Shown here piece by piece: positions 1 to 64,000 of a stretch of 64,000 nucleotides of DNA. This DNA comes from Nesterenkonia lacusekhoensis (GTDB lineage: Bacteria > Actinomycetota > Actinomycetes > Actinomycetales > Micrococcaceae): NCBI RefSeq assembly GCF_017876395.1, contig NZ_JAGINX010000001.1, positions 558,001-622,000 on the forward strand, read 5' to 3'. The translations under genes were made by a program, and so were the position numbers. How positions within the stretch are numbered: position 1 is the stretch's first letter; every line of letters begins with the position of its first letter. The notes under the pieces are model-generated. The model had not been told where the DNA came from, did not search any database, and saw only the letters and a program-made list of their open reading frames with translations.

Positions 1-1
1 C

Positions 2-595
2 GTGCTCATCCCCGGCAGCGAGGAGGGCGCACTGGTCGACGCGGTGGACACCGCCGGCGGTCTGACCGCGGTGGGCCCTACGGATCGTGGACTGCTGTGG
101 CGGGCTGAGGCTGACCAGGATCAGGACATCCCCCATGTGGCCGGCCAGGCCGGGGCGAACACGTCATGGGCCCGGCTTCTCGACGATGAGGGCGAGACCG
201 TGGCCCTGCTGCCGAGTCAGAACCATCAGGTCGATCTGGAGCTCTCCGAGCTGCGCGACAGCCACGGCGAACCGCTGGAGGCGGAGGCCGGGCGGAACTA
301 CTACATCCAGATCGCCAGCGAACGCGCCACCGGATGGGAGGCGCAGCTCGACGGAGAGACTCTGCGCCGGATGCCCGCCGACGAGAACGGTGACGGCACC
401 GAGGAATGGGCCCAGCGCTTCGAGGTCGCCGGTGAGAGGCTCACCGCAGAGGCTGAGCTGAGCATCGCACACCAGCCGATCTACCGGTGGCCGATGGTAT
501 TCGGCGTCGGGATCTTCCTGGTCCTGGTGACGCTGATCGCAGTGCCGCTGCCGCGCAGCTGGCGGATGCTTCCGGTGGAGGTGAGGCAGGTATGA
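2..595 (+). CDS. C-terminal part of a membrane glycosyltransferase-like protein (5' end outside window)
   Basis: The reading frame is open from the window edge and ends at 593-595, so only about 197 C-terminal residues are visible. The visible part is a soluble beta-rich region followed by one membrane segment near the end (about residues 162-182, WPMVFGVGIFLVLVTLIAV) and a short basic tail. No catalytic motif is in view. The glycosyltransferase family 2 assignment rests only on context: in Micrococcales a long GT2 membrane protein precedes the DUF5719 gene. The stop overlaps the next start in a GTATGA arrangement, which indicates translational coupling. Confidence 0.5.
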   Translation: MLIPGSEEGALVDAVDTAGGLTAVGPTDRGLLWRAEADQDQDIPHVAGQAGANTSWARLLDDEGETVALLPSQNHQVDLELSELRDSHGEPLEAEAGRNYYIQIASERATGWEAQLDGETLRRMPADENGDGTEEWAQRFEVAGERLTAEAELSIAHQPIYRWPMVFGVGIFLVLVTLIAVPLPRSWRMLPVEVRQV

Positions 596-2691
596 GCGCC
601 AAGAAGGTCAAGAAGGTCATCCGGCAGCAGCGTCGGGACCGTCGCCGGGCCGAGCGCGAGCAGGCCCGCCGGGCCAAGGCTGCCCAGCAGGCCCAGCGCG
701 CAGCTGAGAAGAAGGCTGCCGCGCAGCAGGCCGCGGAGGCGAAGGCCTCTGCCAAACAGGCGTCTGCCAATCAGGCCGAGACCAAGAAGGCTGAGACCAA
801 GAAGGCTGAGACCGAGAAGGCTCAGACCAAGACTGCTGAAGCGCAGACCGCTGAGGCGCGCGACGCCGGCCGTCCCGCCGGAGCGCAGGCTCAGTTCGGC
901 GGCGCCGCAGCCTCTTCTGCCGCAGTCTCCGAGGCTCCCGCTCAGGAGCCGCTCGCCGCGGAGCGCACCGCAGAGGACACCCCTGCGGACGAATCTCCCG
1001 CCTCGGCGGAGCCGGAAGCCGCAGCCTCCGCCGCAGCCGCAGAGAAGAAGTCGCGCCGCACCGGGTCTCGACGCTCAGCCGTGCGGGTGGGCGCCGTCGT
1101 CGTGACCGCGGCATTGGTCGGCGTCGGAGCGGGCTCTGCGGTGACCGACTTCTCCGGCTCGGACCGCGCGCCGCTGGCACCGGTGGCCGGATCCGGAGTG
1201 GCCTCGCCCCAGACGGGTCAGACCTATCTGTGCCCGCCCATGCCGGGACAGGCCGATTCGCTGACCACCGACGGGATCCTGGACTATGCCTCCCGCGACG
1301 GCTCCGCCTCCAGCCTCTTCCAGTCGTTGGTGCTCGCTGAGGACGGGGCCGAGCTCCCCGAGGCCCACATCGCTCAGATCACCAGCGATGGACAGCTGAA
1401 CCGCCAGTCGCTCAGTGGCGGCCAGGGCGTGATCCATCATGCGGAGCCCGGCCAGCAGCAGGCTCCGGTGCTGGGAGTCTCGGCCGGGCAGAGCGGTGAT
1501 CCGCTGACCGCGGCCGGGCTGTTCGAGTACCACGCGGACCAGGGACCGGTGACCGGGCTGGCCGTGGGGGAGTGCGGTCCGGCCCAGCAGAACCACTGGT
1601 TCTTCGGCCCGGAGACCGGCCCCGGCGCCACCTCGCTGCTGACCCTGTCCAACCCCTATGACCGCGCCTCCACTGTGGAGGTCACCACCTACGACGCCGA
1701 CGGCGAACGCGGAGCCAGGGGCGCGCGCAGCATTGTGGTCCCACCCCAGACGGTGCGCACCGTCAATATGGCGGCGCTGAGCGGGGGCAGCGTGAACATG
1801 GGCGTGGAGGTCAGTGCCACCGGCGCCCCGGTGGGCGCGCAGATGCAGTCCTCCCGTGCCGCCGGGCTGACCGGCACCGGGGCCGAATTCCTCCCCAGCG
1901 CGCAGGGCCTGCAGGACGAACACGTCATCCCTGGCGTGCCGATGGCGGACACCTCATCCGAGGGAGCCGCCGATGACCCCACATCCATGCCGGCCGAGCT
2001 GTGGCTCCACGTCCCTGGCGATGAGACCACCACTGTGGAGCTGCAGGTCTTCGGAGAGGACGGCCAGGTGGCCTTGGAGAGCCCCGCGGTGTTCACCGTG
2101 GAGGGCGGCCAGGTCGATGTCCTGGAGCTGTTGGGTCCCCAGGCCGATGTCTATGACGTGGTGGTCCGCACGGACAATCCCTCGGCCGCTGCGGTGGCCT
2201 CCCGCGGCATGGGCGAACTGGCCGAGCTGGGCGCCGAGGATGAGGCCGCTGCCGAGGATGCCGCCCAACAGGAGGGCGAGGAGCTGGACGAGGGCACCCT
2301 GGCCCTGGACTTCAGCTGGGGCGTCGCAGCAGAGCCGCTGACCGAGACCTCAGGTGCGATCCTTCCGGAGATCGGCCGGACCGAGGACGCGGAGACTGAC
2401 CTGCAGCTGTCCTCCCCGGAGGGCGGGACAGTGTCCTACCGCCTGCTCGCCGCCGACGGTGAGTTCTCGGAGCCTCAGCAGACAGAGGTTCCGGCAGGAC
2501 GCTCGGTCACAGTTCCCGCCGAGGAGCTGGCTGAGGTCACGGAGGATGCCGTCGCCGTCGTCGTGGATCCTCCTGCGGATGAGGGTGTCTATGCCTCTCT
2601 GCTCACCACCGATGATCAGGGGCGCTTCTCCCTGAGCCGGGTCAGCCCGCTGCAGGACGATGAGGCGACGGTCCCTGTGCGGCTGCGCTAG
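592..2691 (+). CDS. DUF5719 family membrane-anchored extracytoplasmic protein
   Basis: The 699-residue protein starts at ATG 592, overlapping the upstream stop by 4 bases; the longer frame from 487 lies inside the upstream gene and is less likely. Residues 1-160 form a Lys/Ala/Glu-rich, coiled-coil-like cytoplasmic region with AETKK repeats. One membrane segment follows (about residues 163-183, VRVGAVVVTAALVGVGAG), then a large extracellular part of beta-sandwich character. The size, topology and gene order match the actinobacterial DUF5719 family, whose function is not known. Coupling to an upstream membrane protein suggests a shared envelope role (inference). Confidence 0.75.
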   Translation: MSAKKVKKVIRQQRRDRRRAEREQARRAKAAQQAQRAAEKKAAAQQAAEAKASAKQASANQAETKKAETKKAETEKAQTKTAEAQTAEARDAGRPAGAQAQFGGAAASSAAVSEAPAQEPLAAERTAEDTPADESPASAEPEAAASAAAAEKKSRRTGSRRSAVRVGAVVVTAALVGVGAGSAVTDFSGSDRAPLAPVAGSGVASPQTGQTYLCPPMPGQADSLTTDGILDYASRDGSASSLFQSLVLAEDGAELPEAHIAQITSDGQLNRQSLSGGQGVIHHAEPGQQQAPVLGVSAGQSGDPLTAAGLFEYHADQGPVTGLAVGECGPAQQNHWFFGPETGPGATSLLTLSNPYDRASTVEVTTYDADGERGARGARSIVVPPQTVRTVNMAALSGGSVNMGVEVSATGAPVGAQMQSSRAAGLTGTGAEFLPSAQGLQDEHVIPGVPMADTSSEGAADDPTSMPAELWLHVPGDETTTVELQVFGEDGQVALESPAVFTVEGGQVDVLELLGPQADVYDVVVRTDNPSAAAVASRGMGELAELGAEDEAAAEDAAQQEGEELDEGTLALDFSWGVAAEPLTETSGAILPEIGRTEDAETDLQLSSPEGGTVSYRLLAADGEFSEPQQTEVPAGRSVTVPAEELAEVTEDAVAVVVDPPADEGVYASLLTTDDQGRFSLSRVSPLQDDEATVPVRLR
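778..837 (+). repeat. 15-bp in-frame tandem repeat encoding AETKK-like units
   Basis: About four degenerate copies of a 15-bp unit (GAGACCAAGAAGGCT and variants) lie in the coiled-coil part of the DUF5719 gene. Because the unit is a multiple of three, gain or loss of copies would only change the length of the Lys/Glu-rich helix. Confidence 0.7.
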
Positions 2692-2757
2692 CCGTCCCAA
2701 CACTCCGGGGGTGAGGTCACCCTGACCGCGGGCCACCCTCGGGTAGGGTGAGGGACC

Positions 2758-3138
2758 GTGGAATCTTCGCGCAGATGTACTCGTAGCAGCTGTGAGCGGC
2801 CGGCGGTCGCCACTCTGACCTACAGCTATCAGGATTCGACCGTGGTGGTCGGACCGTTGAGCCTGTACGCCGAGCCGCATACCTATGACCTCTGTGCCCA
2901 GCACGCTGACACGGTGAATCCGCCGCGCGGCTGGGAGGTCATGCGCCTGAACTACGCGCCCGCTGCGGGCGGCTCCACGGGTCAGGACGATCTTCTCGCT
3001 GTGGCCGACGCCGTCCAGCGCCCATCGCCGACGCCGGCCGCCCCGGCACCTTCCATGCGGGAGAACCGGGAGCGCATCGCGCCGCCGGAGGGCGAGGCCG
3101 CGATCAGCCGCGGCCATCTGCGCATGCTCAAGGACTGA
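2758..3138 (+). CDS. DUF3499 family protein
   Basis: This 126-residue protein starts at GTG 2758. The N-terminus has CTRSSC followed by a beta-rich stretch and DLCAQHAD, so Cys8, Cys13, Cys47 and His50 could form a small metal site. The motif GWEVMRL follows. The C-terminal half is Pro/Ala-rich and probably disordered. Order between DUF5719 and Trm112 is typical of Micrococcales. The function of DUF3499 is unknown; zinc binding is inferred from the Cys/His spacing. Confidence 0.75.
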   Translation: MESSRRCTRSSCERPAVATLTYSYQDSTVVVGPLSLYAEPHTYDLCAQHADTVNPPRGWEVMRLNYAPAAGGSTGQDDLLAVADAVQRPSPTPAAPAPSMRENRERIAPPEGEAAISRGHLRMLKD

Positions 3139-3195
3139 GCAATACGAGGTCATCTGTGCTCACCCACGCCGTGGAGGCCGCGGTAGGCTGGACCA

Positions 3196-3363
3196 ATGCC
3201 CAGTACCCTCCCCGCATCACTTCTTGAAGTTCTGCGCTGCCCGGTCACCGGCAGTCCGCTGCGCCAGGACGGTGATGAGTTGGTCGCCGTCGAGGACGAG
3301 ACCATGCGCTACCCGATCGAACACGGCGTGCCCACGCTGCTGCCCGCCGATTCCGCCGTCTGA
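3196..3363 (+). CDS. Trm112-like small protein
   Basis: The 55-residue product begins [19 protein letters not shown] and contains the family pattern [10 protein letters not shown], then [14 protein letters not shown]. Trm112-like proteins are small partners of methyltransferases in several lineages. The bacterial form often lacks some zinc cysteines, and here only one Cys is present, so metal binding is unlikely. It is too short for many gene callers. It lies 11 bp before ahcY, so co-transcription is likely. Confidence 0.8.
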
Positions 3364-3374
3364 AGGACCCCGCT

Positions 3375-4847
<1,473 letters not shown>

Positions 4848-4853
<6 letters not shown>

Positions 4854-4868
4854 GGCCCTGCCTCAGTA
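4848..4868. terminator. Bidirectional hairpin overlapping both stop codons
   Basis: TACTGAGGC - CCT - GCCTCAGTA forms a perfect 9-bp stem with a 3-nt loop. It contains the ahcY stop (4851-4853) and the complement of the RDD gene stop (4863-4865). There is no U-tract on either side. It probably ends transcription of the two convergent genes. Confidence 0.6.
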
Positions 4869-5675
4869 CGGCACGGTGTGCAGGCGGCGCTCCAGGGCTT
4901 CCTGACGTTCCTGCTGGCGGCGCAGCCTGCGGTATTCGCGGTTGCGCCGCTCGGCCATGACGGCGGTCAGCAGATCCATCGCCGACGACGGCGGCGGGGG
5001 CGGAGAGACATAGGGACGCAGCTCCTGGGCCAGCCCGGCGGCGTGCTGCTCCATGATCATCGGGTTGCCCGCCCGGTCGTTCTCCGCGCTGCGCAGCAGG
5101 CGGGAGATCCGCAGCGCCAGCTCATCGGGGACTCGGCCCAGGTCTGCGATCTGGGTCCAGGACTGCAGGTGCTGCGGGACCGGGAGCATCATGGGGCGGA
5201 TCTTCGGCTGGCGGACCTGGATGCCGTAGGTGCCGGCCACCATGTCTCCCAGCCGTTTGCCCTTGTCGTTGATCAGCGCGCAGAGCACAGCCACCAGCCC
5301 GGAGGTCATGTAGACCTCGAACACGGCGATGAGCACCCGGATCACGGAGTGCCGCAGTCGCAGCGAGCCGCCGTCGTCGCGGACCACGCGCACTCCGAAG
5401 ATCAGCCGTCCCACGGTCCGTCCGCGGGAGAGGGTCTCGATGCCGATCGGCAGGACCACAAAGCAGAGCACGGCACCGGCCAGCACGGTGGCCTGCAGCA
5501 GAGCCTCGTCGAAGGCGACTGCTGCGGCTCCGCTGGTCAGGCCGAACAGGAAGATGAACGCCACGTAGGTCAGCGCGTAGAGGATCACGTCGATCACCAG
5601 GGCGCCGCCGCGGGTGAACAGAGAGGCGGCAGGAAGTTCGAGCTCGACGGCCTCGCCGGTGACCACAGTACGCAC
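4863..5675 (-). CDS. RDD family membrane protein
   Basis: The 270-residue integral membrane protein has three or four hydrophobic segments in residues 20-165. It carries the family features RGGALVIDVILYAL, the GRTVGRLIFGVRVV block and KRLGDMVAGTYGI. The charged cytoplasmic C-terminal half (about 170-270) ends in an Arg/Glu-rich helix. RDD proteins have poorly defined roles; some have been linked to ion exchange. It is divergent from the SpoIIM gene across about 110 bp, and the RDD/SpoIIM pairing is conserved in actinobacteria. Confidence 0.85.
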   Translation of the reverse strand: MRTVVTGEAVELELPAASLFTRGGALVIDVILYALTYVAFIFLFGLTSGAAAVAFDEALLQATVLAGAVLCFVVLPIGIETLSRGRTVGRLIFGVRVVRDDGGSLRLRHSVIRVLIAVFEVYMTSGLVAVLCALINDKGKRLGDMVAGTYGIQVRQPKIRPMMLPVPQHLQSWTQIADLGRVPDELALRISRLLRSAENDRAGNPMIMEQHAAGLAQELRPYVSPPPPPSSAMDLLTAVMAERRNREYRRLRRQQERQEALERRLHTVPY

Positions 5676-5786
5676 GACCCCAGCCTATCGGTCTGACTGC
5701 GTGGTCTGACCGTGTGGCCTAACTGCACGGCATAACTGTGTGGCATGGCCGCGTGGCGGCGCGGTGACAGCCGATAAGGTGGGCGC

Positions 5787-6776
5787 ATGGACATCGATGC
5801 CTTCGTCGCCGTGCACCAGGGAGAGTGGGACCGTCTGGCCGACCTCTCTGATCGGCGTCGGCTGCGCCCCGAGGAGGCCGATGAGCTGCTGCGCCTCTAT
5901 CAGCGCACCTCAGCGCATCTGTCCATGGTCCGTTCCGTGGAGCCCGACGGCGCCCTGGCGGCCGGCCTCTCGGCCCGTCTGGGCCGAGCACGCAGCCAGC
6001 TGACCGGGGCGGGCCAGAACGTCTTCGTCTCCGTGGCCTACTTCTTCGCCCAGACCCTGCCGGCGGCCTTCTACCGGATCCGCTGGCTCACCGTGATCCT
6101 GGGTGTGGCCTTCATCGTCGTGGGCTTCGCCTCCGGACTGTGGGCCTATCACAGCCCGCATCTGGATCTGATCATGCCGGCCGAGGATCGGCAGCAGTAC
6201 GCCTCTCACGACTTTGTGAACTACTACGCCGAGCACCCCAACAGCTCCTTCGCCGCTCAGGTCTGGACGAACAACGCCTGGATCGCCGCGCAGATGGTCG
6301 CCTTCGGAGTCGTGGGCCTTTGGGTTCCCATGGTGCTGGTGCTCAACGCCGTCAGCGTGGGGATCGCCGGCGGAGTCATGGCCGAACAGGGTGAGCAGAC
6401 GGCCTTCTGGCTGAACCTGCTGCCGCACGGGCTGATGGAGCTCACAGCGGTGTTCATCGCCGGGGCCGCCGGACTGAGGATCTTCTGGGCCTGGGTGGCG
6501 CCGGGACAGCAGCGGCGGCTGACCTCGCTGGCCCAGGAGGGAAGGCGCTTGGTCACGGTGGCGTTGGGCCTGGTGCTGGTGCTGCTGATCTCCGGAGTGG
6601 TGGAGGGCTTCGTGACGCCCTCGGGGATGCACCCTGCGCTGAAGATCGTGATCGGTGCCCTCGTGCTGGCCGGTTACTGGGCCTACACGCTGATCCTGGG
6701 CAGACGTGCCTATCGTGCCGGGATCCGCGGGGACCTGGGGACCTACGACGCCGGGTCCCACGAGCTGACGGCCTGA
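5787..6776 (+). CDS. SpoIIM-like (stage II sporulation protein M, DUF95) membrane protein
   Basis: This 329-residue protein begins MDIDAFVAVHQGEWDRL, a typical start of the actinobacterial SpoIIM group. A soluble N-terminal helix region (1-90) is followed by about five membrane segments. The signature NNAWIAAQMVAFGVVGLWVP and the LLPHGLMELTAVFIAGAAGL block are both present. In Bacillus SpoIIM takes part in peptidoglycan remodelling during engulfment. In non-sporulating actinobacteria the role is unknown. The divergent RDD gene is its usual neighbour. Confidence 0.88.
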   Translation: MDIDAFVAVHQGEWDRLADLSDRRRLRPEEADELLRLYQRTSAHLSMVRSVEPDGALAAGLSARLGRARSQLTGAGQNVFVSVAYFFAQTLPAAFYRIRWLTVILGVAFIVVGFASGLWAYHSPHLDLIMPAEDRQQYASHDFVNYYAEHPNSSFAAQVWTNNAWIAAQMVAFGVVGLWVPMVLVLNAVSVGIAGGVMAEQGEQTAFWLNLLPHGLMELTAVFIAGAAGLRIFWAWVAPGQQRRLTSLAQEGRRLVTVALGLVLVLLISGVVEGFVTPSGMHPALKIVIGALVLAGYWAYTLILGRRAYRAGIRGDLGTYDAGSHELTA

Positions 6777-6883
6777 GCGCGGTACTCCTGCTCTGACCTG
6801 CCGACTCTCCGGCAGGTCTGCACCAAAACAGTCCTTCCCAGCCGTACCTTAGAAAGTGGCCAGCAATGCGTGGAGAGGCAGAG

Positions 6884-8353
6884 ATGAGCGCGAATTCAGA
6901 GAATCCTCGCAAGGAGGAGAGCTCGAGCCAGAAGGGCTCGGGTGAGGGCGGTGACTTCGAATCCGGCCTGGACTACGGCGCCTATGCCGGAGACGAGCCG
7001 GATTTCCCGGAGGACCACCTCACGAAGGAGGAGCAGGCTGCCTCCTCGGATGCTGCCCCGACGTTCTCCTCCGCACTGAACGGCGACGACGACGTCGCCG
7101 CCGCAGAGAAGACCTCACCGGCAGCCGACGACGCCGGCAGCGAGGATGCGACCAAACCGGTCGCCTCCGCTCCGGCTCCTCAGCCTGCCGAAGAAGCGGT
7201 TTCTGCTGAGGACCAGCCCACGACCGCCGTGGCCCCGGTTCCTGCGGACAACAGGACCCGCGCCCTGAACGACGTCGCCGCGCCTGGCACGGCCGCGGCT
7301 CGCTCGAGCGCACCCGCTGAGACGGCGGCGCAGACCGGCGCTTCCCCTGCCGGAGCTGCGCCCGCCGCCGCCCAGGAGGCCCCTGCCGAGGAGAAGCTCT
7401 CCAAGAAGGAGCTCAGGCAGCGGGAGAAGGACGAGGCCCGGCGCGCCAAGGAGGAGGCCAAGGCTGAGAAGCAGGCCGCCAAGCACGCCAGGAAGTCCGG
7501 CGACGATCAGGCGACCCCCTACATGCCCTACGCCGGCGGCACAGTGGGACACACGCCCTCCGGCGAAGAGATCACCGATCAGGACCTCGCGGAAGAGGTT
7601 GAGCGGGACAAGCGGGGAGTCTCGCGGTTCATGCAGGTCATGATCGCGATCTTCCTGCCGGTGCTGGTGCTGGTCGCCGCCATCCGCCTGGTGGCTTCTC
7701 CGGTGTTCCTGTGGCTGTCCTACAACCGTCCGGGCTTCCCCAGCGACACCTTCGGCTTCGACGACGCCGATCGCCTGGTCTACGGCTCCTACGGCTTGGA
7801 CTACCTGTTCAACGCCGCGAACTCCCGCTACCTGGCCGAGCTGGCTCCGGGCGGGGAGGAGCTGTTCACCGCTGACGAGGTCTCGCATATGACGGACGTG
7901 AAGTTCGTGATGATGTGGGCCCTGCTCGCTGCAGCCGTGCTGCTGGTCATCACACTGATCTTCGGACTGTTCCTGCGCTCCTGGCGCCCCGGCGGCTTCG
8001 CCCGCGGCCTCTTCGCCGGCGTGTGGGTGACCCTCGGGGTGATCATCGCCGCCGTGGTGCTGGCAGTGCTGAACTGGCAGCGCTTCTTCGAGGAGTTCCA
8101 CCGCCTGTTCTTCTCTGAGGGCACCTGGACCTTCAGCGAGGACTCCACGCTGATCCGCCTCTACCCGGAGCAGTTCTGGCTGGATGCCGGCATCGGCGCG
8201 GCGGCCCTGGTGCTGCTGATCTCGCTGGTCCTGCTGATCGCTACCTGGCCCACACGCCGTCGCCGTGCCCGCCGCGCGGCGCGGATGGACGAGGTCAAGG
8301 AGCGCCGCCGCGAGAAGCTCATCGCCGAGCTCACCAAAGGTGTGGAGGACTGA
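6884..8353 (+). CDS. TIGR01906/DUF1461 family integral membrane protein with long acidic N-terminal extension
   Basis: Start ATG 6884 is chosen because a GGAGAGG ribosome site lies 6 bases upstream; ATG 6866 is an in-frame alternative. The first 250 residues are Ala/Glu/Lys-rich and probably disordered. The rest matches TIGR01906: one membrane segment, an extracellular loop, three more segments, and the pattern FFEEFHRLFFSEGTWTF followed by DSTLIRLYPEQFW. A basic C-terminal tail follows. The molecular function of this family is not known. A strong hairpin lies just downstream. Confidence 0.85.
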   Translation: MSANSENPRKEESSSQKGSGEGGDFESGLDYGAYAGDEPDFPEDHLTKEEQAASSDAAPTFSSALNGDDDVAAAEKTSPAADDAGSEDATKPVASAPAPQPAEEAVSAEDQPTTAVAPVPADNRTRALNDVAAPGTAAARSSAPAETAAQTGASPAGAAPAAAQEAPAEEKLSKKELRQREKDEARRAKEEAKAEKQAAKHARKSGDDQATPYMPYAGGTVGHTPSGEEITDQDLAEEVERDKRGVSRFMQVMIAIFLPVLVLVAAIRLVASPVFLWLSYNRPGFPSDTFGFDDADRLVYGSYGLDYLFNAANSRYLAELAPGGEELFTADEVSHMTDVKFVMMWALLAAAVLLVITLIFGLFLRSWRPGGFARGLFAGVWVTLGVIIAAVVLAVLNWQRFFEEFHRLFFSEGTWTFSEDSTLIRLYPEQFWLDAGIGAAALVLLISLVLLIATWPTRRRRARRAARMDEVKERRREKLIAELTKGVED

Positions 8354-8380
8354 TCCTCCAGCGTTCTGAGCTGAACTGAA

Positions 8381-8429
8381 CACCGCAGAAGGCCGGCCAC
8401 CCGATCAGGGTGGCCGGCCTTCTGCGGTG
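8381..8429 (+). terminator. Perfect 22-bp stem hairpin
   Basis: CACCGCAGAAGGCCGGCCAC continues to a 22-nt arm, then loop GATCA, then an exact reverse complement. It lies 28 bp past the TIGR01906 stop and in front of the convergent ATP-grasp gene, so it probably acts as a terminator. It marks the border between the housekeeping block and the surface-glycan island. Confidence 0.85.
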
Positions 8430-8542
8430 CGGGCGCGGCGGCGGGTGACTCTTCTACGCACTTGAAGACATCTCTGCCCGGTTGTGACAGCTGAGATGTC
8501 GCGAGCTTGGTAGAGATCTGACGGGACCCCCAGTCACCGGAT

Positions 8543-9631
8543 CTACTGAGCGGGGGAGCGGCGGACGATCTGCTCCATGATGGCCAACTGCGGCTGGCGG
8601 TACTTCCCGTAGTCGGGATGGCGGAAGTCGGCCACGCTGGCGGCGGGGTCGATGTCGACCACCAGGGCTCCCTCGGCTGAGTCCAGTGCGGAGACGACCA
8701 GGTCCACCCCGGTGGCCTCCAGACCTGGCAGCGCCCACATCCCGTCGATGGCGAGCTGTTTGACCTCTTCGGAGAGCTCATCGGTCACATCCACAGAGAG
8801 CGAGCCGTCCCGTGGTGCTCCCGGCACCGGGGGAAGCTCGCAGATGGACCCTGAGGCAGGGACGTAGGAGCGGGTCAGCCCCGCCTCGGTCAGCGCCTCG
8901 TCGTCGAGGTCAGGAAGCTCCGCCGTGGGCCCGAGGCGCCGGGCCAGTTCGGTCTGAGCCAGCTCATCGAGCGTCGACTCCCCGTCGCCGAGGACGTAGA
9001 AGGGGACCCGGACCAGGGCGCCCACCACCGTCTCGCCCACCACGTAGGTGCGCAGTTCCAGACCGTTGTGGGTGGCCTCCATCAGGATCGGGTGCTGGGG
9101 ATCCACGCTGTCGACGGCCTTCTTCCACGCCGTGCGCAGGTCGCCCTCAAAACGCACACCCACAGTGGTCCCCTGCGCGCCGGAGGCGCGGGAGGGCTTC
9201 ACCGTGGCCCGCCGGCCCAGCGTCTCCCAGTACCGCACTGCCGTGGAGTACTGGTTGTGCTGCAGGACTCTGCTCTGCGGGGTCGGGACCTCGGCAGCCT
9301 TCAGGTAGCGCCTGACCATCCCTGTGGAACGGCAGACGCGGTGGGCCTGATGGCTGACCAGGGAGGTCACGCCCTCGTCGACGCTGCCCACTGCCACACC
9401 GGAGTAGAAGAGGATGCGGTGGGCGTGAGTGATCTTCTTCATGTGCAGCTTGTTGCGCCGAGCCGCGCGGAAGAGCAGGTACGTATGGGCGTAGACCTGC
9501 GGCCACTCACGCAGCTCGGCGTACCGCGGCTCGATCCGCTCAGCGATGAAGCGTTCGACGGCGCCGGGGCGCTCGCCCAGCTTCACCTGGGGGCGGTGCT
9601 GCTCGGCCCCCTGAACCTCTTCCGCGGTCAT
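8543..9631 (-). CDS. ATP-grasp domain protein of the ulosonate cluster
   Basis: Start ATG 9631 gives 362 residues and lies 8 bp after the synthase stop; a longer frame to 9778 would run deep into that gene. The N-terminal third is helical. The ATP-grasp fold follows, with a lid-type helix CRSTGMVRRYLKAAEVPTP, the nucleotide-binding stretch ATVKPSRASGAQGTTVGV, and a C-terminal acidic metal segment (GVDLVVSALD, VVDIDPAAS). The pattern resembles cyanophycin-synthetase and glutathione-synthetase-type carboxylate-amine ligases. The substrate is unknown. Amide decoration of the ulosonic acid or its polymer is an inference from context only. Confidence 0.75.
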   Translation of the reverse strand: MTAEEVQGAEQHRPQVKLGERPGAVERFIAERIEPRYAELREWPQVYAHTYLLFRAARRNKLHMKKITHAHRILFYSGVAVGSVDEGVTSLVSHQAHRVCRSTGMVRRYLKAAEVPTPQSRVLQHNQYSTAVRYWETLGRRATVKPSRASGAQGTTVGVRFEGDLRTAWKKAVDSVDPQHPILMEATHNGLELRTYVVGETVVGALVRVPFYVLGDGESTLDELAQTELARRLGPTAELPDLDDEALTEAGLTRSYVPASGSICELPPVPGAPRDGSLSVDVTDELSEEVKQLAIDGMWALPGLEATGVDLVVSALDSAEGALVVDIDPAASVADFRHPDYGKYRQPQLAIMEQIVRRSPAQ

Positions 9632-9639
9632 CGGGTGTC

Positions 9640-11211
9640 TCAGTACTTGTGGTGCTCTGAGGCGGTGATCTTCTTCTCCGTGGAGCCCACGTGGATCTGA
9701 GCCTGCCGGACGTTGTCCACGTACTCCTTGAAGGCATCGGTGGTCAGATCCACGGCCACGGCGTCGAAGTGGGCCCACTCGGTGTTGCCCAGCTTCACGT
9801 GCTTCTCCACCATGCCGGCACCGGCGGCCACTGCCAGAGCCGAAGCCATCCAGCCGAAGTCGTGGGAGGAGTAGCCGGGCACGATCCGCGGACCGGGCGT
9901 GGAAGCCTGCTCCTCGGCCAGCTGGGCGTAGTGGCGGACCACGCCGATGTTGGTGTGCTCATCGGGGGTGGGGTAGGCGGAGTTGCAGTGCAGCAGGTAG
10001 AGGGTGTCCTGCTTGGTGAAGGTCTCCAGCAGCCACTGCTCGTAGTCCTGATCCGTCATGCCGGTGGAGATCACCAGGGAGCCGGTGTAGTTGTTGGCCA
10101 CGTACTCCAGGTAGTCCTTCTTCCGGGAGATCGTCGAGGGCAGCTTCACCAGCGGGATCTCCAGGTTCTCCATCATCCACTCGAAGGAGGGCTTGTCCAG
10201 CACCGAGGCGAACCACTTGATGCCCAGGTCCTTGGTGAGCTCGTCGAGGAACGTGAAGCCCTCCTTGTCCAGCTCCAGCTGGTGGCGGTAGTCGCCGAAG
10301 GTGGTGCCGAAGGGGGACTTATACGGAGCGGCGAGCTGCTCGGCGGTGTAGAAGTGCTCGACGTCGCGCTTCTGAACCTTCACCCAGTCGGCGCCGGCGG
10401 CGTGGGCGGAGCGGACCAGCTTCTCCAGCCGGTCCAGGTCGCCGAAGTGGTTGGTGGTGATCTCAGCGGTGATCTCCACGGTGGGGACTTCGAGCTCTTC
10501 GGCCTCTTCCTCCTGAGGAGCGGGCTCGGAGACCTCCACCCGGTACTTCTCGTTCAGCGCCTCAGTGGTGATGTTGGAGAACTCGTGGCTGCCCACGTGG
10601 TGGACGTCCAGGTTGGAGTCCTCCAGCACGTAGAGCGCGTTGCGCAGGATGTACTGCTGCAGCTCCACGCCGGCCTTGCGGTGGCTGGTCAGCTCGGGAG
10701 AGTACTGCGTGTTGGCCGCACGGGCATTGCCGGATGCGGGGGAGAAGTCGAAGCCGACCATGTAGACGGTCTGCGTGCGGCCCTTGGTGTCGGCGATGGT
10801 GCGCGCGACCTCCAGGGCGGTGAGGAACATGACTTCCTCGATGACGGTCTCGTCCCGGTTCTGGAAGCGGCTGAGCATGATGTCTTCCTCATCGTTGCTC
10901 AGCGGCTTATACGGCGCACGGACCACCGTGTGGCCAGGCGCGTGGAACTCGGTGGAGGTGATGTAGGCCTTGGACTGCAGACCGTCGTCCTGGAGGGAGT
11001 CGGCCACCCAGTCCTCATGGAAGATGGTGATGTCTGTGGGGTGGATGCGCTCAGCGTCGTTGATCCCGATGACCACCGAGTCCTTGAAGACCCGGCTGCT
11101 GACAGAGTCTGCGGACGGTCCCTTACCGAGGATGACGATCGTGTCGGTGTCGTACATCGACCCGGTATCGCTGGCCAGGTTTGAGATAGCTGCCGTCGTA
11201 TTGCTGGTCAT
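9640..11211 (-). CDS. Fusion: glycosyltransferase-like Rossmann domain + NeuB-type ulosonic acid synthase
   Basis: The 523-residue protein has two parts. Residues 20-215 begin TIVILGKGPSAD and contain VYMVGFDFS. This resembles the nucleotide-binding core of GT42/DUF115-type proteins (VxGxGPS, then a G-D/F-x motif). Residues 245-515 are a NeuB TIM barrel: EITTNHFGDLDRLEKLV, ADWVKVQKRD, VKLPSTISRKKDYL, GSLVISTGMT, LLHCNSAYPTP, GYSSHD, MVEKHVKLG. NeuB enzymes condense phosphoenolpyruvate with a hexose derivative to give a nonulosonic acid. The usual C-terminal antifreeze/SAF domain is absent. It overlaps the phosphatase gene by 89 bp; Met19 (11157) is an alternative start. Confidence 0.8.
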   Translation of the reverse strand: MTSNTTAAISNLASDTGSMYDTDTIVILGKGPSADSVSSRVFKDSVVIGINDAERIHPTDITIFHEDWVADSLQDDGLQSKAYITSTEFHAPGHTVVRAPYKPLSNDEEDIMLSRFQNRDETVIEEVMFLTALEVARTIADTKGRTQTVYMVGFDFSPASGNARAANTQYSPELTSHRKAGVELQQYILRNALYVLEDSNLDVHHVGSHEFSNITTEALNEKYRVEVSEPAPQEEEAEELEVPTVEITAEITTNHFGDLDRLEKLVRSAHAAGADWVKVQKRDVEHFYTAEQLAAPYKSPFGTTFGDYRHQLELDKEGFTFLDELTKDLGIKWFASVLDKPSFEWMMENLEIPLVKLPSTISRKKDYLEYVANNYTGSLVISTGMTDQDYEQWLLETFTKQDTLYLLHCNSAYPTPDEHTNIGVVRHYAQLAEEQASTPGPRIVPGYSSHDFGWMASALAVAAGAGMVEKHVKLGNTEWAHFDAVAVDLTTDAFKEYVDNVRQAQIHVGSTEKKITASEHHKY

Positions 11212-11830
11212 TCAGGTAAACCTCACAGTTGTGTTCCAGGGCGAGTTGAAGGCCCGCCAGCAGGTCCCATGAATAGGCACCGACGGGGTTGATGAACCGG
11301 GCGAAGCGTCCCGTGATGACGCCGTAGAGATTGTACACAGCGGCCCCCATGAGCCGAGCCTGAGGGGTATCGGCCAGCTGGCGAGCCAGTTCGTCGTCGA
11401 TCCCGGAGGAGAACGCGGTGATCCGGGAGGAGGCGGGGGTGAAGCTGTCACCGGTGATCAGCCGCTGTCCCAGCTGGGGCAGAGAGATCATGCTGGCCTG
11501 GTGGACCCCGTCATGCCACAGGGTCACGGCCACACCCCATTCGGGCAGGCTGGAGGCGAAGTTCTCCGTACCGTCGATGGGATCCACGACGGCGACCCAC
11601 CCCTCCAGCGAGTGGTCGGGGGAGAACTCGCCCTCCTCTCCCACGAAGGTCAGGCCTTCGAAGCGGGAGGTCAGATACTCCTCGATGCTCGTCTGCACCA
11701 GGACGTCAGCGGCGGTGACCGGGGTGTCATCGCCTTTGAGGGTGACCTCGCTGCGCAGCTGGTCCAGCCGCGGCATCAGGTCGCGGACCAGGTCGTCGAC
11801 CCCCTGTAGGGCCTGTTGGGCTTCACTCAT
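11123..11830 (-). CDS. Inositol-monophosphatase-family sugar phosphatase
   Basis: The 235-residue protein has the IMPase/CysQ metal site: TLKGDDTPVTAAD, FVGEEGE, and WVAVVDPIDGTENF. Downstream are MGAAVYNLYGVITGRF and AYSWDLLAGLQLA, the last being the W-D motif. The family removes phosphate from small sugar or nucleotide phosphates. Directly upstream of and overlapping the ulosonate synthase, it is a candidate for dephosphorylating a precursor or an ulosonate phosphate; this is inference. The C-terminus ends in HRHDRHPR and is encoded in the overlap with the next gene. Confidence 0.8.
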   Translation of the reverse strand: MSEAQQALQGVDDLVRDLMPRLDQLRSEVTLKGDDTPVTAADVLVQTSIEEYLTSRFEGLTFVGEEGEFSPDHSLEGWVAVVDPIDGTENFASSLPEWGVAVTLWHDGVHQASMISLPQLGQRLITGDSFTPASSRITAFSSGIDDELARQLADTPQARLMGAAVYNLYGVITGRFARFINPVGAYSWDLLAGLQLALEHNCEVYLNDQQYDGSYLKPGQRYRVDVRHRHDRHPR

Positions 11831-11835
11831 CGTAG

Positions 11836-11846
11836 GGTACTGTACC
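11836..11846. promoter_or_regulatory. Small palindrome in the divergent promoter region
   Basis: GGTAC-T-GTACC lies 5 bp before the phosphatase start in the 116-bp divergent interval (11831-11946). It is placed where a repressor could block the minus-strand operon, but this is only suggested by position. No confident -35/-10 pair was recognised. Confidence 0.25.
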
Positions 11847-11946
11847 GCACCGGTGTGTCACGGGTACGAACCTCTCCTGGAAAGTTCGCCATCCCCGTGA
11901 AACGGCCACTGTGTAAACTGACGCCCGTTCAGCACGGTCCAGACAC

Positions 11947-14001
11947 ATGTGGGGAAGTATGGTATCCAAGAAGACGTCGTCCGCGAAGAAGCCCAAGGGC
12001 CTGGTGCCCACTGCGAGGAAGGCCGTCCGGCTGGCCGAGCGTCGCGCAGTCGCGGCCGCGGTCAACGCCGTCAGCCGCGTCCCCTCCCTCGGAGATCTCC
12101 CCAGTGGCGAAGCCTTCCTGGCCAAGCAGGCATCAGCCGGCAGCAGCCGCTTCATGCCGAAGGCCGAGGTCAGGATGAATCGGACCAAGCGCCCCTCGAC
12201 TGGGCGTCTTCCGCTGCTGATCATGCAGAACGCCGTCTCCGGCGAGGTGTCTCTCGCCGATGCCGCGGACCAGCAGGGGGCTGCCCACCCCAACTTCCTG
12301 GAGCGCGTGGCCTCCCGCACCGCTGGCGAGGGAAATCTCCAGACCGCGATACGTCTGAGGCGCCGGGCGCTGGAACTGGACCCGGAGAACCCTGCCCGGT
12401 ACCTGGCGTTGGCCAACACACTGGGCGCCGTATCCGAGCAGGGTGTGGTCCATGACTGGATCGTCGGCCTGGCCAAGGGGTCGGTGGCCGCCAACGGTCA
12501 GGAGGTCTTGGACCTGCTCAAGCAAGGCCATGAGCTGGCCCCCGGCAACCCCTATATGCTGCATGAATATGGCACAGCCCTGATCGGGGCCGGACAGGTG
12601 CACGAGGGCGTCCCGCTGCTTGAGGCAGCTGTGCTCAAGCAGCCCGGTGAGACGTGGTTCATGGAGCTGGCGGATATCTACCGCCGTCCGGACGTGGCCC
12701 AGTTCGAGAAGGCTATGACCTTCTACGAGCGGGTCTTTAAGAAGAATCCCAAGAACACCAAGGCCCTCTCTGGGATCATCAACGCCGGAACCCGCGGCCC
12801 GATGGACTGGGCACGGATCTGGCGCAGCGTGCGCAAGCTGGAGACTCGGAAGAAGACGACGGCGACCCCGTACAACAATGAGGACGTCCGGGATCAGCTG
12901 GATCAGCTCTTCTGGACCCAGGAGAACCCCACACAGGAGCAGGTCGAAGCACTGGTGGCGGGGTTGAGGCGTGAGGCCAATATGGACAGCACGCTCCACC
13001 CGATGGCGCTAAACCTGGTGATCACTCGTCTGCAGTTCGCTCGTTTCTTCTCCGCAGGCTTTGACCTGCGTGAAGCTGCGGCCAGAGGCCGCACCCACAC
13101 TCTGCGCAACTCGGCCATCACCACGGCCCACCAATTGCGGAACCTGATGAAGGCCCATACCTATCTCGAGGACGCGGAGTCCGTTGCCTCCCTGGCGGAT
13201 CCGCGGTTCTGGGATTCTTCGGATCAGATGGAACACCTCCAGCTCGAGAAGCTGCAGGCGGATGCCGAGCTGATGAGCGGTCGCCCTGAGGCTTATATCG
13301 AGTACTCCCGCAAGGCCCGCAAGCGCACGCCGCTGGCCGCCGATGACACGATGGAGAAGCTGGTCAAGGGCCGGCGCGTGGCCCTGGTCGGCCCTGCAGA
13401 GACCGGCGATCGGCTCGGTAGCATCATCGACGAATATGACGTGGTGGTCCGTCCGCGCTACCAGCCCGAGTTCATCGCGGAGAATCGGGACGCCCAGGGC
13501 AGCCGCACCGACATCACCTATTACTCGGGCCAGGACCTGACCAACCTGTTCGAGACGATCTCCGGGGCCGCAGAGGCTGGGGATATCAAAGTGGTCAACG
13601 CCCGTCCCTTCAGCCATGCGGCTCATGCCCACCGGAACCTGGACTGGCTGCGCTTCTACCGGCAGGACTTCTCCCTGTGCTTCCACGGCGGCTCTCTGGG
13701 GATCCAGCGGATGGCCTATGATCTGTTGCAGTTCCAGCCGGAGGAGATCTGTGTGTTCAACTCGGACCTCTACACCGGCAATTCCATGTTCACCACCGGG
13801 TGGCGCGAGGGCAACACCTTCGGCCCGTACTCGCACATCAATGACATCGTGGTCTCCCATGATGTGAAGTCCGAGTTCAGGTTCATGAAGGCGCTGATGG
13901 CCACCGGTGTTGTCACCGCCCAGGGCCGTGCCGCGGAGGTGCTCGAGCAGACTCCGGACGAGTACGTCCGCGCCGTTGAGGACGCCGGCGTCCTCTGCTG
14001 A
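11947..14001 (+). CDS. Helical-repeat protein with C-terminal GT29 (sialyltransferase)-like domain, copy 1
   Basis: The 684-residue product has a Lys/Arg-rich start, TPR-like helical repeats (ALELDPENPARYLALA, KNPKNTKALSGI) and a C-terminal glycosyltransferase-like domain. The latter starts at about residue 478 with VALVGPAETGDRLG, then IDEYDVVVRPRY and GSRTDITYYSG. This matches the eukaryotic GT29 sialylmotif L layout (VVG...G..ID.HDxVxR...G..T). GIQRMAYDLLQF corresponds to motif S, and His638 in HDVKSE fits the HX4E of motif VS. Proposed role: transfer of a CMP-activated ulosonic acid. ATG 11959 is an alternative start; neither has a clear ribosome site. Confidence 0.7.
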   Translation: MWGSMVSKKTSSAKKPKGLVPTARKAVRLAERRAVAAAVNAVSRVPSLGDLPSGEAFLAKQASAGSSRFMPKAEVRMNRTKRPSTGRLPLLIMQNAVSGEVSLADAADQQGAAHPNFLERVASRTAGEGNLQTAIRLRRRALELDPENPARYLALANTLGAVSEQGVVHDWIVGLAKGSVAANGQEVLDLLKQGHELAPGNPYMLHEYGTALIGAGQVHEGVPLLEAAVLKQPGETWFMELADIYRRPDVAQFEKAMTFYERVFKKNPKNTKALSGIINAGTRGPMDWARIWRSVRKLETRKKTTATPYNNEDVRDQLDQLFWTQENPTQEQVEALVAGLRREANMDSTLHPMALNLVITRLQFARFFSAGFDLREAAARGRTHTLRNSAITTAHQLRNLMKAHTYLEDAESVASLADPRFWDSSDQMEHLQLEKLQADAELMSGRPEAYIEYSRKARKRTPLAADDTMEKLVKGRRVALVGPAETGDRLGSIIDEYDVVVRPRYQPEFIAENRDAQGSRTDITYYSGQDLTNLFETISGAAEAGDIKVVNARPFSHAAHAHRNLDWLRFYRQDFSLCFHGGSLGIQRMAYDLLQFQPEEICVFNSDLYTGNSMFTTGWREGNTFGPYSHINDIVVSHDVKSEFRFMKALMATGVVTAQGRAAEVLEQTPDEYVRAVEDAGVLC

Positions 14002-14054
14002 CGGCCTGACCGCCCCACCACCCACTTATTCGACGACGGAAGAGACAGTTCTCA

Positions 14055-15572
14055 ATGGCATTCAGAGGTCATCGGGTCATCGCAATGGTGCCCAGCCGCC
14101 TTGGATCGACGCGCTTGGAGCGCAAAGCACTGGCAGATATCTGTGGTCTGCCCATGGTGATCCACGTACTGCAGAGAGTGCAGATGTCGCCCATCGTGGA
14201 TGAGGTCTACATCGCCACTGACTCCGAGGAGATCAAGGAGGCGGTCGAGCGCTACGGCGGCCGAGCCATCATGACCGGCACACATCACACCACGGGGATC
14301 GAGCGGATCGCCGAGGCATCGGCGGACATGGACTATGACGTCATCTGCCTGATCAACGGAGATGAGCCGGCGCTGAACCCGGACCATATCCAAGCCAGCG
14401 TCGAAGCGCTGCTGGATTCGGAGGCCCCGACGTCGCTGCTGGCCAGCGAGTCTGCCAAGGTGAACTCGCCCTCTGACTTCAAGGTGGTCACCAACCGGGC
14501 GGGGGAGGCCATGTACTTCTCGCGCGAGGACATCCCTTCGCCGTCGCGTTCCGGGGTGGCGAACTTCCTGAAGGCCTACCATCTGATCTCCTTCCGCAAG
14601 GGTGCTTTGGACACCTACATGTCGTTGGACAAGACTCCGATGGAAGCGATCGAGGGGCATGACCACCTGCGGTTCCTGGAGAACGGGCATAAGGTCCAGA
14701 TCGGCGTGGTCGAGCATGATTCCTTCTCCGTGGACACACCGGAAAACTTGGCTGAGATGGTCGAACAGATGAAGGAGGACCCACGGTTCAGCTCGTATAG
14801 GCATTTGGCTTCTGAAGACGCGTCAGAGCCGGTGTCGTCCGCGAAGGCCACCTGGAACAGCTCGCCTGTGGTCGCAGTGGTGCCGTGTCGAGCAGGAAGC
14901 GAACGCGTCAAGGACAAGAACACCAGGCCTTTCGCAGGGTTCGAAGGGGGCCTGTTGGAGCTCAAGCTCAAGCAGCTGGCAAACGTTGCAGAGATCGACA
15001 AGATCGTGGTCTCCACCAATGACCCGTCTGTCGTGGAGATCACGGAGGAGTTCAGGAGGACTTCTGAGAAGCCCATAGTGATCAACGAACGTCCTGATGA
15101 GTTGGCCTCTTCCAGCACTCCGATGAGCAGATTCATCCAGTATGCGGCGGAACTCGAAGAAGACGGGACCATGCTGATGACCCATGTGACTCACCCCTTG
15201 GTGACATCTGAGACCTTCTCTGAGTTGATCGCGGCCTGGCGTGAGGCCGAGGAGCAGGGCTACGACAGCCTGATCACCGCAACCCGTCTGCACTCCTTCC
15301 TATGGGATGAGAAGGCCCAAGCCTTCAACTACGACGATTCCGTGGAGAGATGGCCGCGTAGCCAGGACATTGATCCGCTGTTCGAGATCAACCACGCGGC
15401 CTACCTGATGCCTTTCGTGAGGATGCGACAGGTCGGAGATCGTGTGGGGACCAACCCACGGATCTACGAAATGGAACAGGACGTGGCTATGGACATCGAT
15501 TGGAAGCACCAGTTCGATCTCCTCGAAGACATCGTCACCGCGAAGGTGAGCCGAGGGATCACTCTGACCTGA
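14055..15572 (+). CDS. Bifunctional CMP-ulosonate synthetase: KdsB-like + NeuA-like cytidylyltransferase fusion
   Basis: Residues 1-245 match KdsB (CMP-Kdo synthetase): VIAMVPSRLGSTRLERKALA, HTTGIERIAEA and INGDEPALNPDHI, then MEAIEGHDHLRFLENGH. Residues 270-505 match NeuA (CMP-N-acylneuraminate synthetase): VVAVVPCRAGSERVKDKNTR, a T-H-P-L segment and the late EMEQDVAMDIDWKHQFDL with the acidic metal residues. Both families make CMP-activated 3-deoxy-2-ulosonic acids from CTP. The linker around 246-270 is Ser/Ala/Glu-rich. Both halves keep their nucleotide-binding loop, so both may be active. It lies 53 bp after the GT29-like gene. Confidence 0.85.
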   Translation: MAFRGHRVIAMVPSRLGSTRLERKALADICGLPMVIHVLQRVQMSPIVDEVYIATDSEEIKEAVERYGGRAIMTGTHHTTGIERIAEASADMDYDVICLINGDEPALNPDHIQASVEALLDSEAPTSLLASESAKVNSPSDFKVVTNRAGEAMYFSREDIPSPSRSGVANFLKAYHLISFRKGALDTYMSLDKTPMEAIEGHDHLRFLENGHKVQIGVVEHDSFSVDTPENLAEMVEQMKEDPRFSSYRHLASEDASEPVSSAKATWNSSPVVAVVPCRAGSERVKDKNTRPFAGFEGGLLELKLKQLANVAEIDKIVVSTNDPSVVEITEEFRRTSEKPIVINERPDELASSSTPMSRFIQYAAELEEDGTMLMTHVTHPLVTSETFSELIAAWREAEEQGYDSLITATRLHSFLWDEKAQAFNYDDSVERWPRSQDIDPLFEINHAAYLMPFVRMRQVGDRVGTNPRIYEMEQDVAMDIDWKHQFDLLEDIVTAKVSRGITLT

Positions 15573-15632
15573 CCGGCTGTTAGATTACATTGAGTGATGG
15601 CGCCCACGACTGCGTAGCGGCGTTCTGTGAAT

Positions 15633-15656
15633 TGTTTCTGCTCGACTGCAGAAACA
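15633..15656 (+). promoter_or_regulatory. Hairpin just upstream of a GT29-like gene
   Basis: TGTTTCTGC - TCGACT - GCAGAAACA is a perfect 9-bp stem with a 6-nt loop, placed 19 bp before the GTG start at 15676 and immediately before its GAAAGGG ribosome site. It could be a leader hairpin or a dyad operator, or it could help terminate transcription from the preceding gene. Confidence 0.4.
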
Positions 15657-15675
15657 TCGAAAGGGTGTATGGCGC

Positions 15676-17655
15676 GTGATTGAGAGTTCTATCGACAGGC
15701 TGACCAAGCTGGCTGGGCCTTCTGCCATCAAGGCTATGTCTAAGTCCGACGCTGGACGCCGTGATTTGATGCGCCGGGCCGCGTTCGGAAGCCAGGACTT
15801 TGTGTCCCGGACGGAGACGCTGGTCACCGGGCGGAAGTCCCGCGGGCAGAGCAGAGCGGCGAAGTACGCCCAGACGATTCTGGAGAATGTCCCGGGCGGG
15901 GAGATCCGGTTTGCGCTCGCCGCGGCTGAGGAAGAACTGGCCACGGCGGGGCTGTTGGAACGGGTCGCTTCTCGTACGCTGAAGACCGCAAAACCCCGTG
16001 ACATTATCGATCTGCGTCGTCGAGCAGTGGATCTCGATCCTCGGCGGGCGCACCGATATGTGGCGCTGGCCGCAGCACTCGGAAGCGAGACACAGTCTCG
16101 GATTGTTCATGGGGCTGCCGTGGGCCTGCATCGGGGCCAGGAGACTCCGCATGCAGACGAGATCATCGAGCTTCTGAAGAGTGCACAGGCGCTTGCGCCG
16201 TCCAATGCTGTGATCGCTTTCGAACTGGGCCAGCGGCTTCTGGAACGAGGAGATGCGGAGGAGGGTCTCGCTCAGTTGGAGAAGGCTGCTCTCAAGCATC
16301 CAGATGAGCAGCGGCTCATGGCCCTGGCGCAGGCTTATCGCAGACCCGACATCGCGCAATTTTCACAGGCGCTGGAGAGCTACGAACACGCCTATTCCCT
16401 GAATCCTAAGAACCAGAAAGCTTTGGGGGGAGTGGTGCACTCCGGCGCACGAGGGCCGATGGACTGGCCGCGAGTTTGGCGCACCGTCCATCGGATCGAA
16501 TCTAAGCGCCAACACTCACCCCTTCGGACGGAGAGCGTCGCTGAGGGCATGGACTCCCTCTTCTCGTCGAGGCAGGAAGTCGAGGCTGAGACGGTCACCG
16601 ACCTCCTGTCCGAATTGGATGAGTGCCGAGCTGAGGGCAAAGAGCTGAATCCCCAGACAGTGGGACTGCTCGTTCTGCGGGTCCAGTTTCTCGGTCACTT
16701 CGCGGCGGGTTTCCGTCTCAGAACCCGTAACGCCGAACGGAGGGCTCAGCGTCTCAGGAGAAGCGGAGTCCGGGATCTCGGCGGATTGCGGCAGATGATG
16801 CAGGCGTTGGTCTACCTGGACAACGCGGAGACCGCGTCCCGTCTCTCGCAGGACGTCAAGTACTGGGCCCAGAACACTGGGGAGCAGCGGATGGCCGTGG
16901 CCAAGCTGCACGCGGATGCAGAGCTGATGTTGGGCAACCCGGAGCCATACTTCAAGTACTCGGTCGACGCTCGTAAGGACTTCTACCTTCCTGCTGAGCG
17001 AAAAATGGTGAACCTGATCAAGAAGAAGCGGGTGGCCATCGTCGGCCCCGCTGCCACCGGTGAGTCGCTCGGCTCTGAGATCGACGGGTACGACGTGGTG
17101 GTTCGGCCGAACTTCAACCCAGAATTTGTGGCGGCGCACCCTGAATCGATGGGCAGCCGGACAGACATCGCGTACTACTCAGGTCAGGACATGACCACGC
17201 TCATCGACGACGTCGAGAGCCTCATCGAGAACTCTGATGTACAGCTGATCAATACACGATCATTCAGCTACCACACGCACCACCGTCGAAACCTGCCGTG
17301 GCTGCGGTTTGCCCGGCATGACTGGTCCTTGTCGTACCACGGATCTCCGTTGGGGATTCAGCGAATGATCTATGATCTGCTTCAGTTCCGTCCCGAAGAG
17401 ATCGCTATCTTCAACTCCGACTTCTATACGGGTTCGGGAGAGTTCGCCGAAGGTTACCGGAAGAAGCGAAGCTTCGCGCCTGGGTCATTCATGAACGACC
17501 TGGTGGTGGTCCACGATCTTCTCACTGACTTCCGGTTCACCCAGGCAATGTTGAAGACGGGACGGGTGACTGCCCAAGGACGGGCGGCTGAAGTGCTTTC
17601 CCGGGATCCGTTTGACTATCTTCGGGATGTTGAGCAAGCCGGAGTACTTAGATGA
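15676..17655 (+). CDS. Helical-repeat protein with C-terminal GT29-like domain, copy 2
   Basis: The 659-residue paralogue starts at GTG 15676 behind GAAAGGG. TPR-like repeats (VDLDPRRAHRYVALAAAL, YSLNPKNQKALGG) occupy about residues 90-420. The GT29-like domain begins near residue 453 with VAIVGPAATGESLG, then IDGYDVVVRPNF and GSRTDIAYYSGQD. Motif-S-like LGIQRMIYDLLQF follows, and His613 of HDLLTD is the HX4(E/D) position. Flanking sequence GPMDWPRVWR is shared with copies 1 and 3. It probably transfers a CMP-activated sugar acid; acceptor unknown. Codon use is slightly lower in GC than copies 4 and 5. Confidence 0.7.
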   Translation: MIESSIDRLTKLAGPSAIKAMSKSDAGRRDLMRRAAFGSQDFVSRTETLVTGRKSRGQSRAAKYAQTILENVPGGEIRFALAAAEEELATAGLLERVASRTLKTAKPRDIIDLRRRAVDLDPRRAHRYVALAAALGSETQSRIVHGAAVGLHRGQETPHADEIIELLKSAQALAPSNAVIAFELGQRLLERGDAEEGLAQLEKAALKHPDEQRLMALAQAYRRPDIAQFSQALESYEHAYSLNPKNQKALGGVVHSGARGPMDWPRVWRTVHRIESKRQHSPLRTESVAEGMDSLFSSRQEVEAETVTDLLSELDECRAEGKELNPQTVGLLVLRVQFLGHFAAGFRLRTRNAERRAQRLRRSGVRDLGGLRQMMQALVYLDNAETASRLSQDVKYWAQNTGEQRMAVAKLHADAELMLGNPEPYFKYSVDARKDFYLPAERKMVNLIKKKRVAIVGPAATGESLGSEIDGYDVVVRPNFNPEFVAAHPESMGSRTDIAYYSGQDMTTLIDDVESLIENSDVQLINTRSFSYHTHHRRNLPWLRFARHDWSLSYHGSPLGIQRMIYDLLQFRPEEIAIFNSDFYTGSGEFAEGYRKKRSFAPGSFMNDLVVVHDLLTDFRFTQAMLKTGRVTAQGRAAEVLSRDPFDYLRDVEQAGVLR

Positions 17656-17763
17656 GTCTTTGACTAGCCGTCCTTGATTAACCGGCTTAATATCGGCATG
17701 TAATCTACTTTCGAGCACTGCTCCCAGTGCGCTCGAAAGAAAGTTCGAGAGCTGGAGTGAACA

Positions 17764-19206
17764 GTGGAAACTGACAATAATGAGTTCGCAGAGGGCATCT
17801 TTCGGGACTTGCAGGATTTGTTGAATGAGATCCATGCCGAGCAGGATGTCGACCTTGAGAAACTTCAAGAGATTCTGTCCCATTTTCCGGAAGTGGCAAG
17901 AGAGTACTATGAGCTTCTGACTGAAATAGAGATCGCCGCGCGTAGGGCTGTTTCGCGCGAGCGGATGAGGGAGATCTATCCTGTGATCACCGAAGCGCTC
18001 GGGCGTGATGGCCTCGGTCATGGTGTGATGTACCGCGCAAAGAAGCATGGGGCTTCGTTAGAAGGCGTGGCATCTTTCCGCTCCTCGGTCTCGCTCATGG
18101 CGCGTCGTAGGCAGCTCAGCAGACACTTCGGCCCAGAGACTTTTGTCACTGATAAGTTGCGTGGGGAGAAATTCGCGAGGAACCTCGGGTTGCCGACGGC
18201 GTTGGCGTATGACGAGGTGTTTACAGCTGAAACCCTTCCGATTGTCCCGGGTACGGTAATTAAGCCGCGGGGAGAGTTGGGGTCACGTGGAGTTTTCATT
18301 TTGGGAGAAGACTCCAGTATCTATGATGTCCAGAAATCGCAGTACGTCGGTGACGAAATGCAGGTGCGCGAAATTATCTCGGCGCTGGTCACTGGTGAGC
18401 CCTCGGAGAAGCTAAGGGGCCGAGGGCGTGTAGGCCGTGACGAGTGGATCGTCGAACGCGCCATCTTCGACTCCCAGGATGAGAGTCTCCCTGCGCGGGA
18501 CCTGAAGTTCTTCGTGTTTTACGGGAAGGTCGCTGCGATCCTTGAGATCATGCGGTTCCCTGAGAAAAAGTACTGTTGGTGGGACGCGTATGGAAACCAA
18601 GTGAAGACCGGCATCTACGACGAATACGACTGGGTAGGAGAGGGGGTCAGCGAAGCTGAGATTGCCGTCGCTTCACGTGTCTCTTCTGAGATCCCTGGGC
18701 CGTTTATGAGACTCGACTTCCTGCGTGGGCGCGACGGTCTTATTCTTGGTGAATTCAGTGGAGGGGTGGGAGAATATCATAAATTTAACACTCACTGGGA
18801 TCATCATCTTGGAGAACTCTTCTTGGATGCGGAGGGGCGTTTGACGTCAGATCTGCTGACTGGCAAGAAATTCGAAGATTATAGCGAGTTCTCTGACGCT
18901 CACTACCGGCATTACCCAGCTATTCATGACCAGCGATATATTCTGTCCGTGAAATCGGATCTCCTTTCAGCGGCACGAGACGTTGAAGATTTCTGTCGAG
19001 CCAATGCGATTCGAGGATACGTCTCACGTTTCTGTGCGGGGCAGGACGAACTTGAAATTGTGGCGCGCACCGGTTCGCGTCGGCTGGAACGACTCGAAAA
19101 ACACTTTCAGGAGCTGGAGTTGGCTGGGAATGTAGCTAAGGTGAAGAAGGTGCCTTATTACGGGGCCTTCCCTGGGCAGTTGCTCTTTCAAAACTCTGTG
19201 AGGTAG
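17764..19206 (+). CDS. TupA-like ATP-grasp enzyme
   Basis: The 480-residue protein (GTG start) has an acidic helical N-terminus (1-100) and an ATP-grasp domain. Visible are KLRGEKFARNLGLPTALAYD, VIKPRGELGSRGVFIL for nucleotide binding, and the metal-site stretch FMRLDFLRGRDGLILGEFSG followed by GGVGEYHKFNTHWDHHLG. The last block is the hallmark of TupA-like ATP-grasp proteins, named after a Bacillus teichuronopeptide gene and common in polysaccharide loci. It probably joins an amino acid or amine to a carboxylate on the polymer (inference). Third codon positions are visibly richer in A/T than flanking genes, suggesting separate acquisition. Confidence 0.75.
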   Translation: METDNNEFAEGIFRDLQDLLNEIHAEQDVDLEKLQEILSHFPEVAREYYELLTEIEIAARRAVSRERMREIYPVITEALGRDGLGHGVMYRAKKHGASLEGVASFRSSVSLMARRRQLSRHFGPETFVTDKLRGEKFARNLGLPTALAYDEVFTAETLPIVPGTVIKPRGELGSRGVFILGEDSSIYDVQKSQYVGDEMQVREIISALVTGEPSEKLRGRGRVGRDEWIVERAIFDSQDESLPARDLKFFVFYGKVAAILEIMRFPEKKYCWWDAYGNQVKTGIYDEYDWVGEGVSEAEIAVASRVSSEIPGPFMRLDFLRGRDGLILGEFSGGVGEYHKFNTHWDHHLGELFLDAEGRLTSDLLTGKKFEDYSEFSDAHYRHYPAIHDQRYILSVKSDLLSAARDVEDFCRANAIRGYVSRFCAGQDELEIVARTGSRRLERLEKHFQELELAGNVAKVKKVPYYGAFPGQLLFQNSVR

Positions 19207-19278
19207 CTGGAGCTAAGGAATCTGGTTGTGCGGACTAGCGACCGCGTGACTGTGAGTAGTCGATCCGGAGGAGGCGCG

Positions 19279-20433
19279 GTGGCAAGAGATGATGCAGAAT
19301 TCCGTGCGGCGCGCCAAATGGAATTATCAGGTGAGTTTAGGCGCGCGTATCTTGCCTACCTCTCCGCGGCGAGCTCTCTGGCAAAACCAGCCGCAGCTTA
19401 TTTTCGAGCGGGCCTGCTGGCCAGTCGGCTGGAGAACACTATAGGGGCGGTACGTGCCTTTGAGCTGGCCGTTTCGACACCCGGGGCAGTTCCGAACTAC
19501 TGGTATTACTACGCCCGCTCTCTTCACCGGATCGAAGATCCCTATAGAGCGCGATACGCCTACCAGCAGTATGCCCAGCGGAGGACGAAGAAAGGCGGCC
19601 CGGTCTTTCATCACCGTGGAGGCCTGCTGCCTTTCCGCAGAGGTGTCAGGTACGGGGCGGTCCGGCGCCCTGAGTACGCGCATTCCATGCTCCACGCCGC
19701 AGATTTGGCCAGGGTGCTCGGTGAAGACCGTATCCGCGTGGCCGAGTTTGGAGTCGCCTCGGGACAGGGACTTCTGGCAGCGCAGGATCATGCACACGTC
19801 GTCGAAGAGCTGACCGGTGTAGTCGTGGAGCTGTGGGGATTCGATACCGGTGAAGGAATCCCGGAATCCGACGATCACCGCGACCTCCGCCACTATTTCG
19901 GCCCCGGAGATTACGCGATGCAGGATAGGGCTGCTCTTGAGGCACGTTTGGAGCGAGGTCAGCTCGTGCTGGGTGATGCTCAGGAGACCGTGTCCGCCTG
20001 GATCGCAGAAGGCCCTCCGATCGGTGCCCTGCTCTTCGATATGGACCTCTACAGTTCGACACTGGGTGTGCTCAATCATCTCGCCGCGGCAGAGGACCGG
20101 CATTTCCTGCCTCGTGTGTCTCTGGCGTTCGATGATATCGGTCCGAAGACGCCGGGATTCCAGATCAAGGACTATAGCGACGTCACTGGTGAAGCGGCTG
20201 CTATCCGGGACTTCAACCAGGGGTACAGAGAAGTTCAGCTGGCGCCGGACAAGTGGTTCACGGCTCTTCCTGACCACGCTCCGTGGCACGATATGTGTTA
20301 TCTCATGCACCGATTTGAGCACCCGTCCTATAGGACTCGAGTGCGCGGTTCTGCCAGTGACCACATGCGATTGCGGTCGGACGCCGAGGCCGACGAAGAC
20401 CCTGCTGAAGACCCGGAGAGAGGCTCCCTGTGA
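19279..20433 (+). CDS. TPR + SAM-dependent methyltransferase-like protein
   Basis: Start GTG 19279 is favoured because GGAGGAGG lies 4-11 bases upstream; GTG 19228 is an in-frame alternative with an AAGGA site. The 384-residue protein has TPR-like helices in residues 5-110 (SLAKPAAAYFRAGLLASRLE). A Rossmann domain follows, with RVAEFGVASGQGLLAA as a glycine-rich SAM-type loop, LWGFDTGEGIPE, and GALLFDMDLYSSTLGVL, a pattern seen in macrocin-O-methyltransferase-like proteins. It may methylate the glycan or a nucleotide sugar; substrate unknown. Its stop overlaps the start remnant of the next, broken gene. Confidence 0.6.
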   Translation: MARDDAEFRAARQMELSGEFRRAYLAYLSAASSLAKPAAAYFRAGLLASRLENTIGAVRAFELAVSTPGAVPNYWYYYARSLHRIEDPYRARYAYQQYAQRRTKKGGPVFHHRGGLLPFRRGVRYGAVRRPEYAHSMLHAADLARVLGEDRIRVAEFGVASGQGLLAAQDHAHVVEELTGVVVELWGFDTGEGIPESDDHRDLRHYFGPGDYAMQDRAALEARLERGQLVLGDAQETVSAWIAEGPPIGALLFDMDLYSSTLGVLNHLAAAEDRHFLPRVSLAFDDIGPKTPGFQIKDYSDVTGEAAAIRDFNQGYREVQLAPDKWFTALPDHAPWHDMCYLMHRFEHPSYRTRVRGSASDHMRLRSDAEADEDPAEDPERGSL

Positions 20434-22249
20434 GGCTGTTGCCCATGACGAAGCCGTCATCGTCAGTTTCGCCGCCGGCAAGAACTATTATTTCGAGGCC
20501 GCCCAGAAATTGGAGAAGCAGCTCGATGAGATGGGAGTCGATCACGACATCTCACGGGTGGAGATTCCCGAGGACTGGGATTGGGCAGACATCTGCAAAT
20601 CCAAGATTCGCTTCTTCCGGGACATGCTGATCAAACATGAGCGCCCCATCGCGTGGATCGACGTGGACACTGACGTGCTCGGGCGTCCCGATGACCTGCT
20701 GCGCTCTACGGCAGACTTCACCTGCTATCTGCGAGCCTTCCGATACCTTGTGACCTTCGACCCGGAACAGCTGCCGCGTCTGTTCGTCCCATCCTATCTG
20801 GCCTTCGGCTACAGCGAGCGGACCGTGGACTTCCTGAACTTTGCGGTCTCTCTGGTCGAGGGTATGGACGACGTCCGCGCCACAGACGACTACTTCCTGC
20901 AGGAAGCTCTGACCCAGTGGGAGGGTTTTCTCAGTTTCTAGCTGCTGCGTCCCGAGACGGTGGTGAAGACCCGGCGCCAGGACCGGCAGAAGAAGCAGGC
21001 ATATTTCCTGCACGGTGACTCCGGCAATGTGAAGTCCTCTATCGATGAGGTCCAGCAGCACAAGGTCGGTGTCCTGGGGGACAAGCGCCGCAAGCGCGTC
21101 TTCAACCATGCGGCTCGAGAGGCTATGGCTGAGAAGGATCTGGACAGTGCGGACTTCTTCTCCAAGAAGGTGTTCGAGCTGGCACCAGATGACCCGCGGC
21201 CCTTCCACCAGTACACAAGCTTTCTGATCAAGACCAAACAGTGGGCCAAGTTGGCTGCACAGGTTCAGGCACGACGCAACGATCCCTACTACGGGGAGGT
21301 CGCGGAGAGAGCGGAGTTCCTCGGTGTGTTGGCCCGGCGCGAATGGGAGGAGGCTGACCGCCTGGTGGCTGAGGCCATCCGGACGAAGAGCCCGAACGCG
21401 GACATGATGAAGAGCCGGAAGGTGCGTGCTGAGCTGGACAAGCGTGCCTTGGAGCGCGGCATCACTTTGGATCAGCGAGTGAAGCTCTGGTGGATGGAGA
21501 CTCCGTACCCGGGGAACTTCGGGGACGCGATCAATCCCTACATCGTGGAGGGCCTTACCGGGATCCCGCCGAAATTCAGCACAAAGCCCCACCGCACGCT
21601 CGCCATCGGCTCGATCATCAAGTTCGCCAAGCCTGGAACGAAGGTGTGGGGTGCGGGTAACCCGCGACAGGAGGAGAAGCTGGACCCTGCCGCCGATTAC
21701 CGTGCCGTCCGCGGTCCGCTGACCCGAGATCTGGTGCTGCGCAACGGGGGTCACATGGACGAGGTCTATGGAGACCCCGCCTGGTTTCTCCCCAAGATCT
21801 ATCATCCGACGGTCAAGAAGACTCACAAGCTTGGGATCCTGCTTCATGTGAACCACCGGGGAGCGGTGAAGAATGTGGATCCCGACGTGAAGATCATCGA
21901 CCTGCGTCGTGTGGGCCCGGAGGAGATCGAAGCATTCATCCGTGAGTTGCTCTCCTGTGAAGCCGTGCTCTCCACGTCTCTGCACGGAGTCATCGTGGCG
22001 CACGCCTATGGCATCCCGGTGCGCTGGTGCACCGTCTCCAAGGCCCGCAAGGGCATCCCTGGTGACGGCATGAAGTTTGAGGACTATTTCCAATCGGTGG
22101 GGAGGTCTGCGCCGGAGCCGCTGGATCTCAGCGGCCTGGAACGGGTGACGTCGGATCTAGCGGAACAGTGTGTGGACAACGCAGCGAGGCCGATCAACCT
22201 CAAGAAGCTCGCCGACGCCGCGCCCTTCGACGTGGCTCTGGAGCTCTGA
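20430..22249 (+). pseudogene. Broken glycosyltransferase + polysaccharide pyruvyl transferase gene
   Basis: Coding similarity runs in one frame from about 20444 (DEAVIVSFAAGKNYYFEAA) to 22249 but has no usable start. The GTG/ATG candidates at 20430 and 20445 sit in another frame, so a 1-nt shift near the start is likely. An in-frame TAG at 20939-20941 then cuts it after WEGFLSF, and LLRPETVVKTRRQDRQKKQA resumes at once in the same frame. The N-terminal part (WIDVDTDVLG, a DxD motif) looks like a nucleotide-diphospho-sugar transferase. The C-terminal part (NFGDAINPYIVEGL, VWGAGNPR, CEAVLSTSLHGVIVAHAYG) is a polysaccharide pyruvyl transferase. The 3' part could still be made from GTG 20960. Confidence 0.7.
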
Positions 22250-22272
22250 GCAACGCTGCCTACACTGACCTG

Positions 22273-22350
22273 GTGGGTTGGAAACGGTTCACCGTCGTCT
22301 TCGTCGCGGTGCTAGTGATCGCGCTGCTCCTGTTCAACCGTCTGATGTGA
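22273..22350 (+). CDS. Possible 25-residue single-span membrane peptide
   Basis: GTG 22273 opens a 25-codon frame whose product is almost entirely one membrane span (KRFTVVFVAVLVIALLLF). There is no clear ribosome site. It fills the otherwise empty interval between the pyruvyltransferase remnant and the GT8 gene. It could equally be chance. Confidence 0.25.
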   Translation: MGWKRFTVVFVAVLVIALLLFNRLM

Positions 22351-22476
22351 TCCATCGGGATCCGGCGCCGAAGGGTAATCCGTGACCACTCCGGACCGCG
22401 GATCGGCCGCAGTCAGGACGATTCCCCTCGGGTAGCATGTTGGTCGCCCGTCATTTCTTAGTTCTGTGGAGGCATC

Positions 22477-23445
22477 TTGGCTGACCGTGTGGTGGCGTAC
22501 GCCGCTGGAGACCACCGGATCGTATTCCCGGCTGCAGTGGCATTGCAGTCGCTTGAGGATCACAACCCCGGTCAGTACCACCGAGTCATATGCTTCGACG
22601 GCGCGGACCTGACCAACGAGTACCGGCAGATCATGGACCACCACGGCATCGAGTTCCTGGACGCTCGCACCGTTCCGGACTTCACTCGAGTCAAAGAGAT
22701 GCCGCTGATGCAGGAGGGTCGCTGGCCCGCCGAGGTCTTTCTGAACTGGGCGCTGCCAGAGCACCTGGCCACCCTGGGTTGGAGGTACTCGCTGAAGTTC
22801 GACTATGACGTGGTCTGCGTCGACGCCGTCGAGGCCGTGGATCAGGCTATCGAAGCTGGTACTGCCGTGGCCTACCGCCGTCTGGCACCGCGCTACAAGG
22901 CTCCTTCGCAGAAGATCGCGGTCGCGTTCGAAGAGAAGACCGGCGGCCCGTTCCCCACCAGCAACAAGATCAATGTGGGTGTGGCCTTCTTCGACAATCA
23001 GGCCATGCAGGAGGGGAACTACTTCGACAACTTCCTGAAGGCCTACGGCGCCCTGATGGAGATCTCCCCGCAGATGAACGCCACCGAGCAGATCGCCCTG
23101 GCCGCGGTCTCCCGCGACTTCGGTCGGCGATTCCGATCACTGCCGGCCTCGATGAACCGGTTCGCTCGGCCCTTCAAATCGAAGTTCGAGCCTGAGACAG
23201 ACATTCGCATCATCCACTACAACGGCAATCTCAAACCGTGGAAGCCCATCGAGGAGCGCCACTACAGGATGGCCGAACGCCGCGCCGAGATCTCCCCGCT
23301 GCTGCTGCGCGAGATGTGGCTGCAGCATGCCCAGCGCGTGCGCGGGTTCGAGGACTACACCGAGCAGCGCCCCATCCAGCCTTTGGAGCTGTTGCGACTC
23401 GTCAAGCAGCTTGAGAGCTCCGTGGAAGGCGAGAAGGATGACTGA
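22477..23445 (+). CDS. GT8-type glycosyltransferase
   Basis: The TTG start at 22477 is supported by TGGAGG five bases upstream. The 322-residue protein is cytoplasmic and shows the GT-A layout of family 8: VVAYAAGDHRIVFPAAVALQ at the N-terminus, YSLKFDYDVVCVDA with the DxD metal motif, NKINVGVAFFDNQA, and IRIIHYNGNLKPW, the usual H-x-G-x-K-P-W end. Such enzymes transfer hexoses from a nucleotide sugar. Acceptor and sugar are unknown. The next gene starts inside its last codons. Confidence 0.8.
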   Translation: MADRVVAYAAGDHRIVFPAAVALQSLEDHNPGQYHRVICFDGADLTNEYRQIMDHHGIEFLDARTVPDFTRVKEMPLMQEGRWPAEVFLNWALPEHLATLGWRYSLKFDYDVVCVDAVEAVDQAIEAGTAVAYRRLAPRYKAPSQKIAVAFEEKTGGPFPTSNKINVGVAFFDNQAMQEGNYFDNFLKAYGALMEISPQMNATEQIALAAVSRDFGRRFRSLPASMNRFARPFKSKFEPETDIRIIHYNGNLKPWKPIEERHYRMAERRAEISPLLLREMWLQHAQRVRGFEDYTEQRPIQPLELLRLVKQLESSVEGEKDD

Positions 23446-24781
23446 CCGCAACCTGCTTGAGAGACTCAGAACAACTGCACGAACCACCTCCAGCCTCATC
23501 GCCCTGGGCGTCGAGCCGGAGATCGTGCGGACCAAGAACCTATTGCGCCTTGCCTTCGCCATCCCTTCCGGCGAGGCCGTGGCGTACTTGAGCGTGACTG
23601 ACGGGGGCATCGAACTGAAGATGCGCGCCAACCACAAAGCCGGGCGCCAGGAGCTGCGTCGCGTGCTTCTGGGTGCGGCACGGCTGACGGCATCGCCCAG
23701 CGAGCACCATCTGCTCGCCAGCTTCGAAACCGGCACCCCGGGTCGTCGCATCATGAAGAGCGCCGCTGCCTGGATCCAGACCGTCCAGCAGGAGACCGAG
23801 CTGCGCCACGAGCTCTATCAGGGCACGAGGCAGCCCGGGGGAGAGGACACCTTCGGCTTCTGGGCAGACGTCCGCGCCAATTTCGGCGATCAGATCGGCC
23901 CCTGGCTGGTCCAGGAGCTCACCGGCCGGCGCATGATCAATTCCCGCTACTCCAAGCGGAACCACGGCCGTATGACCGCTACCGTCGGATCGATCATCCA
24001 CATGCTCCCCACCTCCGCCACCTCTGAAGTTGATATCTGGGGTGCCGGTCTGATGCGCAGACTCAGCGATGAGGAACGCGCCGGTCTGGAGAAGCTCAGC
24101 GACGTCACCGTCCACGCTGTGCGAGGACGGCTGACCCGTCAGCTCCTGCAGGAACAGCTGGGCTGGGAGGTCCCCGAGGTCTACGGCGACCCGGCGCTGC
24201 TCTGCCCAAGGTTCTACACCCCGGAGCCTGACCCCGAGGCAGAGGGCAAGATCGCCTTCGTGCCGCATTTCAAGCACGTGGAGCACCACTTCTCCACCGC
24301 CGCGGAATTCCAAGAAGCCCTCGACGACGATGTCCACCTGGTCGACGTCCATGAGGACCTGCGCACCGTGATCAGCCAGATCGCCTCCGCCCGTGTGTGT
24401 GTCTCCTCCTCCCTGCACGGGATCATCATCGCCCAGGCCTACGGCGTGCCCTGGGTATGGCTCTACGCCCCAGACCGCAACATCGGTGGCGCACGCTTCA
24501 AGTTCGACGACTTCTTCTCCACCTTGGCCGACGCCGACTCTGTGGCCTCCCACGAGGCCTCAGTGAAGGACTTCCTGCAGCTGCCCTTCGCCGAGCTGGC
24601 CCAGCAGGCCGTGCTGCCGGAGCTGGGCATCGACCTGGATGCCCTGCAGAACGCCTTCCCCATCCCAACGGCGGAGAAGCCCGTCACCCCGGTCAAGCCC
24701 CGCTTCCGCTGGAACCGCGTCTCCCTGGAGGAGCGGTTCTTGGCCGATGTGCGCGCCTCCTACCGCCTGGCCCACTCCTAG
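23438..24781 (+). CDS. Polysaccharide pyruvyl transferase family protein
   Basis: ATG 23438 overlaps the GT8 stop by 8 bp, giving 447 residues. The first 150 residues are a family-unrelated helical/beta extension. The pyruvyl transferase domain follows: FWADVRANFGDQIGPWLVQE, VDIWGAGLMRR, VHAVRGRLTRQLL, VPEVYGDPALLCP, and ARVCVSSSLHGIIIAQAYG with the conserved SxLHG. These enzymes add a pyruvate ketal from phosphoenolpyruvate to a sugar of wall polymers; CsaB pyruvylation anchors S-layer proteins in Bacillus. It is intact, unlike the related domain at 20960-22249. Confidence 0.82.
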   Translation: MTDRNLLERLRTTARTTSSLIALGVEPEIVRTKNLLRLAFAIPSGEAVAYLSVTDGGIELKMRANHKAGRQELRRVLLGAARLTASPSEHHLLASFETGTPGRRIMKSAAAWIQTVQQETELRHELYQGTRQPGGEDTFGFWADVRANFGDQIGPWLVQELTGRRMINSRYSKRNHGRMTATVGSIIHMLPTSATSEVDIWGAGLMRRLSDEERAGLEKLSDVTVHAVRGRLTRQLLQEQLGWEVPEVYGDPALLCPRFYTPEPDPEAEGKIAFVPHFKHVEHHFSTAAEFQEALDDDVHLVDVHEDLRTVISQIASARVCVSSSLHGIIIAQAYGVPWVWLYAPDRNIGGARFKFDDFFSTLADADSVASHEASVKDFLQLPFAELAQQAVLPELGIDLDALQNAFPIPTAEKPVTPVKPRFRWNRVSLEERFLADVRASYRLAHS

Positions 24782-26242
24782 GGGCAGTCATGAGTGCAGG
24801 GCCCCACGTCACCCAGGACTGGATCGTCGGTCTGACCGTCACCTCCGAATCTGCTGCGGAGGACTCTGCGCAGGCGCCCAGCATCCAGCATCTGGAGGAA
24901 GCTTCCGCCGCCGACCCTGCAGACCTGGAGGCGCTGAAGGCCCTCGCGGAGGCCTACCGCATCTCAGGAGACTTCGACGCCGCCCTGGATACCTGGGAGA
25001 AGGTGCTGACGGTCAACCCCACCTACCAACGGGGACTGTCCCGGCTGGTCGCCGTCGGAGCCCGCGGAAGCATGGACTGGCCACGCATCTGGCGGTCCGT
25101 CCGCGAACTGGAGCCGCCTGAAGAAGGGCAGCTCGCCCTACCGGAACCCCACACTGCGCCGACGGCTGGATGCCCTCTTCGCCGGTGACCACCTCACCGG
25201 GCCGCAGCCCAGCGCCGAAGAGGCTGCCAGCATCGTGGAGACGCTCGAGGAGATGGGCCAGAACGGCCGGCATCTCAAACCCACCACCGTGACTCTGGTG
25301 CTGATGCGCCTGCAGTTCGCCGGACACTTCTCCCTCGGCTTCCGGCTGCGCATGCTCAGCCAGCAGCGGCGCATCGCCCAGAACTTCGTGACACCGCCGG
25401 GGGAGAACCTCAGCGCGCTGCGCAACCTGTTCAAAGCGCTGGTCTACACCGGCAGCCCGGAGACCGCCGCCCAGCTGAGCCGCATGCAGCACTGGGCCAA
25501 AGACGATTTCCAGGCCCAGCAGCGGCTCCAGAAGATGCACGCCGATGCCCTGCTGATGACCGGCCGTGCGGAGCCCTATTGCGCCTACGCCGAGACGGTC
25601 CGCGAGCAGGCCCCGCTTCCCGGCGAGGGCCGCATGGCTGAGCTGGTCACTGGAAATCGCGTGGCCGTCGTCGGGCCCGCCGAGACCGGCGACCGTCTGG
25701 GCGAGCTGATCGACTCCTATGACGTGGTGGTCCGCCCGCGCTACCAGCCGGAGTTCCTCGCTGCCCATCCCGAGACCATGGGTAGCCGCACCGACATCGC
25801 CTACTACTCCGGCTTCGACATGGATGAGTTCCTCACTCAGGCAGAGGAGGCCGTGGACCGTGGGGATCTTCAGCTGGTCAATGCCCGGCCCTTCACCCAC
25901 GCCACCCATGCCCATCTCGGACACCGGTGGTTGCGGTTCTACCGGCATGACTTCTCGCTCTGCTACTCAGGCGCTCAGCTGGGCATCCAGCGTATGGTCT
26001 ACGATCTGCTGCAGTTCGAGCCTTCAGAGATCTGCATCTTCAACTCGGACTTTTACACCGGAGCCCGGATGTTCAGCGAGGGCTGGCGTCCTGTGGACCG
26101 GTTCGGACCGGGCTCGCACATCAATGACATCGTGGCGGCCCACGACATCAAGGCCGACTTCGAATTCACTCAAGCACTGATGAAGACGGGAATTGGGTTG
26201 CCCCCGGAAGTAGGTCCACGCGTTATGCGGGCCGCGGTTTCT

Positions 26243-27082
26243 TCAATGGGTACAGATTTCAGCATACTCAGCCGGGCTGCGGTACCCGAGCGCTGAGTGG
26301 CGCCGGATGGTGTTGTATTCCTTCTTCCAATCCGTGATGATCACCCGAGCATGGGTCAAAGACCAGAAGCTGGTGATGTTCAGGCACTCATCCCGGATCC
26401 TGCTGTTGAAGGACTCCACGTACCCATTGCGCCACGGCGCACCCGGCGGGATGTAGTGGATCCCCGTGACCTCCCCGGCCCAGTCGGCCATCGCGTGGCA
26501 GATCAGCTCCGGGCCGTTGTCACACCGTAGGACCTCTGGAAGCCCCCGGTCAGCGGCGATAGCGTCGAGGTGGGCGGTGAGGTCATCACCGGTGATGCTG
26601 CGGGCCACGATCCCGCCCAGGCATTCGCGAGTGTGCTCATCGACGATCGAGGCGATCTTGATCGCCCGGCCCGTCTCATCGGCGTCGAATTGGAAGTCCA
26701 CCGCCCACACCACATTCGGCGCGTCCGCCTGCGGGGCTTCCGCGGTGGAGGACCCCACGCGTTTGCGTCGACGTCTCACCGGAACCCGCAGGCCCTCTTC
26801 ACGCCAGAGCCGCTGGACCTTCTTATGGTTGACCGCCCAGCCCTCGGCTCGGGCATCATGATAGGCCCGCCGGTAGCCCCAGCGCGGGTGGTCCTTTGCA
26901 TAAGCCCGTAGCCAGGCCCGCAGCCCAGCATCAGGATCACCAGCGTTCTCAGACTTCAGTGCCCGGCGGAAGGCGGATCGGGCAAGCCCGGCCAGCGCGG
27001 TGGCTCTGCGTTCACTGATGCCCATGGTGGCCATCAGGTGTCGCGCAGCTGCTCGGCGCCGGTCCGGGCTTAGAAGTTTCCC
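26243..27082 (-). CDS. IS3-family transposase OrfB (DDE integrase part)
   Basis: This frame is entered by -1 slippage from orfA. The product has an HTH-like N-terminus ([21 protein letters not shown]), [18 protein letters not shown], and the rve integrase core with the DDE acids in [21 protein letters not shown] and [17 protein letters not shown]. It ends with [19 protein letters not shown], typical of IS3 relatives. All catalytic residues are present and no internal stop is seen, so the element may still move. Upstream of 27082 the open frame is only a shadow of orfA. Confidence 0.9.
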
Positions 27083-27354
27083 TCCGCCAGCTCCTTCAGC
27101 GCGGCCTTCTCCAGCTCCGCCTCGGCCAGGAGCTTCTTGAGCCGGTCGTTTTGCTTCTGAAGTTCCTTCAGCCGTTTGGCGTCTTCGGCTTTGAGCCCGC
27201 CGTATTGGTTCTTCCACCGGTAGTAGGTGGCCTCGGTGACTCCCAGTTCGCGGGCGGTGGCGGCGACGTCGTGGCCTTCTGCCTGGAGCTTCTCAGCGTC
27301 TTGGAGCTTCCGGATGATCTGTTCCGGGGTATGGCGTCTTCTCTTGCTTGTCAT
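27070..27354 (-). CDS. IS3-family transposase OrfA
   Basis: The 94-residue protein begins [20 protein letters not shown]. It has the IS3 helix-turn-helix ([20 protein letters not shown]) and a leucine-zipper-like helix ([20 protein letters not shown]) for multimerisation. It ends LAEGNF. The last codons GAG GGA AAC contain the slippery heptamer G GGA AAC (complement of 27076-27082), which would give the OrfAB fusion transposase. Confidence 0.9.
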
Positions 27355-27647
27355 GGTCACACCAGTTTTCCTGCCCGGAGCGTCGGGCGCTAGTGCGACT
27401 CTCATAACTCGTGGACCGAAATTAGGGGGTCATGCCAGAATCGTCACCGCACAGGGCAAGGCTGCGGAAGTCTTGGCCATGACACCAAGCGAGTACATAA
27501 GTGCGGTGGAAGAGGCTGGAGTCCTCAGGTAGCTGCACTATGTGAAAAACATAGGGTGAGTTGCGTCTAAACCTTCGGAAAACTGCCCCGGGGTTATGGC
27601 ATATTGGGGAAGCAGGTGTACTTCCTCACTCCTTGAAGGCGGTTTTC

Positions 27648-28364
27648 ATGTACCACAAGATCACTCATATCAGCGCGTTCTCAGTGCTCTCGCTTCTGCT
27701 TCTGACCGGCTGCGGAGGTACAGGAGACAGCGGTGCCGAGGGGGAGACTGCCGAACCGGACACCGAGGTAGAGGACACTGAGGAAGAGACGGAGGAGGAA
27801 GAAGAGGAAGCGCCGGTGCCCTCGCTGGAGGACGACCCGGAACCTCACGAGATGAGTCACGCTCTGCGTGATGACTCCGACTGGTATCTCTTCGCTCCCG
27901 CGGACTACCACAATGCCCAGGAGTGGGAGGCCTCGGGGGACAGCCCGACCTACGAGACTGATGCCGAGCGCATCGAAGAATACTCCTGTGGCTTGGGCAG
28001 CACGCATTATCAGGGCAACTGGTACTCCGACGCCGCGTTGGGCGCATATCTGCCAGCGGGCTACCAGCCGCAGGTCGCCGATTTCAACGTCAGTGATGCC
28101 GACACCCCCTCCGGCGAGACTGAGATGTCTGTGGTGATGACCATCCCATGTGAGACATGGGCGGCCGCCGTCGAAGCCGAAGGTCTGAATCCAGACCTGT
28201 ACACGCGACAGATCCACTTCACCGAAGAAGCTGCCACCTCGCTCCTGAGCCTCGATCAGATCGCCGAAGGTGTTCTGGCTCTGGACCCCGAAGCTCCGGA
28301 TCTGCGCGGTGACGAGATCACCGAAGTGTATTACCGCGTAGTGCTTGACCAGCCGGAGAGCTGA
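27648..28364 (+). CDS. Acidic lipoprotein of unknown function
   Basis: ATG 27648 follows GAAGGCGG, and the product starts with a signal peptide and lipobox (SLLLLTGCGG, lipid-attachment Cys22); the longer frame from 27561 would bury the signal. The mature part has a Glu/Asp-rich linker (about 30-65) and a globular region of about 170 residues with two cysteines (EEYSCGLG, IPCETW) that may form a disulfide. No domain was recognised. It sits between two IS elements and may be a passenger of the unstable segment. Confidence 0.65.
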   Translation: MYHKITHISAFSVLSLLLLTGCGGTGDSGAEGETAEPDTEVEDTEEETEEEEEEAPVPSLEDDPEPHEMSHALRDDSDWYLFAPADYHNAQEWEASGDSPTYETDAERIEEYSCGLGSTHYQGNWYSDAALGAYLPAGYQPQVADFNVSDADTPSGETEMSVVMTIPCETWAAAVEAEGLNPDLYTRQIHFTEEAATSLLSLDQIAEGVLALDPEAPDLRGDEITEVYYRVVLDQPES

Positions 28365-28433
28365 GGGTTGTCCAACGGGTTCTGAACCGTCCTGGGTCTT
28401 GTTCCGATCTGTTGAGCAGAGAGGATAGGGACT

Positions 28434-28760
28434 ATGGCCAAGAGGTACAGCCCGGAGTTCAAAGAGCGGGCGAGCAGGATGGTGGAGGATCATCAGCGGG
28501 TACATGCCTGCTCGAAATGGCGCGCCGCTGAGGCAGTGGCCTCCAAGCTGGGAGCTTCTTCCCACACCGTCTATGGGTGGCTGAAGCGGACCCGTCAGGT
28601 CAATGACCAGTCCAGCACCTCAGACGATGAGCCTGCTGAGGCGCAGAAGCGCATCGCGGCCCTGGAGGCTGAGGTCCTCGAGCTGCGACGGGCCAACGAG
28701 ATCCTGAAGTCTGCCTCGGCGTTTTTCGCCAAGGAGCTCGACCGTCCCACCACGAGATGA
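28434..28760 (+). CDS. IS3-family transposase OrfA (second element)
   Basis: The 108-residue protein begins MAKRYSPEFKERASRMVEDH and has the HTH segment AAEAVASKLGASSHTVYGWL. A coiled-coil helix follows (AQKRIAALEAEVLELRRANE), then the typical ILKSASAFFAKELDRP end. The stop overlaps the orfB start (ATGA at 28757-28760). It is unrelated in detail to the OrfA at 27070-27354, so the two elements belong to different IS3 subgroups. Confidence 0.9.
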   Translation: MAKRYSPEFKERASRMVEDHQRVHACSKWRAAEAVASKLGASSHTVYGWLKRTRQVNDQSSTSDDEPAEAQKRIAALEAEVLELRRANEILKSASAFFAKELDRPTTR

Positions 28761-29371
28761 TCCGGTTCATCGACGAGCACCGGAATCGCTTCGGGGTCGA
28801 GCTCATCTGCCGCGTGATGGACGAGGCAGATGGTGGGTTCATCACCTCCCGCGGATACCGAGCCGCCAAAGCGCGCATCCGGTCAGCTCGGGCGTTGAAG
28901 GACGGACTGCTGATTCCCGAGATCCAGCGGATCCACGCGGCCAACTATGGCGTCTATGGGGTGCGGAAGATGTGGCATGCCATGCGCCGGGAAGGCTGGG
29001 AGATCGGTCGGGATCAGACTGCTCGGTTGATGCGTGCTGCCGGGGTCGAAGGCGCAGTGAGAGGCCGTAGACCCCGGACCACGGTGGCCGCCCCGGTGCC
29101 GGATCATCGTCCGGATCTGGTGGAGCGGAACTTCAAAGCCCCCGCCCCGGGCAGGCTGTGGGTCGCTGACATCACCTATGTGCGCACTGTTGCAGGGTTC
29201 GTCTATACCGCCTTCGTCACCGATGCCTACAGCCGTCGGATCGTCGGGTGGGCCACTCGTTCGACGATGACCACCGAGGCGCTGTCGTTGGAAGCGCTGG
29301 AGCATGCCCTGGCGACTGCCAAACGCCAGGAAGATGCCCAACTGGTGCATCACTCGGACAGAGGTTCGCAG

Positions 29372-30823
29372 GCCGTATTCAACTGGTCGTCGCAACAGTG
29401 TGTTGTTGGACTGAGCGTAGTTGATCGGCGAACGCCTCGGCGGGAGTGCGCCACCCCAAGATCCCGCGTGGCCGGTTGTTCATGGCGGTGGCGATAGCTG
29501 CGATTTCGGTGGCGTTCCACCTGGAGAGGTCAGTGCCTTTCGGGAAGTATTGCCGAAGCAGACCATTGAGGTGCTCGTTGGAGCCACGCTGCCAGGGACT
29601 CTTCGCGTCAGCGAAGTACACCGGCAGCCCAGTCTCTTTCGTCAGCAGCGCATGTGCCGAGAGCTCTTTGCCGCGGTCCCAGGTCAAAGAACGGCGCAGC
29701 TGCTCAGGCAGATGGGTGATCGACTTCGCCAGAGCGTCTTTCATGGTCAACGCCCCATACCCCGCCAGTGCCGGGCCGTTCTTCGTTGGTCGAATTTGCC
29801 CGTACCCGGCCTGGCGGGGCAGGTGGACCAGTATCGCGTAGCGGGTGGTGCGCTCGATCAACGTGGCCACGGCCGAACGCTTCAGTCCGATGATCAGGTC
29901 ACCTTCCCAGTGGCCGGCGATCTTGCGGTCCTCGACCTCCTTGGGGCGTTTCTGCAGCACGGTCTCGGCAGTGACATGAGCCCAGGCTTCCTGCCGTGTG
30001 CGGGCCCGGGGCATTCGCTTGGTGCGACCTCGGCGCAGGTGCCAGGACTGCTTCCGGGCAAGCCCGCCGCGGGATTCGACGTAGAGGGCCTGATAGATCG
30101 CCTCATGAGAGATCCTCATGGTCGGGTCATCGGGGAACTCCAGTGGCAGCCGCTTGGCAATCTGCTGCGGACTCCAGGCGGTGACCCATTCACGGTCCCC
30201 ACGGTGGGGCTTGTTCTTTCCATCCCAGGCCGGGCCCTCGGGGCCGACAACTTCACCTTCGGCGGTGATGATCTCACCGCTGAGCTTGTCTTGGACGTAC
30301 TGGCGCAGCCGGTCGTTGGTGACCATCTTCGCGGTCTTCGGACGGCGGGCGCGCCGCTCAGCATGCCACTGAGCAATCGAGGCCTTGTACTCCAGCTGAT
30401 AGGTCCTGGTCGAGGCGTTACGCCGTAGCTCCCGTGAGATCGTCGATGGGCTACGCCCCAGCCGACGGGCGATCTCACGGACCCCGCTGTCTTGGGCTCG
30501 CCATAAAGCGATGTCCTCCCGTTCAGAGGAGGAGATATACCGTCCGGAAACAGTCGAGGCCAAGTGTGGATTCACGCCACCAGCATGTCGGAACCAACGG
30601 TGAGCTACAGGCTCGGAGACACCGGCGGCTTCACCGGCCTCTCGGGTCTTAGCTCCTGCAGCGATGGCCTGCCAGAACCGCACACGGTCCTCGCGCCAAG
30701 CCACCGTTGGGCGCCCAGGAGAGACGATCTGACCGCGATATTCCCTTGCCCTCTTCTGCCTTGGGCCAATGCCCATCGAACACCTCCATCAGGTAGGTGT
30801 TGCGACGACCACTTGAATACGGC
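29372..30823 (-). mobile_element. IS30-family insertion sequence (1,452 bp)
   Basis: The ends are 26-bp near-perfect inverted repeats, GCCGTATTCAA-C/G-TGGTCGTC continuing GCAACA, with one mismatch. A 3-bp target duplication CAG is present at 29369-29371 and 30824-30826. One transposase gene fills the element. The clean duplication and intact gene point to a recent insertion. Confidence 0.95.
29379..30776 (-). CDS. IS30-family transposase
   Basis: The 465-residue protein has an N-terminal helix-turn-helix pair (EAGEAAGVSEPVAHRWFRHA; REIARRLGRSPSTISRELRR), typical of IS30. The DDE core is visible in GHWEGDLIIGLKRSAVATLI, LTWDRGKELSAHALL and SPWQRGSNEHLNGLLRQYFP. It ends with NNRPRGILGWRTPAEAFADQ. 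All three acidic catalytic positions are present, so it is likely functional. It is transcribed opposite to the IS3 host. Confidence 0.95.
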   Translation of the reverse strand: MGIGPRQKRAREYRGQIVSPGRPTVAWREDRVRFWQAIAAGAKTREAGEAAGVSEPVAHRWFRHAGGVNPHLASTVSGRYISSSEREDIALWRAQDSGVREIARRLGRSPSTISRELRRNASTRTYQLEYKASIAQWHAERRARRPKTAKMVTNDRLRQYVQDKLSGEIITAEGEVVGPEGPAWDGKNKPHRGDREWVTAWSPQQIAKRLPLEFPDDPTMRISHEAIYQALYVESRGGLARKQSWHLRRGRTKRMPRARTRQEAWAHVTAETVLQKRPKEVEDRKIAGHWEGDLIIGLKRSAVATLIERTTRYAILVHLPRQAGYGQIRPTKNGPALAGYGALTMKDALAKSITHLPEQLRRSLTWDRGKELSAHALLTKETGLPVYFADAKSPWQRGSNEHLNGLLRQYFPKGTDLSRWNATEIAAIATAMNNRPRGILGWRTPAEAFADQLRSVQQHTVATTS

Positions 30824-31178
30824 CAGTATGTGGCGATCGCCTATACCGACAAGCTCGCTGATCACGGCATCCGCCCTTCGGTGGGCACTGTTGGGGATTC
30901 CTATGACAATGCTCTGGCCGAGAGCGTCAATGGGCTGTATAAGACCGAGCTGATCTACTCCCAGCCGGCGTGGGCTTCGCTGACGGAGGTGGAGTTCGCC
31001 ACGATGAACTGGGTCCACTGGTGGAACACTGCCAGGCTGCACGAGAACCTCGGGCAGCAGACCCCGGCAGAAGTTGAGAGCGCCTACTATGAACAGCGGA
31101 CCGAGTCCGCACCAAAATCTCGGAACTAAACCCAGGACGGTTCAGTTCATGAGTTGCTCCAGTGCGCAGTAAACTCAG

Positions 31179-33194
31179 GTGGCGATGCTGAAACCACTCG
31201 TCCTCGGGGCGGAGGCCGGCCGCCGAGCCATGGGCCTCGCCGCCAAAGTCCCTGGAGCCGACCTCGCCGCAGCCCGCGCCGTGGTCGCCAGCGGTCGCCT
31301 CGTCCCCACGACCACGGAGTCCGCGCTGACCCCCAGCCGCGCCAGGCTGCGCAGCCTGCACGAACAGGCCGCCACAGTGCTCTTCGAGGCCAATCCCACC
31401 GGGTCGGCCAAACTCTTGGAGAGTCTGGACCTGGAGGCCATCGACGACGCCGGCTACCTGGAGCGGCTGGCCCAGCGCTTCCTGAAGGTCAAGGAGTATG
31501 AGGCCGCTCTGCAGATGCGGCTGCGCGCCAAAGACTTGGAGCCGCAGAACCCGGTGCGCTGGGTGGCCTTGGCCCGCTCCTACCAACGGGCGGCCAAGGG
31601 CGGAATGGTCCGCGACTCCGTGGGCGGTCTGGTCGAAGGGCCGGTGGCCGACGGCGAGAAGGCCCGCGAGGCGCTGCAGCGAGCCGCCGAACTGGCCCCC
31701 GAGGATCCCGGCATCAGCTATCAGCTGGGACGCTTCGAGTTCGACCACGGCCACGTGGAGGCGGGCCTGGACCGCCTCCAGGAGGTCACTGAGAAGCATC
31801 CGGCCTACCGCTGGCTGCTCGACTACGCCCACCGGGCCCGCCGCCCGCACGTGCTGCAGATGGAGCGCGCCCAGAGAGCCTACGAGCAGGCCCTGGCGCT
31901 GCGGCCCACCTCATCGGTGGCGATGCGCGGAATCCTGGCCACCGGAACACGCGCCGCCCAGGACTGGGCCGGCATGTGGGAGAGCGCCCTGGTCTTCGAG
32001 GCAAGCAAGAAGCGCGGATACGCCCGACGCCGGGAGCTCCTCGACCAGCTCACCCCTCTGGTCACCGCCCCGCATGTGAGTGCCGAGCAGGCCCAGGTGA
32101 TCCTCGCCCTGCTTCAGGACGCTGAGGCTCGCGGCATCCGGCTTCGCTGGGCGACCGTCTCCCTGATCAGCTATCGGCTGCAGTTCGCCGGGCAGCTGCG
32201 CACCGGCTTCGCACTGCGCCGCAGCCTGGCCGAGCGTACTCTGAGATGGTTGGGCGACTCCTCCGGCGGCCACGCGGGGCACCGGCAGAAGCTGCTGGCC
32301 GCACTGAGCTACCTGGGCCGCACCCAGGAGGCTCTGGAGCTGATCGACCCGCTGCCCTGGCAGCCCAGCACCGCACGCGGCCGGCTGCGTCTGGAGAAGC
32401 TGCGCGCCGACACCCGCCTGCTCCACGGGGACGTCCAGCCCTATCTGGACTACTCCGCTCAGGTGCGCGAGGCCACCCCGCTGCCGGGCGAGGAGAAGAT
32501 GGCCGAGCTGATCAGCGGAAAGCGTGTAGCCGTCGTCGGGCCGGCGGAGACCAGCGATGAGCTCGGTGAGCTGATCGACTCCTACGACGTGGTGATCCGC
32601 ACGCGCTTCCAGGCCGGATTCGTGGCGGAGAACGCCCGGCGGATCGGCAGCCGCACCGACATCACCTACTACGCCGGACGCGACCAGGGCCTGCTGGCGG
32701 CCGAAGGCGCCGTCGCCGCCGAATCCGGCGACCTGCAGATGGTGGTCGCCCGTCCGCTGAGCATGGACTCGGTGCGCAGCCTGCTGGGCGGGGAGACTCC
32801 GGAGTGGCTGCGCGTGGGCCGTCACGACTTCGCGGTGTGCTTCCACGGCGCCCCGCTGGGCGTGCCGCGGATCATCTACGACGTCCTGCAGTTCGACCCC
32901 GCCGAGATCGGGCTCTTCCACGCGGACTTCTATGCCGGGGAGCAGGCCTACTCCCAGGGCTACTGGGAGGCCCAGCACGTGGGCTTCGGGCCGCATTCGA
33001 AGATGAACGACGTCATCACCGCCCACGACCTCGACTCCGACTTCCAGCTGATGCAGGCCTTCGCCGCCACCGGACGGCTCACCGCCCACGGGGCCTCGGC
33101 CGAGGTGATGGCGCTGGAGAAGGACGAATACCTGCGCCGGGTGGAAGCTGCGCCGATCTTCCCGCGCCCGGCCGCCGAGCAGGAGAAGGCCTGA
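31179..33194 (+). CDS. Helical-repeat protein with C-terminal GT29-like domain, copy 4
   Basis: The 671-residue paralogue starts at GTG 31179 or ATG 31185; no good ribosome site is visible and the IS3 end lies 34 bp upstream. TPR-like repeats (AKDLEPQNPVRWVALARSY, ALALRPTSSVAMRGI) fill residues 90-420. The GT29-like domain begins near residue 450 with VAVVGPAETSDELG, then IDSYDVVIRTRF and GSRTDITYYAG. LGVPRIIYDVLQF and His616 of HDLDSD (HX4D) follow. The NARPFxHxxHAH element of copies 1-3 is replaced by ARPLSMDSVRSL. Codons are strongly GC-biased. Copy 5 starts 4 bp after its stop. Confidence 0.7.
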   Translation: MAMLKPLVLGAEAGRRAMGLAAKVPGADLAAARAVVASGRLVPTTTESALTPSRARLRSLHEQAATVLFEANPTGSAKLLESLDLEAIDDAGYLERLAQRFLKVKEYEAALQMRLRAKDLEPQNPVRWVALARSYQRAAKGGMVRDSVGGLVEGPVADGEKAREALQRAAELAPEDPGISYQLGRFEFDHGHVEAGLDRLQEVTEKHPAYRWLLDYAHRARRPHVLQMERAQRAYEQALALRPTSSVAMRGILATGTRAAQDWAGMWESALVFEASKKRGYARRRELLDQLTPLVTAPHVSAEQAQVILALLQDAEARGIRLRWATVSLISYRLQFAGQLRTGFALRRSLAERTLRWLGDSSGGHAGHRQKLLAALSYLGRTQEALELIDPLPWQPSTARGRLRLEKLRADTRLLHGDVQPYLDYSAQVREATPLPGEEKMAELISGKRVAVVGPAETSDELGELIDSYDVVIRTRFQAGFVAENARRIGSRTDITYYAGRDQGLLAAEGAVAAESGDLQMVVARPLSMDSVRSLLGGETPEWLRVGRHDFAVCFHGAPLGVPRIIYDVLQFDPAEIGLFHADFYAGEQAYSQGYWEAQHVGFGPHSKMNDVITAHDLDSDFQLMQAFAATGRLTAHGASAEVMALEKDEYLRRVEAAPIFPRPAAEQEKA

Positions 33195-33198
33195 GCCC

Positions 33199-34881
33199 AT
33201 GGCAGTGAGCCTCTACGGGCTGCGGTACAAGATCGCCGCTGCGGCTGTGGTCAAGGCTGCGGCCCGGCGCGGGGCACGCCTGCCCGGCGCTCGCAGTGCG
33301 GTGACGGCCGCGGCGCAGCGGCTCCAGCCCGAGGGCGAGGCCACCGGCTCCTATCGCGGGCTGGCCGCCGGTCTGCTGCAGGAGGCGCTGCGCGGTGAGG
33401 CCGGGGGAGAGGCACTGAACTACGACGCCGTCGCCGGCCTGGTCCCTGCCCCGGAGCCGGAGCGTCCGCCCCAGGTGGAGACGCTGCGCGCCGCCGCCGA
33501 GCGCACCGGGGCCGCAGCCGATCTCATCGCTCTGGGTGCGGCCTGCCGCAAGTCCTCCATCGCCGACTTCGAGGCGTCCGCAGACGCCTATGAGCAGGCC
33601 TTCGCCGCCAACCCCAAAGACCTGCGGGCCGTCGAGGGAGTGCTGGTCTCCGGGGCACGCTCGCACTTCGACTGGCCGCGCATCTGGGCGGTGGCGGGCA
33701 CGCTGAAGCCCGCCCGCGGCCCCCTGGCCGCCTCCACCTCCTTCTGGGATGCGGTGGACCCGCTGTTCGTCCAGACTCCCGACGCCGCGGTTCTGGCCCG
33801 CGCGCAGGAGGCGCTGAGCCGGCACGAGGAGCACATCGGTTCCCTGCATCAGCTGCTGATCGAGACCATCGCCGAACGCATCCAGTTCCTCGGCGGCTTC
33901 AGCACTGGGGCGCGGCTGCGCGGTCTCATGGCGCAGAACCGGGTGCAGGAGCTGCGCAGGATCCCCTTGGAATCCGCCCTGTGGCTCAAACACCTGCTCG
34001 GGGCCTACGCCTGGTTGGAGGACGAGCAGGCGCTGCGGCGCACTGCCTCCCGCGCCCCGGTGGACACCTCGGATCCGGTGGTGGCCCGGCAGGTGGAGAA
34101 GCTGCGCGCCGACGTCGCGCTCTTCGGCGGGGACCCTGCCCCGCTGCGCGACCACGCTGCCCAACGGGCTGAGGAGGCCGCCGCCTGGGGTGCGGCCCTG
34201 CCCGGTGAGCAGCGCATGGCCGAGCTGGTGGCGGGCAGGCGCGTGGCCGTCGTCGGGCCTGCCGCCGCAGATCAGGAGCTCGGGGAACTGATCGACTCCT
34301 ATGACGTGGTGGTCCGCACCAACCTGCGCAGGCCTCTGGATCCCGGGCGCGGCCCTCAGATCGGCACGCGCACCGATATCTCCTACTACGCGGCGCTGGA
34401 CCTGATCCGTGACTACGACCAGGTCGCCCAGACCGTGGAGGCCGAGCAGGTGCAGCTGGCGGTGACCCGGCCGCACTGCCTGCCGGCTTTCGAGGACCCG
34501 CCGAGCTGGCTGCGATTCGCGCCCTTCGAGTTCGGACTCTACTTCCGGGGCGCTCCGCTGGGGATCCAGCGGATCCTCTATGACCTGCTGCAGCACGGAC
34601 CCGCCGAGATCGGACTCTTCCACGCCGACTTCTACGCGGGGGAGAAGGCCCTGGCCCCGGGCTACCGTGACGATGCTCTGCAGTTCGGCCCGCACTCCCA
34701 GGCCAACGACCCGATCGTCATGCACGATCTCAGCTTCGAATTCCGGTTCACTCAGCGCCTGGTCCGCGCCGGCCTGGTCACCCCGCACGGCACAGCCGCC
34801 GAGGTGCTGGGGCTCAGCGCCGAACAGTACTTCCAGCGCCTGGAGGACCGCAGCCCGCTGGCCGGGGGCAGGAACGGATGA
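33199..34881 (+). CDS. Shorter GT29-like paralogue, copy 5
   Basis: At 560 residues this is the shortest intact copy. The N-terminal helical region is reduced (AFAANPKDLRAVEGV marks one TPR-like repeat). The GT29-like domain starts near residue 349 with VAVVGPAAADQELG, then IDSYDVVVRTNLRR and GTRTDISYYAALD. LGIQRILYDLLQH and His509 of HDLSFE (HX4E) follow. FHADFYAGE is shared with copy 4, so copies 4 and 5 form a subgroup. Its stop region lies just before the nuclease-like gene, with an alternative upstream start of that gene overlapping it. Confidence 0.7.
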   Translation: MAVSLYGLRYKIAAAAVVKAAARRGARLPGARSAVTAAAQRLQPEGEATGSYRGLAAGLLQEALRGEAGGEALNYDAVAGLVPAPEPERPPQVETLRAAAERTGAAADLIALGAACRKSSIADFEASADAYEQAFAANPKDLRAVEGVLVSGARSHFDWPRIWAVAGTLKPARGPLAASTSFWDAVDPLFVQTPDAAVLARAQEALSRHEEHIGSLHQLLIETIAERIQFLGGFSTGARLRGLMAQNRVQELRRIPLESALWLKHLLGAYAWLEDEQALRRTASRAPVDTSDPVVARQVEKLRADVALFGGDPAPLRDHAAQRAEEAAAWGAALPGEQRMAELVAGRRVAVVGPAAADQELGELIDSYDVVVRTNLRRPLDPGRGPQIGTRTDISYYAALDLIRDYDQVAQTVEAEQVQLAVTRPHCLPAFEDPPSWLRFAPFEFGLYFRGAPLGIQRILYDLLQHGPAEIGLFHADFYAGEKALAPGYRDDALQFGPHSQANDPIVMHDLSFEFRFTQRLVRAGLVTPHGTAAEVLGLSAEQYFQRLEDRSPLAGGRNG

Positions 34882-34901
34882 TCGCTGAGACGGGAGGTGC
34901 G

Positions 34902-36698
34902 ATGATCAGGCGAGCAGTCGGCGTCGTGCTCTGCTCTGGGCTGTTGGTAGGCGTGCTGGGCGCCCCGCCGGCCTCCGCCTACTCCAGCCCTGATCAGGTG
35001 CCCGACCCGTTCCAGGACTACAGTGCCCAGGACTACTGGGACGCGCTCTGGAACCTGGAGACCACCACCGATGTGCGCACCCACGAGCGCCAGAGCCGCG
35101 GGGACTGCGATGTCCAGCGCTACACCGTCAACCACCCGCTGGGGCTGGAGCCCGAGCAGACCTACGTCCACGTGCTCAGCCCTGATGGGACCTGGTGCCA
35201 CGGATCCGACGGCGACGAGCTGCGCGAGGAGTTCGACGCCCGGGACGAGGAGGACGAGAACTTCCACCACGGGGTGCCCTATGAGAACACCGAGCAGCGG
35301 GTTCCCTACTACGGCACCTGGGAGGACACCACCGGCAACGGCCACCACTCCCGCACCGAGATCCACGCCCGGGACATGGGCAACAGCAGCTTCACCGTCT
35401 CCGGCACCTACTGGGACCACTACAGCGGACAGATGGTCGACGTCGGGGAGACCGAGACCCACGCCGAACACATGATCCCGGTGGGCCACACCTGGCCGGA
35501 GATGCAGCACCGCAGCCGTGAGGCCCGGGTGGCCTACTACAACGACCACATGAACCTCACCAGCACCATCGGCTGGATCAACCGGGAGAAGTCCGGGCAC
35601 ACGCCCTCCGAGTGGATGCCCTCCGCCGAGAGCGCCCACTGCGCCTATGCGATGACCTGGACCCACATCTCCAATAAGCACGAGGTCTCGCTGTTCCAGC
35701 GCGACGTGGACCACCTGCGCGACCAGCTCTGGGACTGCCTGCAGGAGGAGCTCCCCGACGACGCCGAGACCCTCACCGGGGAGCGCAGCCCGGACCTGGA
35801 CTGGCAGGAGCCTGCCCCGGCCGCCCGGGGAGAGATCACCGACGACGACGGCGCCGGGCCCCGGTCCGGCCTCAGCGGCCTGGACCTCGCCGACGCGCTC
35901 TGGAATCTGGAGAACCAGGTGCCGGTGCGCAGCGTGGAGCGCGAGAGCCGTGGGGACTGCGATCTGCAGACCTATACGGTCACTCCGCCGCGCGGGGGAG
36001 GGGAGACCACCTACGCCCGGGCGATCTCCGAGGACAACGACTCCTGCGGCGGCGAGGACGGGGACACGCTGCGCGAGGAGCTCGACGAGCAGGCCGAGGA
36101 TGACGACTCGTTCTTCCACGGGAACCCGCTGAGCGGTCAGCGCCGCGAACACTTCGGCTTCTGGGCTGCCCCTGAGGAGGGCGAGCCCAACACGCGGCAC
36201 CGCGTCCTGGCCCGGGACCTCGATGAGGTTGTCTGGAACTCCACGGAGACCGGCGTGGTCAGCGGCCGCTACACCGATCCCTACACCGGCCAGCAGGCTG
36301 AGCACAGCGGCGCCGGCACGCAGCTGGATCACATCCTCCCGGTGGAGCACGCCTGGATCGAGATGGAGCACCGGCCGCGCGAGGAGCGCGTGGGCTTCTA
36401 CAACGACGTCCAGAACCTCCTGGCGGTGCCGGCTCAGACGCAGGAAGACCGGGGTGTGCAGGGCCCACGGGACTGGATGCCGGAGTATGAGGTCTTCCAG
36501 TGCCGCTACGCCGCAGCCTGGGTGCACGCGGCGGCCAGCCACGAGATCTCGTTGTACGCCTCCGACGTCGAGGTGCTGCGTGAGAGCCTCTACACCTGCC
36601 TGCAGCAGGCAGCTTCCGGCGACGGCGAGGTTGGCGACGGCGAACTGGAGCCCAGCCGCCGCAGCGACCTCGACTGGCCCACCCACGCACCCCAGTGA
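34902..36698 (+). CDS. Secreted protein with two tandem HNH (DUF1524/GmrSD-C-like) nuclease domains
   Basis: ATG 34902 follows GGGAGG and opens a signal peptide (AVGVVLCSGLLVGVLGA, cleavage after ASA). Two homologous halves follow, each with S-R-G-D-C-D near its start, HARDM/LARDL, and a His-metal core. The first core is THAEHMIPVGHTW (His190), the second LDHILPVEHAW (His477). Each is followed by VAYYNDHMNL or VGFYNDVQNL and a conserved W-M-P. The second half keeps the canonical D-H; the first has E-H and may be weaker or inactive. The product probably acts as an extracellular nuclease. Target and toxin role are not shown. Confidence 0.75.
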   Translation: MIRRAVGVVLCSGLLVGVLGAPPASAYSSPDQVPDPFQDYSAQDYWDALWNLETTTDVRTHERQSRGDCDVQRYTVNHPLGLEPEQTYVHVLSPDGTWCHGSDGDELREEFDARDEEDENFHHGVPYENTEQRVPYYGTWEDTTGNGHHSRTEIHARDMGNSSFTVSGTYWDHYSGQMVDVGETETHAEHMIPVGHTWPEMQHRSREARVAYYNDHMNLTSTIGWINREKSGHTPSEWMPSAESAHCAYAMTWTHISNKHEVSLFQRDVDHLRDQLWDCLQEELPDDAETLTGERSPDLDWQEPAPAARGEITDDDGAGPRSGLSGLDLADALWNLENQVPVRSVERESRGDCDLQTYTVTPPRGGGETTYARAISEDNDSCGGEDGDTLREELDEQAEDDDSFFHGNPLSGQRREHFGFWAAPEEGEPNTRHRVLARDLDEVVWNSTETGVVSGRYTDPYTGQQAEHSGAGTQLDHILPVEHAWIEMEHRPREERVGFYNDVQNLLAVPAQTQEDRGVQGPRDWMPEYEVFQCRYAAAWVHAAASHEISLYASDVEVLRESLYTCLQQAASGDGEVGDGELEPSRRSDLDWPTHAPQ

Positions 36699-36717
36699 CC
36701 GCTGATCCCTTAGACTC

Positions 36718-37473
36718 ATGGTCGTGATTCGAATGATCTGCGTCAGGCATGGAGAGACCGAGTGGAACCGGGCGCACCGGCTCCAAGGACAGTCCGAGGT
36801 GGCTCTGGCCCCCTCAGGGATCGAGCAGGCGAAGGCCGCCGGACTCTACATCCGCAGCCAGAACCCCGCCGCCGGCTACGTTTCGCCGCTGAAGCGCACC
36901 CACGCCACCTTCGCCGCCTTCGAGCTGGGCTTCGCCCCCATCGAGCGCCCCGGACTCATCGAGCAGAACCTGGGCGACTGGGAAGGCATGCAGACCGCTG
37001 ATGCCAAGAGCCGGTACGCCGAGCTCTATAAGTCCTGGAAGAAGGGAGAAGGGACTCCGCCCCAGGGCGAAGACCCGGCCGCCGTGGTCGAGCGGATGCG
37101 CAGCACCTTCTTCGACGTGGTCCGCAGCGCCGCTGACCTGGAACCGACCCCCTCGGTGGACACCGACTACGATCTGCGCACTGTGGTACTGGTCTCCCAC
37201 GGCACCTCCACCAAGGCGCTGCTGGAGGGCCTGGGGCTGATCGACCGGTCCCATGTCATCTCCCTGACCGCCGCGGCGATCAGCGTGATCGATGTGCCGC
37301 TGCACGGCGGACCGCTCTCCAGCTCGCTGCCTCAGGGCGGCGCGCAGATCGAGGGAGGCCCCGAGGCCGAGGCTGAGGTGATCCGGAGCATGACTGACCA
37401 GCAGATCGCCGACTACGCCAAGCTGCGCATGTACAACCTCTCACCGGAGGTCCTGGCCGCCGCCCGCGGCTGA
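36718..37473 (+). CDS. Histidine phosphatase (phosphoglycerate-mutase-like) family protein
   Basis: The 251-residue protein has the catalytic ICVRHGETEWNRAHRLQG near the N-terminus, the second-half NLGDWEGM, and VVLVSHGTSTKALL with the second catalytic His. This is the classic branch-1 layout. It dephosphorylates an unknown small phosphate ester. GTG 36724 is an alternative start. It precedes a bidirectional hairpin. Confidence 0.88.
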   Translation: MVVIRMICVRHGETEWNRAHRLQGQSEVALAPSGIEQAKAAGLYIRSQNPAAGYVSPLKRTHATFAAFELGFAPIERPGLIEQNLGDWEGMQTADAKSRYAELYKSWKKGEGTPPQGEDPAAVVERMRSTFFDVVRSAADLEPTPSVDTDYDLRTVVLVSHGTSTKALLEGLGLIDRSHVISLTAAAISVIDVPLHGGPLSSSLPQGGAQIEGGPEAEAEVIRSMTDQQIADYAKLRMYNLSPEVLAAARG

Positions 37474-37491
37474 GAGCACACGCTCTCAGCC
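37468..37491. terminator. Bidirectional hairpin between convergent genes
   Basis: GGCTGAGAGC - ACAC - GCTCTCAGCC is a perfect 10-bp stem with a 4-nt loop. It includes the stop of the histidine phosphatase gene and lies 8 bp from the tagD stop. It probably terminates both. Confidence 0.7.
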
Positions 37492-37498
37492 CGTGGTC

Positions 37499-38005
37499 TC
37501 AGCGGCGGCGCATGCGCGGGACGGCGGGGAACTGAGCAGTGTTGGGAGCCGAGTCCTCGGCGTCGTCCTGGGCCGCCTGCTCCTCCTCTTCGCGGTACCC
37601 GATGGCCTCCCAGAGCAGGTCGCGGCGGATCTGTGAGGTGGAGGTCCCTTCGGTGCGCGGCAGGTAGATCACCTCGCAGTGGTCCCGGAGGTACTCGAAC
37701 TTCTCCGAGCCTTCCCAGTCGCTGCCCATGACCACGGTGTCGATGTTGTACTTCTTCACATCGGCCAGCTTCTGCTCCCAGGTCAGCTCCGGGATGACCA
37801 GGTCCACGTAGCGGATGGACTCCAGCATGGTCTTACGGGTCTCGTAGACGTGGTAGCTGGGCTTCTTGCCCGGCTTCTGCGCGTTGAACCCGTCGGTGCT
37901 CAGTCCGACCACCAGATAGTCGCCGAGAGACCTGGCGCGCTTGAGCAGGCGGATGTGCCCCCAGTGCAGGAGATCGAACGTTCCGTAGGTCAGGACCCGT
38001 TTCAC
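37499..38005 (-). CDS. tagD: Glycerol-3-phosphate cytidylyltransferase, copy 1
   Basis: The enzyme makes CDP-glycerol from CTP and glycerol-3-phosphate, the donor for glycerol-type teichoic acid. The 168-residue protein has VLTYGTFDLLHWGHIRLL with the HxGH nucleotide site and YLPRTEGTSTSQIRRDLL matching the family RTxGxSTxxI motif. A disordered acidic C-terminal tail of about 30 residues is extra compared with Bacillus TagD. A close paralogue lies at 39520-40002. Confidence 0.88.
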   Translation of the reverse strand: MKRVLTYGTFDLLHWGHIRLLKRARSLGDYLVVGLSTDGFNAQKPGKKPSYHVYETRKTMLESIRYVDLVIPELTWEQKLADVKKYNIDTVVMGSDWEGSEKFEYLRDHCEVIYLPRTEGTSTSQIRRDLLWEAIGYREEEEQAAQDDAEDSAPNTAQFPAVPRMRRR

Positions 38006-38091
38006 AAGAGCTGAGTCTATCTGCCATTCAGAACGGGTTCATTCTGCTTTCTCAACAACGCCATAACGCGGAATCCTCTAGGCTTGGTGCG

Positions 38092-39519
38092 ATGAGCACT
38101 CACCGCACCCCTGATGATCGTCTGGCCCAGATGGAGGCGTTGGCGGCAGATCCCCATACCGACTGGGACACTCTGCACTTCATCGCGGAGAACTACCCGA
38201 GCCTGCGGCCGGCTGTGGCCCGCAACCCCGGCACCTATCCGGAGCTGCTCGAGGCCCTGGGTGCGATGAATGACCCGCAGATCGACGCCGCCCTGGCCAG
38301 CCGTGCCTCCGAAGGAGCAGGAGACCCCGCGGGTTCGGTGGATGCTGCGTCCGCGGAGGAGGAGACGGGCAAGCTGCCTCCGGTCACCGGGGCGGATGAG
38401 GCGACTGCCGCGGAGCAGGGCGCGGATGTGCCAGCGCCGGCTTTCCTTGAGGAGCAGCTGCAGTCTCCGGACCCGGAGGAGGAGCAGACCCAGCACATCG
38501 CGGCCGTCCCGGCAGAACAGCCGCAGCAGCCCCAGTCTGAGCAGCAGCACACCGAACCTCAGCACACCGAACCTCAACAGTCTCGACCCGATCAGGCAGC
38601 CGCGGCCGCCTATGCTCAGCAGGTCCAGGCCGCCTCAGCCCAGCCGGCGCGCAGGCGCAGTTCGCGGACGCCCAAGGTGCTCGCCGCGGTGCTGCTGCCG
38701 GTGGTCGGGCTGATCGCCGTCGGCGTGCTGGTCTACTTCCTGCTCGGCGATGCCGGCAGCCAGACGGCTGAGGAGCAGCCGCCTGCCCAGGAGGAGCCCG
38801 CTGCACAGGAGCAGGAGCCGACTCCCGAGCCGTCCGAGCCGGCCCAGCAGGATGAGGCCGAGGACGACACCGATCATGAGGCAGCCCTGGAGGAGGCTCG
38901 GACCGAGCTGATGGCTCTGCCGGATGACTCCGCCTGCCAGGATCCGCAGCAGGAGGCCGCAGTGGTGGCCGCCTTCGTGGATTCGGCGTCAGCGGCCGAT
39001 TCCATGGAGCAGGAGGCCGGCACTCTGGAGGACCTCTTCAGCGACCTGCAGAACTCCTGCGACGCCGTCCACGCCGCAGCCGTCTACGAGGGTGTGCGCA
39101 GCGGGGAGGACGAGGAGACCGCCGACTCCTTCGAGACGGTGGGAACCGACTGGTCGGATCCGATGATGGACGCCGACGGGGCCCAGGAGATGGACTCCTT
39201 CATCACCCCGGATGAGAACATGATCTGCGTGTTCGACGACGGACTGACCTGCACCGTCCTGGAGCAGGGCGTCAGCGCCCCGGCAGGATGTGACGACGGC
39301 GCCACCTTCAGCATGCAGGTGGATGGGGACACTCCGGGACTGGACTGCGACAGCGAGCTCAGCGCCGACGAGGACTACGAGACCCTCGCCCATGACGACA
39401 CGGCCACGGACGGCTTCCTGGCCTGTGTCTCCCTGGACGACCGGATCTCCTGCTGGAACACGCTCACCGGCGTCGGCTTCGAGATGTCAGAGCGCGACCA
39501 CTACGCCTACTCGCTCTGA
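38092..39519 (+). CDS. Membrane protein with N-terminal variant leucine-rich-repeat-like helix region
   Basis: The 475-residue protein starts DDRLAQMEALAADPHTDWDT and LRPAVARNPGTYPELLEAL, the pattern of the variant LRR domain common in Micrococcales membrane proteins. A Pro/Gln/Glu-rich linker (about 85-185) contains a short HTEPQ repeat. One membrane segment is near residues 200-220 (AAVLLPVVGLIAVGVLVYFL), followed by an acidic, secreted region with several cysteines. Function unknown. It lies between the two tagD copies on the opposite strand, so it may not belong to their pathway. Confidence 0.65.
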   Translation: MSTHRTPDDRLAQMEALAADPHTDWDTLHFIAENYPSLRPAVARNPGTYPELLEALGAMNDPQIDAALASRASEGAGDPAGSVDAASAEEETGKLPPVTGADEATAAEQGADVPAPAFLEEQLQSPDPEEEQTQHIAAVPAEQPQQPQSEQQHTEPQHTEPQQSRPDQAAAAAYAQQVQAASAQPARRRSSRTPKVLAAVLLPVVGLIAVGVLVYFLLGDAGSQTAEEQPPAQEEPAAQEQEPTPEPSEPAQQDEAEDDTDHEAALEEARTELMALPDDSACQDPQQEAAVVAAFVDSASAADSMEQEAGTLEDLFSDLQNSCDAVHAAAVYEGVRSGEDEETADSFETVGTDWSDPMMDADGAQEMDSFITPDENMICVFDDGLTCTVLEQGVSAPAGCDDGATFSMQVDGDTPGLDCDSELSADEDYETLAHDDTATDGFLACVSLDDRISCWNTLTGVGFEMSERDHYAYSL

Positions 39520-39531
39520 TCAGGCAGAGCG
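39512..39531. terminator. Short hairpin spanning convergent stop codons
   Basis: CGCTCTG - ATCAGG - CAGAGCG forms a 7-bp stem. It covers the stop of the vLRR-like gene and the stop of tagD copy 2, which abut at 39519/39520. Like the hairpins at 4848 and 37468, it lies at a convergent gene junction. Confidence 0.5.
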
Positions 39532-40002
39532 GGCGAACCCGCGGGAGCTGGCCTGCTGCACCGGCCGGTGGTTCCAGCGGCGGCCGCGCTGATCGCTGAC
39601 GGCCTCGACCAGCAGGTCCCTGCGGATCTGGCTGGTGGAGACGCCCTGGGTCCGAGGGAGGTAGACGACGTCGCACTGTTCGCGCAGGTGCTCGAAGCGC
39701 TCGGAGCCCCGCCAGTCGCTGCCCATGACCACAGTGTCGATGTGGAGCTGCTCCACGTCCTGGGACTTCTGCTCCCAGCTGACCTCGGGGATCACCAGAT
39801 CGACGTAGCGCACCGCTTCCAGCATGGATCGACGGACCTCGAAGTCGTGATAGCTGGCGGGCTTGCCGTACTTCTGCTCGTTGAACTCATCGGTGCTGAC
39901 GGCGACCACCAAGTAGTCGCCGAGCTCGCGGGCCCGCTTGAGCAGGTTGATATGCCCCCAGTGCAGGAGGTCGAAGGTCCCATAGGTGAGAACGCGCTTC
40001 AT
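39520..40002 (-). CDS. tagD: Glycerol-3-phosphate cytidylyltransferase, copy 2
   Basis: Start ATG 40002 gives 160 residues aligned with copy 1 from the first residue; the longer frame to 40050 is unsupported. It keeps VLTYGTFDLLHWGHINLL and YLPRTQGVSTSQIRRDLL. It differs from copy 1 mainly in the C-terminal tail, which is basic (GRRWNHRPVQQASSRGFA) instead of acidic. The two copies may serve different polymers or be redundant. The TagF-like gene lies upstream on the same strand, 172 bp away. Confidence 0.86.
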   Translation of the reverse strand: MKRVLTYGTFDLLHWGHINLLKRARELGDYLVVAVSTDEFNEQKYGKPASYHDFEVRRSMLEAVRYVDLVIPEVSWEQKSQDVEQLHIDTVVMGSDWRGSERFEHLREQCDVVYLPRTQGVSTSQIRRDLLVEAVSDQRGRRWNHRPVQQASSRGFARSA

Positions 40003-40122
40003 GCTGACGAACTGATCCCCTCGTTCGTTGAGCGTCGGGCACGGCGACACTCAGGCGCCGAGCTGCGATGTGATCGGTATGTCCTATTGCGTCATGGTAT
40101 CAACACGCTGCAAAGCTGATAT

Positions 40123-40137
40123 TCAAGCGTCGCTTGA
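40123..40137. promoter_or_regulatory. 15-bp inverted repeat between tagF-like and tagD genes
   Basis: TCAAGCG-T-CGCTTGA is a perfect dyad 38 bp past the TagF-like stop and 121 bp before the tagD copy 2 start. The loop is only one base, so an operator fits better than a terminator, but either is possible. The rest of 40003-40174 shows no gene. Confidence 0.3.
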
Positions 40138-40174
40138 GGCTTCCGGCACCGCTGCCGCGCCCAGGCGCTGAGGG

Positions 40175-41272
40175 TCAGCGCAGCTCCAGGGCCCGGACGA
40201 TGGCCTCAGTGCAGGCGGGGGAGTCGGCCGGCAGGGCTCCGTCGTCGGTGACATAGTCCAGGTGCTTGGAGCGGAACTGCGTGTAATCGGGAGTCTCGAA
40301 TGCCAGCGCTCTGTCCATGGCCTCTGCGGCGGTCTCCACCACAGGGCCGGGGACCTCGGCGTCGTAGTCGATGGCCAGTCCGCGGGCGCCGATGTACTCA
40401 TCCATGTCATAGGGCCAGAACACCAGAGGGATGTCACGCAGCGTGGCCTCATAGGCGACTGCCGAGTAGTCGGTGATCAGCGCATCGGCCACCGAGAGCC
40501 AGTCCAGCACGCCGAAGCCGCGGCCGATGAGCACGTGATCGCCCTCCGGCAGCGACGACTTGTCCAGCGGGTGGGGAACCAATACCAGCGTGGCCTCCGG
40601 ATCCCGCATGGCTGTGGCCAGTTGGGTGTAGGGGATATGGCGTCCGCGGCGGAACGTCGGAGCATAGAGGACCACTCTGCGTCCTTCGAGCTGCGGATAG
40701 GCCGCCAGCACCTCGGCGCGGCGGGCCGCCATCCGATCCTCGTCCAACAGATAGTCCACACGGGGCATGCCCAACGGGTAGACCGCCTCGTGGGGGACGC
40801 CGAAGGCCGCCGTGTAGATCTCCGCAGGGACCGAGCCGGCCGCGGTGATGAAGGTGTACTGCTTATGCATCTGCATGATCTCGGCGACCTTGGGGTGGGG
40901 GCCCTCGCGGGTGCCGGAGGCCAGATGCCCGAAGTTCTTGATGGCCCCGAGCGCATGCCAGACCTGAGCGATCCGCAGCTGTTCGCGGTGGTTCAGGATG
41001 CTGACCGGGATGATGTAGCCGTCCACCACACAGGCCTGGCAGGTGGCCAGGTGGTACATCTCCCGGACCGCCTTGGCCGCATAGGCGAAGCTGAGCTTCT
41101 TATGCTTGATCATCACCACTGAATGGTCGGGATAGTCGCGCTGGATGGACTCCTGCAGCATCGCGAAGTCGATGGTGATCCGCTTGGGCTCCCGGGTGAT
41201 CAGCACGACTTTGCGACGCACCGGCAGCAGCTTCATGCCCGCGTAGAGGAGACGAGCTCCCCCGACCATCAC
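40175..41272 (-). CDS. CDP-glycerol:poly(glycerophosphate) glycerophosphotransferase-like (TagB/TagF) protein
   Basis: The 365-residue protein has the family landmarks AQVWHALGAIKNFG with the first catalytic-type His, VVLYAPTFRRGRHIPY, LVPHPLDKS, and DALITDYSAVAYEATLRDIP followed by LVFWPYDMDEYIGARG. The length fits TagB-type primases or a minimal transferase better than the two-domain TagF. It adds glycerol-phosphate units from CDP-glycerol on the cytoplasmic membrane face. GTG 41272 or ATG 41269 are possible starts; neither has a clear ribosome site. Confidence 0.82.
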   Translation of the reverse strand: MMVGGARLLYAGMKLLPVRRKVVLITREPKRITIDFAMLQESIQRDYPDHSVVMIKHKKLSFAYAAKAVREMYHLATCQACVVDGYIIPVSILNHREQLRIAQVWHALGAIKNFGHLASGTREGPHPKVAEIMQMHKQYTFITAAGSVPAEIYTAAFGVPHEAVYPLGMPRVDYLLDEDRMAARRAEVLAAYPQLEGRRVVLYAPTFRRGRHIPYTQLATAMRDPEATLVLVPHPLDKSSLPEGDHVLIGRGFGVLDWLSVADALITDYSAVAYEATLRDIPLVFWPYDMDEYIGARGLAIDYDAEVPGPVVETAAEAMDRALAFETPDYTQFRSKHLDYVTDDGALPADSPACTEAIVRALELR

Positions 41273-41442
41273 GGACAGGACAGGGGAGAGGGCTTTCCGC
41301 TTCAGCTCAGACTCTCCCTTCAGGACTGTGCGCGCGCTCTGCGTGCTGTGTTCGCAACGACTCTAACCGATCGGGGTGACACGTGGATGACACAGGTCAC
41401 TGCACGTAGCGCGCCTTCCGGGGCACCCGTACGCTGGTGCAG

Positions 41443-42528
41443 ATGGCTCAGCACCTCTTCGACCAGGATGGCGGCGCCCCAGAGGCGGAGACGCCTCGGC
41501 ACAGCAGATGGCGGCGTCGGGTGGTGTTCGTGCTCTCCGGAGCCGCAGTCCTGCTGCTGGTCGGGCTCGTGGCCTCCTTCCTCTATCTGAACTCCCTGGC
41601 CGACTCCTATGAGGAGTCGGTCCAGACCTTCGACGAGACCTTCCCCGAGGAGGCAGACCGTCCGGAGCGGCCCGAGCGCGTGGAGGCCGGAGCCGACGGA
41701 GAGCAGACCGCAGTGGAGGATGAGTCTCTGAACATCCTGCTCATCGGCTCCGATGAGGGCGGCGGATCCGGCATGGAGGAGGACCTGCCGATGGTCCCCA
41801 ACGCCGGACGGGCGGACACGATGATGTTGGTCCACGTCCCGCATGAGCGCGACAGCATCCAGGTCATGTCCATCATGCGTGACACCTGGGTGGAGATCCC
41901 CGGCCACGGTGAGCATAAGATCAACGCCGCCTTCTCGCTGGGTGGGGTGCCGCTGGCCGTGGAGACCATGGAGTCGCTCTTCGAGGTGCCCATCGACCAC
42001 GTGGCCGCCATGGACATGATCGGCTTCCAGAATCTGGTGGGCACTCTGGGCGGAGTCACGGTGGACCCGCCGGTGGCCTTCACCTCACGCGACGGGTTCT
42101 CCTACACCGAGGGCCCACAGGACCTGCGCCCGGAGGAGGCGCTGTCCTTCGTCCGCGAGCGGGCGGCCTTCGACGGCGCCGGCGACCAGCAGCGCACCGC
42201 CAACCAGCAGGCCTTCATCGGCGGAGTGCTCAACGAGGTCCTTCAGCCCTCCACCTTCACCAGCCCCGCCCGGGTCCACGAGCTGGTGGAGGACTTCGCT
42301 CCGCATATGACGGTCGATCAGGAGCTGGCAGATTCCGGCCATGTCGCAGGACTGGGCTGGCAGATGCGCAGCATCCGTGGATCGGACATCGACATGTTCA
42401 CCCTGCCTCACAGCGGTCTGGGTGAGACCGACGGGCAGTCAGTGGTCTGGCCCGATGAGCAGGCCATCGACGAGGCCGCCGAGGCGCTGCAGGACGGGCA
42501 TTTCGACGACTACGCCGCTCAGCACTGA
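41443..42528 (+). CDS. LCP (LytR-CpsA-Psr) family wall-polymer ligase
   Basis: ATG 41443 (or GTG 41437) opens a 361-residue protein with a short basic cytoplasmic start, one membrane span (about 26-48, VVFVLSGAAVLLLVGLVASF) and an extracellular LCP domain. Visible motifs are LNILLIGSDEG, RADTMMLVHVP with the conserved RxDT, VMSIMRDTWVEIPGHGEHKI and the basic site LSFVRERAAF and DQQRTANQQAF. LCP enzymes attach undecaprenyl-linked polymers such as teichoic acids to peptidoglycan. Its place beside tagD/tagF supports that job. It could also anchor the putative ulosonate polymer. Confidence 0.9.
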   Translation: MAQHLFDQDGGAPEAETPRHSRWRRRVVFVLSGAAVLLLVGLVASFLYLNSLADSYEESVQTFDETFPEEADRPERPERVEAGADGEQTAVEDESLNILLIGSDEGGGSGMEEDLPMVPNAGRADTMMLVHVPHERDSIQVMSIMRDTWVEIPGHGEHKINAAFSLGGVPLAVETMESLFEVPIDHVAAMDMIGFQNLVGTLGGVTVDPPVAFTSRDGFSYTEGPQDLRPEEALSFVRERAAFDGAGDQQRTANQQAFIGGVLNEVLQPSTFTSPARVHELVEDFAPHMTVDQELADSGHVAGLGWQMRSIRGSDIDMFTLPHSGLGETDGQSVVWPDEQAIDEAAEALQDGHFDDYAAQH

Positions 42529-42612
42529 GGCGCTGAGCAGTTATGACGCGCTGAACAGTTGTGACGCACTGTGCAGCTGTGAGGCGCTGTGCACCTGTGA
42601 GGCGCGGCGCAG
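42529..42612 (+). repeat. 18-bp tandem repeats directly after the LCP stop
   Basis: Four degenerate 18-bp copies (GGCGCTGAGCAGTTATGA, CGCGCTGAACAGTTGTGA, CGCACTGTGCAGCTGTGA, GGCGCTGTGCACCTGTGA) plus a partial fifth start right after the LCP stop. Each ends with TGA in frame with the gene, so a read-through ribosome would meet further stops. Confidence 0.85.
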
Positions 42613-42617
42613 TCGCG

Positions 42618-42635
42618 GCCGGCCGAGCGGCCGGC
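42618..42635. terminator. GC-rich hairpin between convergent LCP and VOC genes
   Basis: GCCGGCC - GAGC - GGCCGGC is a perfect 7-bp stem with a 4-nt loop, 10 bp from the VOC gene stop. It probably serves as a terminator for both directions. Confidence 0.5.
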
Positions 42636-42645
42636 GTCGGGAGTC

Positions 42646-43290
42646 TCAGATGGTGATCTCGCCGTTGGGGGAGCGGAAGGTGACCGACATGATGCCCGGC
42701 GTGCCGGAGGGGGCGATCCAGTCCACGTCCACGTCCTCGAAGGGATCGGCGTCGGGGCAGTTCAGCCAATCGGTGACCCGTTCCGGGGATCCGGCGATGG
42801 CCAGCTGGGTCAGCTCAGCCTGCGGGGAATAGGCCTGGGACGGGTGGATGTCCTCAGTGCCCTCGTCCCAGCGCAGCAGGTAGGGGACCTGAGGGTCAGC
42901 GATCAGACCCTTGATGCCGATCTGCTGCCAGGTGAGCTCATTGCCGTCGGGGAACTTGCGGTTGCCCGGCACGGACTTGCGGCCCAGGCGCTCTTCGAAC
43001 CGGGAGAGGTCGTCCACGGAGACGCACCAGCCCATCCAGCCGCCGCCCACCTGGGAGCGGTTGCGCACCGCCTGACCGAAGGGCGCCTTATCGGCGGAGG
43101 GGTGGTCCAGGACCTCCACGATCTCCAGGTACTGGCGCTTGGCCAGCGGGATGATGGCATTGCGCGTGCCGAAGCGCGGATGGATTCCGCCCTTGACCCG
43201 CTCCACGCCGAGAGCATCGACGATCCGCCGAACTGTGGCATCCATGCCGTCCGGCCCGACTGCGTACGAGACGTGATCCAAGCGCATCAT
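42646..43290 (-). CDS. VOC/glyoxalase-like domain protein
   Basis: The 214-residue protein starts MMRLDHVSYAVGPDGMDATV (ATG 43290 or 43287) and continues GGIHPRFGTRNAIIPL and QYLEIVEVLDHP, the pattern of the glyoxalase-like (VOC, DUF4062-type/PF13468) hydrolase-related group. His5 and the Glu of YLEIVE are in metal-ligand positions. Function unknown; such proteins are common single genes in actinobacteria. No operon partner is visible. Confidence 0.75.
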   Translation of the reverse strand: MMRLDHVSYAVGPDGMDATVRRIVDALGVERVKGGIHPRFGTRNAIIPLAKRQYLEIVEVLDHPSADKAPFGQAVRNRSQVGGGWMGWCVSVDDLSRFEERLGRKSVPGNRKFPDGNELTWQQIGIKGLIADPQVPYLLRWDEGTEDIHPSQAYSPQAELTQLAIAGSPERVTDWLNCPDADPFEDVDVDWIAPSGTPGIMSVTFRSPNGEITI

Positions 43291-43473
43291 GCCCCCATAC
43301 TGACAGCAGCGGTGTGACATAGGTAAATCGAGAGCAGTCTCACAGTCATCTGAGTACACGAATGCGCTCCAGGGGGTCCGCTCCGGCCTCGGACGACCCG
43401 AGGGACGAGCGCGGATCCGAGCGGCAACTTCTACGGTTCGTAGAAGTATCGGGATGGTGCGTATCCTGGTGGG

Positions 43474-44346
43474 GTGCTCAAGACCGCGCTGCAGCCGAAA
43501 TGGATCGCGATGCTCCTGCTCGCGCTCCTCCTTGCGACCGTGTTCGTGGTCATGAGCGCCTGGCAGTTCGGCGAATCCCGCACCGAGGGCAATCCGGTGG
43601 AGCACCTCACCGAGGAGCCGGTGCCGATGACCGAGATCTATGAGCCCGAGCGCGGCATGACCATCTATGAGGCCGACCGGATCGTCGACATCTCCGGCGA
43701 ATTCGTCGAGGACACCCAGATCATCGTCGATGAGCGCCTTCAGGGCGAGGAGATGGGCTACTGGGTGGTCGCAGCGTTCCGCGTGGACGGCGCCCCCGAT
43801 GATGAGGTGATCCCCGTGGTCCGCGGCTGGGTGGATGACCTCGACGACGTCGACTCCCTGCCCGCCGGCGAGCAGCTGGAGGTCCGCGGACGGCTGCTCC
43901 CCACCGAGGCCCCCGGTGAGGGCCCGCGTGAGAACCCCGGAGTCTTCCCGACCCTCTCGGTGGCCGAGCTGATCAACGTCTGGGATGAGCCCTCCTACTC
44001 CGGCTTCGTGGTGGCCTTCGAGACCACCGACGCCTCCGGCCAGGAGGTCGGCGCCCAGGCGGAGGACTCTCCGCTGGAGCCGGTCTGGGTGGACACCCAG
44101 CCGGAGACCTCCGACATCAACTGGCAGAGCCTCTTTTACGCCGTGGAATGGGCGGTCTTCGCCGGCTTCGCCTTCTATCTCTGGTGGAGGATGGTCAAGG
44201 ACGCCCACCTCAAGGAGCTGGAGGAGCAGCGCCTGGACCGCGAATGGGAGGAGCAGTGGCGCCGCGAGCAGCTGGCCAAGCTGCAGGCCTCCCGTGCCGC
44301 CAGCACCGAATCGGACAGTACAGACCCGAAGGACACGTCATCGTGA
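43474..44346 (+). CDS. SURF1 family cytochrome oxidase assembly protein
   Basis: The GTG start gives 290 residues. The topology is a membrane span at about 8-30 (WIAMLLLALLLATVFVVMSA), a large extracellular domain, and a second span near 222-240 (VEWAVFAGFAFYLWWRM). Family features are GEFVEDTQIIVDERL, GYWVVAAFRVD, VVRGWV and the W-x-Q-ending NWQSLFYAVEWAVFAGFAFY. SURF1 helps insert haem a into cytochrome c oxidase. The cytoplasmic tail is long and highly charged. Its stop overlaps the next start (GTGA). Confidence 0.88.
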   Translation: MLKTALQPKWIAMLLLALLLATVFVVMSAWQFGESRTEGNPVEHLTEEPVPMTEIYEPERGMTIYEADRIVDISGEFVEDTQIIVDERLQGEEMGYWVVAAFRVDGAPDDEVIPVVRGWVDDLDDVDSLPAGEQLEVRGRLLPTEAPGEGPRENPGVFPTLSVAELINVWDEPSYSGFVVAFETTDASGQEVGAQAEDSPLEPVWVDTQPETSDINWQSLFYAVEWAVFAGFAFYLWWRMVKDAHLKELEEQRLDREWEEQWRREQLAKLQASRAASTESDSTDPKDTSS

Positions 44347-44942
44347 GCGAGCCCCGCACCCCCGCAGAGAACGCCGAGCGCCCCGAGAACACAGCGGCTG
44401 AGGCCTCCGCCGAGCCCTCCGTCGAAACCCCGGTGGAGGAGATCGACCTGGGCACCCCGCCGCCGCGTCCGGGCCGAGAGGCCCGCCGCTTCTACGGCAC
44501 CCACGCCCAGATCCGCAGCGCGCTGACGTTCTACCGTGTCATGGCCTTCATCACCGGAACCTTCCTGCTGCTGATGGTGGCCAAGATCCTGATCAGCGGC
44601 TCGCTGTTCGGCTGGGTGTTCTTCGAGGGCGGCCAGGAGCTCTACATCGGCGGCACCACCGCCTCCGGTGAGGAGAACACCATCGGGTTCTTCCCCGCCG
44701 AGTCCCTGCAGGACGCCCGCTCCACCTCCACGCTGATCGCCCAGGCCCACGGCGTGGCCTACATCGTCTATCTCATCGCCGGCTTCCGGCTCTGGTACTT
44801 GGTCCGCTGGGGCGTGGGCCGGCTGCTGCTGATCATCTCCGGCGGCCTGATCCCGTTCTTCAGCTTCTTCGTGGAGCGTAAGATCGTCGGCTTCGTCCGC
44901 CGGGATCTGGAGGCCGCGCCCGAGGCCGCACCCCGGTACTGA
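44343..44942 (+). CDS. DUF3817 family membrane protein
   Basis: GTG 44343 overlaps the SURF1 stop by 4 bases. The 199-residue protein has a disordered acidic start, then RSALTFYRVMAFITGTFLLL, AQAHGVAYIVYLIAGFRLWY and LIISGGLIPFFSFFVERKIV, giving three membrane spans with the DUF3817 spacing. The SURF1-DUF3817-guaA order is conserved in Micrococcales. Function unknown. Confidence 0.85.
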   Translation: MSEPRTPAENAERPENTAAEASAEPSVETPVEEIDLGTPPPRPGREARRFYGTHAQIRSALTFYRVMAFITGTFLLLMVAKILISGSLFGWVFFEGGQELYIGGTTASGEENTIGFFPAESLQDARSTSTLIAQAHGVAYIVYLIAGFRLWYLVRWGVGRLLLIISGGLIPFFSFFVERKIVGFVRRDLEAAPEAAPRY

Positions 44943-44995
44943 GAGCCCCGGTGCTGAGAGACTTCAGCCCACATCACAGCAGTTAGGATGGTCAG

Positions 44996-46618
44996 GTGAC
45001 TTCTCAGCCTGCAGCAGAGCGCCCAGACGTCCCCGCCGCCGAGCGGGCGGATTCGGAGGCGCAGACGGTCCTCGTCGTCGACTACGGCGCCCAGTATGCC
45101 CAGCTCATCGCCCGGCGGGTCCGTGAGGCCCGGGTCTACTCGGAGGTCGTGCCGCACACACTCTCCGCAGAGGAGATCCTGCGCCGCAGCCCGGCCGCTG
45201 TGATCCTCTCCGGCGGACCCGCCTCCGTCTACGCCGAGGGCGCCCCCTCTGTGGAGAAGGAGCTCTTCGAGGCCGGGGTGCCGGTCATGGGCATCTGCTA
45301 CGGCTTCCAGGCCATGGCCCACGCCCTGGGCGGCGAGGTGGCCCGCACCGGGGACCGCGAGTACGGCAAGACCGAAGTCCGCTCCACCACGGCGCCGCAC
45401 TCTCTGCTGGGCGGCACCGACGAGGTCCAGTCCACCTGGATGTCCCACAGCGACTCCGTGCAGCAGGCCCCGCAGGGCTTCGACGTCCTGGCCACCTCCG
45501 ACGGCGCCCCGGTGGCAGCCTTCGCCGACGACCAGCGCCGCCTCTACGGCGTGCAGTGGCACCCGGAGGTCAAACACTCCCCGCAGGGTCAGCGGGTCAT
45601 CGAGAACTTCCTCTATGAAGGCGCTGGGCTCCGGCCCGAATGGACCACCGGCAACATCGTCGAGGAGCAGGTCGAGGCCATCCTCGAGCAGGTCGGCGAG
45701 GCCCGTGCGATCTGCGGCCTCTCCGGCGGTGTGGACTCCGCTGTGGCGGCCGCTCTGGTGCAGAAGGCCATCGGCGAGCAGCTGACCTGTGTGTTCGTCG
45801 ATCACGGTCTGCTGCGTGAGGGCGAGGTCGAGCAGGTCAAGCGCGACTTCGTCGCCGCCACCGGTGCCAAGCTCTACGTGGCGGACGAGAAGGAGCGCTT
45901 CCTGACCGCACTCGCTGGGGTCTCGGACCCGGAGGAGAAGCGCAAGATCATCGGCCGCGAGTTCATCCGCGCCTTCGAGGACGCGGAGAAGGCCGTGCTG
46001 GAGGAGGCCGCCGCCGACGGCGCCCGCGTCGAGTTCCTCGTCCAGGGCACCCTGTACCCCGACGTCGTCGAGTCCGGCGGCGGTGAGGGGGCGGCCAACA
46101 TCAAGTCCCACCACAATGTGGGCGGTCTGCCCGAGGACATGCAGTTCAAACTGGTCGAGCCGCTGCGCGCCCTGTTCAAGGATGAGGTCCGTGCCGTGGG
46201 CGCCGAGCTGGGCCTGCCGGCCGAGATCGTCCAGCGCCAGCCTTTCCCGGGCCCGGGCCTGGGCATCCGGATCATCGGTGAGGTCACCGCAGACCGGCTG
46301 GAGATCCTGCGCAAGGCCGATGCCATCGCCCGCGAGGAGCTGACGGCGTCGGGCCTGGACCAGGAAGTCTGGCAGATGCCGGTGGTGCTGCTGGCCGACG
46401 TGCGCTCCGTGGGAGTCCAGGGCGACGGCCGCACCTACGGCCACCCGATCGTGCTGCGCCCGGTCTCCTCCGAGGACGCCATGACCGCCGACTGGTCGCG
46501 GCTGCCCTACGACCTGCTGGCCACGATCTCCAACCGCATCACCAACGAGGTGCAGGAGGTCAACCGAGTAACCCTCGACGTGACCTCGAAGCCCCCCGGG
46601 ACCATCGAGTGGGAATGA
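44996..46618 (+). CDS. guaA: GMP synthase (glutamine-hydrolysing)
   Basis: This enzyme converts XMP to GMP using glutamine and ATP. The 540-residue protein (GTG start) has the class I amidotransferase domain with [18 protein letters not shown] (nucleophile Cys) and YGVQWHPEV. The ATP pyrophosphatase P-loop is [15 protein letters not shown], and the C-terminal dimer domain contains [17 protein letters not shown] and ends [11 protein letters not shown]. All catalytic parts are present. Confidence 0.97.
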
Positions 46619-46661
46619 TCTAGCATCGTCTCTCAGAATGAACGGTCCTGGAAGGTCGAAT

Positions 46662-49600
46662 GTGAGCGAGAAGCCTGACGCTGAGAGCACGGAGCACGCT
46701 GAGCATGCCGACGGCGCCCCTGCGGGCGGTGACGTCACGGCGTGGATCGAGTCGCTGGGAACCGGCACGGAGAATGACACGATGCTGCGGTTCACCCCCT
46801 CGCAGTACAACGCGATCGACCTGACCGAGGGAAACACCTCGGGGATCATGCAGCTCTTCGCGGGGCGCCGCACCCGGCTCTCCACGCTGCTCAACGAGGC
46901 CGGTGCCTTCAGCGCCGGCCGCCAGGCGGCCCAGGGCATCCGGGCCAAGATCCGGGAGATGTCCGAGGAGCGCGGCATCGACGTCGGCTTCCTGGCCGCC
47001 GGGATCGCCTCCTGGACCGAGGCCTCCTCCTCGGGAGGCTCTGAGCAGTTCACCGCTCCAGTCATGCTGGTCCCGATCAGCCTGCGCCCGCGCGAGGAGA
47101 GCAACGACGACTACGAGATCCAGTTCACCGGACCGGCGCGGCTGAACCCCGCGCTGGCCCGGCACATGCTCGCCCACCACGGGCTGCTGCTGGACCCGGT
47201 GGAGTTCCACAACGCCGGCTACGCCACCGCCCGCTTCGACCCGGTGCGCACTGCCGAGCTGCTCTCCCGGCTGGCCTCTCGCGCCGCACCGGCTCAGGAA
47301 TCCAGCCGCGCCGCTCTGGATTCCCTGCAGGTCTGGCGGCAGGTCTATGTCTCCAGCTTCGCCGACCTGGCGGATCTGGGGAATCCCTCCGCTCTGAACC
47401 TGGACCACCCGGTGCTGCGCGCCCTGGCCTCCGGCACCCGGCTGCCCCAGCGCGAGGCCGAACAGGCCTTGGCCGATCTCCCGCCGCTGGATGAGCGCGA
47501 TCCGCGGGAGGAGCTGCTGGTGGCCGACGCCGACGCCGATCAGCAGGCCGCCCTGGACGCCATCCTCGCCGGCACCTCGGCCGTGGTCTCCGCACCCCCG
47601 GGCACCGGACAGACTCAGACCGCCATCAACGCCGCCGCCGGGCTGGCCTGGCAGGGCAAGCGGGTGCTGGTGGTCGCCGAGCGCGCTGCTGTGCTGGAGG
47701 AGTTCAAGCGCCGGCTCAGCGACGTCCGTCTGGGCACTCTGGCCATGCACGTGCCGGCCTCAGCCACCCCGGAGGAGCTGCGCGATCAGATGATCCGCGC
47801 CCTGCGCCGTGCCGAACGTGCCGAGCCTCCGCGTCAAGGGGCGCTGCACGCCAAGCTCGCCGAGCGCCGCCACCAGCTGGTGGATCACGTCAAGTCGCTG
47901 CACAATGTGCGCTCCCGCTGGCAGTGCTCGCCCTACCAGGCGATGCAGGCGCTGGCCGCGCTGACCTCGCTGAACCCCGCACCCTCCACCTCGGTGCGGC
48001 TGAAGCGTTCGGTCCTGGACAACACGGTGGACCGCAGCCAGGTGGCGGTGAAGCTCAAGCGCGCCGCCGAGCTGGGGTCCTTCTCCCCGGAGACCCGCAG
48101 CAGTCCCTGGTTCGGAGCACGGCTGTCCAACCGGCAGGAGACCCGCGATGCCCTGACGCTGGTCCGGCAGCTGAACGAGGAGCTGCCCCGGCTGAAGGGA
48201 CAGATGCAGGACGCCGTCGAGCAGGTCGGCGTCGAGCTGGGCACCAGCTTTGCCGACTGGCACGCGCAGGTGGTGCTGTTCCAGCGTGTCCAGGAGTCGC
48301 TGGGCAAGTTCAGCCACGACGTCTACGCCAAACCCGTCGATGACCTGATCGCGGCCACGGCGCCGGGCTGGTGGAGGCGCCAGCACAACGTGGAGATGTC
48401 CTCGATGACCCGCTCCCGCCTGCGTCGGGTGGCCAAGGAGTACGTGCGCCCCGGGGCCTCCATCAACGACCTCCACAGCTCTCTGGTGGACATCCAGTCC
48501 GAGCGTGAGGAGTGGGGCACCTGGACGCCGCGGGACGCGAAGAACCCGTCGCTGCCCAAGGCGCCGAAGAACCTGGACCGGCTGGCCGACATCATGGGAG
48601 ATGTCCAGACCCAGCTGGAGAAGCTGGTCTCGGTGCTGGCTCCGGTGACTGAGGCCGCAGACGGGACTGCCGGGACTGCGGAGGAGGTTGCGGGCCGGAA
48701 GGACCGTGAGCAGCCGGACGAGGTCCGCGGCGGCTCCCTGACGCTGATGGACATGCCTGCAGAGAAGATGCTGCAGACGGTGGAGACCCTCGCCTCCGAT
48801 GAACGGCCGCTGGAGACCCTGCCCGAGCGCACGCTGCTGACCGAGCAGCTGCGCGAGCAGGGCTTCCGCGAGCTGCTCGATGACTTCGCCGCCCGGCAGG
48901 TCGGCCAGGACCAGGTGGCCGATGAGCTGGAGCTGGCCTGGTGGCAGTCCGCCCTGGAAGCCATGATCTCCGGCGACGACTACCTGGCGATGACCACCGG
49001 CGAGAACCTGCGGACCATCGAGGCCGAGTTCCGCCAGGCCGACGCCGCCCACATCGAGACCGGTGCCCAGCGGCTGAACCACCGGCTCGCCGTGCGGTGG
49101 AAGTCCGCCGTGGAGACACATCCGGCCGCCGCCGCACAGCTGAAGACGCTGCTGCGCGACACCGCCCCCATCGTCCCGGACCTCGAGGAGGTGGAGCCGG
49201 CCCTGACCCAGCCGCTGGTCCCCCTCTGGACGACCTCGCCGCTGGGGCTGGCCGAGCAGTTCCCGCACGATCCCTCCGGCTCCGGCACCAGCTCCGCCGA
49301 GTTCGACGCGGTGCTGCTGCTCGATGCCGAGACTCTGGCGGTCCCGGCCGCACTGGCGGCGATCTCCCGGGCCGAGCAGGTGGTGGCCTTCGGCGACCCG
49401 GTCTCCGGAGCGCCCAAGCAGTTCCAGGTTTCAGCGGATCCGATCGCCCGCGAGGCCGAGCAGCAGGTCCCGGACTCCATCTACGCCGAGCTCGCCGCAG
49501 TGCTGCCGGAGCACCGGCTGCGCCGTGTTCACCGTGGGGTGGACCAGGAGCTGACCAGCATCATCTCAGAGTCGCTCTACGGCGGGGAACTGGTGCGCCT

Positions 49601-50738
49601 TCCCGACGCCGCCCAGCTCACCGGCCAGGGCCGCAGCCTCAGCGTGGAGTACCTCGGGGCGAACAGCAACCGTCCCGGCGGACGCGACTCGGTGGAGTCT
49701 CCCACTGTGGAGGTCAACCGGGTGGTGGACATGGTCTTCGAACACGTCCGGGCCAACCGGGACCGCTCCCTGGCGGTCATCACCGGTTCCGAGTGGCACG
49801 CACGCCGCGTGGCCGATGCGATCCGACTCAACCTGGCCAACCACTCCTGGGCCAAACCGTACTTCGAGCACGGCGCGGCCGGTTCCGGCGTCGGGGCGGG
49901 GGAGACCTTCGTGGTGGCTCCGGTGGAGCGGGCCCACGGCCTGGTCCGCGACGACGTCATCTTCTCCTTGGGCTTCGGGCGCTCCATCAAGGGTGACGCC
50001 GTGCACACCTTCGGCGAGCTCTCCGAAGCCCGCGGACGCGAGTACTTCGCCGCCGCGATGACCCGAGCCCGCGAGCAGCTGAAGATCGTGACCTCGCTGG
50101 CCCCCTCGGACCTCAACCCGGACCTGCTCGACGCCGGTGCCGCCGAGATGTACCGGCTGCTGGAGACCGCGATGGGCTCTGAGGACAATCCGACGGCGTC
50201 TGCCTCACTGACCGACCCGCTGGTGTTGGACCTGGTGGACAGGATCCGTGCCCGCGGCGGCCGGGTGGAGGACGGCTTCCGCGGCACACTGGACCTGGCC
50301 GCCTGCCCGCGCAAGGTCACTCCGATGTCCAAGGTGGTGCCCCTGGCGATGGCCTCGGACGGCACCCAGAGCTACGCGCAGATGTCGGTGCGCGAGCGCT
50401 CCCGTCAGCGCCCCGAGGCCTTCGAGCGGCTGGGCTGGAACTACATGGTGCTCTGGACCATCGAGGTCTTCTCCGACCCGATCCGCTGCACCGAAGTGGT
50501 CGCCGACAAGGTGGGCCTGGCCGCTGGGCCGGAGTTCGCCGAGGCCGGACGGATCGCGCTGAACACCACCGGTGCCCTGGCCGACCGTCTCCCCAAGGAG
50601 GGGGCTGGAGCACGCATCCAGACCGGACGGTCGCAGCCGGTGCGCTTCGGCGGGGCCGCCGACGCGGAGGACGAGGAGGCGCACCGCCCTGCCAAGCAGT
50701 GGCCATCACCCCGGGAGCGGGGCAAGTGGGTGCAGTGA
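46662..50738 (+). CDS. DUF4011/SF1-helicase-like ATPase with altered Walker motifs
   Basis: GTG 46662 is preferred because GGAAGG lies six bases upstream (ATG 46638 is in frame), giving 1,358 residues. The N-terminal 290 residues resemble the DUF4011 region. Helicase-type motifs follow: SAPPGTGQTQTAINAAAGLA, where the Walker A Lys is Gln; VLLLDAETLAVPAAL at the Walker B site, with DAE for DE; VVAFGDPVSGAPKQF (motif III); and FAAAMTRAREQLKIV (motif VI). A coiled, charged middle region separates the halves. It may be an ATPase-dead or specialised nucleic-acid-binding protein. The following gene overlaps by 4 bases. Confidence 0.72.
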   Translation: MSEKPDAESTEHAEHADGAPAGGDVTAWIESLGTGTENDTMLRFTPSQYNAIDLTEGNTSGIMQLFAGRRTRLSTLLNEAGAFSAGRQAAQGIRAKIREMSEERGIDVGFLAAGIASWTEASSSGGSEQFTAPVMLVPISLRPREESNDDYEIQFTGPARLNPALARHMLAHHGLLLDPVEFHNAGYATARFDPVRTAELLSRLASRAAPAQESSRAALDSLQVWRQVYVSSFADLADLGNPSALNLDHPVLRALASGTRLPQREAEQALADLPPLDERDPREELLVADADADQQAALDAILAGTSAVVSAPPGTGQTQTAINAAAGLAWQGKRVLVVAERAAVLEEFKRRLSDVRLGTLAMHVPASATPEELRDQMIRALRRAERAEPPRQGALHAKLAERRHQLVDHVKSLHNVRSRWQCSPYQAMQALAALTSLNPAPSTSVRLKRSVLDNTVDRSQVAVKLKRAAELGSFSPETRSSPWFGARLSNRQETRDALTLVRQLNEELPRLKGQMQDAVEQVGVELGTSFADWHAQVVLFQRVQESLGKFSHDVYAKPVDDLIAATAPGWWRRQHNVEMSSMTRSRLRRVAKEYVRPGASINDLHSSLVDIQSEREEWGTWTPRDAKNPSLPKAPKNLDRLADIMGDVQTQLEKLVSVLAPVTEAADGTAGTAEEVAGRKDREQPDEVRGGSLTLMDMPAEKMLQTVETLASDERPLETLPERTLLTEQLREQGFRELLDDFAARQVGQDQVADELELAWWQSALEAMISGDDYLAMTTGENLRTIEAEFRQADAAHIETGAQRLNHRLAVRWKSAVETHPAAAAQLKTLLRDTAPIVPDLEEVEPALTQPLVPLWTTSPLGLAEQFPHDPSGSGTSSAEFDAVLLLDAETLAVPAALAAISRAEQVVAFGDPVSGAPKQFQVSADPIAREAEQQVPDSIYAELAAVLPEHRLRRVHRGVDQELTSIISESLYGGELVRLPDAAQLTGQGRSLSVEYLGANSNRPGGRDSVESPTVEVNRVVDMVFEHVRANRDRSLAVITGSEWHARRVADAIRLNLANHSWAKPYFEHGAAGSGVGAGETFVVAPVERAHGLVRDDVIFSLGFGRSIKGDAVHTFGELSEARGREYFAAAMTRAREQLKIVTSLAPSDLNPDLLDAGAAEMYRLLETAMGSEDNPTASASLTDPLVLDLVDRIRARGGRVEDGFRGTLDLAACPRKVTPMSKVVPLAMASDGTQSYAQMSVRERSRQRPEAFERLGWNYMVLWTIEVFSDPIRCTEVVADKVGLAAGPEFAEAGRIALNTTGALADRLPKEGAGARIQTGRSQPVRFGGAADAEDEEAHRPAKQWPSPRERGKWVQ

Positions 50739-50989
50739 CGGGGCCCTCAGCGGAGGGGCCCAGGAGACGGCGTCGTGTGGTCTCCCCACCGACCTCGGGG
50801 CAGCCCGAGGAGGTGGAGTCTGAGGTCTACGACCCGCTGAGGAGCATCGATGAGGTGCCTCGGAAGGCTGCACCCGGGCAGAAGACTGCTGGACAGGATT
50901 CTGCGGGGCAGGATTCTGTTGGGCCGGGTTCTGCAGGACAGAGGTCCGACCGCTGGTTCCTGGAGCAGCGCCCGCCCCACTGGGGCTGA
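50735..50989 (+). CDS. Small conserved-type protein ending in RPPHWG
   Basis: GTG 50735 overlaps the helicase stop (GTGA) and gives 84 residues. The protein is basic at the start (PRRRRRV), has a QDSAGQDS-type low-complexity stretch, and ends SDRWFLEQRPPHWG, a compact aromatic C-terminus. The tight coupling suggests that it works with the helicase-like protein. No domain was recognised. Confidence 0.6.
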   Translation: MTGPSAEGPRRRRRVVSPPTSGQPEEVESEVYDPLRSIDEVPRKAAPGQKTAGQDSAGQDSVGPGSAGQRSDRWFLEQRPPHWG

Positions 50990-51090
50990 TTCCTCCACAA
51001 CGGCAGCCGTGGGGAGACCGCCACGCTCGGGACTCCCCAGATCCCTGACAGTATGGTCAGAGGCCTGCTGTGTGCCGGAATGCTGGGTCT

Positions 51091-52062
51091 ATGAGCACCC
51101 ACACCGACGCCGCCGGCACAGCCCTGAACACACGCCGTCAGCGCCGCAGCTACGCCGGCGCCCCACAGGAGGAGCCTGAGACTCAGGAGACGGTGGCTGC
51201 CCGTCGCGGGAGAGCCCGACCAGCAGCACGACCGAGGGCCGGCGGCGGTCCGCAGGCTCTGGGCTCCGGTGCCTCGCCCTCCTGCGATCTGCGTGCTGAC
51301 CAGGCTCGCTCGGCCGGCGCGCCACGGTCAGCATCCGAGGCCGCAGTGCGGCATCGACGCTCGGCGCGCCGCGACCCCGGCCGGTCCGGCCGCAGGAGCC
51401 GACCGCCCCGGGTCCAGCGGCGGCTGCGCGGATCCTCCGCGCGCAGGGTGTTGCAGCGTCTTCGGATCCCGGTGGCTCTGCTGGTGGGCATCTGCGCCGT
51501 GGGAGCAGGGATCCTTGCCGGAGGTGAGACCCAGGTGGAGACGGCGACGGCGGTTCAGGTCTCCTCCCCGGTGGCCGCCGGCCAGACTCTCACCGCCGCG
51601 GATCTGGAGGAGACGCAGGTGGATGTGGCCGCAGTCCCGGATCAGCAGGCTCAGCTCGATCAGCTGCTCGGCCGGCAGGTGGCGGTGCCGCTGCCGGCCG
51701 GGGCGCTGGTGCACCAGGAGCACCTGGTGGGGCCCGGACTGCTGGAGGGACAGGAGGATGGAGTGGTCGCTGTGCCGGTGCGCCCGGCAGACACCGCCAT
51801 CGTGGGGATGCTGACCCCGGGCCAGACCGTGGACGTGCTGGTCTCGGCCGACTCTGCCGAGTCGGGATCCTCCTCGCGCACAGTGGCCGCAGCCGCGCCG
51901 GTGCTGTGGACACCCACCTCAGAGGACGAGAACTGGCTTCCCGGGGCGGGAGAGGCCGGCAATGTGGTCATCGTGGCCGTGGAGGCCGAGACCGCAGAGG
52001 CCATCGCCGAAGCCACACATGAGGGCAGGCTCCATCTGAGCCTGGTCGGCAGGCAGGGCTGA
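51091..52062 (+). CDS. SAF-domain (CpaB/RcpC-like) protein
   Basis: ATG 51091 gives 323 residues (GTG 51070 is possible). The N-terminal 120 residues are Arg/Ala-rich and disordered. A membrane span (about 133-152, IPVALLVGICAVGAGILAGG) precedes the SAF domain: VSSPVAAGQTLTAADLEETQ, VPLPAGALVHQEHL, and a CpaB-type tail PVRPADTAIVGMLTPGQTVD and VDVLVSADS. CpaB proteins belong to Flp-type pilus assembly, but no other pilus genes are visible here. The 3' end runs into tandem repeats. Confidence 0.72.
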   Translation: MSTHTDAAGTALNTRRQRRSYAGAPQEEPETQETVAARRGRARPAARPRAGGGPQALGSGASPSCDLRADQARSAGAPRSASEAAVRHRRSARRDPGRSGRRSRPPRVQRRLRGSSARRVLQRLRIPVALLVGICAVGAGILAGGETQVETATAVQVSSPVAAGQTLTAADLEETQVDVAAVPDQQAQLDQLLGRQVAVPLPAGALVHQEHLVGPGLLEGQEDGVVAVPVRPADTAIVGMLTPGQTVDVLVSADSAESGSSSRTVAAAAPVLWTPTSEDENWLPGAGEAGNVVIVAVEAETAEAIAEATHEGRLHLSLVGRQG

Positions 52063-52104
52063 CCGGCAGGCAGGGCTGAATGGCAGGCAGGGCTGAATGG
52101 CAGG
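52047..52104 (+). repeat. 17-bp tandem repeats spanning the SAF gene stop
   Basis: Three copies of CGGCAGGCAGGGCTGAC (variants CGG.../TGG..., ending AC/AA) and a partial fourth begin in the last codons of the SAF gene and pass through its stop. Each unit contains TGA, but the 17-bp period puts it in a different frame each time. This resembles the stop-containing array after the LCP gene. Confidence 0.85.
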
Positions 52105-52130
52105 TGCGGCCCAGCGGACTGCCGCCCGGT

Positions 52131-52493
52131 TCAGGCTGAGGCGCTGCTCGCCGACGTGCTGGAGGAGGACGAGCTGCCCGAGGAGGACGAGCTGCCCGAG
52201 GAGGAGCCCGCAGATGAGCTGGACGAGGAGCTGGAGGAGCCGGCGTCGGAGCTTCCGCTGCTCTCGGACGAGCTGGAGGAGCTGGAGGAGGAACCGGAGG
52301 ACGAGGAGCTGGAGCTGCCGCGCGCATCGTTGCGGTAGAAGCCCGAGCCTTTGAACGTGACACCCACGTTGCCGAACTTCTTGCGCAGGGTGCCGGTGCA
52401 CTCAGGGCAGGTGGTCAGGGAGTCGTCGCTGAAAGACTGGACGATGTCGAAGGCGTGGCCGCAGTCCTTGCACAGGTACGAATAGGTAGGCAT
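52131..52493 (-). CDS. FmdB-type zinc-ribbon protein with long poly-serine tail
   Basis: The 120-residue protein starts MPTYSYLCKDCGHAFDIVQS with CxxC at 8-11 and TTCPECTG with CxxC at 29-32, forming the FmdB/CxxC zinc ribbon. KKFGNVGVTFKGSGFYRND completes the conserved core. From about residue 58 the protein is almost pure Ser with a few Gly, Ala, Asp and Glu. Function of the family is regulatory in some annotations but unproven. It follows the 5-FCL gene by 4 bp. Confidence 0.88.
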   Translation of the reverse strand: MPTYSYLCKDCGHAFDIVQSFSDDSLTTCPECTGTLRKKFGNVGVTFKGSGFYRNDARGSSSSSSSGSSSSSSSSSESSGSSDAGSSSSSSSSSAGSSSGSSSSSGSSSSSSTSASSASA

Positions 52494-52497
52494 AGCT

Positions 52498-53124
52498 TCA
52501 ACAGTATATAGCGGTCCGCAGCAGGCGCTCGGAGGTCACGATCTCCCGGACACGCAGATCGTGGGGCAGGACCTCGAAGCTCCCAGGCTCCAGGGTCTCC
52601 TCCGGATGCACCACGGCGATGACCCGGATCGCGGACTGGGGGCTGAGCAGAGACGCCGCAGCACCTTCGGGGCCGAGCAGGGAGTCGTAGTAGCCGCCGC
52701 CCTGGCCCAGCCGACCACCGGCTCGATCCACCGCCACAGCCGGGACCAGCACGGTGAGCTCGGGCGATTCCTGCAGGATCTCCCGCAGATGGAGCCGATC
52801 TCCTTCCGGCTCCTCGACCGGGGCGAAGTCGCTGCGCTGGGTGGGCGCCTGCGGGCTCCAGGACACCCACAGCATCTGGCGCTGCCCGGTGATCACCGGC
52901 ACGAACACTTCGCCGCCGCGACCGTGATGGGCGGTCAGGAACTGCTGCACATCGGGTTCGCCCGGCGTGGGCAGGTAGGCCAGTACGCGCTGGTCCGCCG
53001 GGATCTGCTCCAGCAGCAGGCGGCTGAGCTGCTCAGCCCGCGCGTGGAGGACCGAGCCGCTCAGCCGGCGTCGTGCCTGGCGCAGTTCGGCCCGGATCTC
53101 CTGTTTGGAACGCTCACGTGCCAC
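52498..53124 (-). CDS. 5-formyltetrahydrofolate cyclo-ligase family protein
   Basis: The enzyme converts 5-formyl-THF to 5,10-methenyl-THF with ATP in folate salvage. The 208-residue protein starts KQEIRAELRQARRRLSG, has VLAYLPTPGEPDV, and carries the ATP/phosphate loop GGRLGQGGGYYDSLL with the conserved GxGxGYYD-type sequence. The length is typical. FmdB downstream is a usual neighbour in actinobacteria. Confidence 0.92.
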   Translation of the reverse strand: MARERSKQEIRAELRQARRRLSGSVLHARAEQLSRLLLEQIPADQRVLAYLPTPGEPDVQQFLTAHHGRGGEVFVPVITGQRQMLWVSWSPQAPTQRSDFAPVEEPEGDRLHLREILQESPELTVLVPAVAVDRAGGRLGQGGGYYDSLLGPEGAAASLLSPQSAIRVIAVVHPEETLEPGSFEVLPHDLRVREIVTSERLLRTAIYC

Positions 53125-53157
53125 AGCCCCAGCCTAACCCCCACGCCTCGACTCGGA

Positions 53158-54228
53158 TCACCCAGGCAGAGAGGAACGGAGAGCACGGCGCAGCTCGGCT
53201 GCGGCAGCGGGGTAGCGCGGACGGAAGGCGTAGACACAGCCCAGGCGCAGCAGAGTGGCCTGTTCATAGGCGGACAGCGTGTCCTGGGCGACGCCGGCGC
53301 GGTAGGCAGTGTCATTGATCGCCCGGACCACCGCCGCAGACTGCTCCCGGGACCACACGCCCTGCTCGGCCCGCCACCGCGCATGAGCCCGCAGATTCGC
53401 CAGATCCAGGGCCGGCGGGGCCAGACAGGCGGTGTCCACGTCCAGAACTCCGGGGCCGTGATCGGGCGACCACAGAAGCTGTTTGTCATGCAGGTCCCGG
53501 TGCGCCGGGACCACCTTCCCCGCAGGCGCCTCCTGCAGCCGGTGGGCCGCCGACTCCACGGCGTCGACCAGCAGCTCGAAGTCCTCGATGACCGGCTGAG
53601 CATGCTGAGCCCATCGGCGCAGCACGGCGATCTCGGCATCCGCGTCATGGACCGGTGTGCCCTCCGGCAGCTCGCCGGGATGCTGGATGGTGGTCTCCCA
53701 GGCCTCGAGCACCTGCGCCCAGGCCACCTCCCAGTCGGCGGCCGAGAAGCGGTGGGCCTCATGCAGGCTCGTCCCGCGCAGAGCTTCGAAGCTCACGGTG
53801 GACTCATCGGAGCCCAGCACGCGGGGTGTGCGGAAGGGCCCGTCGAAGGCCTGCGCTCGCCGGATTCCCTCCATGATCTCGGCAGTACGGCCCGGGCGCA
53901 CCACTTTGACGAACCGGGTTCCGCCGCCGCCAGCGCCACCTTCACGCCGCACCACGGCCCGCTTTCCCGGACGGTGTGAGACCACGACGCCGTCTGCGGC
54001 AGCGCTGGCCAGAGCCTTGAGCCTGGGATCCTCACCGGCAGGCAGCAGCTGCAGCGTGCTGGCGGAGGCGCCCTCGCCGGGGTGGAACCAGCCGGCCCGC
54101 AGCACAGGCTCGACGCCGTCGGCGGCACGGACCTCCACCGGCAGCGGAGCTGAGGCGGCGGGCCAGACGCGCTCGATCAGCCAGGAACGGCCCTCCGCAG
54201 GGGAAGTCTCAGGGGGTAGATAGTGCAC
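53158..54228 (-). CDS. APH-fold phosphotransferase, distal gene of the glycan operon
   Basis: The 356-residue protein is kinase-like. It shows TRFVKVVRP near a phosphate-binding Lys, VPAHRDLHDKQLLW with the catalytic HRDLHxxQ loop, and GVLDVDTACLAPPALDLANL with the metal Asp. The fold matches aminoglycoside/choline/homoserine kinases. The start overlaps the upstream kinase by 20 bp. In a glycosyltransferase/ABC operon, it may phosphorylate a sugar or lipid acceptor (inference); an antibiotic-resistance role is not supported. Confidence 0.75.
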   Translation of the reverse strand: MHYLPPETSPAEGRSWLIERVWPAASAPLPVEVRAADGVEPVLRAGWFHPGEGASASTLQLLPAGEDPRLKALASAAADGVVVSHRPGKRAVVRREGGAGGGGTRFVKVVRPGRTAEIMEGIRRAQAFDGPFRTPRVLGSDESTVSFEALRGTSLHEAHRFSAADWEVAWAQVLEAWETTIQHPGELPEGTPVHDADAEIAVLRRWAQHAQPVIEDFELLVDAVESAAHRLQEAPAGKVVPAHRDLHDKQLLWSPDHGPGVLDVDTACLAPPALDLANLRAHARWRAEQGVWSREQSAAVVRAINDTAYRAGVAQDTLSAYEQATLLRLGCVYAFRPRYPAAAAELRRALRSSLPG

Positions 54229-55393
54229 AGTTCTCCACAGCAGTCTCAGCCGATTCGATTCTCATGGTCACTTTAGCGGCCCAGTCGGCGTCACAGTTGC
54301 GGAAGGGGTCCAGCGCTGAGGCCAGATGTGCATAGCTCTCCCACAGAGCCATCGCAGCGGGGTCGGTCGCTGAGATCTCCTGATATCCGGCCAGGAAGGC
54401 CTCCAGCAGCTCCGGCTGCCCGGAGGTTCGGCAGGAGGCAGCCCAGGAGCCGACGTCGCGCATGGCAGGCCCCAGACCGGCGCGGTCCAGGTCGATGATC
54501 CGGATCTTATGGCTGCCGGGGGCCGCCAGCACGATCTGGTCGGGGGAGAGGTCCCCGTGCAGCTCCACCGGCCGTCCGGGGTTCTGGGCCATGGCGGTGG
54601 AGGTCAGCTTCTCCGCCAGGGCCTCCACACGGTCCGCCAGCCAGGGCGCGATCTGCGCGACGGCGTCCACACAGCCGTCGACGTCGGCCTCCAGCGCCGG
54701 CAGCACAGGCTCCGCCTCCGTGACGGGGAGGCTGTGCAGCTCGGCGATCCGCCGGCCGGCCGTCCGCGCGGCCGGGACGAAGGGGTCCTTCAGCAGGTCG
54801 GTGTGCCCCCAGAGGGGTGCGGTGGTGGCCGTGCCCCGTCCGCCCAGCGGCTTCATCCGGGTCACCGGCAGGCCGGCCGCGCGCCAGCGCTCGGCGGTGG
54901 AGACGATGTGACCCAGGCTTCCGGCGGAGACCCGCACCACATGCTGGGCGGGCTCCCCCTGGGCGGAGAGGTGGTCCACGACGGCGACCACCCGCCGGCG
55001 CGGGTTGTACCGGAGGATGCGCCAGCGGGCCTCCGGGCCGAGGGCCTCATGGGCGGCGGCCAGCTCCCGGCCCAGCCAGCGGTCGGCCCAGACGGCTCCG
55101 GAGACCAGGTAGGGGCTCTCCGAGCGGTGGACGGTGACCTCCTGGCCGAGCTCGGCGGCCCGGATCAGCAGCTTGGCGTATTTGTCGGCGTCGTCGGCGA
55201 GCACAGTCCAGCCGTGCTGGTCGGAACCCCGGAGCCGGTGGCTGACGACCACCGAGTGTCCCGGCTTCAGCCGCAGGTGGGTCGCCTCGGTCTCGGTCCC
55301 GAGGAGCTCTGAGAGCCCCTCATCGCTCAGCAGCGCCTCGGCGCCGCGTAGCCCGGCAAGCTCTGCCACATGGGCATCCGCACGTTCAGTCAC
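54209..55393 (-). CDS. APH-fold phosphotransferase, second kinase
   Basis: The 394-residue protein has an N-terminal beta lobe with WRILRYNPRRRVVAVVD, a middle region with ARTAGRRIAELHSLP, and the active site VELHGDLSPDQIVL (catalytic Asp and Gln/Asn position) and IRIIDLDRAGLGPAMRDVG (metal Asp). It is only distantly similar to the neighbouring kinase. It overlaps the ABC transporter gene by 4 bp. Substrate unknown. Confidence 0.75.
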   Translation of the reverse strand: MTERADAHVAELAGLRGAEALLSDEGLSELLGTETEATHLRLKPGHSVVVSHRLRGSDQHGWTVLADDADKYAKLLIRAAELGQEVTVHRSESPYLVSGAVWADRWLGRELAAAHEALGPEARWRILRYNPRRRVVAVVDHLSAQGEPAQHVVRVSAGSLGHIVSTAERWRAAGLPVTRMKPLGGRGTATTAPLWGHTDLLKDPFVPAARTAGRRIAELHSLPVTEAEPVLPALEADVDGCVDAVAQIAPWLADRVEALAEKLTSTAMAQNPGRPVELHGDLSPDQIVLAAPGSHKIRIIDLDRAGLGPAMRDVGSWAASCRTSGQPELLEAFLAGYQEISATDPAAMALWESYAHLASALDPFRNCDADWAAKVTMRIESAETAVENCALSTP

Positions 55394-57252
55394 ACACGAT
55401 CCTCTACGTCCAGGCGCTGGTCCTGCATGGACTCGCGCTGAGTCGCGGCCCAGCGGGCCAGCATGCTGTCCTCATCGGCGAGCAGCTCCTCCGGGGAGCC
55501 GTCCTCGACGATCTGTCCTCCGTCCAACCATAGGATGCGGTCCAAACCTTGGATGGTGCTGAGATCATGCGTGATGGCAACTGTGGTCCGGCCGCGGGTG
55601 AGCTCCCGCAGCGAGGACTCCACCAGCGCCCTGGAGGCCGGATCCAGGCCGGAGGTGGCCTCGTCCAGGATCACCACCGGAGCGTCGCGGACCAGCGCCC
55701 TGGCGATCGCGATCCGCTGCCGCTGCCCGCCGGAGAGCGTGTCCCCGCGGTTGCCGAGCACCGAGTCGTAGCCCTCCGGCAGCGCCATGATGAAGTCATG
55801 GGCTCCGGCCCGCCTGGCCGCGTCCTCGACCTCCTCATCGGTGGCGTCGAGCCGGCCGTAGCGGATGTTCTCCCGCACGGAGGTCGCGAACAGCACCGAC
55901 TCCTGCAGCAGGATGGAGACGTTGCTGCGCAGGTCCTCACGGGTGACCCGCCGGGTGTCATAGCCGTCCACCAGCACGGCGCCGGAGTCGACGTCGGCCA
56001 GCCGCAGCAGGTAGCCCGCCAACGTGGACTTGCCTGCGCCGGAGGGGCCCAGCAGGCCCACCCGCTGGCCGGCGGGGATGTGCAGGCTCAGGTCCCTGAA
56101 GAGCTCGCGGCCGTGCCCGTCCTTGGTGGTGACCCGGTAGAAGGCGATGTCTCCGCGGACCCGGCCCATGGGCAGCGCGGGGTCCGGGTCGGTGATCTCC
56201 ACCGGCTCGTCCAGCAGATCGGCGATGCGCTCGCCGGAGGCCGCCGCACGGGCGATGCGCCCGGTGTACTTGGCCATGTCCCGCAGCGGCTTCATGGCGA
56301 TCTTCAGATACATCAGGAACAGCACCATATCGCCCGGGGTCATCACCCCGCCCAGCACCTGCCAGCCGCCGAAGCCCAGCACCACCGCGGTGGAGATGCC
56401 CACCAGCAGGTCGGTGGAGCGCTCCAGCCGGGCGGCGAGCTTGCGGGCCTTGATGCCCGCCTTCAGCGCCTTCTGGTTGCCGGCGGCGAAGCCCTGCGCC
56501 ACGGTGTCCTCCAGCCCGTAGGCCTGGACCACACGGATGGCGGCCAGGGCCTCGGCGGCGTCGCCCACCAGCTGGCCCTCGCCCTTGCGGGTGGCCCGGG
56601 AGGCGGTGGTGATCTTGGGGGAGGCGAAGCGGCTGATCAGGAAGTACATCGCGGCGGTGGCCAGCACCACCATGGAGAGCACCGGGTTCAGCACGATCAC
56701 CACCACGAACAGGGCGATCAGGGTGAGCAGATTGCCCACCAGCGGCAGCCCGGCGGTGACCGCCACCTCCTGGAGGCGTCCCATGTCTCCCACCAGCCGC
56801 TGCGAGGTGTCGCCCACGCTGGCCTTGGAGTGGTAGCGCAGGGAGAGGCTCTGGATGTGGTCGAAGACGCGGGAACGCAGCCGGGTGGCCACCTTCACCC
56901 CGGTCTTGGCGAAGGCGATGGTGGAGATGTAATTGCACACCGCACGGCCGCCCACGATGAGCGCGAGCATCACGGCCCAGAAGGCCAGCACGGTGCCGAC
57001 GTCCTCGGGGACGGCCTCCACCTCTGAGATCTCCGCGCCGAGGGCCTCGGTCACGTTGTCCACGGCGAACTTGACCGGCCAGGGCTCCAGGATGCGGAAG
57101 AGGACGTCCCCGATCAGCGCCAGCATGCCCAGCGCGATCAGGACCTTGTGCTCCTTCAGATGCGGCCCGATCATCCGCAGCGTGCGCATCAGCGCCTGGC
57201 GGTGCTGGGCCCGCGGTGAGAGCTCCTGGCCGGAGGTGTTCCTGGGACTCAC
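55390..57252 (-). CDS. ABC exporter, fused membrane and ATPase domains
   Basis: The 620-residue half-transporter has six membrane spans in residues 35-320 and a nucleotide-binding domain with VGLLGPSGAGKSTLAGYLL (Walker A), GDTLSGGQRQRIAIARAL (signature) and APVVILDEATSGLDPASRAL (Walker B with Glu). It should form a homodimer and move a lipid-linked or glycosylated product outward. Location between kinases and glycosyltransferases suggests export of their product. Confidence 0.9.
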   Translation of the reverse strand: MSPRNTSGQELSPRAQHRQALMRTLRMIGPHLKEHKVLIALGMLALIGDVLFRILEPWPVKFAVDNVTEALGAEISEVEAVPEDVGTVLAFWAVMLALIVGGRAVCNYISTIAFAKTGVKVATRLRSRVFDHIQSLSLRYHSKASVGDTSQRLVGDMGRLQEVAVTAGLPLVGNLLTLIALFVVVIVLNPVLSMVVLATAAMYFLISRFASPKITTASRATRKGEGQLVGDAAEALAAIRVVQAYGLEDTVAQGFAAGNQKALKAGIKARKLAARLERSTDLLVGISTAVVLGFGGWQVLGGVMTPGDMVLFLMYLKIAMKPLRDMAKYTGRIARAAASGERIADLLDEPVEITDPDPALPMGRVRGDIAFYRVTTKDGHGRELFRDLSLHIPAGQRVGLLGPSGAGKSTLAGYLLRLADVDSGAVLVDGYDTRRVTREDLRSNVSILLQESVLFATSVRENIRYGRLDATDEEVEDAARRAGAHDFIMALPEGYDSVLGNRGDTLSGGQRQRIAIARALVRDAPVVILDEATSGLDPASRALVESSLRELTRGRTTVAITHDLSTIQGLDRILWLDGGQIVEDGSPEELLADEDSMLARWAATQRESMQDQRLDVEDRV

Positions 57253-58637
57253 AGCGTCACTCCTGTGGGGAGGTCATCGGTCAGCTCGGCCAGCATGGCC
57301 GGGGAGAGCACCGGCAGGGGCGTGGTCAGCCCCGCATGGGTGCTGCTGGAGAGCCCGACGGCGCGCAGCAGGTCGCCGCAGCGCCGGGTCCAGGTGTGGC
57401 GTTCGACGACGGCGGCGCGCCCGGCGAAGGCCAGCCTGGTCCGCATCTGGGGCCGGGAGGCCAGCTGGTCCAGGGCGTTGGCCAGGGCGTCCTCATCCCC
57501 GGGAGGGACCAGGAAGCCCCGCTGCCCGGCGGAGATCTTCTCTGCGGGCCTCTCCAGAGCGTTCCCGCCCTTCCCGGAGAGCAGCTCCGGGAGCTCGCCC
57601 ACGGAGGAGGCGACGACGGCGACCCCTGCGGCCAGGTACTCGTAGACCTTCAGCGGGGAGAAGTAGTGGCCTTCCCGCTCCGGCTTGGGGTAGGGGGCCA
57701 CGGCCACGTCGAAGCGGGTCAGGATCTCCGGGATGTCCTGCGGGGGCACCGCCCCGTGGAAGGTCACCTGCCCGGCGACGCCGAGCTCCTGGGCCATGCG
57801 CTCCAGACGCTGCTGCTCCGGCCCGGCCCCCACGAACTCCAGGCGCCAGGAGGAGCGATCGGGGTGCAGGGAGGCGGCGAAGGCGCGCAGCAGCACATCA
57901 GTCCCGTGCCAGGGCTTGAGGGTCCCCACGAAGCCCACCGTGAAGGGGCGGTCTCCGCCGGCTGCGCCCTCCGGCTCCCCGGCCCCTTCTCGGGGGCGGA
58001 TGCGCTCGGTGTTCACCCCGTTGGGGATGACCATCACCCGGGGCTCGCCGGCCTGGCCGGCCAGCAGCCCGCGGACCCAGGTGGCCACCGGCTCGGAGAC
58101 GCAGGAGACCACATCGGCGGTGCCCAGCGCGCGCAGCGTGGCATGGCGGGCGCCCTCGGCGTCGTGGAGCTCGCGGTGGTCCCGCTGCTCCTGCAGCAGG
58201 GGCGCGTTGACCTCCATGACCAGGGGGACGTCACGGATGAAGCCGTGGTCGAGGTCGCTGTCCCGTTCGGTGTAGAGGGACTTCAGGGTGGCCCCGGCCT
58301 CGGAGAACAGCGAGTAGCGCTCATAGATCAGCTCATAGTCCTCCGCGGCGGCTTGCTGGGCCATCTGCAGGGAGGCCTGGGCGATGGCCTGCTCACGGGC
58401 GGCCACGCCCTCCTCGGCCGGCTCCACCGGGACGGTGACCACGCGCAGGTCGGCGAGGTCCTCCGGGACGGATTCAGTCTCCGGCCGTCCGGCCCTGTTC
58501 CCGCGTTTGGTGCAGTAGACGGTGACCTCGTGCCCGTGGGCGCGGAAGGCCCGGATCATCTCCTGGACATGGACGGAGGCACCCTTGGTGCCGAAGACGC
58601 CGATGCCGGGGTCGGCCAGCAGATAGGCGATTCTCAT
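57249..58637 (-). CDS. GT4-type glycosyltransferase
   Basis: The 462-residue GT-B enzyme begins MRIAYLLADPGIGVFGTKGA, has an N-terminal acceptor domain with RAHGHEVTVYCTKR, and a donor domain with PFTVGFVGTLKPWHGTDVLL and the EX7E-like PYPKPEREGHYFSPLKVYEY. The start and stop overlap neighbours by 4 bp each. Sugar donor unknown. Confidence 0.88.
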   Translation of the reverse strand: MRIAYLLADPGIGVFGTKGASVHVQEMIRAFRAHGHEVTVYCTKRGNRAGRPETESVPEDLADLRVVTVPVEPAEEGVAAREQAIAQASLQMAQQAAAEDYELIYERYSLFSEAGATLKSLYTERDSDLDHGFIRDVPLVMEVNAPLLQEQRDHRELHDAEGARHATLRALGTADVVSCVSEPVATWVRGLLAGQAGEPRVMVIPNGVNTERIRPREGAGEPEGAAGGDRPFTVGFVGTLKPWHGTDVLLRAFAASLHPDRSSWRLEFVGAGPEQQRLERMAQELGVAGQVTFHGAVPPQDIPEILTRFDVAVAPYPKPEREGHYFSPLKVYEYLAAGVAVVASSVGELPELLSGKGGNALERPAEKISAGQRGFLVPPGDEDALANALDQLASRPQMRTRLAFAGRAAVVERHTWTRRCGDLLRAVGLSSSTHAGLTTPLPVLSPAMLAELTDDLPTGVTL

Positions 58638-59935
58638 AGCAATGCTCCTTCAGCCAGGTCCTCTTCCCTCAGAGGATCCTGCGCAACGGTTCTGGATGCT
58701 GTGACCAGCGCGCGCAGCGCGGCGGCCTGGCGGCGGGAGTCGAAGAGCTCCTCCACCAGGGCCCGGGCGTTGTCGGTGAGCCGGCGGTGCTCGGCGGCAG
58801 CGGCGGAGTCGGTGCGGATCGCCTCGGAGACGGCGTTGGTCAGGGCCACCGTGTCACCGGAGGGGACCAGCCAGCCGGTCTCACCGGTGCGGATGACCTC
58901 CCCGACGGCGGTCACATCGGCTGCCACGCAGCGGATGCCGCGGGCCATAGCCTCGAGGAGAACAGTGGGCAGCCCGTCGGCATTCCCGTCCCGGCCCACC
59001 ACGAAGGGGGCGACGAAGACGTCGTGGGTCCCCAGCAGGTCGCGGATCTCCGCCTGGGTGCGCGGTCCGAGCAGGCGGACCTCCTCCTGCAGCTCGAGAC
59101 GGTCGATCTGTCGCTGAAGGTCAGCGGCCAGCGGACCGTCCCCGGCGATGTCGGCCTTGACGGCGACCCCGGCGTCGCGCAGGCGGGCGACGGCGTCGAT
59201 GACCAGGTGGAAGCCCTTCTTCTCCACCAGCCGCCCGACGGCGAGCAGCCGGGGCGTGCCGGCGGAGGCGGGTCCGGCGGCCGCGGAGGAGCGGGGCGCA
59301 TAGGGGAAGCGCTCCATCTCCAGGCCGTTGCGGACCAGTTTCAGGCAGGAGGTCGCAGCGGGGAAGCGGCGCCGCAGATCGGCCAGATTGTAGCCGGAGA
59401 TGGTGATCGAGTGGTGGGCCTCGGCGAACTTCTGCTCCAGCTCCAGCTGGTCGACGTCCTCGTGGAAGATGTCCTTGGCGTGAGCGGTGAAGGAGTAGGG
59501 CAGCCCGGCGATCCGCCCGGCCAGCCGGGCCACGGTGGTGGCCACGGAGGCGAAGTGGGCGTGCAGATGGGTGACCCCGTGCTCCCGGGCCAGCCGGGCC
59601 AGGGACACCGCCTGGACGGCGTCGTCGGGGCTGTGCCGCAGCAGCTCCGGAAGACAGTCGCGCAGTCCGGCCATCACCAGGGGGTCCTCGCCGGAGAGGC
59701 TCAGATGCTGCCAGAAGCGGTTGGCGGTGTTGGGGCGGGAGACGTGGACCACCGGGGCCTTCACCCGGGCGAGCTCCGGGTGGAAGCGGGTGTCGGTGGA
59801 GGGGCGCAGGGAGAAGATGACGATCCTCTCACCCTGGGCCTCACGGGCCAGGATCTCGGAGACGATGAACGTCTCGGAGAAGCGCGGGTACATCTTCAGG
59901 ACGTAGCCGACGACAGGCTGTCCTTCAGCGGACAT
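58634..59935 (-). CDS. GT4-type glycosyltransferase
   Basis: The 433-residue GT-B enzyme starts VVGYVLKMYPRFSETFIVSE, the usual opening of colanic-acid-type (WcaL-like) transferases. It has THLHAHFASVATTVARL and a donor site with LLAVGRLVEKKGFHLVIDAV and GLPTVLLEAMARGI. It overlaps both neighbours. Likely adds a sugar to a lipid-linked intermediate. Confidence 0.88.
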   Translation of the reverse strand: MSAEGQPVVGYVLKMYPRFSETFIVSEILAREAQGERIVIFSLRPSTDTRFHPELARVKAPVVHVSRPNTANRFWQHLSLSGEDPLVMAGLRDCLPELLRHSPDDAVQAVSLARLAREHGVTHLHAHFASVATTVARLAGRIAGLPYSFTAHAKDIFHEDVDQLELEQKFAEAHHSITISGYNLADLRRRFPAATSCLKLVRNGLEMERFPYAPRSSAAAGPASAGTPRLLAVGRLVEKKGFHLVIDAVARLRDAGVAVKADIAGDGPLAADLQRQIDRLELQEEVRLLGPRTQAEIRDLLGTHDVFVAPFVVGRDGNADGLPTVLLEAMARGIRCVAADVTAVGEVIRTGETGWLVPSGDTVALTNAVSEAIRTDSAAAAEHRRLTDNARALVEELFDSRRQAAALRALVTASRTVAQDPLREEDLAEGALL

Positions 59936-61166
59936 GGAGGGGCTCCTCGGAATGTGCGGACGAGTGATGAGTGGAGGCGGCGGCCGGGACGCGGCCGATC
60001 AGCTGGGCGGCGAAGTCTCCCACCCGGGTCAGCCCGTCCAGGTCCACGCCGTCGCGCAGGGTGCGCCCGCCCACCGCGGAGGAGAACCAGGAGGACAGGG
60101 CGTCCGGGGTCAGCCGCTCGGCGGGGAGCGTGCTGATCGCCCCGGCCGCGGCCAGCGCGGCGGCGCGGCGGGGCTGTTCGGCGCGGCGGGTGCTCCGCGG
60201 GACCACCAGGGCCGGCGTCGTGGTGGCCATGACCTCGGCCATGGAGTTGTACCCGGCCATGCAGACCACCGCGGCGGCTTCACGGATGAGCTTGGGCACG
60301 TTGGGGGCGTAGCGGCGGACCTGGACGTACTCCGTGCCGTTGTTCACCGCCGAGTCGGCCACCGCTGTGACGATCCGGTCATAGTCCTCCGCCGGCATCT
60401 GCGGGCCGGCCAGGATCACGTGGCGGTGTCCGGCGGGCACCTGGGCGCGGGCCGCCGCCAGGCCGATCTGTCCGCCGTCGGAGCCTCCGCCGACCATGGT
60501 CAGCACATAGGGCTGTTCGGCGTGCACAGGATGGGCGCCGGCCGGATCATCCGGACGGCCGTGGGCCAGATAGCCGGTGGAGCGGCTCCGGGAGGCCAGC
60601 TCGGCGGGGAGCTCGCCGGTGGCGAAGGGGTCGTAGACGGCGTCGTCGCCGTAGACCCACATGGCGTCATAGTGCTCGGCCATCGCCTGGCCGCCGCCTG
60701 CGCGCTCCCATTCGCGCTGGGCGGCCTGCGGGGTGTCGAGCACGTCGCGCATGCCCAGCACCGTGGTGGTCCGGCCCCGCTCCTTGAGCATCCGCAGGGC
60801 GGGCTTGAGCTCTCCGCCCACGCCGAAGGGGTGGCGGTCCACGATGAACAGGTCCGGCTCGATGACCTCCAGGGCCGCGGAGACCGTGGAGCTGCGCAGC
60901 GCGGTCAGCCGCTCCACGGACATGGTCAGCTTGCGGGAGGCGTAGCCCTCCGCAGTGCGGGTGAAGCCGGGGAGCACCAGCCAGTCCCAGCCCGGGGGCA
61001 GGGAGTCGTTGGTCGCATCGGGATGTCCGGCGATCAGCAGCCCGCGCACCTGCTCCCCGGTGATGCGCGGGAGGTCGGCGGCCAGAGCGAAGGCGATCGC
61101 ACGGTTGCGGCGGGCGTGGCCCAGCCCGACCGAGTCATGGGAGTACATGGCGACTGTGATGCTCAT
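59925..61166 (-). CDS. MurG/GT28-like glycosyltransferase, first gene of the operon
   Basis: The 413-residue protein begins MYSHDSVGLGHARRNRAIAF, a GxGHxxR-type opening found in GT1/GT28-like enzymes. It has DLFIVDRHPFGVGGELKP and a C-terminal donor region with VLTMVGGGSDGGQIGLA and AAVVCMAGYNSMAEVMATTT. It lies 107 bp from the divergent galE gene, where the operon promoter should be. Acceptor unknown. Confidence 0.8.
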   Translation of the reverse strand: MSITVAMYSHDSVGLGHARRNRAIAFALAADLPRITGEQVRGLLIAGHPDATNDSLPPGWDWLVLPGFTRTAEGYASRKLTMSVERLTALRSSTVSAALEVIEPDLFIVDRHPFGVGGELKPALRMLKERGRTTTVLGMRDVLDTPQAAQREWERAGGGQAMAEHYDAMWVYGDDAVYDPFATGELPAELASRSRSTGYLAHGRPDDPAGAHPVHAEQPYVLTMVGGGSDGGQIGLAAARAQVPAGHRHVILAGPQMPAEDYDRIVTAVADSAVNNGTEYVQVRRYAPNVPKLIREAAAVVCMAGYNSMAEVMATTTPALVVPRSTRRAEQPRRAAALAAAGAISTLPAERLTPDALSSWFSSAVGGRTLRDGVDLDGLTRVGDFAAQLIGRVPAAASTHHSSAHSEEPLHVR

Positions 61167-61273
61167 GGGTATCAGCCTGGAGGGTCATCATGAGAGCCGG
61201 ATGAGAGCCGCCTGACGATCCGTGGGTGGATAGAGTGGAGCTTCGCCCGATCAGATCCACGTGAGGAGAACGA

Positions 61274-62230
61274 ATGAAGGTCTTGGTGACCGGCGGAGCC
61301 GGCTACATCGGCAGCGTGGTGGCTCAGCAGCTGCTCGCCCAGGAACATGAGGTCCACGTGCTGGACGACCTCTCGGCAGGACACCCCGACGCCGTCCTCT
61401 CCGGTGCCCAGTGGCACCACGGCGACCTCTCCGCGGCGGCAGAGATCCTGGACTCCAGCTTCGGCGCGGTCATCCACCTGGCGGCGAAGTCCCTGGTGGG
61501 GGAGTCGGTGCAGCATCCGGAGCGGTACTGGCACGGCAACATCGTCGCCTCGCTGGGCCTGCTGGACACCATGCGTGAGGCTGGGGTGAGGCGGCTGGTC
61601 TTCTCCTCCACCGCGGCCGTCTACGGCAACCCGCTGCCGGACCTGCCCGGAGGCCTGATCACCGAGGACCACCCCGCAGCCCCGATCAACCCCTACGGCG
61701 CCTCCAAGCTGGCCATCGACCATATGCTCACCGCCGAGGCCAACGCTCACGGGTTGGCCGCTGTGAGCCTGCGCTACTTCAACGTGGGCGGAGCCTCCGA
61801 CGGGCTGCGCGAACGTCACGACCCGGAGACCCACCTCATCCCCAACCTGCTCAAGGCCGCCCAGGGCGAGGGTCAGGGCGCCAAGCTCTTCGGCACCGAC
61901 TACCCGACGCCGGACGGCACTGCCGTGCGCGACTACATCCATATCCTGGACCTGGCTCAGGCGCACCTGCTGGCCATGGAGTGGGTGCAGCCGGGCACCC
62001 ACGAGATCTTCAACCTGGGCACCGGCGTGGGATCCAGCGTGCGTGAGGTGATCGACGCCGTCGAGCGGGTCACGGGCAAGGAGGTGCCGGTGACCGAGGA
62101 GCCGCGGCGCGCCGGGGATCCGGCGACGCTGGTGGCCTCCGGTCATAAGGCCCGCGAGGTTCTGGGCTGGGCGCCGCGGCACAGCCTGGAGGACATCATC
62201 TCCGACGCCTGGGACGCCCTGGAGAGCTGA
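61274..62230 (+). CDS. galE: UDP-glucose 4-epimerase
   Basis: The 318-residue short-chain dehydrogenase interconverts UDP-glucose and UDP-galactose. It has VLVTGGAGYIGSVVAQQLL for NAD binding, VIHLAAKSLVGESV, FSSTAAVYGNP, the catalytic NPYGASKLAIDHML (Y-x-x-x-K), and RYFNVGGASDGLRERHDPE. VRDYIHILDLAQAH is also typical. It could supply UDP-galactose to the divergent glycosyltransferase operon. The start follows GAGGAG closely. Confidence 0.93.
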   Translation: MKVLVTGGAGYIGSVVAQQLLAQEHEVHVLDDLSAGHPDAVLSGAQWHHGDLSAAAEILDSSFGAVIHLAAKSLVGESVQHPERYWHGNIVASLGLLDTMREAGVRRLVFSSTAAVYGNPLPDLPGGLITEDHPAAPINPYGASKLAIDHMLTAEANAHGLAAVSLRYFNVGGASDGLRERHDPETHLIPNLLKAAQGEGQGAKLFGTDYPTPDGTAVRDYIHILDLAQAHLLAMEWVQPGTHEIFNLGTGVGSSVREVIDAVERVTGKEVPVTEEPRRAGDPATLVASGHKAREVLGWAPRHSLEDIISDAWDALES

Positions 62231-62233
62231 CCA

Positions 62234-62304
62234 GTTGTGTGGGCACTTTGGGGCGCTCTGAGTGATCCTCGGATGCTCAGAGCGCCCCAAAGTGCCCACA
62301 CAAC
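62234..62304. terminator. Perfect 29-bp inverted repeat with 13-nt loop
   Basis: The arms (62234-62262 and 62276-62304) start GTTGTGTGGGCACTTTGGGG and are exact complements. The element begins 4 bp past the galE stop and faces the convergent acyl-CoA ligase gene. It probably acts as a bidirectional terminator. The stem is longer than needed, so it may be a dispersed repeat. The rest of 62305-62369 shows nothing. Confidence 0.8.
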
Positions 62305-62369
62305 GCGGGTTTGGCGGCGGCGGAGACGGCGGCGACGACGGCGACGGAACCGGGCCCGGTTGCCGAGGC

Positions 62370-64000
62370 TCAGCTGCTGAAGAGCGCCTCGATCTCCTCG
62401 GAGAACTCCTCGAGCACCTTGTGGCGCTGCAGCTTCATCGACGGGGTCAGATGGCCCGACTCCTCTGAGAGCTCCGCCGGGACGATCTCGAACTTCCGGA
62501 TGGACTCCGCGCGGGAGACCTGCTCGTTGGCGTGATCCACCGCCTGCTGGATCTCCTCGCGCACTGTGGGATCAGCCGCAGCCTCCTCCAGGCTGCGCCC
62601 GTCCAGAGCCTCGGCATCCAGGGTCACCAGAGCGCCCACGAAGGGCCGGCCATCCCCGACGACGACGCACTGGGCCACCAGCCGATGGGCGCGCACCGCC
62701 TCCTCCAGGGGAGTGGGCAGCACATTCTTGCCTCCTGCGGTGACGATCAGCTCCTTCTTCCGGCCGGTGATGGTCAGGAAGCCGTCGGCGTCGAGCTCAC
62801 CGAGGTCACCGGTGCGGAAGAAGCCGTCGGCGTCGAAGGCCCCCAGCGTGGTCTTCTCCGCGTTGTGGTAGCCGGCGAAGACCACCGGTCCCTTCAGCAG
62901 GACCTCGCCGTCCTCAGCGATCCGGACCGTGGCGCCCGGCGCCGGCAGGCCCACGGACCCGATCCGGGTGGCCTCCGGGATGTTCAACGTGATGGGAGCC
63001 GTGGACTCGGTCAGCCCGTAGCCCTCCTGGACCGGCAGCCCGATCCCGGTGAAGAAATGAGCGATCTCCGGGTTCAGCGGGGAGGACCCGGAGACGAAGT
63101 GAGTGACGTTGCCGCCCATGCGGGCGTGCAGCTTGGAATAGACCAGCTTGGCGAAGAGTGCACGCTTGGCCTTCAGTGCGGCGCTGGGGCCCGCGCCGGT
63201 TCCGGCGGCCTGGGCCTGCAGCGCCTGCGAATAGGCGATGGCAGTGGATTTGGCGCTCTCGAACATGCGGCCCTTGCCCTGCGCATGAGCGGTGGCGGAG
63301 GCGCCGTGGAAGACCTTCTCGAAGACGCGGGGGACTGCCAGCAGCCAGGTGGGACGGAACGAGCCCAGGTCCTCGGTCAGCCGCTCAGTATTGGGGCTGT
63401 GGGCGACCTGGATGCCGTGGTGCAGGCAGATCAGCTGCACGGCCCGGGCCAGTACGTGGGCCAGCGGCAGGAACAGCAGGGTCCGGGACTCGCCTTCGCC
63501 CAGGATCTCCTCGGCGAAGGGGACGAGGTTGGCGCCGCCTTCTGCGAGGTTTCGGTGGGTGATGCGCGCGCCCTTGGGCGTGCCGGTGGTCCCCGAGGTG
63601 TAGACCAGGGTGGCGACGTCGTCGAGCCCTGCGGCGGACCGAGCCTTCTCCAACAGCTCGTCCGAGACCTCCCCGCCGTGGGATGCGATGGACTCCAGGT
63701 CTGCGGTGCTGCCCATCGGCAGGATCTCGACCGCGTGGGAGACCTCCTGCACCGCGTTCTCGACGGTGGGCCGCAGCTGCTCATCGCCGATCAGGACCAG
63801 GCCCGCCTCCGAGTGGGAGAGCAGGTGGGTGATCTGACGAGCGGAGCTGGTCTCATAGATCGGGACGGAGACGGCTCCGGCGAACCAGATCGCCTGATCG
63901 ATCACGGCCCAGGAATAGCTGGTGGCCGACATGACCGCGACCCGATCCCCGGGGTTCAGGCCCAGGCCGATCAGGCCTCTGGCCGTGCGGCGGACCTGCT
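62370..64000 (-). CDS. Long-chain fatty-acid-CoA ligase (5' end outside window)
   Basis: The frame runs to the window edge: upstream of Met at 63932 it continues QVRRTARGLIGLGLNPGDRV, so the true start is beyond 64000. It shows the adenylate-forming enzyme motifs TLVYTSGTTGTPKGARITHR, EGYGLTESTAPITLNIPE, FFRTGDLGELDADGFLTITG, and RKKELIVTAGGKNVLPTPLE. It activates fatty acids with ATP and CoA. The C-terminus FSEEIEALFSS is complete. Confidence 0.92.
   Translation of the reverse strand, partial: QVRRTARGLIGLGLNPGDRVAVMSATSYSWAVIDQAIWFAGAVSVPIYETSSARQITHLLSHSEAGLVLIGDEQLRPTVENAVQEVSHAVEILPMGSTADLESIASHGGEVSDELLEKARSAAGLDDVATLVYTSGTTGTPKGARITHRNLAEGGANLVPFAEEILGEGESRTLLFLPLAHVLARAVQLICLHHGIQVAHSPNTERLTEDLGSFRPTWLLAVPRVFEKVFHGASATAHAQGKGRMFESAKSTAIAYSQALQAQAAGTGAGPSAALKAKRALFAKLVYSKLHARMGGNVTHFVSGSSPLNPEIAHFFTGIGLPVQEGYGLTESTAPITLNIPEATRIGSVGLPAPGATVRIAEDGEVLLKGPVVFAGYHNAEKTTLGAFDADGFFRTGDLGELDADGFLTITGRKKELIVTAGGKNVLPTPLEEAVRAHRLVAQCVVVGDGRPFVGALVTLDAEALDGRSLEEAAADPTVREEIQQAVDHANEQVSRAESIRKFEIVPAELSEESGHLTPSMKLQRHKVLEEFSEEIEALFSS

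Follow-up and report, generated by a model that had tools for sequence, protein, structure and literature searches.

The gene island at positions 8543-34881 of the window (the whole 64,000-nucleotide stretch of Nesterenkonia lacusekhoensis DNA that was analysed) probably directs the synthesis of a nonulosonic acid, and a family of proteins with a TPR front half and a GT29-like C-terminal half would comprise the CMP-nonulosonate transferases for a surface polymer. The probability of this reading is estimated at about 60%. Gene content, domain families, modelled fold, linkage and conservation were observed directly. A more specific version is put forward tentatively and is on balance doubtful, namely that soluble TPR-GT29 proteins with a rebuilt CMP-donor site are a new family, which works in pairs and together with the NeuB fusion builds a wall polymer of the Kdn type, both in Nesterenkonia and in a small number of further actinobacteria.

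It was verified that the island described by an earlier, sequence-only reading is present in the window. Three genes lie on the minus strand and encode an ATP-grasp-like ligase (8543-9640), a NeuB-type ulosonate synthase fusion (9640-11211) and an IMPase-family phosphatase (11123-11830; PF00459, 2.6e-21), which is a candidate ulosonate-phosphate phosphatase. The following genes are on the plus strand, i.e., copy a of the TPR-GT29-like family (11947-14001), a double cytidylyltransferase with a KdsB-like and then a NeuA-like domain (14055-15572; two CTP_transf_3 stretches, 2.2e-55), copy b (15676-17655), a TupA-like ATP-grasp protein (17764-19206; PF14305, 2.7e-35), a protein at 19228-20433, a first polysaccharide pyruvyl transferase family protein (20960-22249; PF04230, PS_pyruv_trans, 2e-13), a GT8 family glycosyltransferase (22477-23445; PF01501, 5.1e-08), and a second pyruvyl transferase family protein (23438-24781), the likely start of which was set by eye and the PF04230 value of which (6.9e-13) was scored on the longer ORF 23327-24781. 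The broken copy c (25235-26296) is separated from copies d (31179-33194) and e (33199-34881) by insertion sequences and one ORF of 267 residues (26243-31145). Downstream, a histidine-phosphatase family protein (36718-37473, plus strand; PF00300, 4.7e-39) precedes a block at 37499-42528, which contains two PF01467 cytidylyltransferases (37499-38005 and 39520-40050, minus strand; TagD-type by context), an LRV protein (plus strand), TagF (40175-41272, minus strand) and an LCP ligase (41437-42528, plus strand). The Pfam results agreed with the earlier claims of a NeuB-type synthase, an IMPase, a GT8 enzyme, pyruvyl transferases and a downstream TagD/TagF/LCP set. For the claimed two ATP-grasp enzymes the TupA-like protein was supported, but the protein at 8543-9640 had no Pfam family at E<=0.1 and only NCBIfam matches below the cut-off. 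The protein at 19228-20433, which had been called methyltransferase-like, did not match any Pfam family. No polymer exporter was found by Pfam among the 20 ORFs scanned between 8.5 and 37.5 kb.

The NeuB domain comprises about residues 241-523 of the fusion and scored 137.9 bits with PF03102 (cut-off 22.1; E 5.1e-40). In the PDB it matched NeuB-family chains, with PseI (8h2c, 3.6e-17) as the best match. The His residues of the segments S-x-H-D and E-K-H both align with His of 8h2c, and we take them to be the metal-binding pair of NeuB. A Mn-binding His pair of NeuB is described in an excerpt of PMC7591256. The NeuB domain stops at residue 513 of 523, and Pfam did not match a C-terminal SAF (antifreeze-like) domain in the fusion. 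For the N-terminal domain (about residues 1-240) no convincing match was obtained with Pfam or with sequence and profile searches of the PDB. The idea, gained from reading the sequence, that it could be a GT42- or DUF115-like Rossmann domain was dropped, as neither these searches nor an hhalign comparison with the GT29-like family lent it convincing support. The full-length fusion is present also elsewhere in the genus and in the genome G775, which is outside the genus. The KL1/KL2 capsule loci of Serratia marcescens, as far as described in the source extract, similarly encode, next to NeuA, a NeuB protein that carries an additional domain, and these strains make Kdn and Neu5Ac; there the additional domain is a sugar phosphate isomerase/epimerase, in contrast to the N-terminal, unmatched domain of the island protein. 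The IMPase gene lies beside the NeuB fusion in six genomes (G261, G199, G253, G066, G269 and G775), and it was not found in several mapped islands. PDB matches bore out the claimed double nature of the cytidylyltransferase, as its first domain is KdsB-like (1gq9, 1.6e-38) and its second NeuA-like (9t4z, 9.5e-15). The protein also exceeded the cut-off of NCBIfam NF003952 (3-deoxy-manno-octulosonate cytidylyltransferase).

The linkage of the family to NeuB and CMP-sugar synthetase genes is strong. Within the genus, family and NeuB occur in the identical 16 of 23 sampled genomes; this pattern represents two changes on a one-gene tree, and with only two changes a tree test of the co-occurrence was not feasible. 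In all 16 island genomes a PF02348 (cytidylyltransferase) gene and a family gene are no more than 10 kb apart, with PF02348 matched in 20 of the 23 genus genomes, including, weakly, four of the seven island-less ones. NeuB was found on the contig of the family gene, within 35 kb, in 11 of the 16; NeuB-type genes as such are not uncommon, occurring in 94 of the 297 genomes from the order. All four actinobacterial genomes outside the genus that were examined have the family near NeuB/CMP-sugar synthetase genes. In G775, which was found via the NeuB fusion, IMPase, NeuB fusion, a KdsB-like gene and a TPR-GT29 gene form a single run, and in G406, G609 and G539, found via the GT29-like gene, NeuB-like and NeuA-like genes (25-32% identity) are located within 10 kb. 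In the comparison across the Micrococcaceae suggested by the sequence-only reading, the TPR-GT29-like protein family proved not to be widespread, as a single weak partial match was obtained among 272 sampled Micrococcaceae genomes outside the genus.

Judged from the gene inventories, Kdn, or else some other sugar lacking an N-acetyl group, is the likeliest product. The sequence-only reading had named Kdn, Kdo or sialic acids. A search of 27 genomes for KdsA (Kdo-8-phosphate synthase) gave no match at E<=0.001 (the control search matched 9 of 14 control genomes, four of them over the cut-off), and Kdo via the KdsA route was rejected; Kdo is an unlikely island sugar. As to ManNAc sources, Epimerase_2 (NeuC-type) was without a match in seven of the 16 island genomes and below the cut-off in G290, and NanE exceeded the cut-off in three of the 16, clearly only in G165 and marginally in the other two. 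In the genome to which the window belongs, a single Epimerase_2 gene is present, located outside the window, and NanE was not matched. In total, recognisable ManNAc-making epimerases were absent from five of the 16 island genomes, making Neu5Ac doubtful in several relatives. Because of these five genomes and the lack of KdsA in all 27, a Kdn-type sugar is favoured. In the general Pfam scan of the island no PseB/C/G/H or LegB/C/G/H was found among the ORFs.

It is also conceivable, albeit rather unlikely, that two ulosonic acids are made, one activated by the KdsB-like domain and used by copies a and b, the other activated by the NeuA-like domain and used by copies d and e. Among the mapped islands, a KdsB-like domain of high identity (85-93%) is confined to those with copy a (the window, G269, G237 and G290), and islands devoid of copy a carry a NeuA-like or a distant (27-28%) CTP1-type gene, which fits such a division. 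The absence of KdsA from all 27 genomes argues against it, as does the single NeuB match in the window's genome, because both acids would then depend on one synthase. This possibility is a variant of the preferred explanation and is compatible with it.

The five island copies were shown by alignment to belong to one family, for which the sequence-only reading had claimed five GT29-like proteins; five related copies are indeed present, but one is broken and all are below the Pfam GT29 cut-off. With PF00777 (cut-off 23 bits) copies e, b and d scored 19.4, 14.9 and 14.7 bits, and none was listed for a and c. The TPR half of copy a was recognized by Pfam, and alignments and structure models further support this protein as a family member. 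The front half of copy e is alignable with the other copies and has no Pfam TPR match. The 5′ part of copy c is in a different frame, and its last about 30 codons are displaced by 1.2 kb, past an insertion sequence with a transposase recognized by Pfam. Maps and a tree revealed that d and e are a pair that recurs across the genus, with d first and e second.

With a full-length model, Foldseek yielded TPR proteins among the 50 matches listed, and therefore the C-terminal domain was modelled alone for the fold search. All 12 PDB matches of this model at E<=0.001 were GT29 chains, from the three enzymes ST8SiaIII, ST6GalNAc2 and ST3Gal1 (best 5bo6, 2.5e-6), with TM-scores by query length of only 0.42-0.49 and rmsd values of 6.0-8.7 Å. 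Next in rank were HPPK (8sd5, 1.3e-3) and CstII of GT42 (5.9e-3), and from rank 18 on unrelated folds were intermixed. When the PDB was searched with a profile of 19 family domains, seven distinct GT29 sequences were matched (E 0.0029-0.046), below two ABC-transporter chains (0.0015). Profile-profile comparison with the actinobacterial domains L117 and L118, which exceed the Pfam GT29 cut-off, gave a probability of 96.6 (E 6e-10). The predicted GT29-type fold agrees with the earlier reading, and at the level of the modelled fold the GT29 assignment holds.

In all 21 aligned family rows, Pro replaces the Asn of motif L through which ST3Gal1 binds the CMP phosphate, and the second motif-L Asn position is occupied by Arg (17), Asn (3) or Gly (1). 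In the accessible text of PMC6884586, N147 and N170 of hST3Gal1 hydrogen-bond the CMP phosphate, and the exchanges N147S and N170A lowered kcat/KM about 17- and 9-fold. The first Asn is not universal in GT29, since most ST3Gal5 and ST6Gal1 have Ser at this position (same excerpt). The P-T-S/T-G element of sialylmotif S, seen in L117 and L118, is absent, the aligned stretch being mostly G-x-x-L/M/Q-G. Because all copies are below the Pfam cut-off and the Asn has become Pro, the TPR/GT29-like family was called a divergent sister of GT29. Fold and positional tie to NeuB and the CMP-sugar synthetase were retained from the sequence-only interpretation, but its plain GT29 label was not.

The loss of the donor Asn would also be in accord with a GT29-like domain that uses another donor, or that is a non-catalytic scaffold with transfer by other island enzymes. 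No motif-III His is retained, as the sole His among the invariant columns is of the VS type. However, this VS-type His and an acidic residue five positions on (Glu 14, Asp 7) are present in 21 of 21 rows, each fixed position of a GxRTDI stretch is conserved in 20 or 21 rows, and a CMP-sugar synthetase gene is close by in every island genome, making this alternative improbable.

A similarly small chance is given to protein glycosylation, with the TPR half binding a protein acceptor and the C-terminal half adding the nonulosonic acid. In the full-length Foldseek search the TPR half resembled those of OGT and SPINDLY. According to an excerpt of PMC7591256, FlmG of Caulobacter, whose genome encodes a NeuB enzyme, also joins a TPR half, which binds flagellin, to a sugar-transferase half, which adds pseudaminic acid. 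However, FlmG differs in that its transferase half is a GT-B enzyme with flagellins as acceptors. Flagellin (PF00669) was matched in four of the 16 island genomes and not in the window's genome, by which flagellin glycosylation in this genome was rejected; this concerns flagellin only, and other acceptor proteins are possible. Also the polysaccharide-type genes of the island and the variable stretches between its conserved ends speak for a glycan product. Polymer loci are often variable between conserved ends, and the other islands contain long stretches with few matches to window genes.

For the preferred reading, synthesis of a nonulosonic acid and its transfer to a surface polymer, we infer the reactions, the sugar identity, the acceptor and the wall location as follows. 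The NeuB fusion would condense PEP with a free or phosphorylated sugar; should a 9-phosphate result, the IMPase, or another phosphatase where it is missing, would dephosphorylate it. The NeuA-like and/or the KdsB-like cytidylyltransferase would form the CMP-sugar, and the TPR-GT29-like proteins, which appear soluble, would act in the cytoplasm, transferring the sugar to a surface glycopolymer as it is extended. Assembly or decoration of this glycopolymer may be assisted by the pyruvyl-transferase, GT8 and ATP-grasp enzymes, and the nearby LCP ligase could attach it to the wall.

To our knowledge, no transferase has been named for the ulosonic acid step of Gram-positive teichulosonic acids, and none was among the literature matches listed. 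If the reading is true, the family would be the transferases of these polymers, and the island would point to relatives of animal sialyltransferases that could explain how such bacteria make surface polymers with an acidic sugar resembling sialic acid. It supplies a short candidate list for the ulosonic acid transferase as well as the compact G775 cassette. The Kdn-teichulosonic acid loci of Streptomyces coelicolor (SCO4873-SCO4882) and Promicromonospora are comparable in their actinobacterial host, and on the side of the island in the joint presence of NeuB-type, pyruvyl-transferase and LCP genes. Source excerpts report wall Kdn for Streptomyces and Promicromonospora; in the latter it is pyruvylated, and P. 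citrea carries such pyruvylated Kdn in a wall polymer (PMC6801904). The family shares the modelled fold, the motif-L region and the VS-type His with the animal, proteobacterial and E. coli K6 (GT29-GT107) sialyltransferases, but differs in its scores below the Pfam cut-off, the replaced donor Asn, the TPR front half, the Gram-positive host and the several copies. Bacterial GT29 members have been reported in several proteobacteria, mostly alphaproteobacteria (excerpt of PMC5811610), and one is joined to GT107 in a capsule gene (excerpt of PMC13171606). With this family, the GT29 fold, so far reported among bacteria mainly from proteobacteria, would gain a sister group.

Further neighbours also recur. 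The listed ATP-grasp ORF probably starts 46 codons too early; by eye, its likely start is an ATG at 9640 that overlaps the NeuB stop codon. Its best NCBIfam match, far under the cut-off, was cyanophycin synthetase (4.4e-24); of the 15 further genus islands examined, 12 have a relative. The histidine-phosphatase gene was found near the d/e pair also in 12 of these 15, and the G775 cassette encodes a relative of the protein at 19228-20433 with 44% identity.

The window (C1:558001-622000) is part of a 2.74-Mb genome in two contigs, and its G+C content was 57-60% over 14-22 kb and 61-72% in the remaining 2-kb steps. Pfam and NCBIfam scans of the window bore out most of the genes named in the sequence-only reading, and its observation of a surface-polymer island stands as a whole, with corrections; the label "methyltransferase-like" for one protein found no confirmation in the family scans. 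The minus strand carries genes for an IMPase, the NeuB fusion (9640..11211) and an ATP-grasp-like protein. On the plus strand, copy a of the five-copy TPR-GT29 family (11947..14001) is followed by the double cytidylyltransferase gene, copy b (15676..17655) and genes for a TupA ATP-grasp protein, a protein without a family, a PS_pyruv_trans protein, a GT8 enzyme and a second PS_pyruv_trans protein. Then come the broken copy c (25235..26296), insertion sequences (26243-31145), the GT29-like copies d (31179..33194) and e (33199..34881), and genes for an HNH/GmrSD_C protein and a histidine-phosphatase family protein, beyond which TagD-type, TagF and LCP genes lie on both strands. Copy c is split by an IS3-type transposase gene (26243-27217), and an element with 33-nt inverted ends (28382-31145) encloses a second one with 27-nt inverted ends (29371-30824). 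All eleven named relatives of copy a that were found came from Nesterenkonia, the nearest from N. cremea (90% identity).

The five copies belong to a single family; identity to copy a is 32-50%. The Pfam GT29 model gave sub-cut-off matches to three of them and none to the other two. Three lines of evidence, i.e., a profile search of the PDB, hhalign and a fold search with a domain model, support the view that the family is probably a distant relative of GT29. Searched against the PDB, a profile of 19 domains matched GT29 proteins with seven different sequences (2wnb, 2wml, 4mps, 5bo6, 5bo8, 6qvs, 4js1; E 0.0029-0.046); two ABC-transporter chains ranked above them (both 0.0015), and in the displayed alignments their values for single stretches were no better than 1.8. 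With hhalign, the family profile matched L117 and L118, two actinobacterial domains that score over the Pfam GT29 cut-off, with a probability of 96.6 and an E-value of 6e-10. The structure-based check proposed for the C-terminal domains was performed with a model of the GT29-like domain (21 rows, mean pLDDT 84.3, pTM 0.86), and all 12 PDB matches with E<=0.001 were GT29 chains, from three enzymes; TM-scores were modest, and unrelated folds were interspersed below rank 17. In a full-length model (25 rows, mean pLDDT 90.6, pTM 0.85) the front TPR half resembled OGT/SPINDLY.

At the motif level the family shares with GT29 the VS-type His, which is followed five residues on by Glu or Asp (both in 21 of 21 alignment rows), but it differs at the CMP-phosphate Asn positions and in motif S. 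In hST3Gal1 the CMP phosphate is described as bound by N147 and N170, and the first of these is Ser in most ST3Gal5 and ST6Gal1 according to the text cited (PMC6884586), thus Asn at this position is not universal in GT29. In the alignment, the family has Pro at the N147 position (21/21) and Arg (17/21), Asn (3/21) or Gly (1/21) at the N170 position, and the P-T-S/T-G element of motif S, present in L117 and L118, is not kept. Because of these departures, in rows that are mostly paralogues and orthologues from a single genus, the family was classed as a divergent sister of GT29 and not filed as GT29 itself. It may nevertheless work like GT29.

The proposed comparison of the locus across Micrococcaceae was run on a sample of 295 genomes, 23 listed as same genus and 272 others. 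The family was present in 16 of the 23 (the island genomes) and absent elsewhere, save for a weak partial match (7.3e-4) in one of the 272. Among 396 phylum-spread genomes, three had family matches, the window's own genome counted. GT29 domains over the cut-off of PF00777 are rare in actinobacteria, being found in two of the 396 genomes (L118 in G539, L117 in G609); inspection by eye shows a TPR-like front part in L118, whereas L117 runs on into an apparent second glycosyltransferase. In the family tree, e-type, d-type and a/b/c-type sequences separated, and the sequence of G775, a genome of another family of the same order, stood beside the a/b/c-type. According to the text cited, bacterial GT29 was reported in 2018, mostly from alphaproteobacteria (PMC5811610), and a GT29-GT107 protein is described for E. 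coli K6 (PMC13171606). The TPR-GT29 family was absent among the matches listed in the literature on GT29 in actinobacteria, Nesterenkonia walls or sialic acid, and nonulosonic acids.

NeuB occurred in the same 16 genus genomes as the family and in none of the seven others. On a GuaA tree this co-occurrence required only two changes and is therefore not a statistical test; gene position says more about linkage. From the coordinates, a gene matching PF02348 (cytidylyltransferase) lay <=10 kb from a family gene in 16/16 island genomes. PF02348 matches were found in 20 of the 23 genus genomes overall, including four of the seven without the island, where they were weak (6.6e-5 to 7.2e-6) and fell in open frames of >500 residues, of a kind also present elsewhere in island genomes. 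NeuB lay on the family's contig, within 35 kb, in 11 island genomes, and on a different contig of the draft assembly in the other five (G165, G209, G228, G245, G283). Most of the islands that were mapped whole had the NeuB fusion at one end, a cytidylyltransferase, d and e at the other, and between them a long stretch with matches to few window genes. G775, picked via its NeuB fusion, has a single run of IMPase, NeuB fusion, a protein without a family, a KdsB-like gene (28% identity) and TPR-GT29; the ORF before the KdsB-like gene resembles a second one by eye. G406, G609 and G539 were picked via a GT29-like gene, and each has NeuB-like and NeuA-like genes (25-32% identity) within 10 kb. The original interpretation thus found partial support: this is likely to be a nonulosonate island with GT29-fold proteins. 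A putative wall polymer is a plausible product. Kdn-teichulosonic acids are described from Streptomyces (PMC11481543, PMC13011467) and a pyruvylated one from Promicromonospora (PMC6801904).

Concerning the sugar, KdsA (TIGR01362) was found in none of 27 genomes. Epimerase_2, one of two ManNAc-source epimerases, had no match in seven of the 16 island genomes (G012, G209, G218, G228, G237, G245, G283) and a match below cut-off in G290; the single one in the window's genome lies outside the window and scores like those in all seven island-less genomes. The other epimerase, NanE, was over cut-off in three island genomes (clearly in G165, marginally in G209 and G245) and gave no match in the window's genome. 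Neither was found in five of the 16 (G012, G218, G228, G237, G283), or in six if the sub-cut-off matches of G290 are discounted. The N-terminal domain of the NeuB fusion (residues 1-240) is conserved, with LGKGPS and GFDF invariant in 11/11 rows, and sequence searches of Pfam and the PDB brought no convincing match for it; a SAF domain was not matched in the fusion in the Pfam scan. Across 297 genomes from the order, the complete fusion turned up in three (G000, G012, G775) and NeuB-type matches of any kind in 94. The absence of KdsA matches, the sparse epimerases and the lack of a SAF match in the fusion favour a sugar whose synthesis does not need ManNAc, for example Kdn. The KdsB-like domain, and several islands without an IMPase match, leave room for other sugars.

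In addition to the NeuB fusion, the islands of G012 and G290 each contain a second, stand-alone NeuB with a cytidylyltransferase match close by (G012:C18:25468-27548; G290:C14:17920-21123), in G290 also with a weak Epimerase_2 match, as if these groups were a second, ordinary nonulosonate set. The GmrSD_C/HNH-type protein adjoining the d/e pair (34878-36698) is an odd neighbour for sugar enzymes; homologues lie near the pair in seven of the 15 other genus islands examined (G188, G269, G237, G245, G283, G165, G209). A 1366-residue protein that matches DUF4011, AAA and the MTES_1575 nuclease (46638-50738) is possibly encoded by a defence gene. Finally, a minus-strand cluster of APH, an ABC exporter, two GT4-type proteins, a GT28_C protein and an AMP-binding enzyme (54209-63932) may represent another locus for a glycolipid or polymer.
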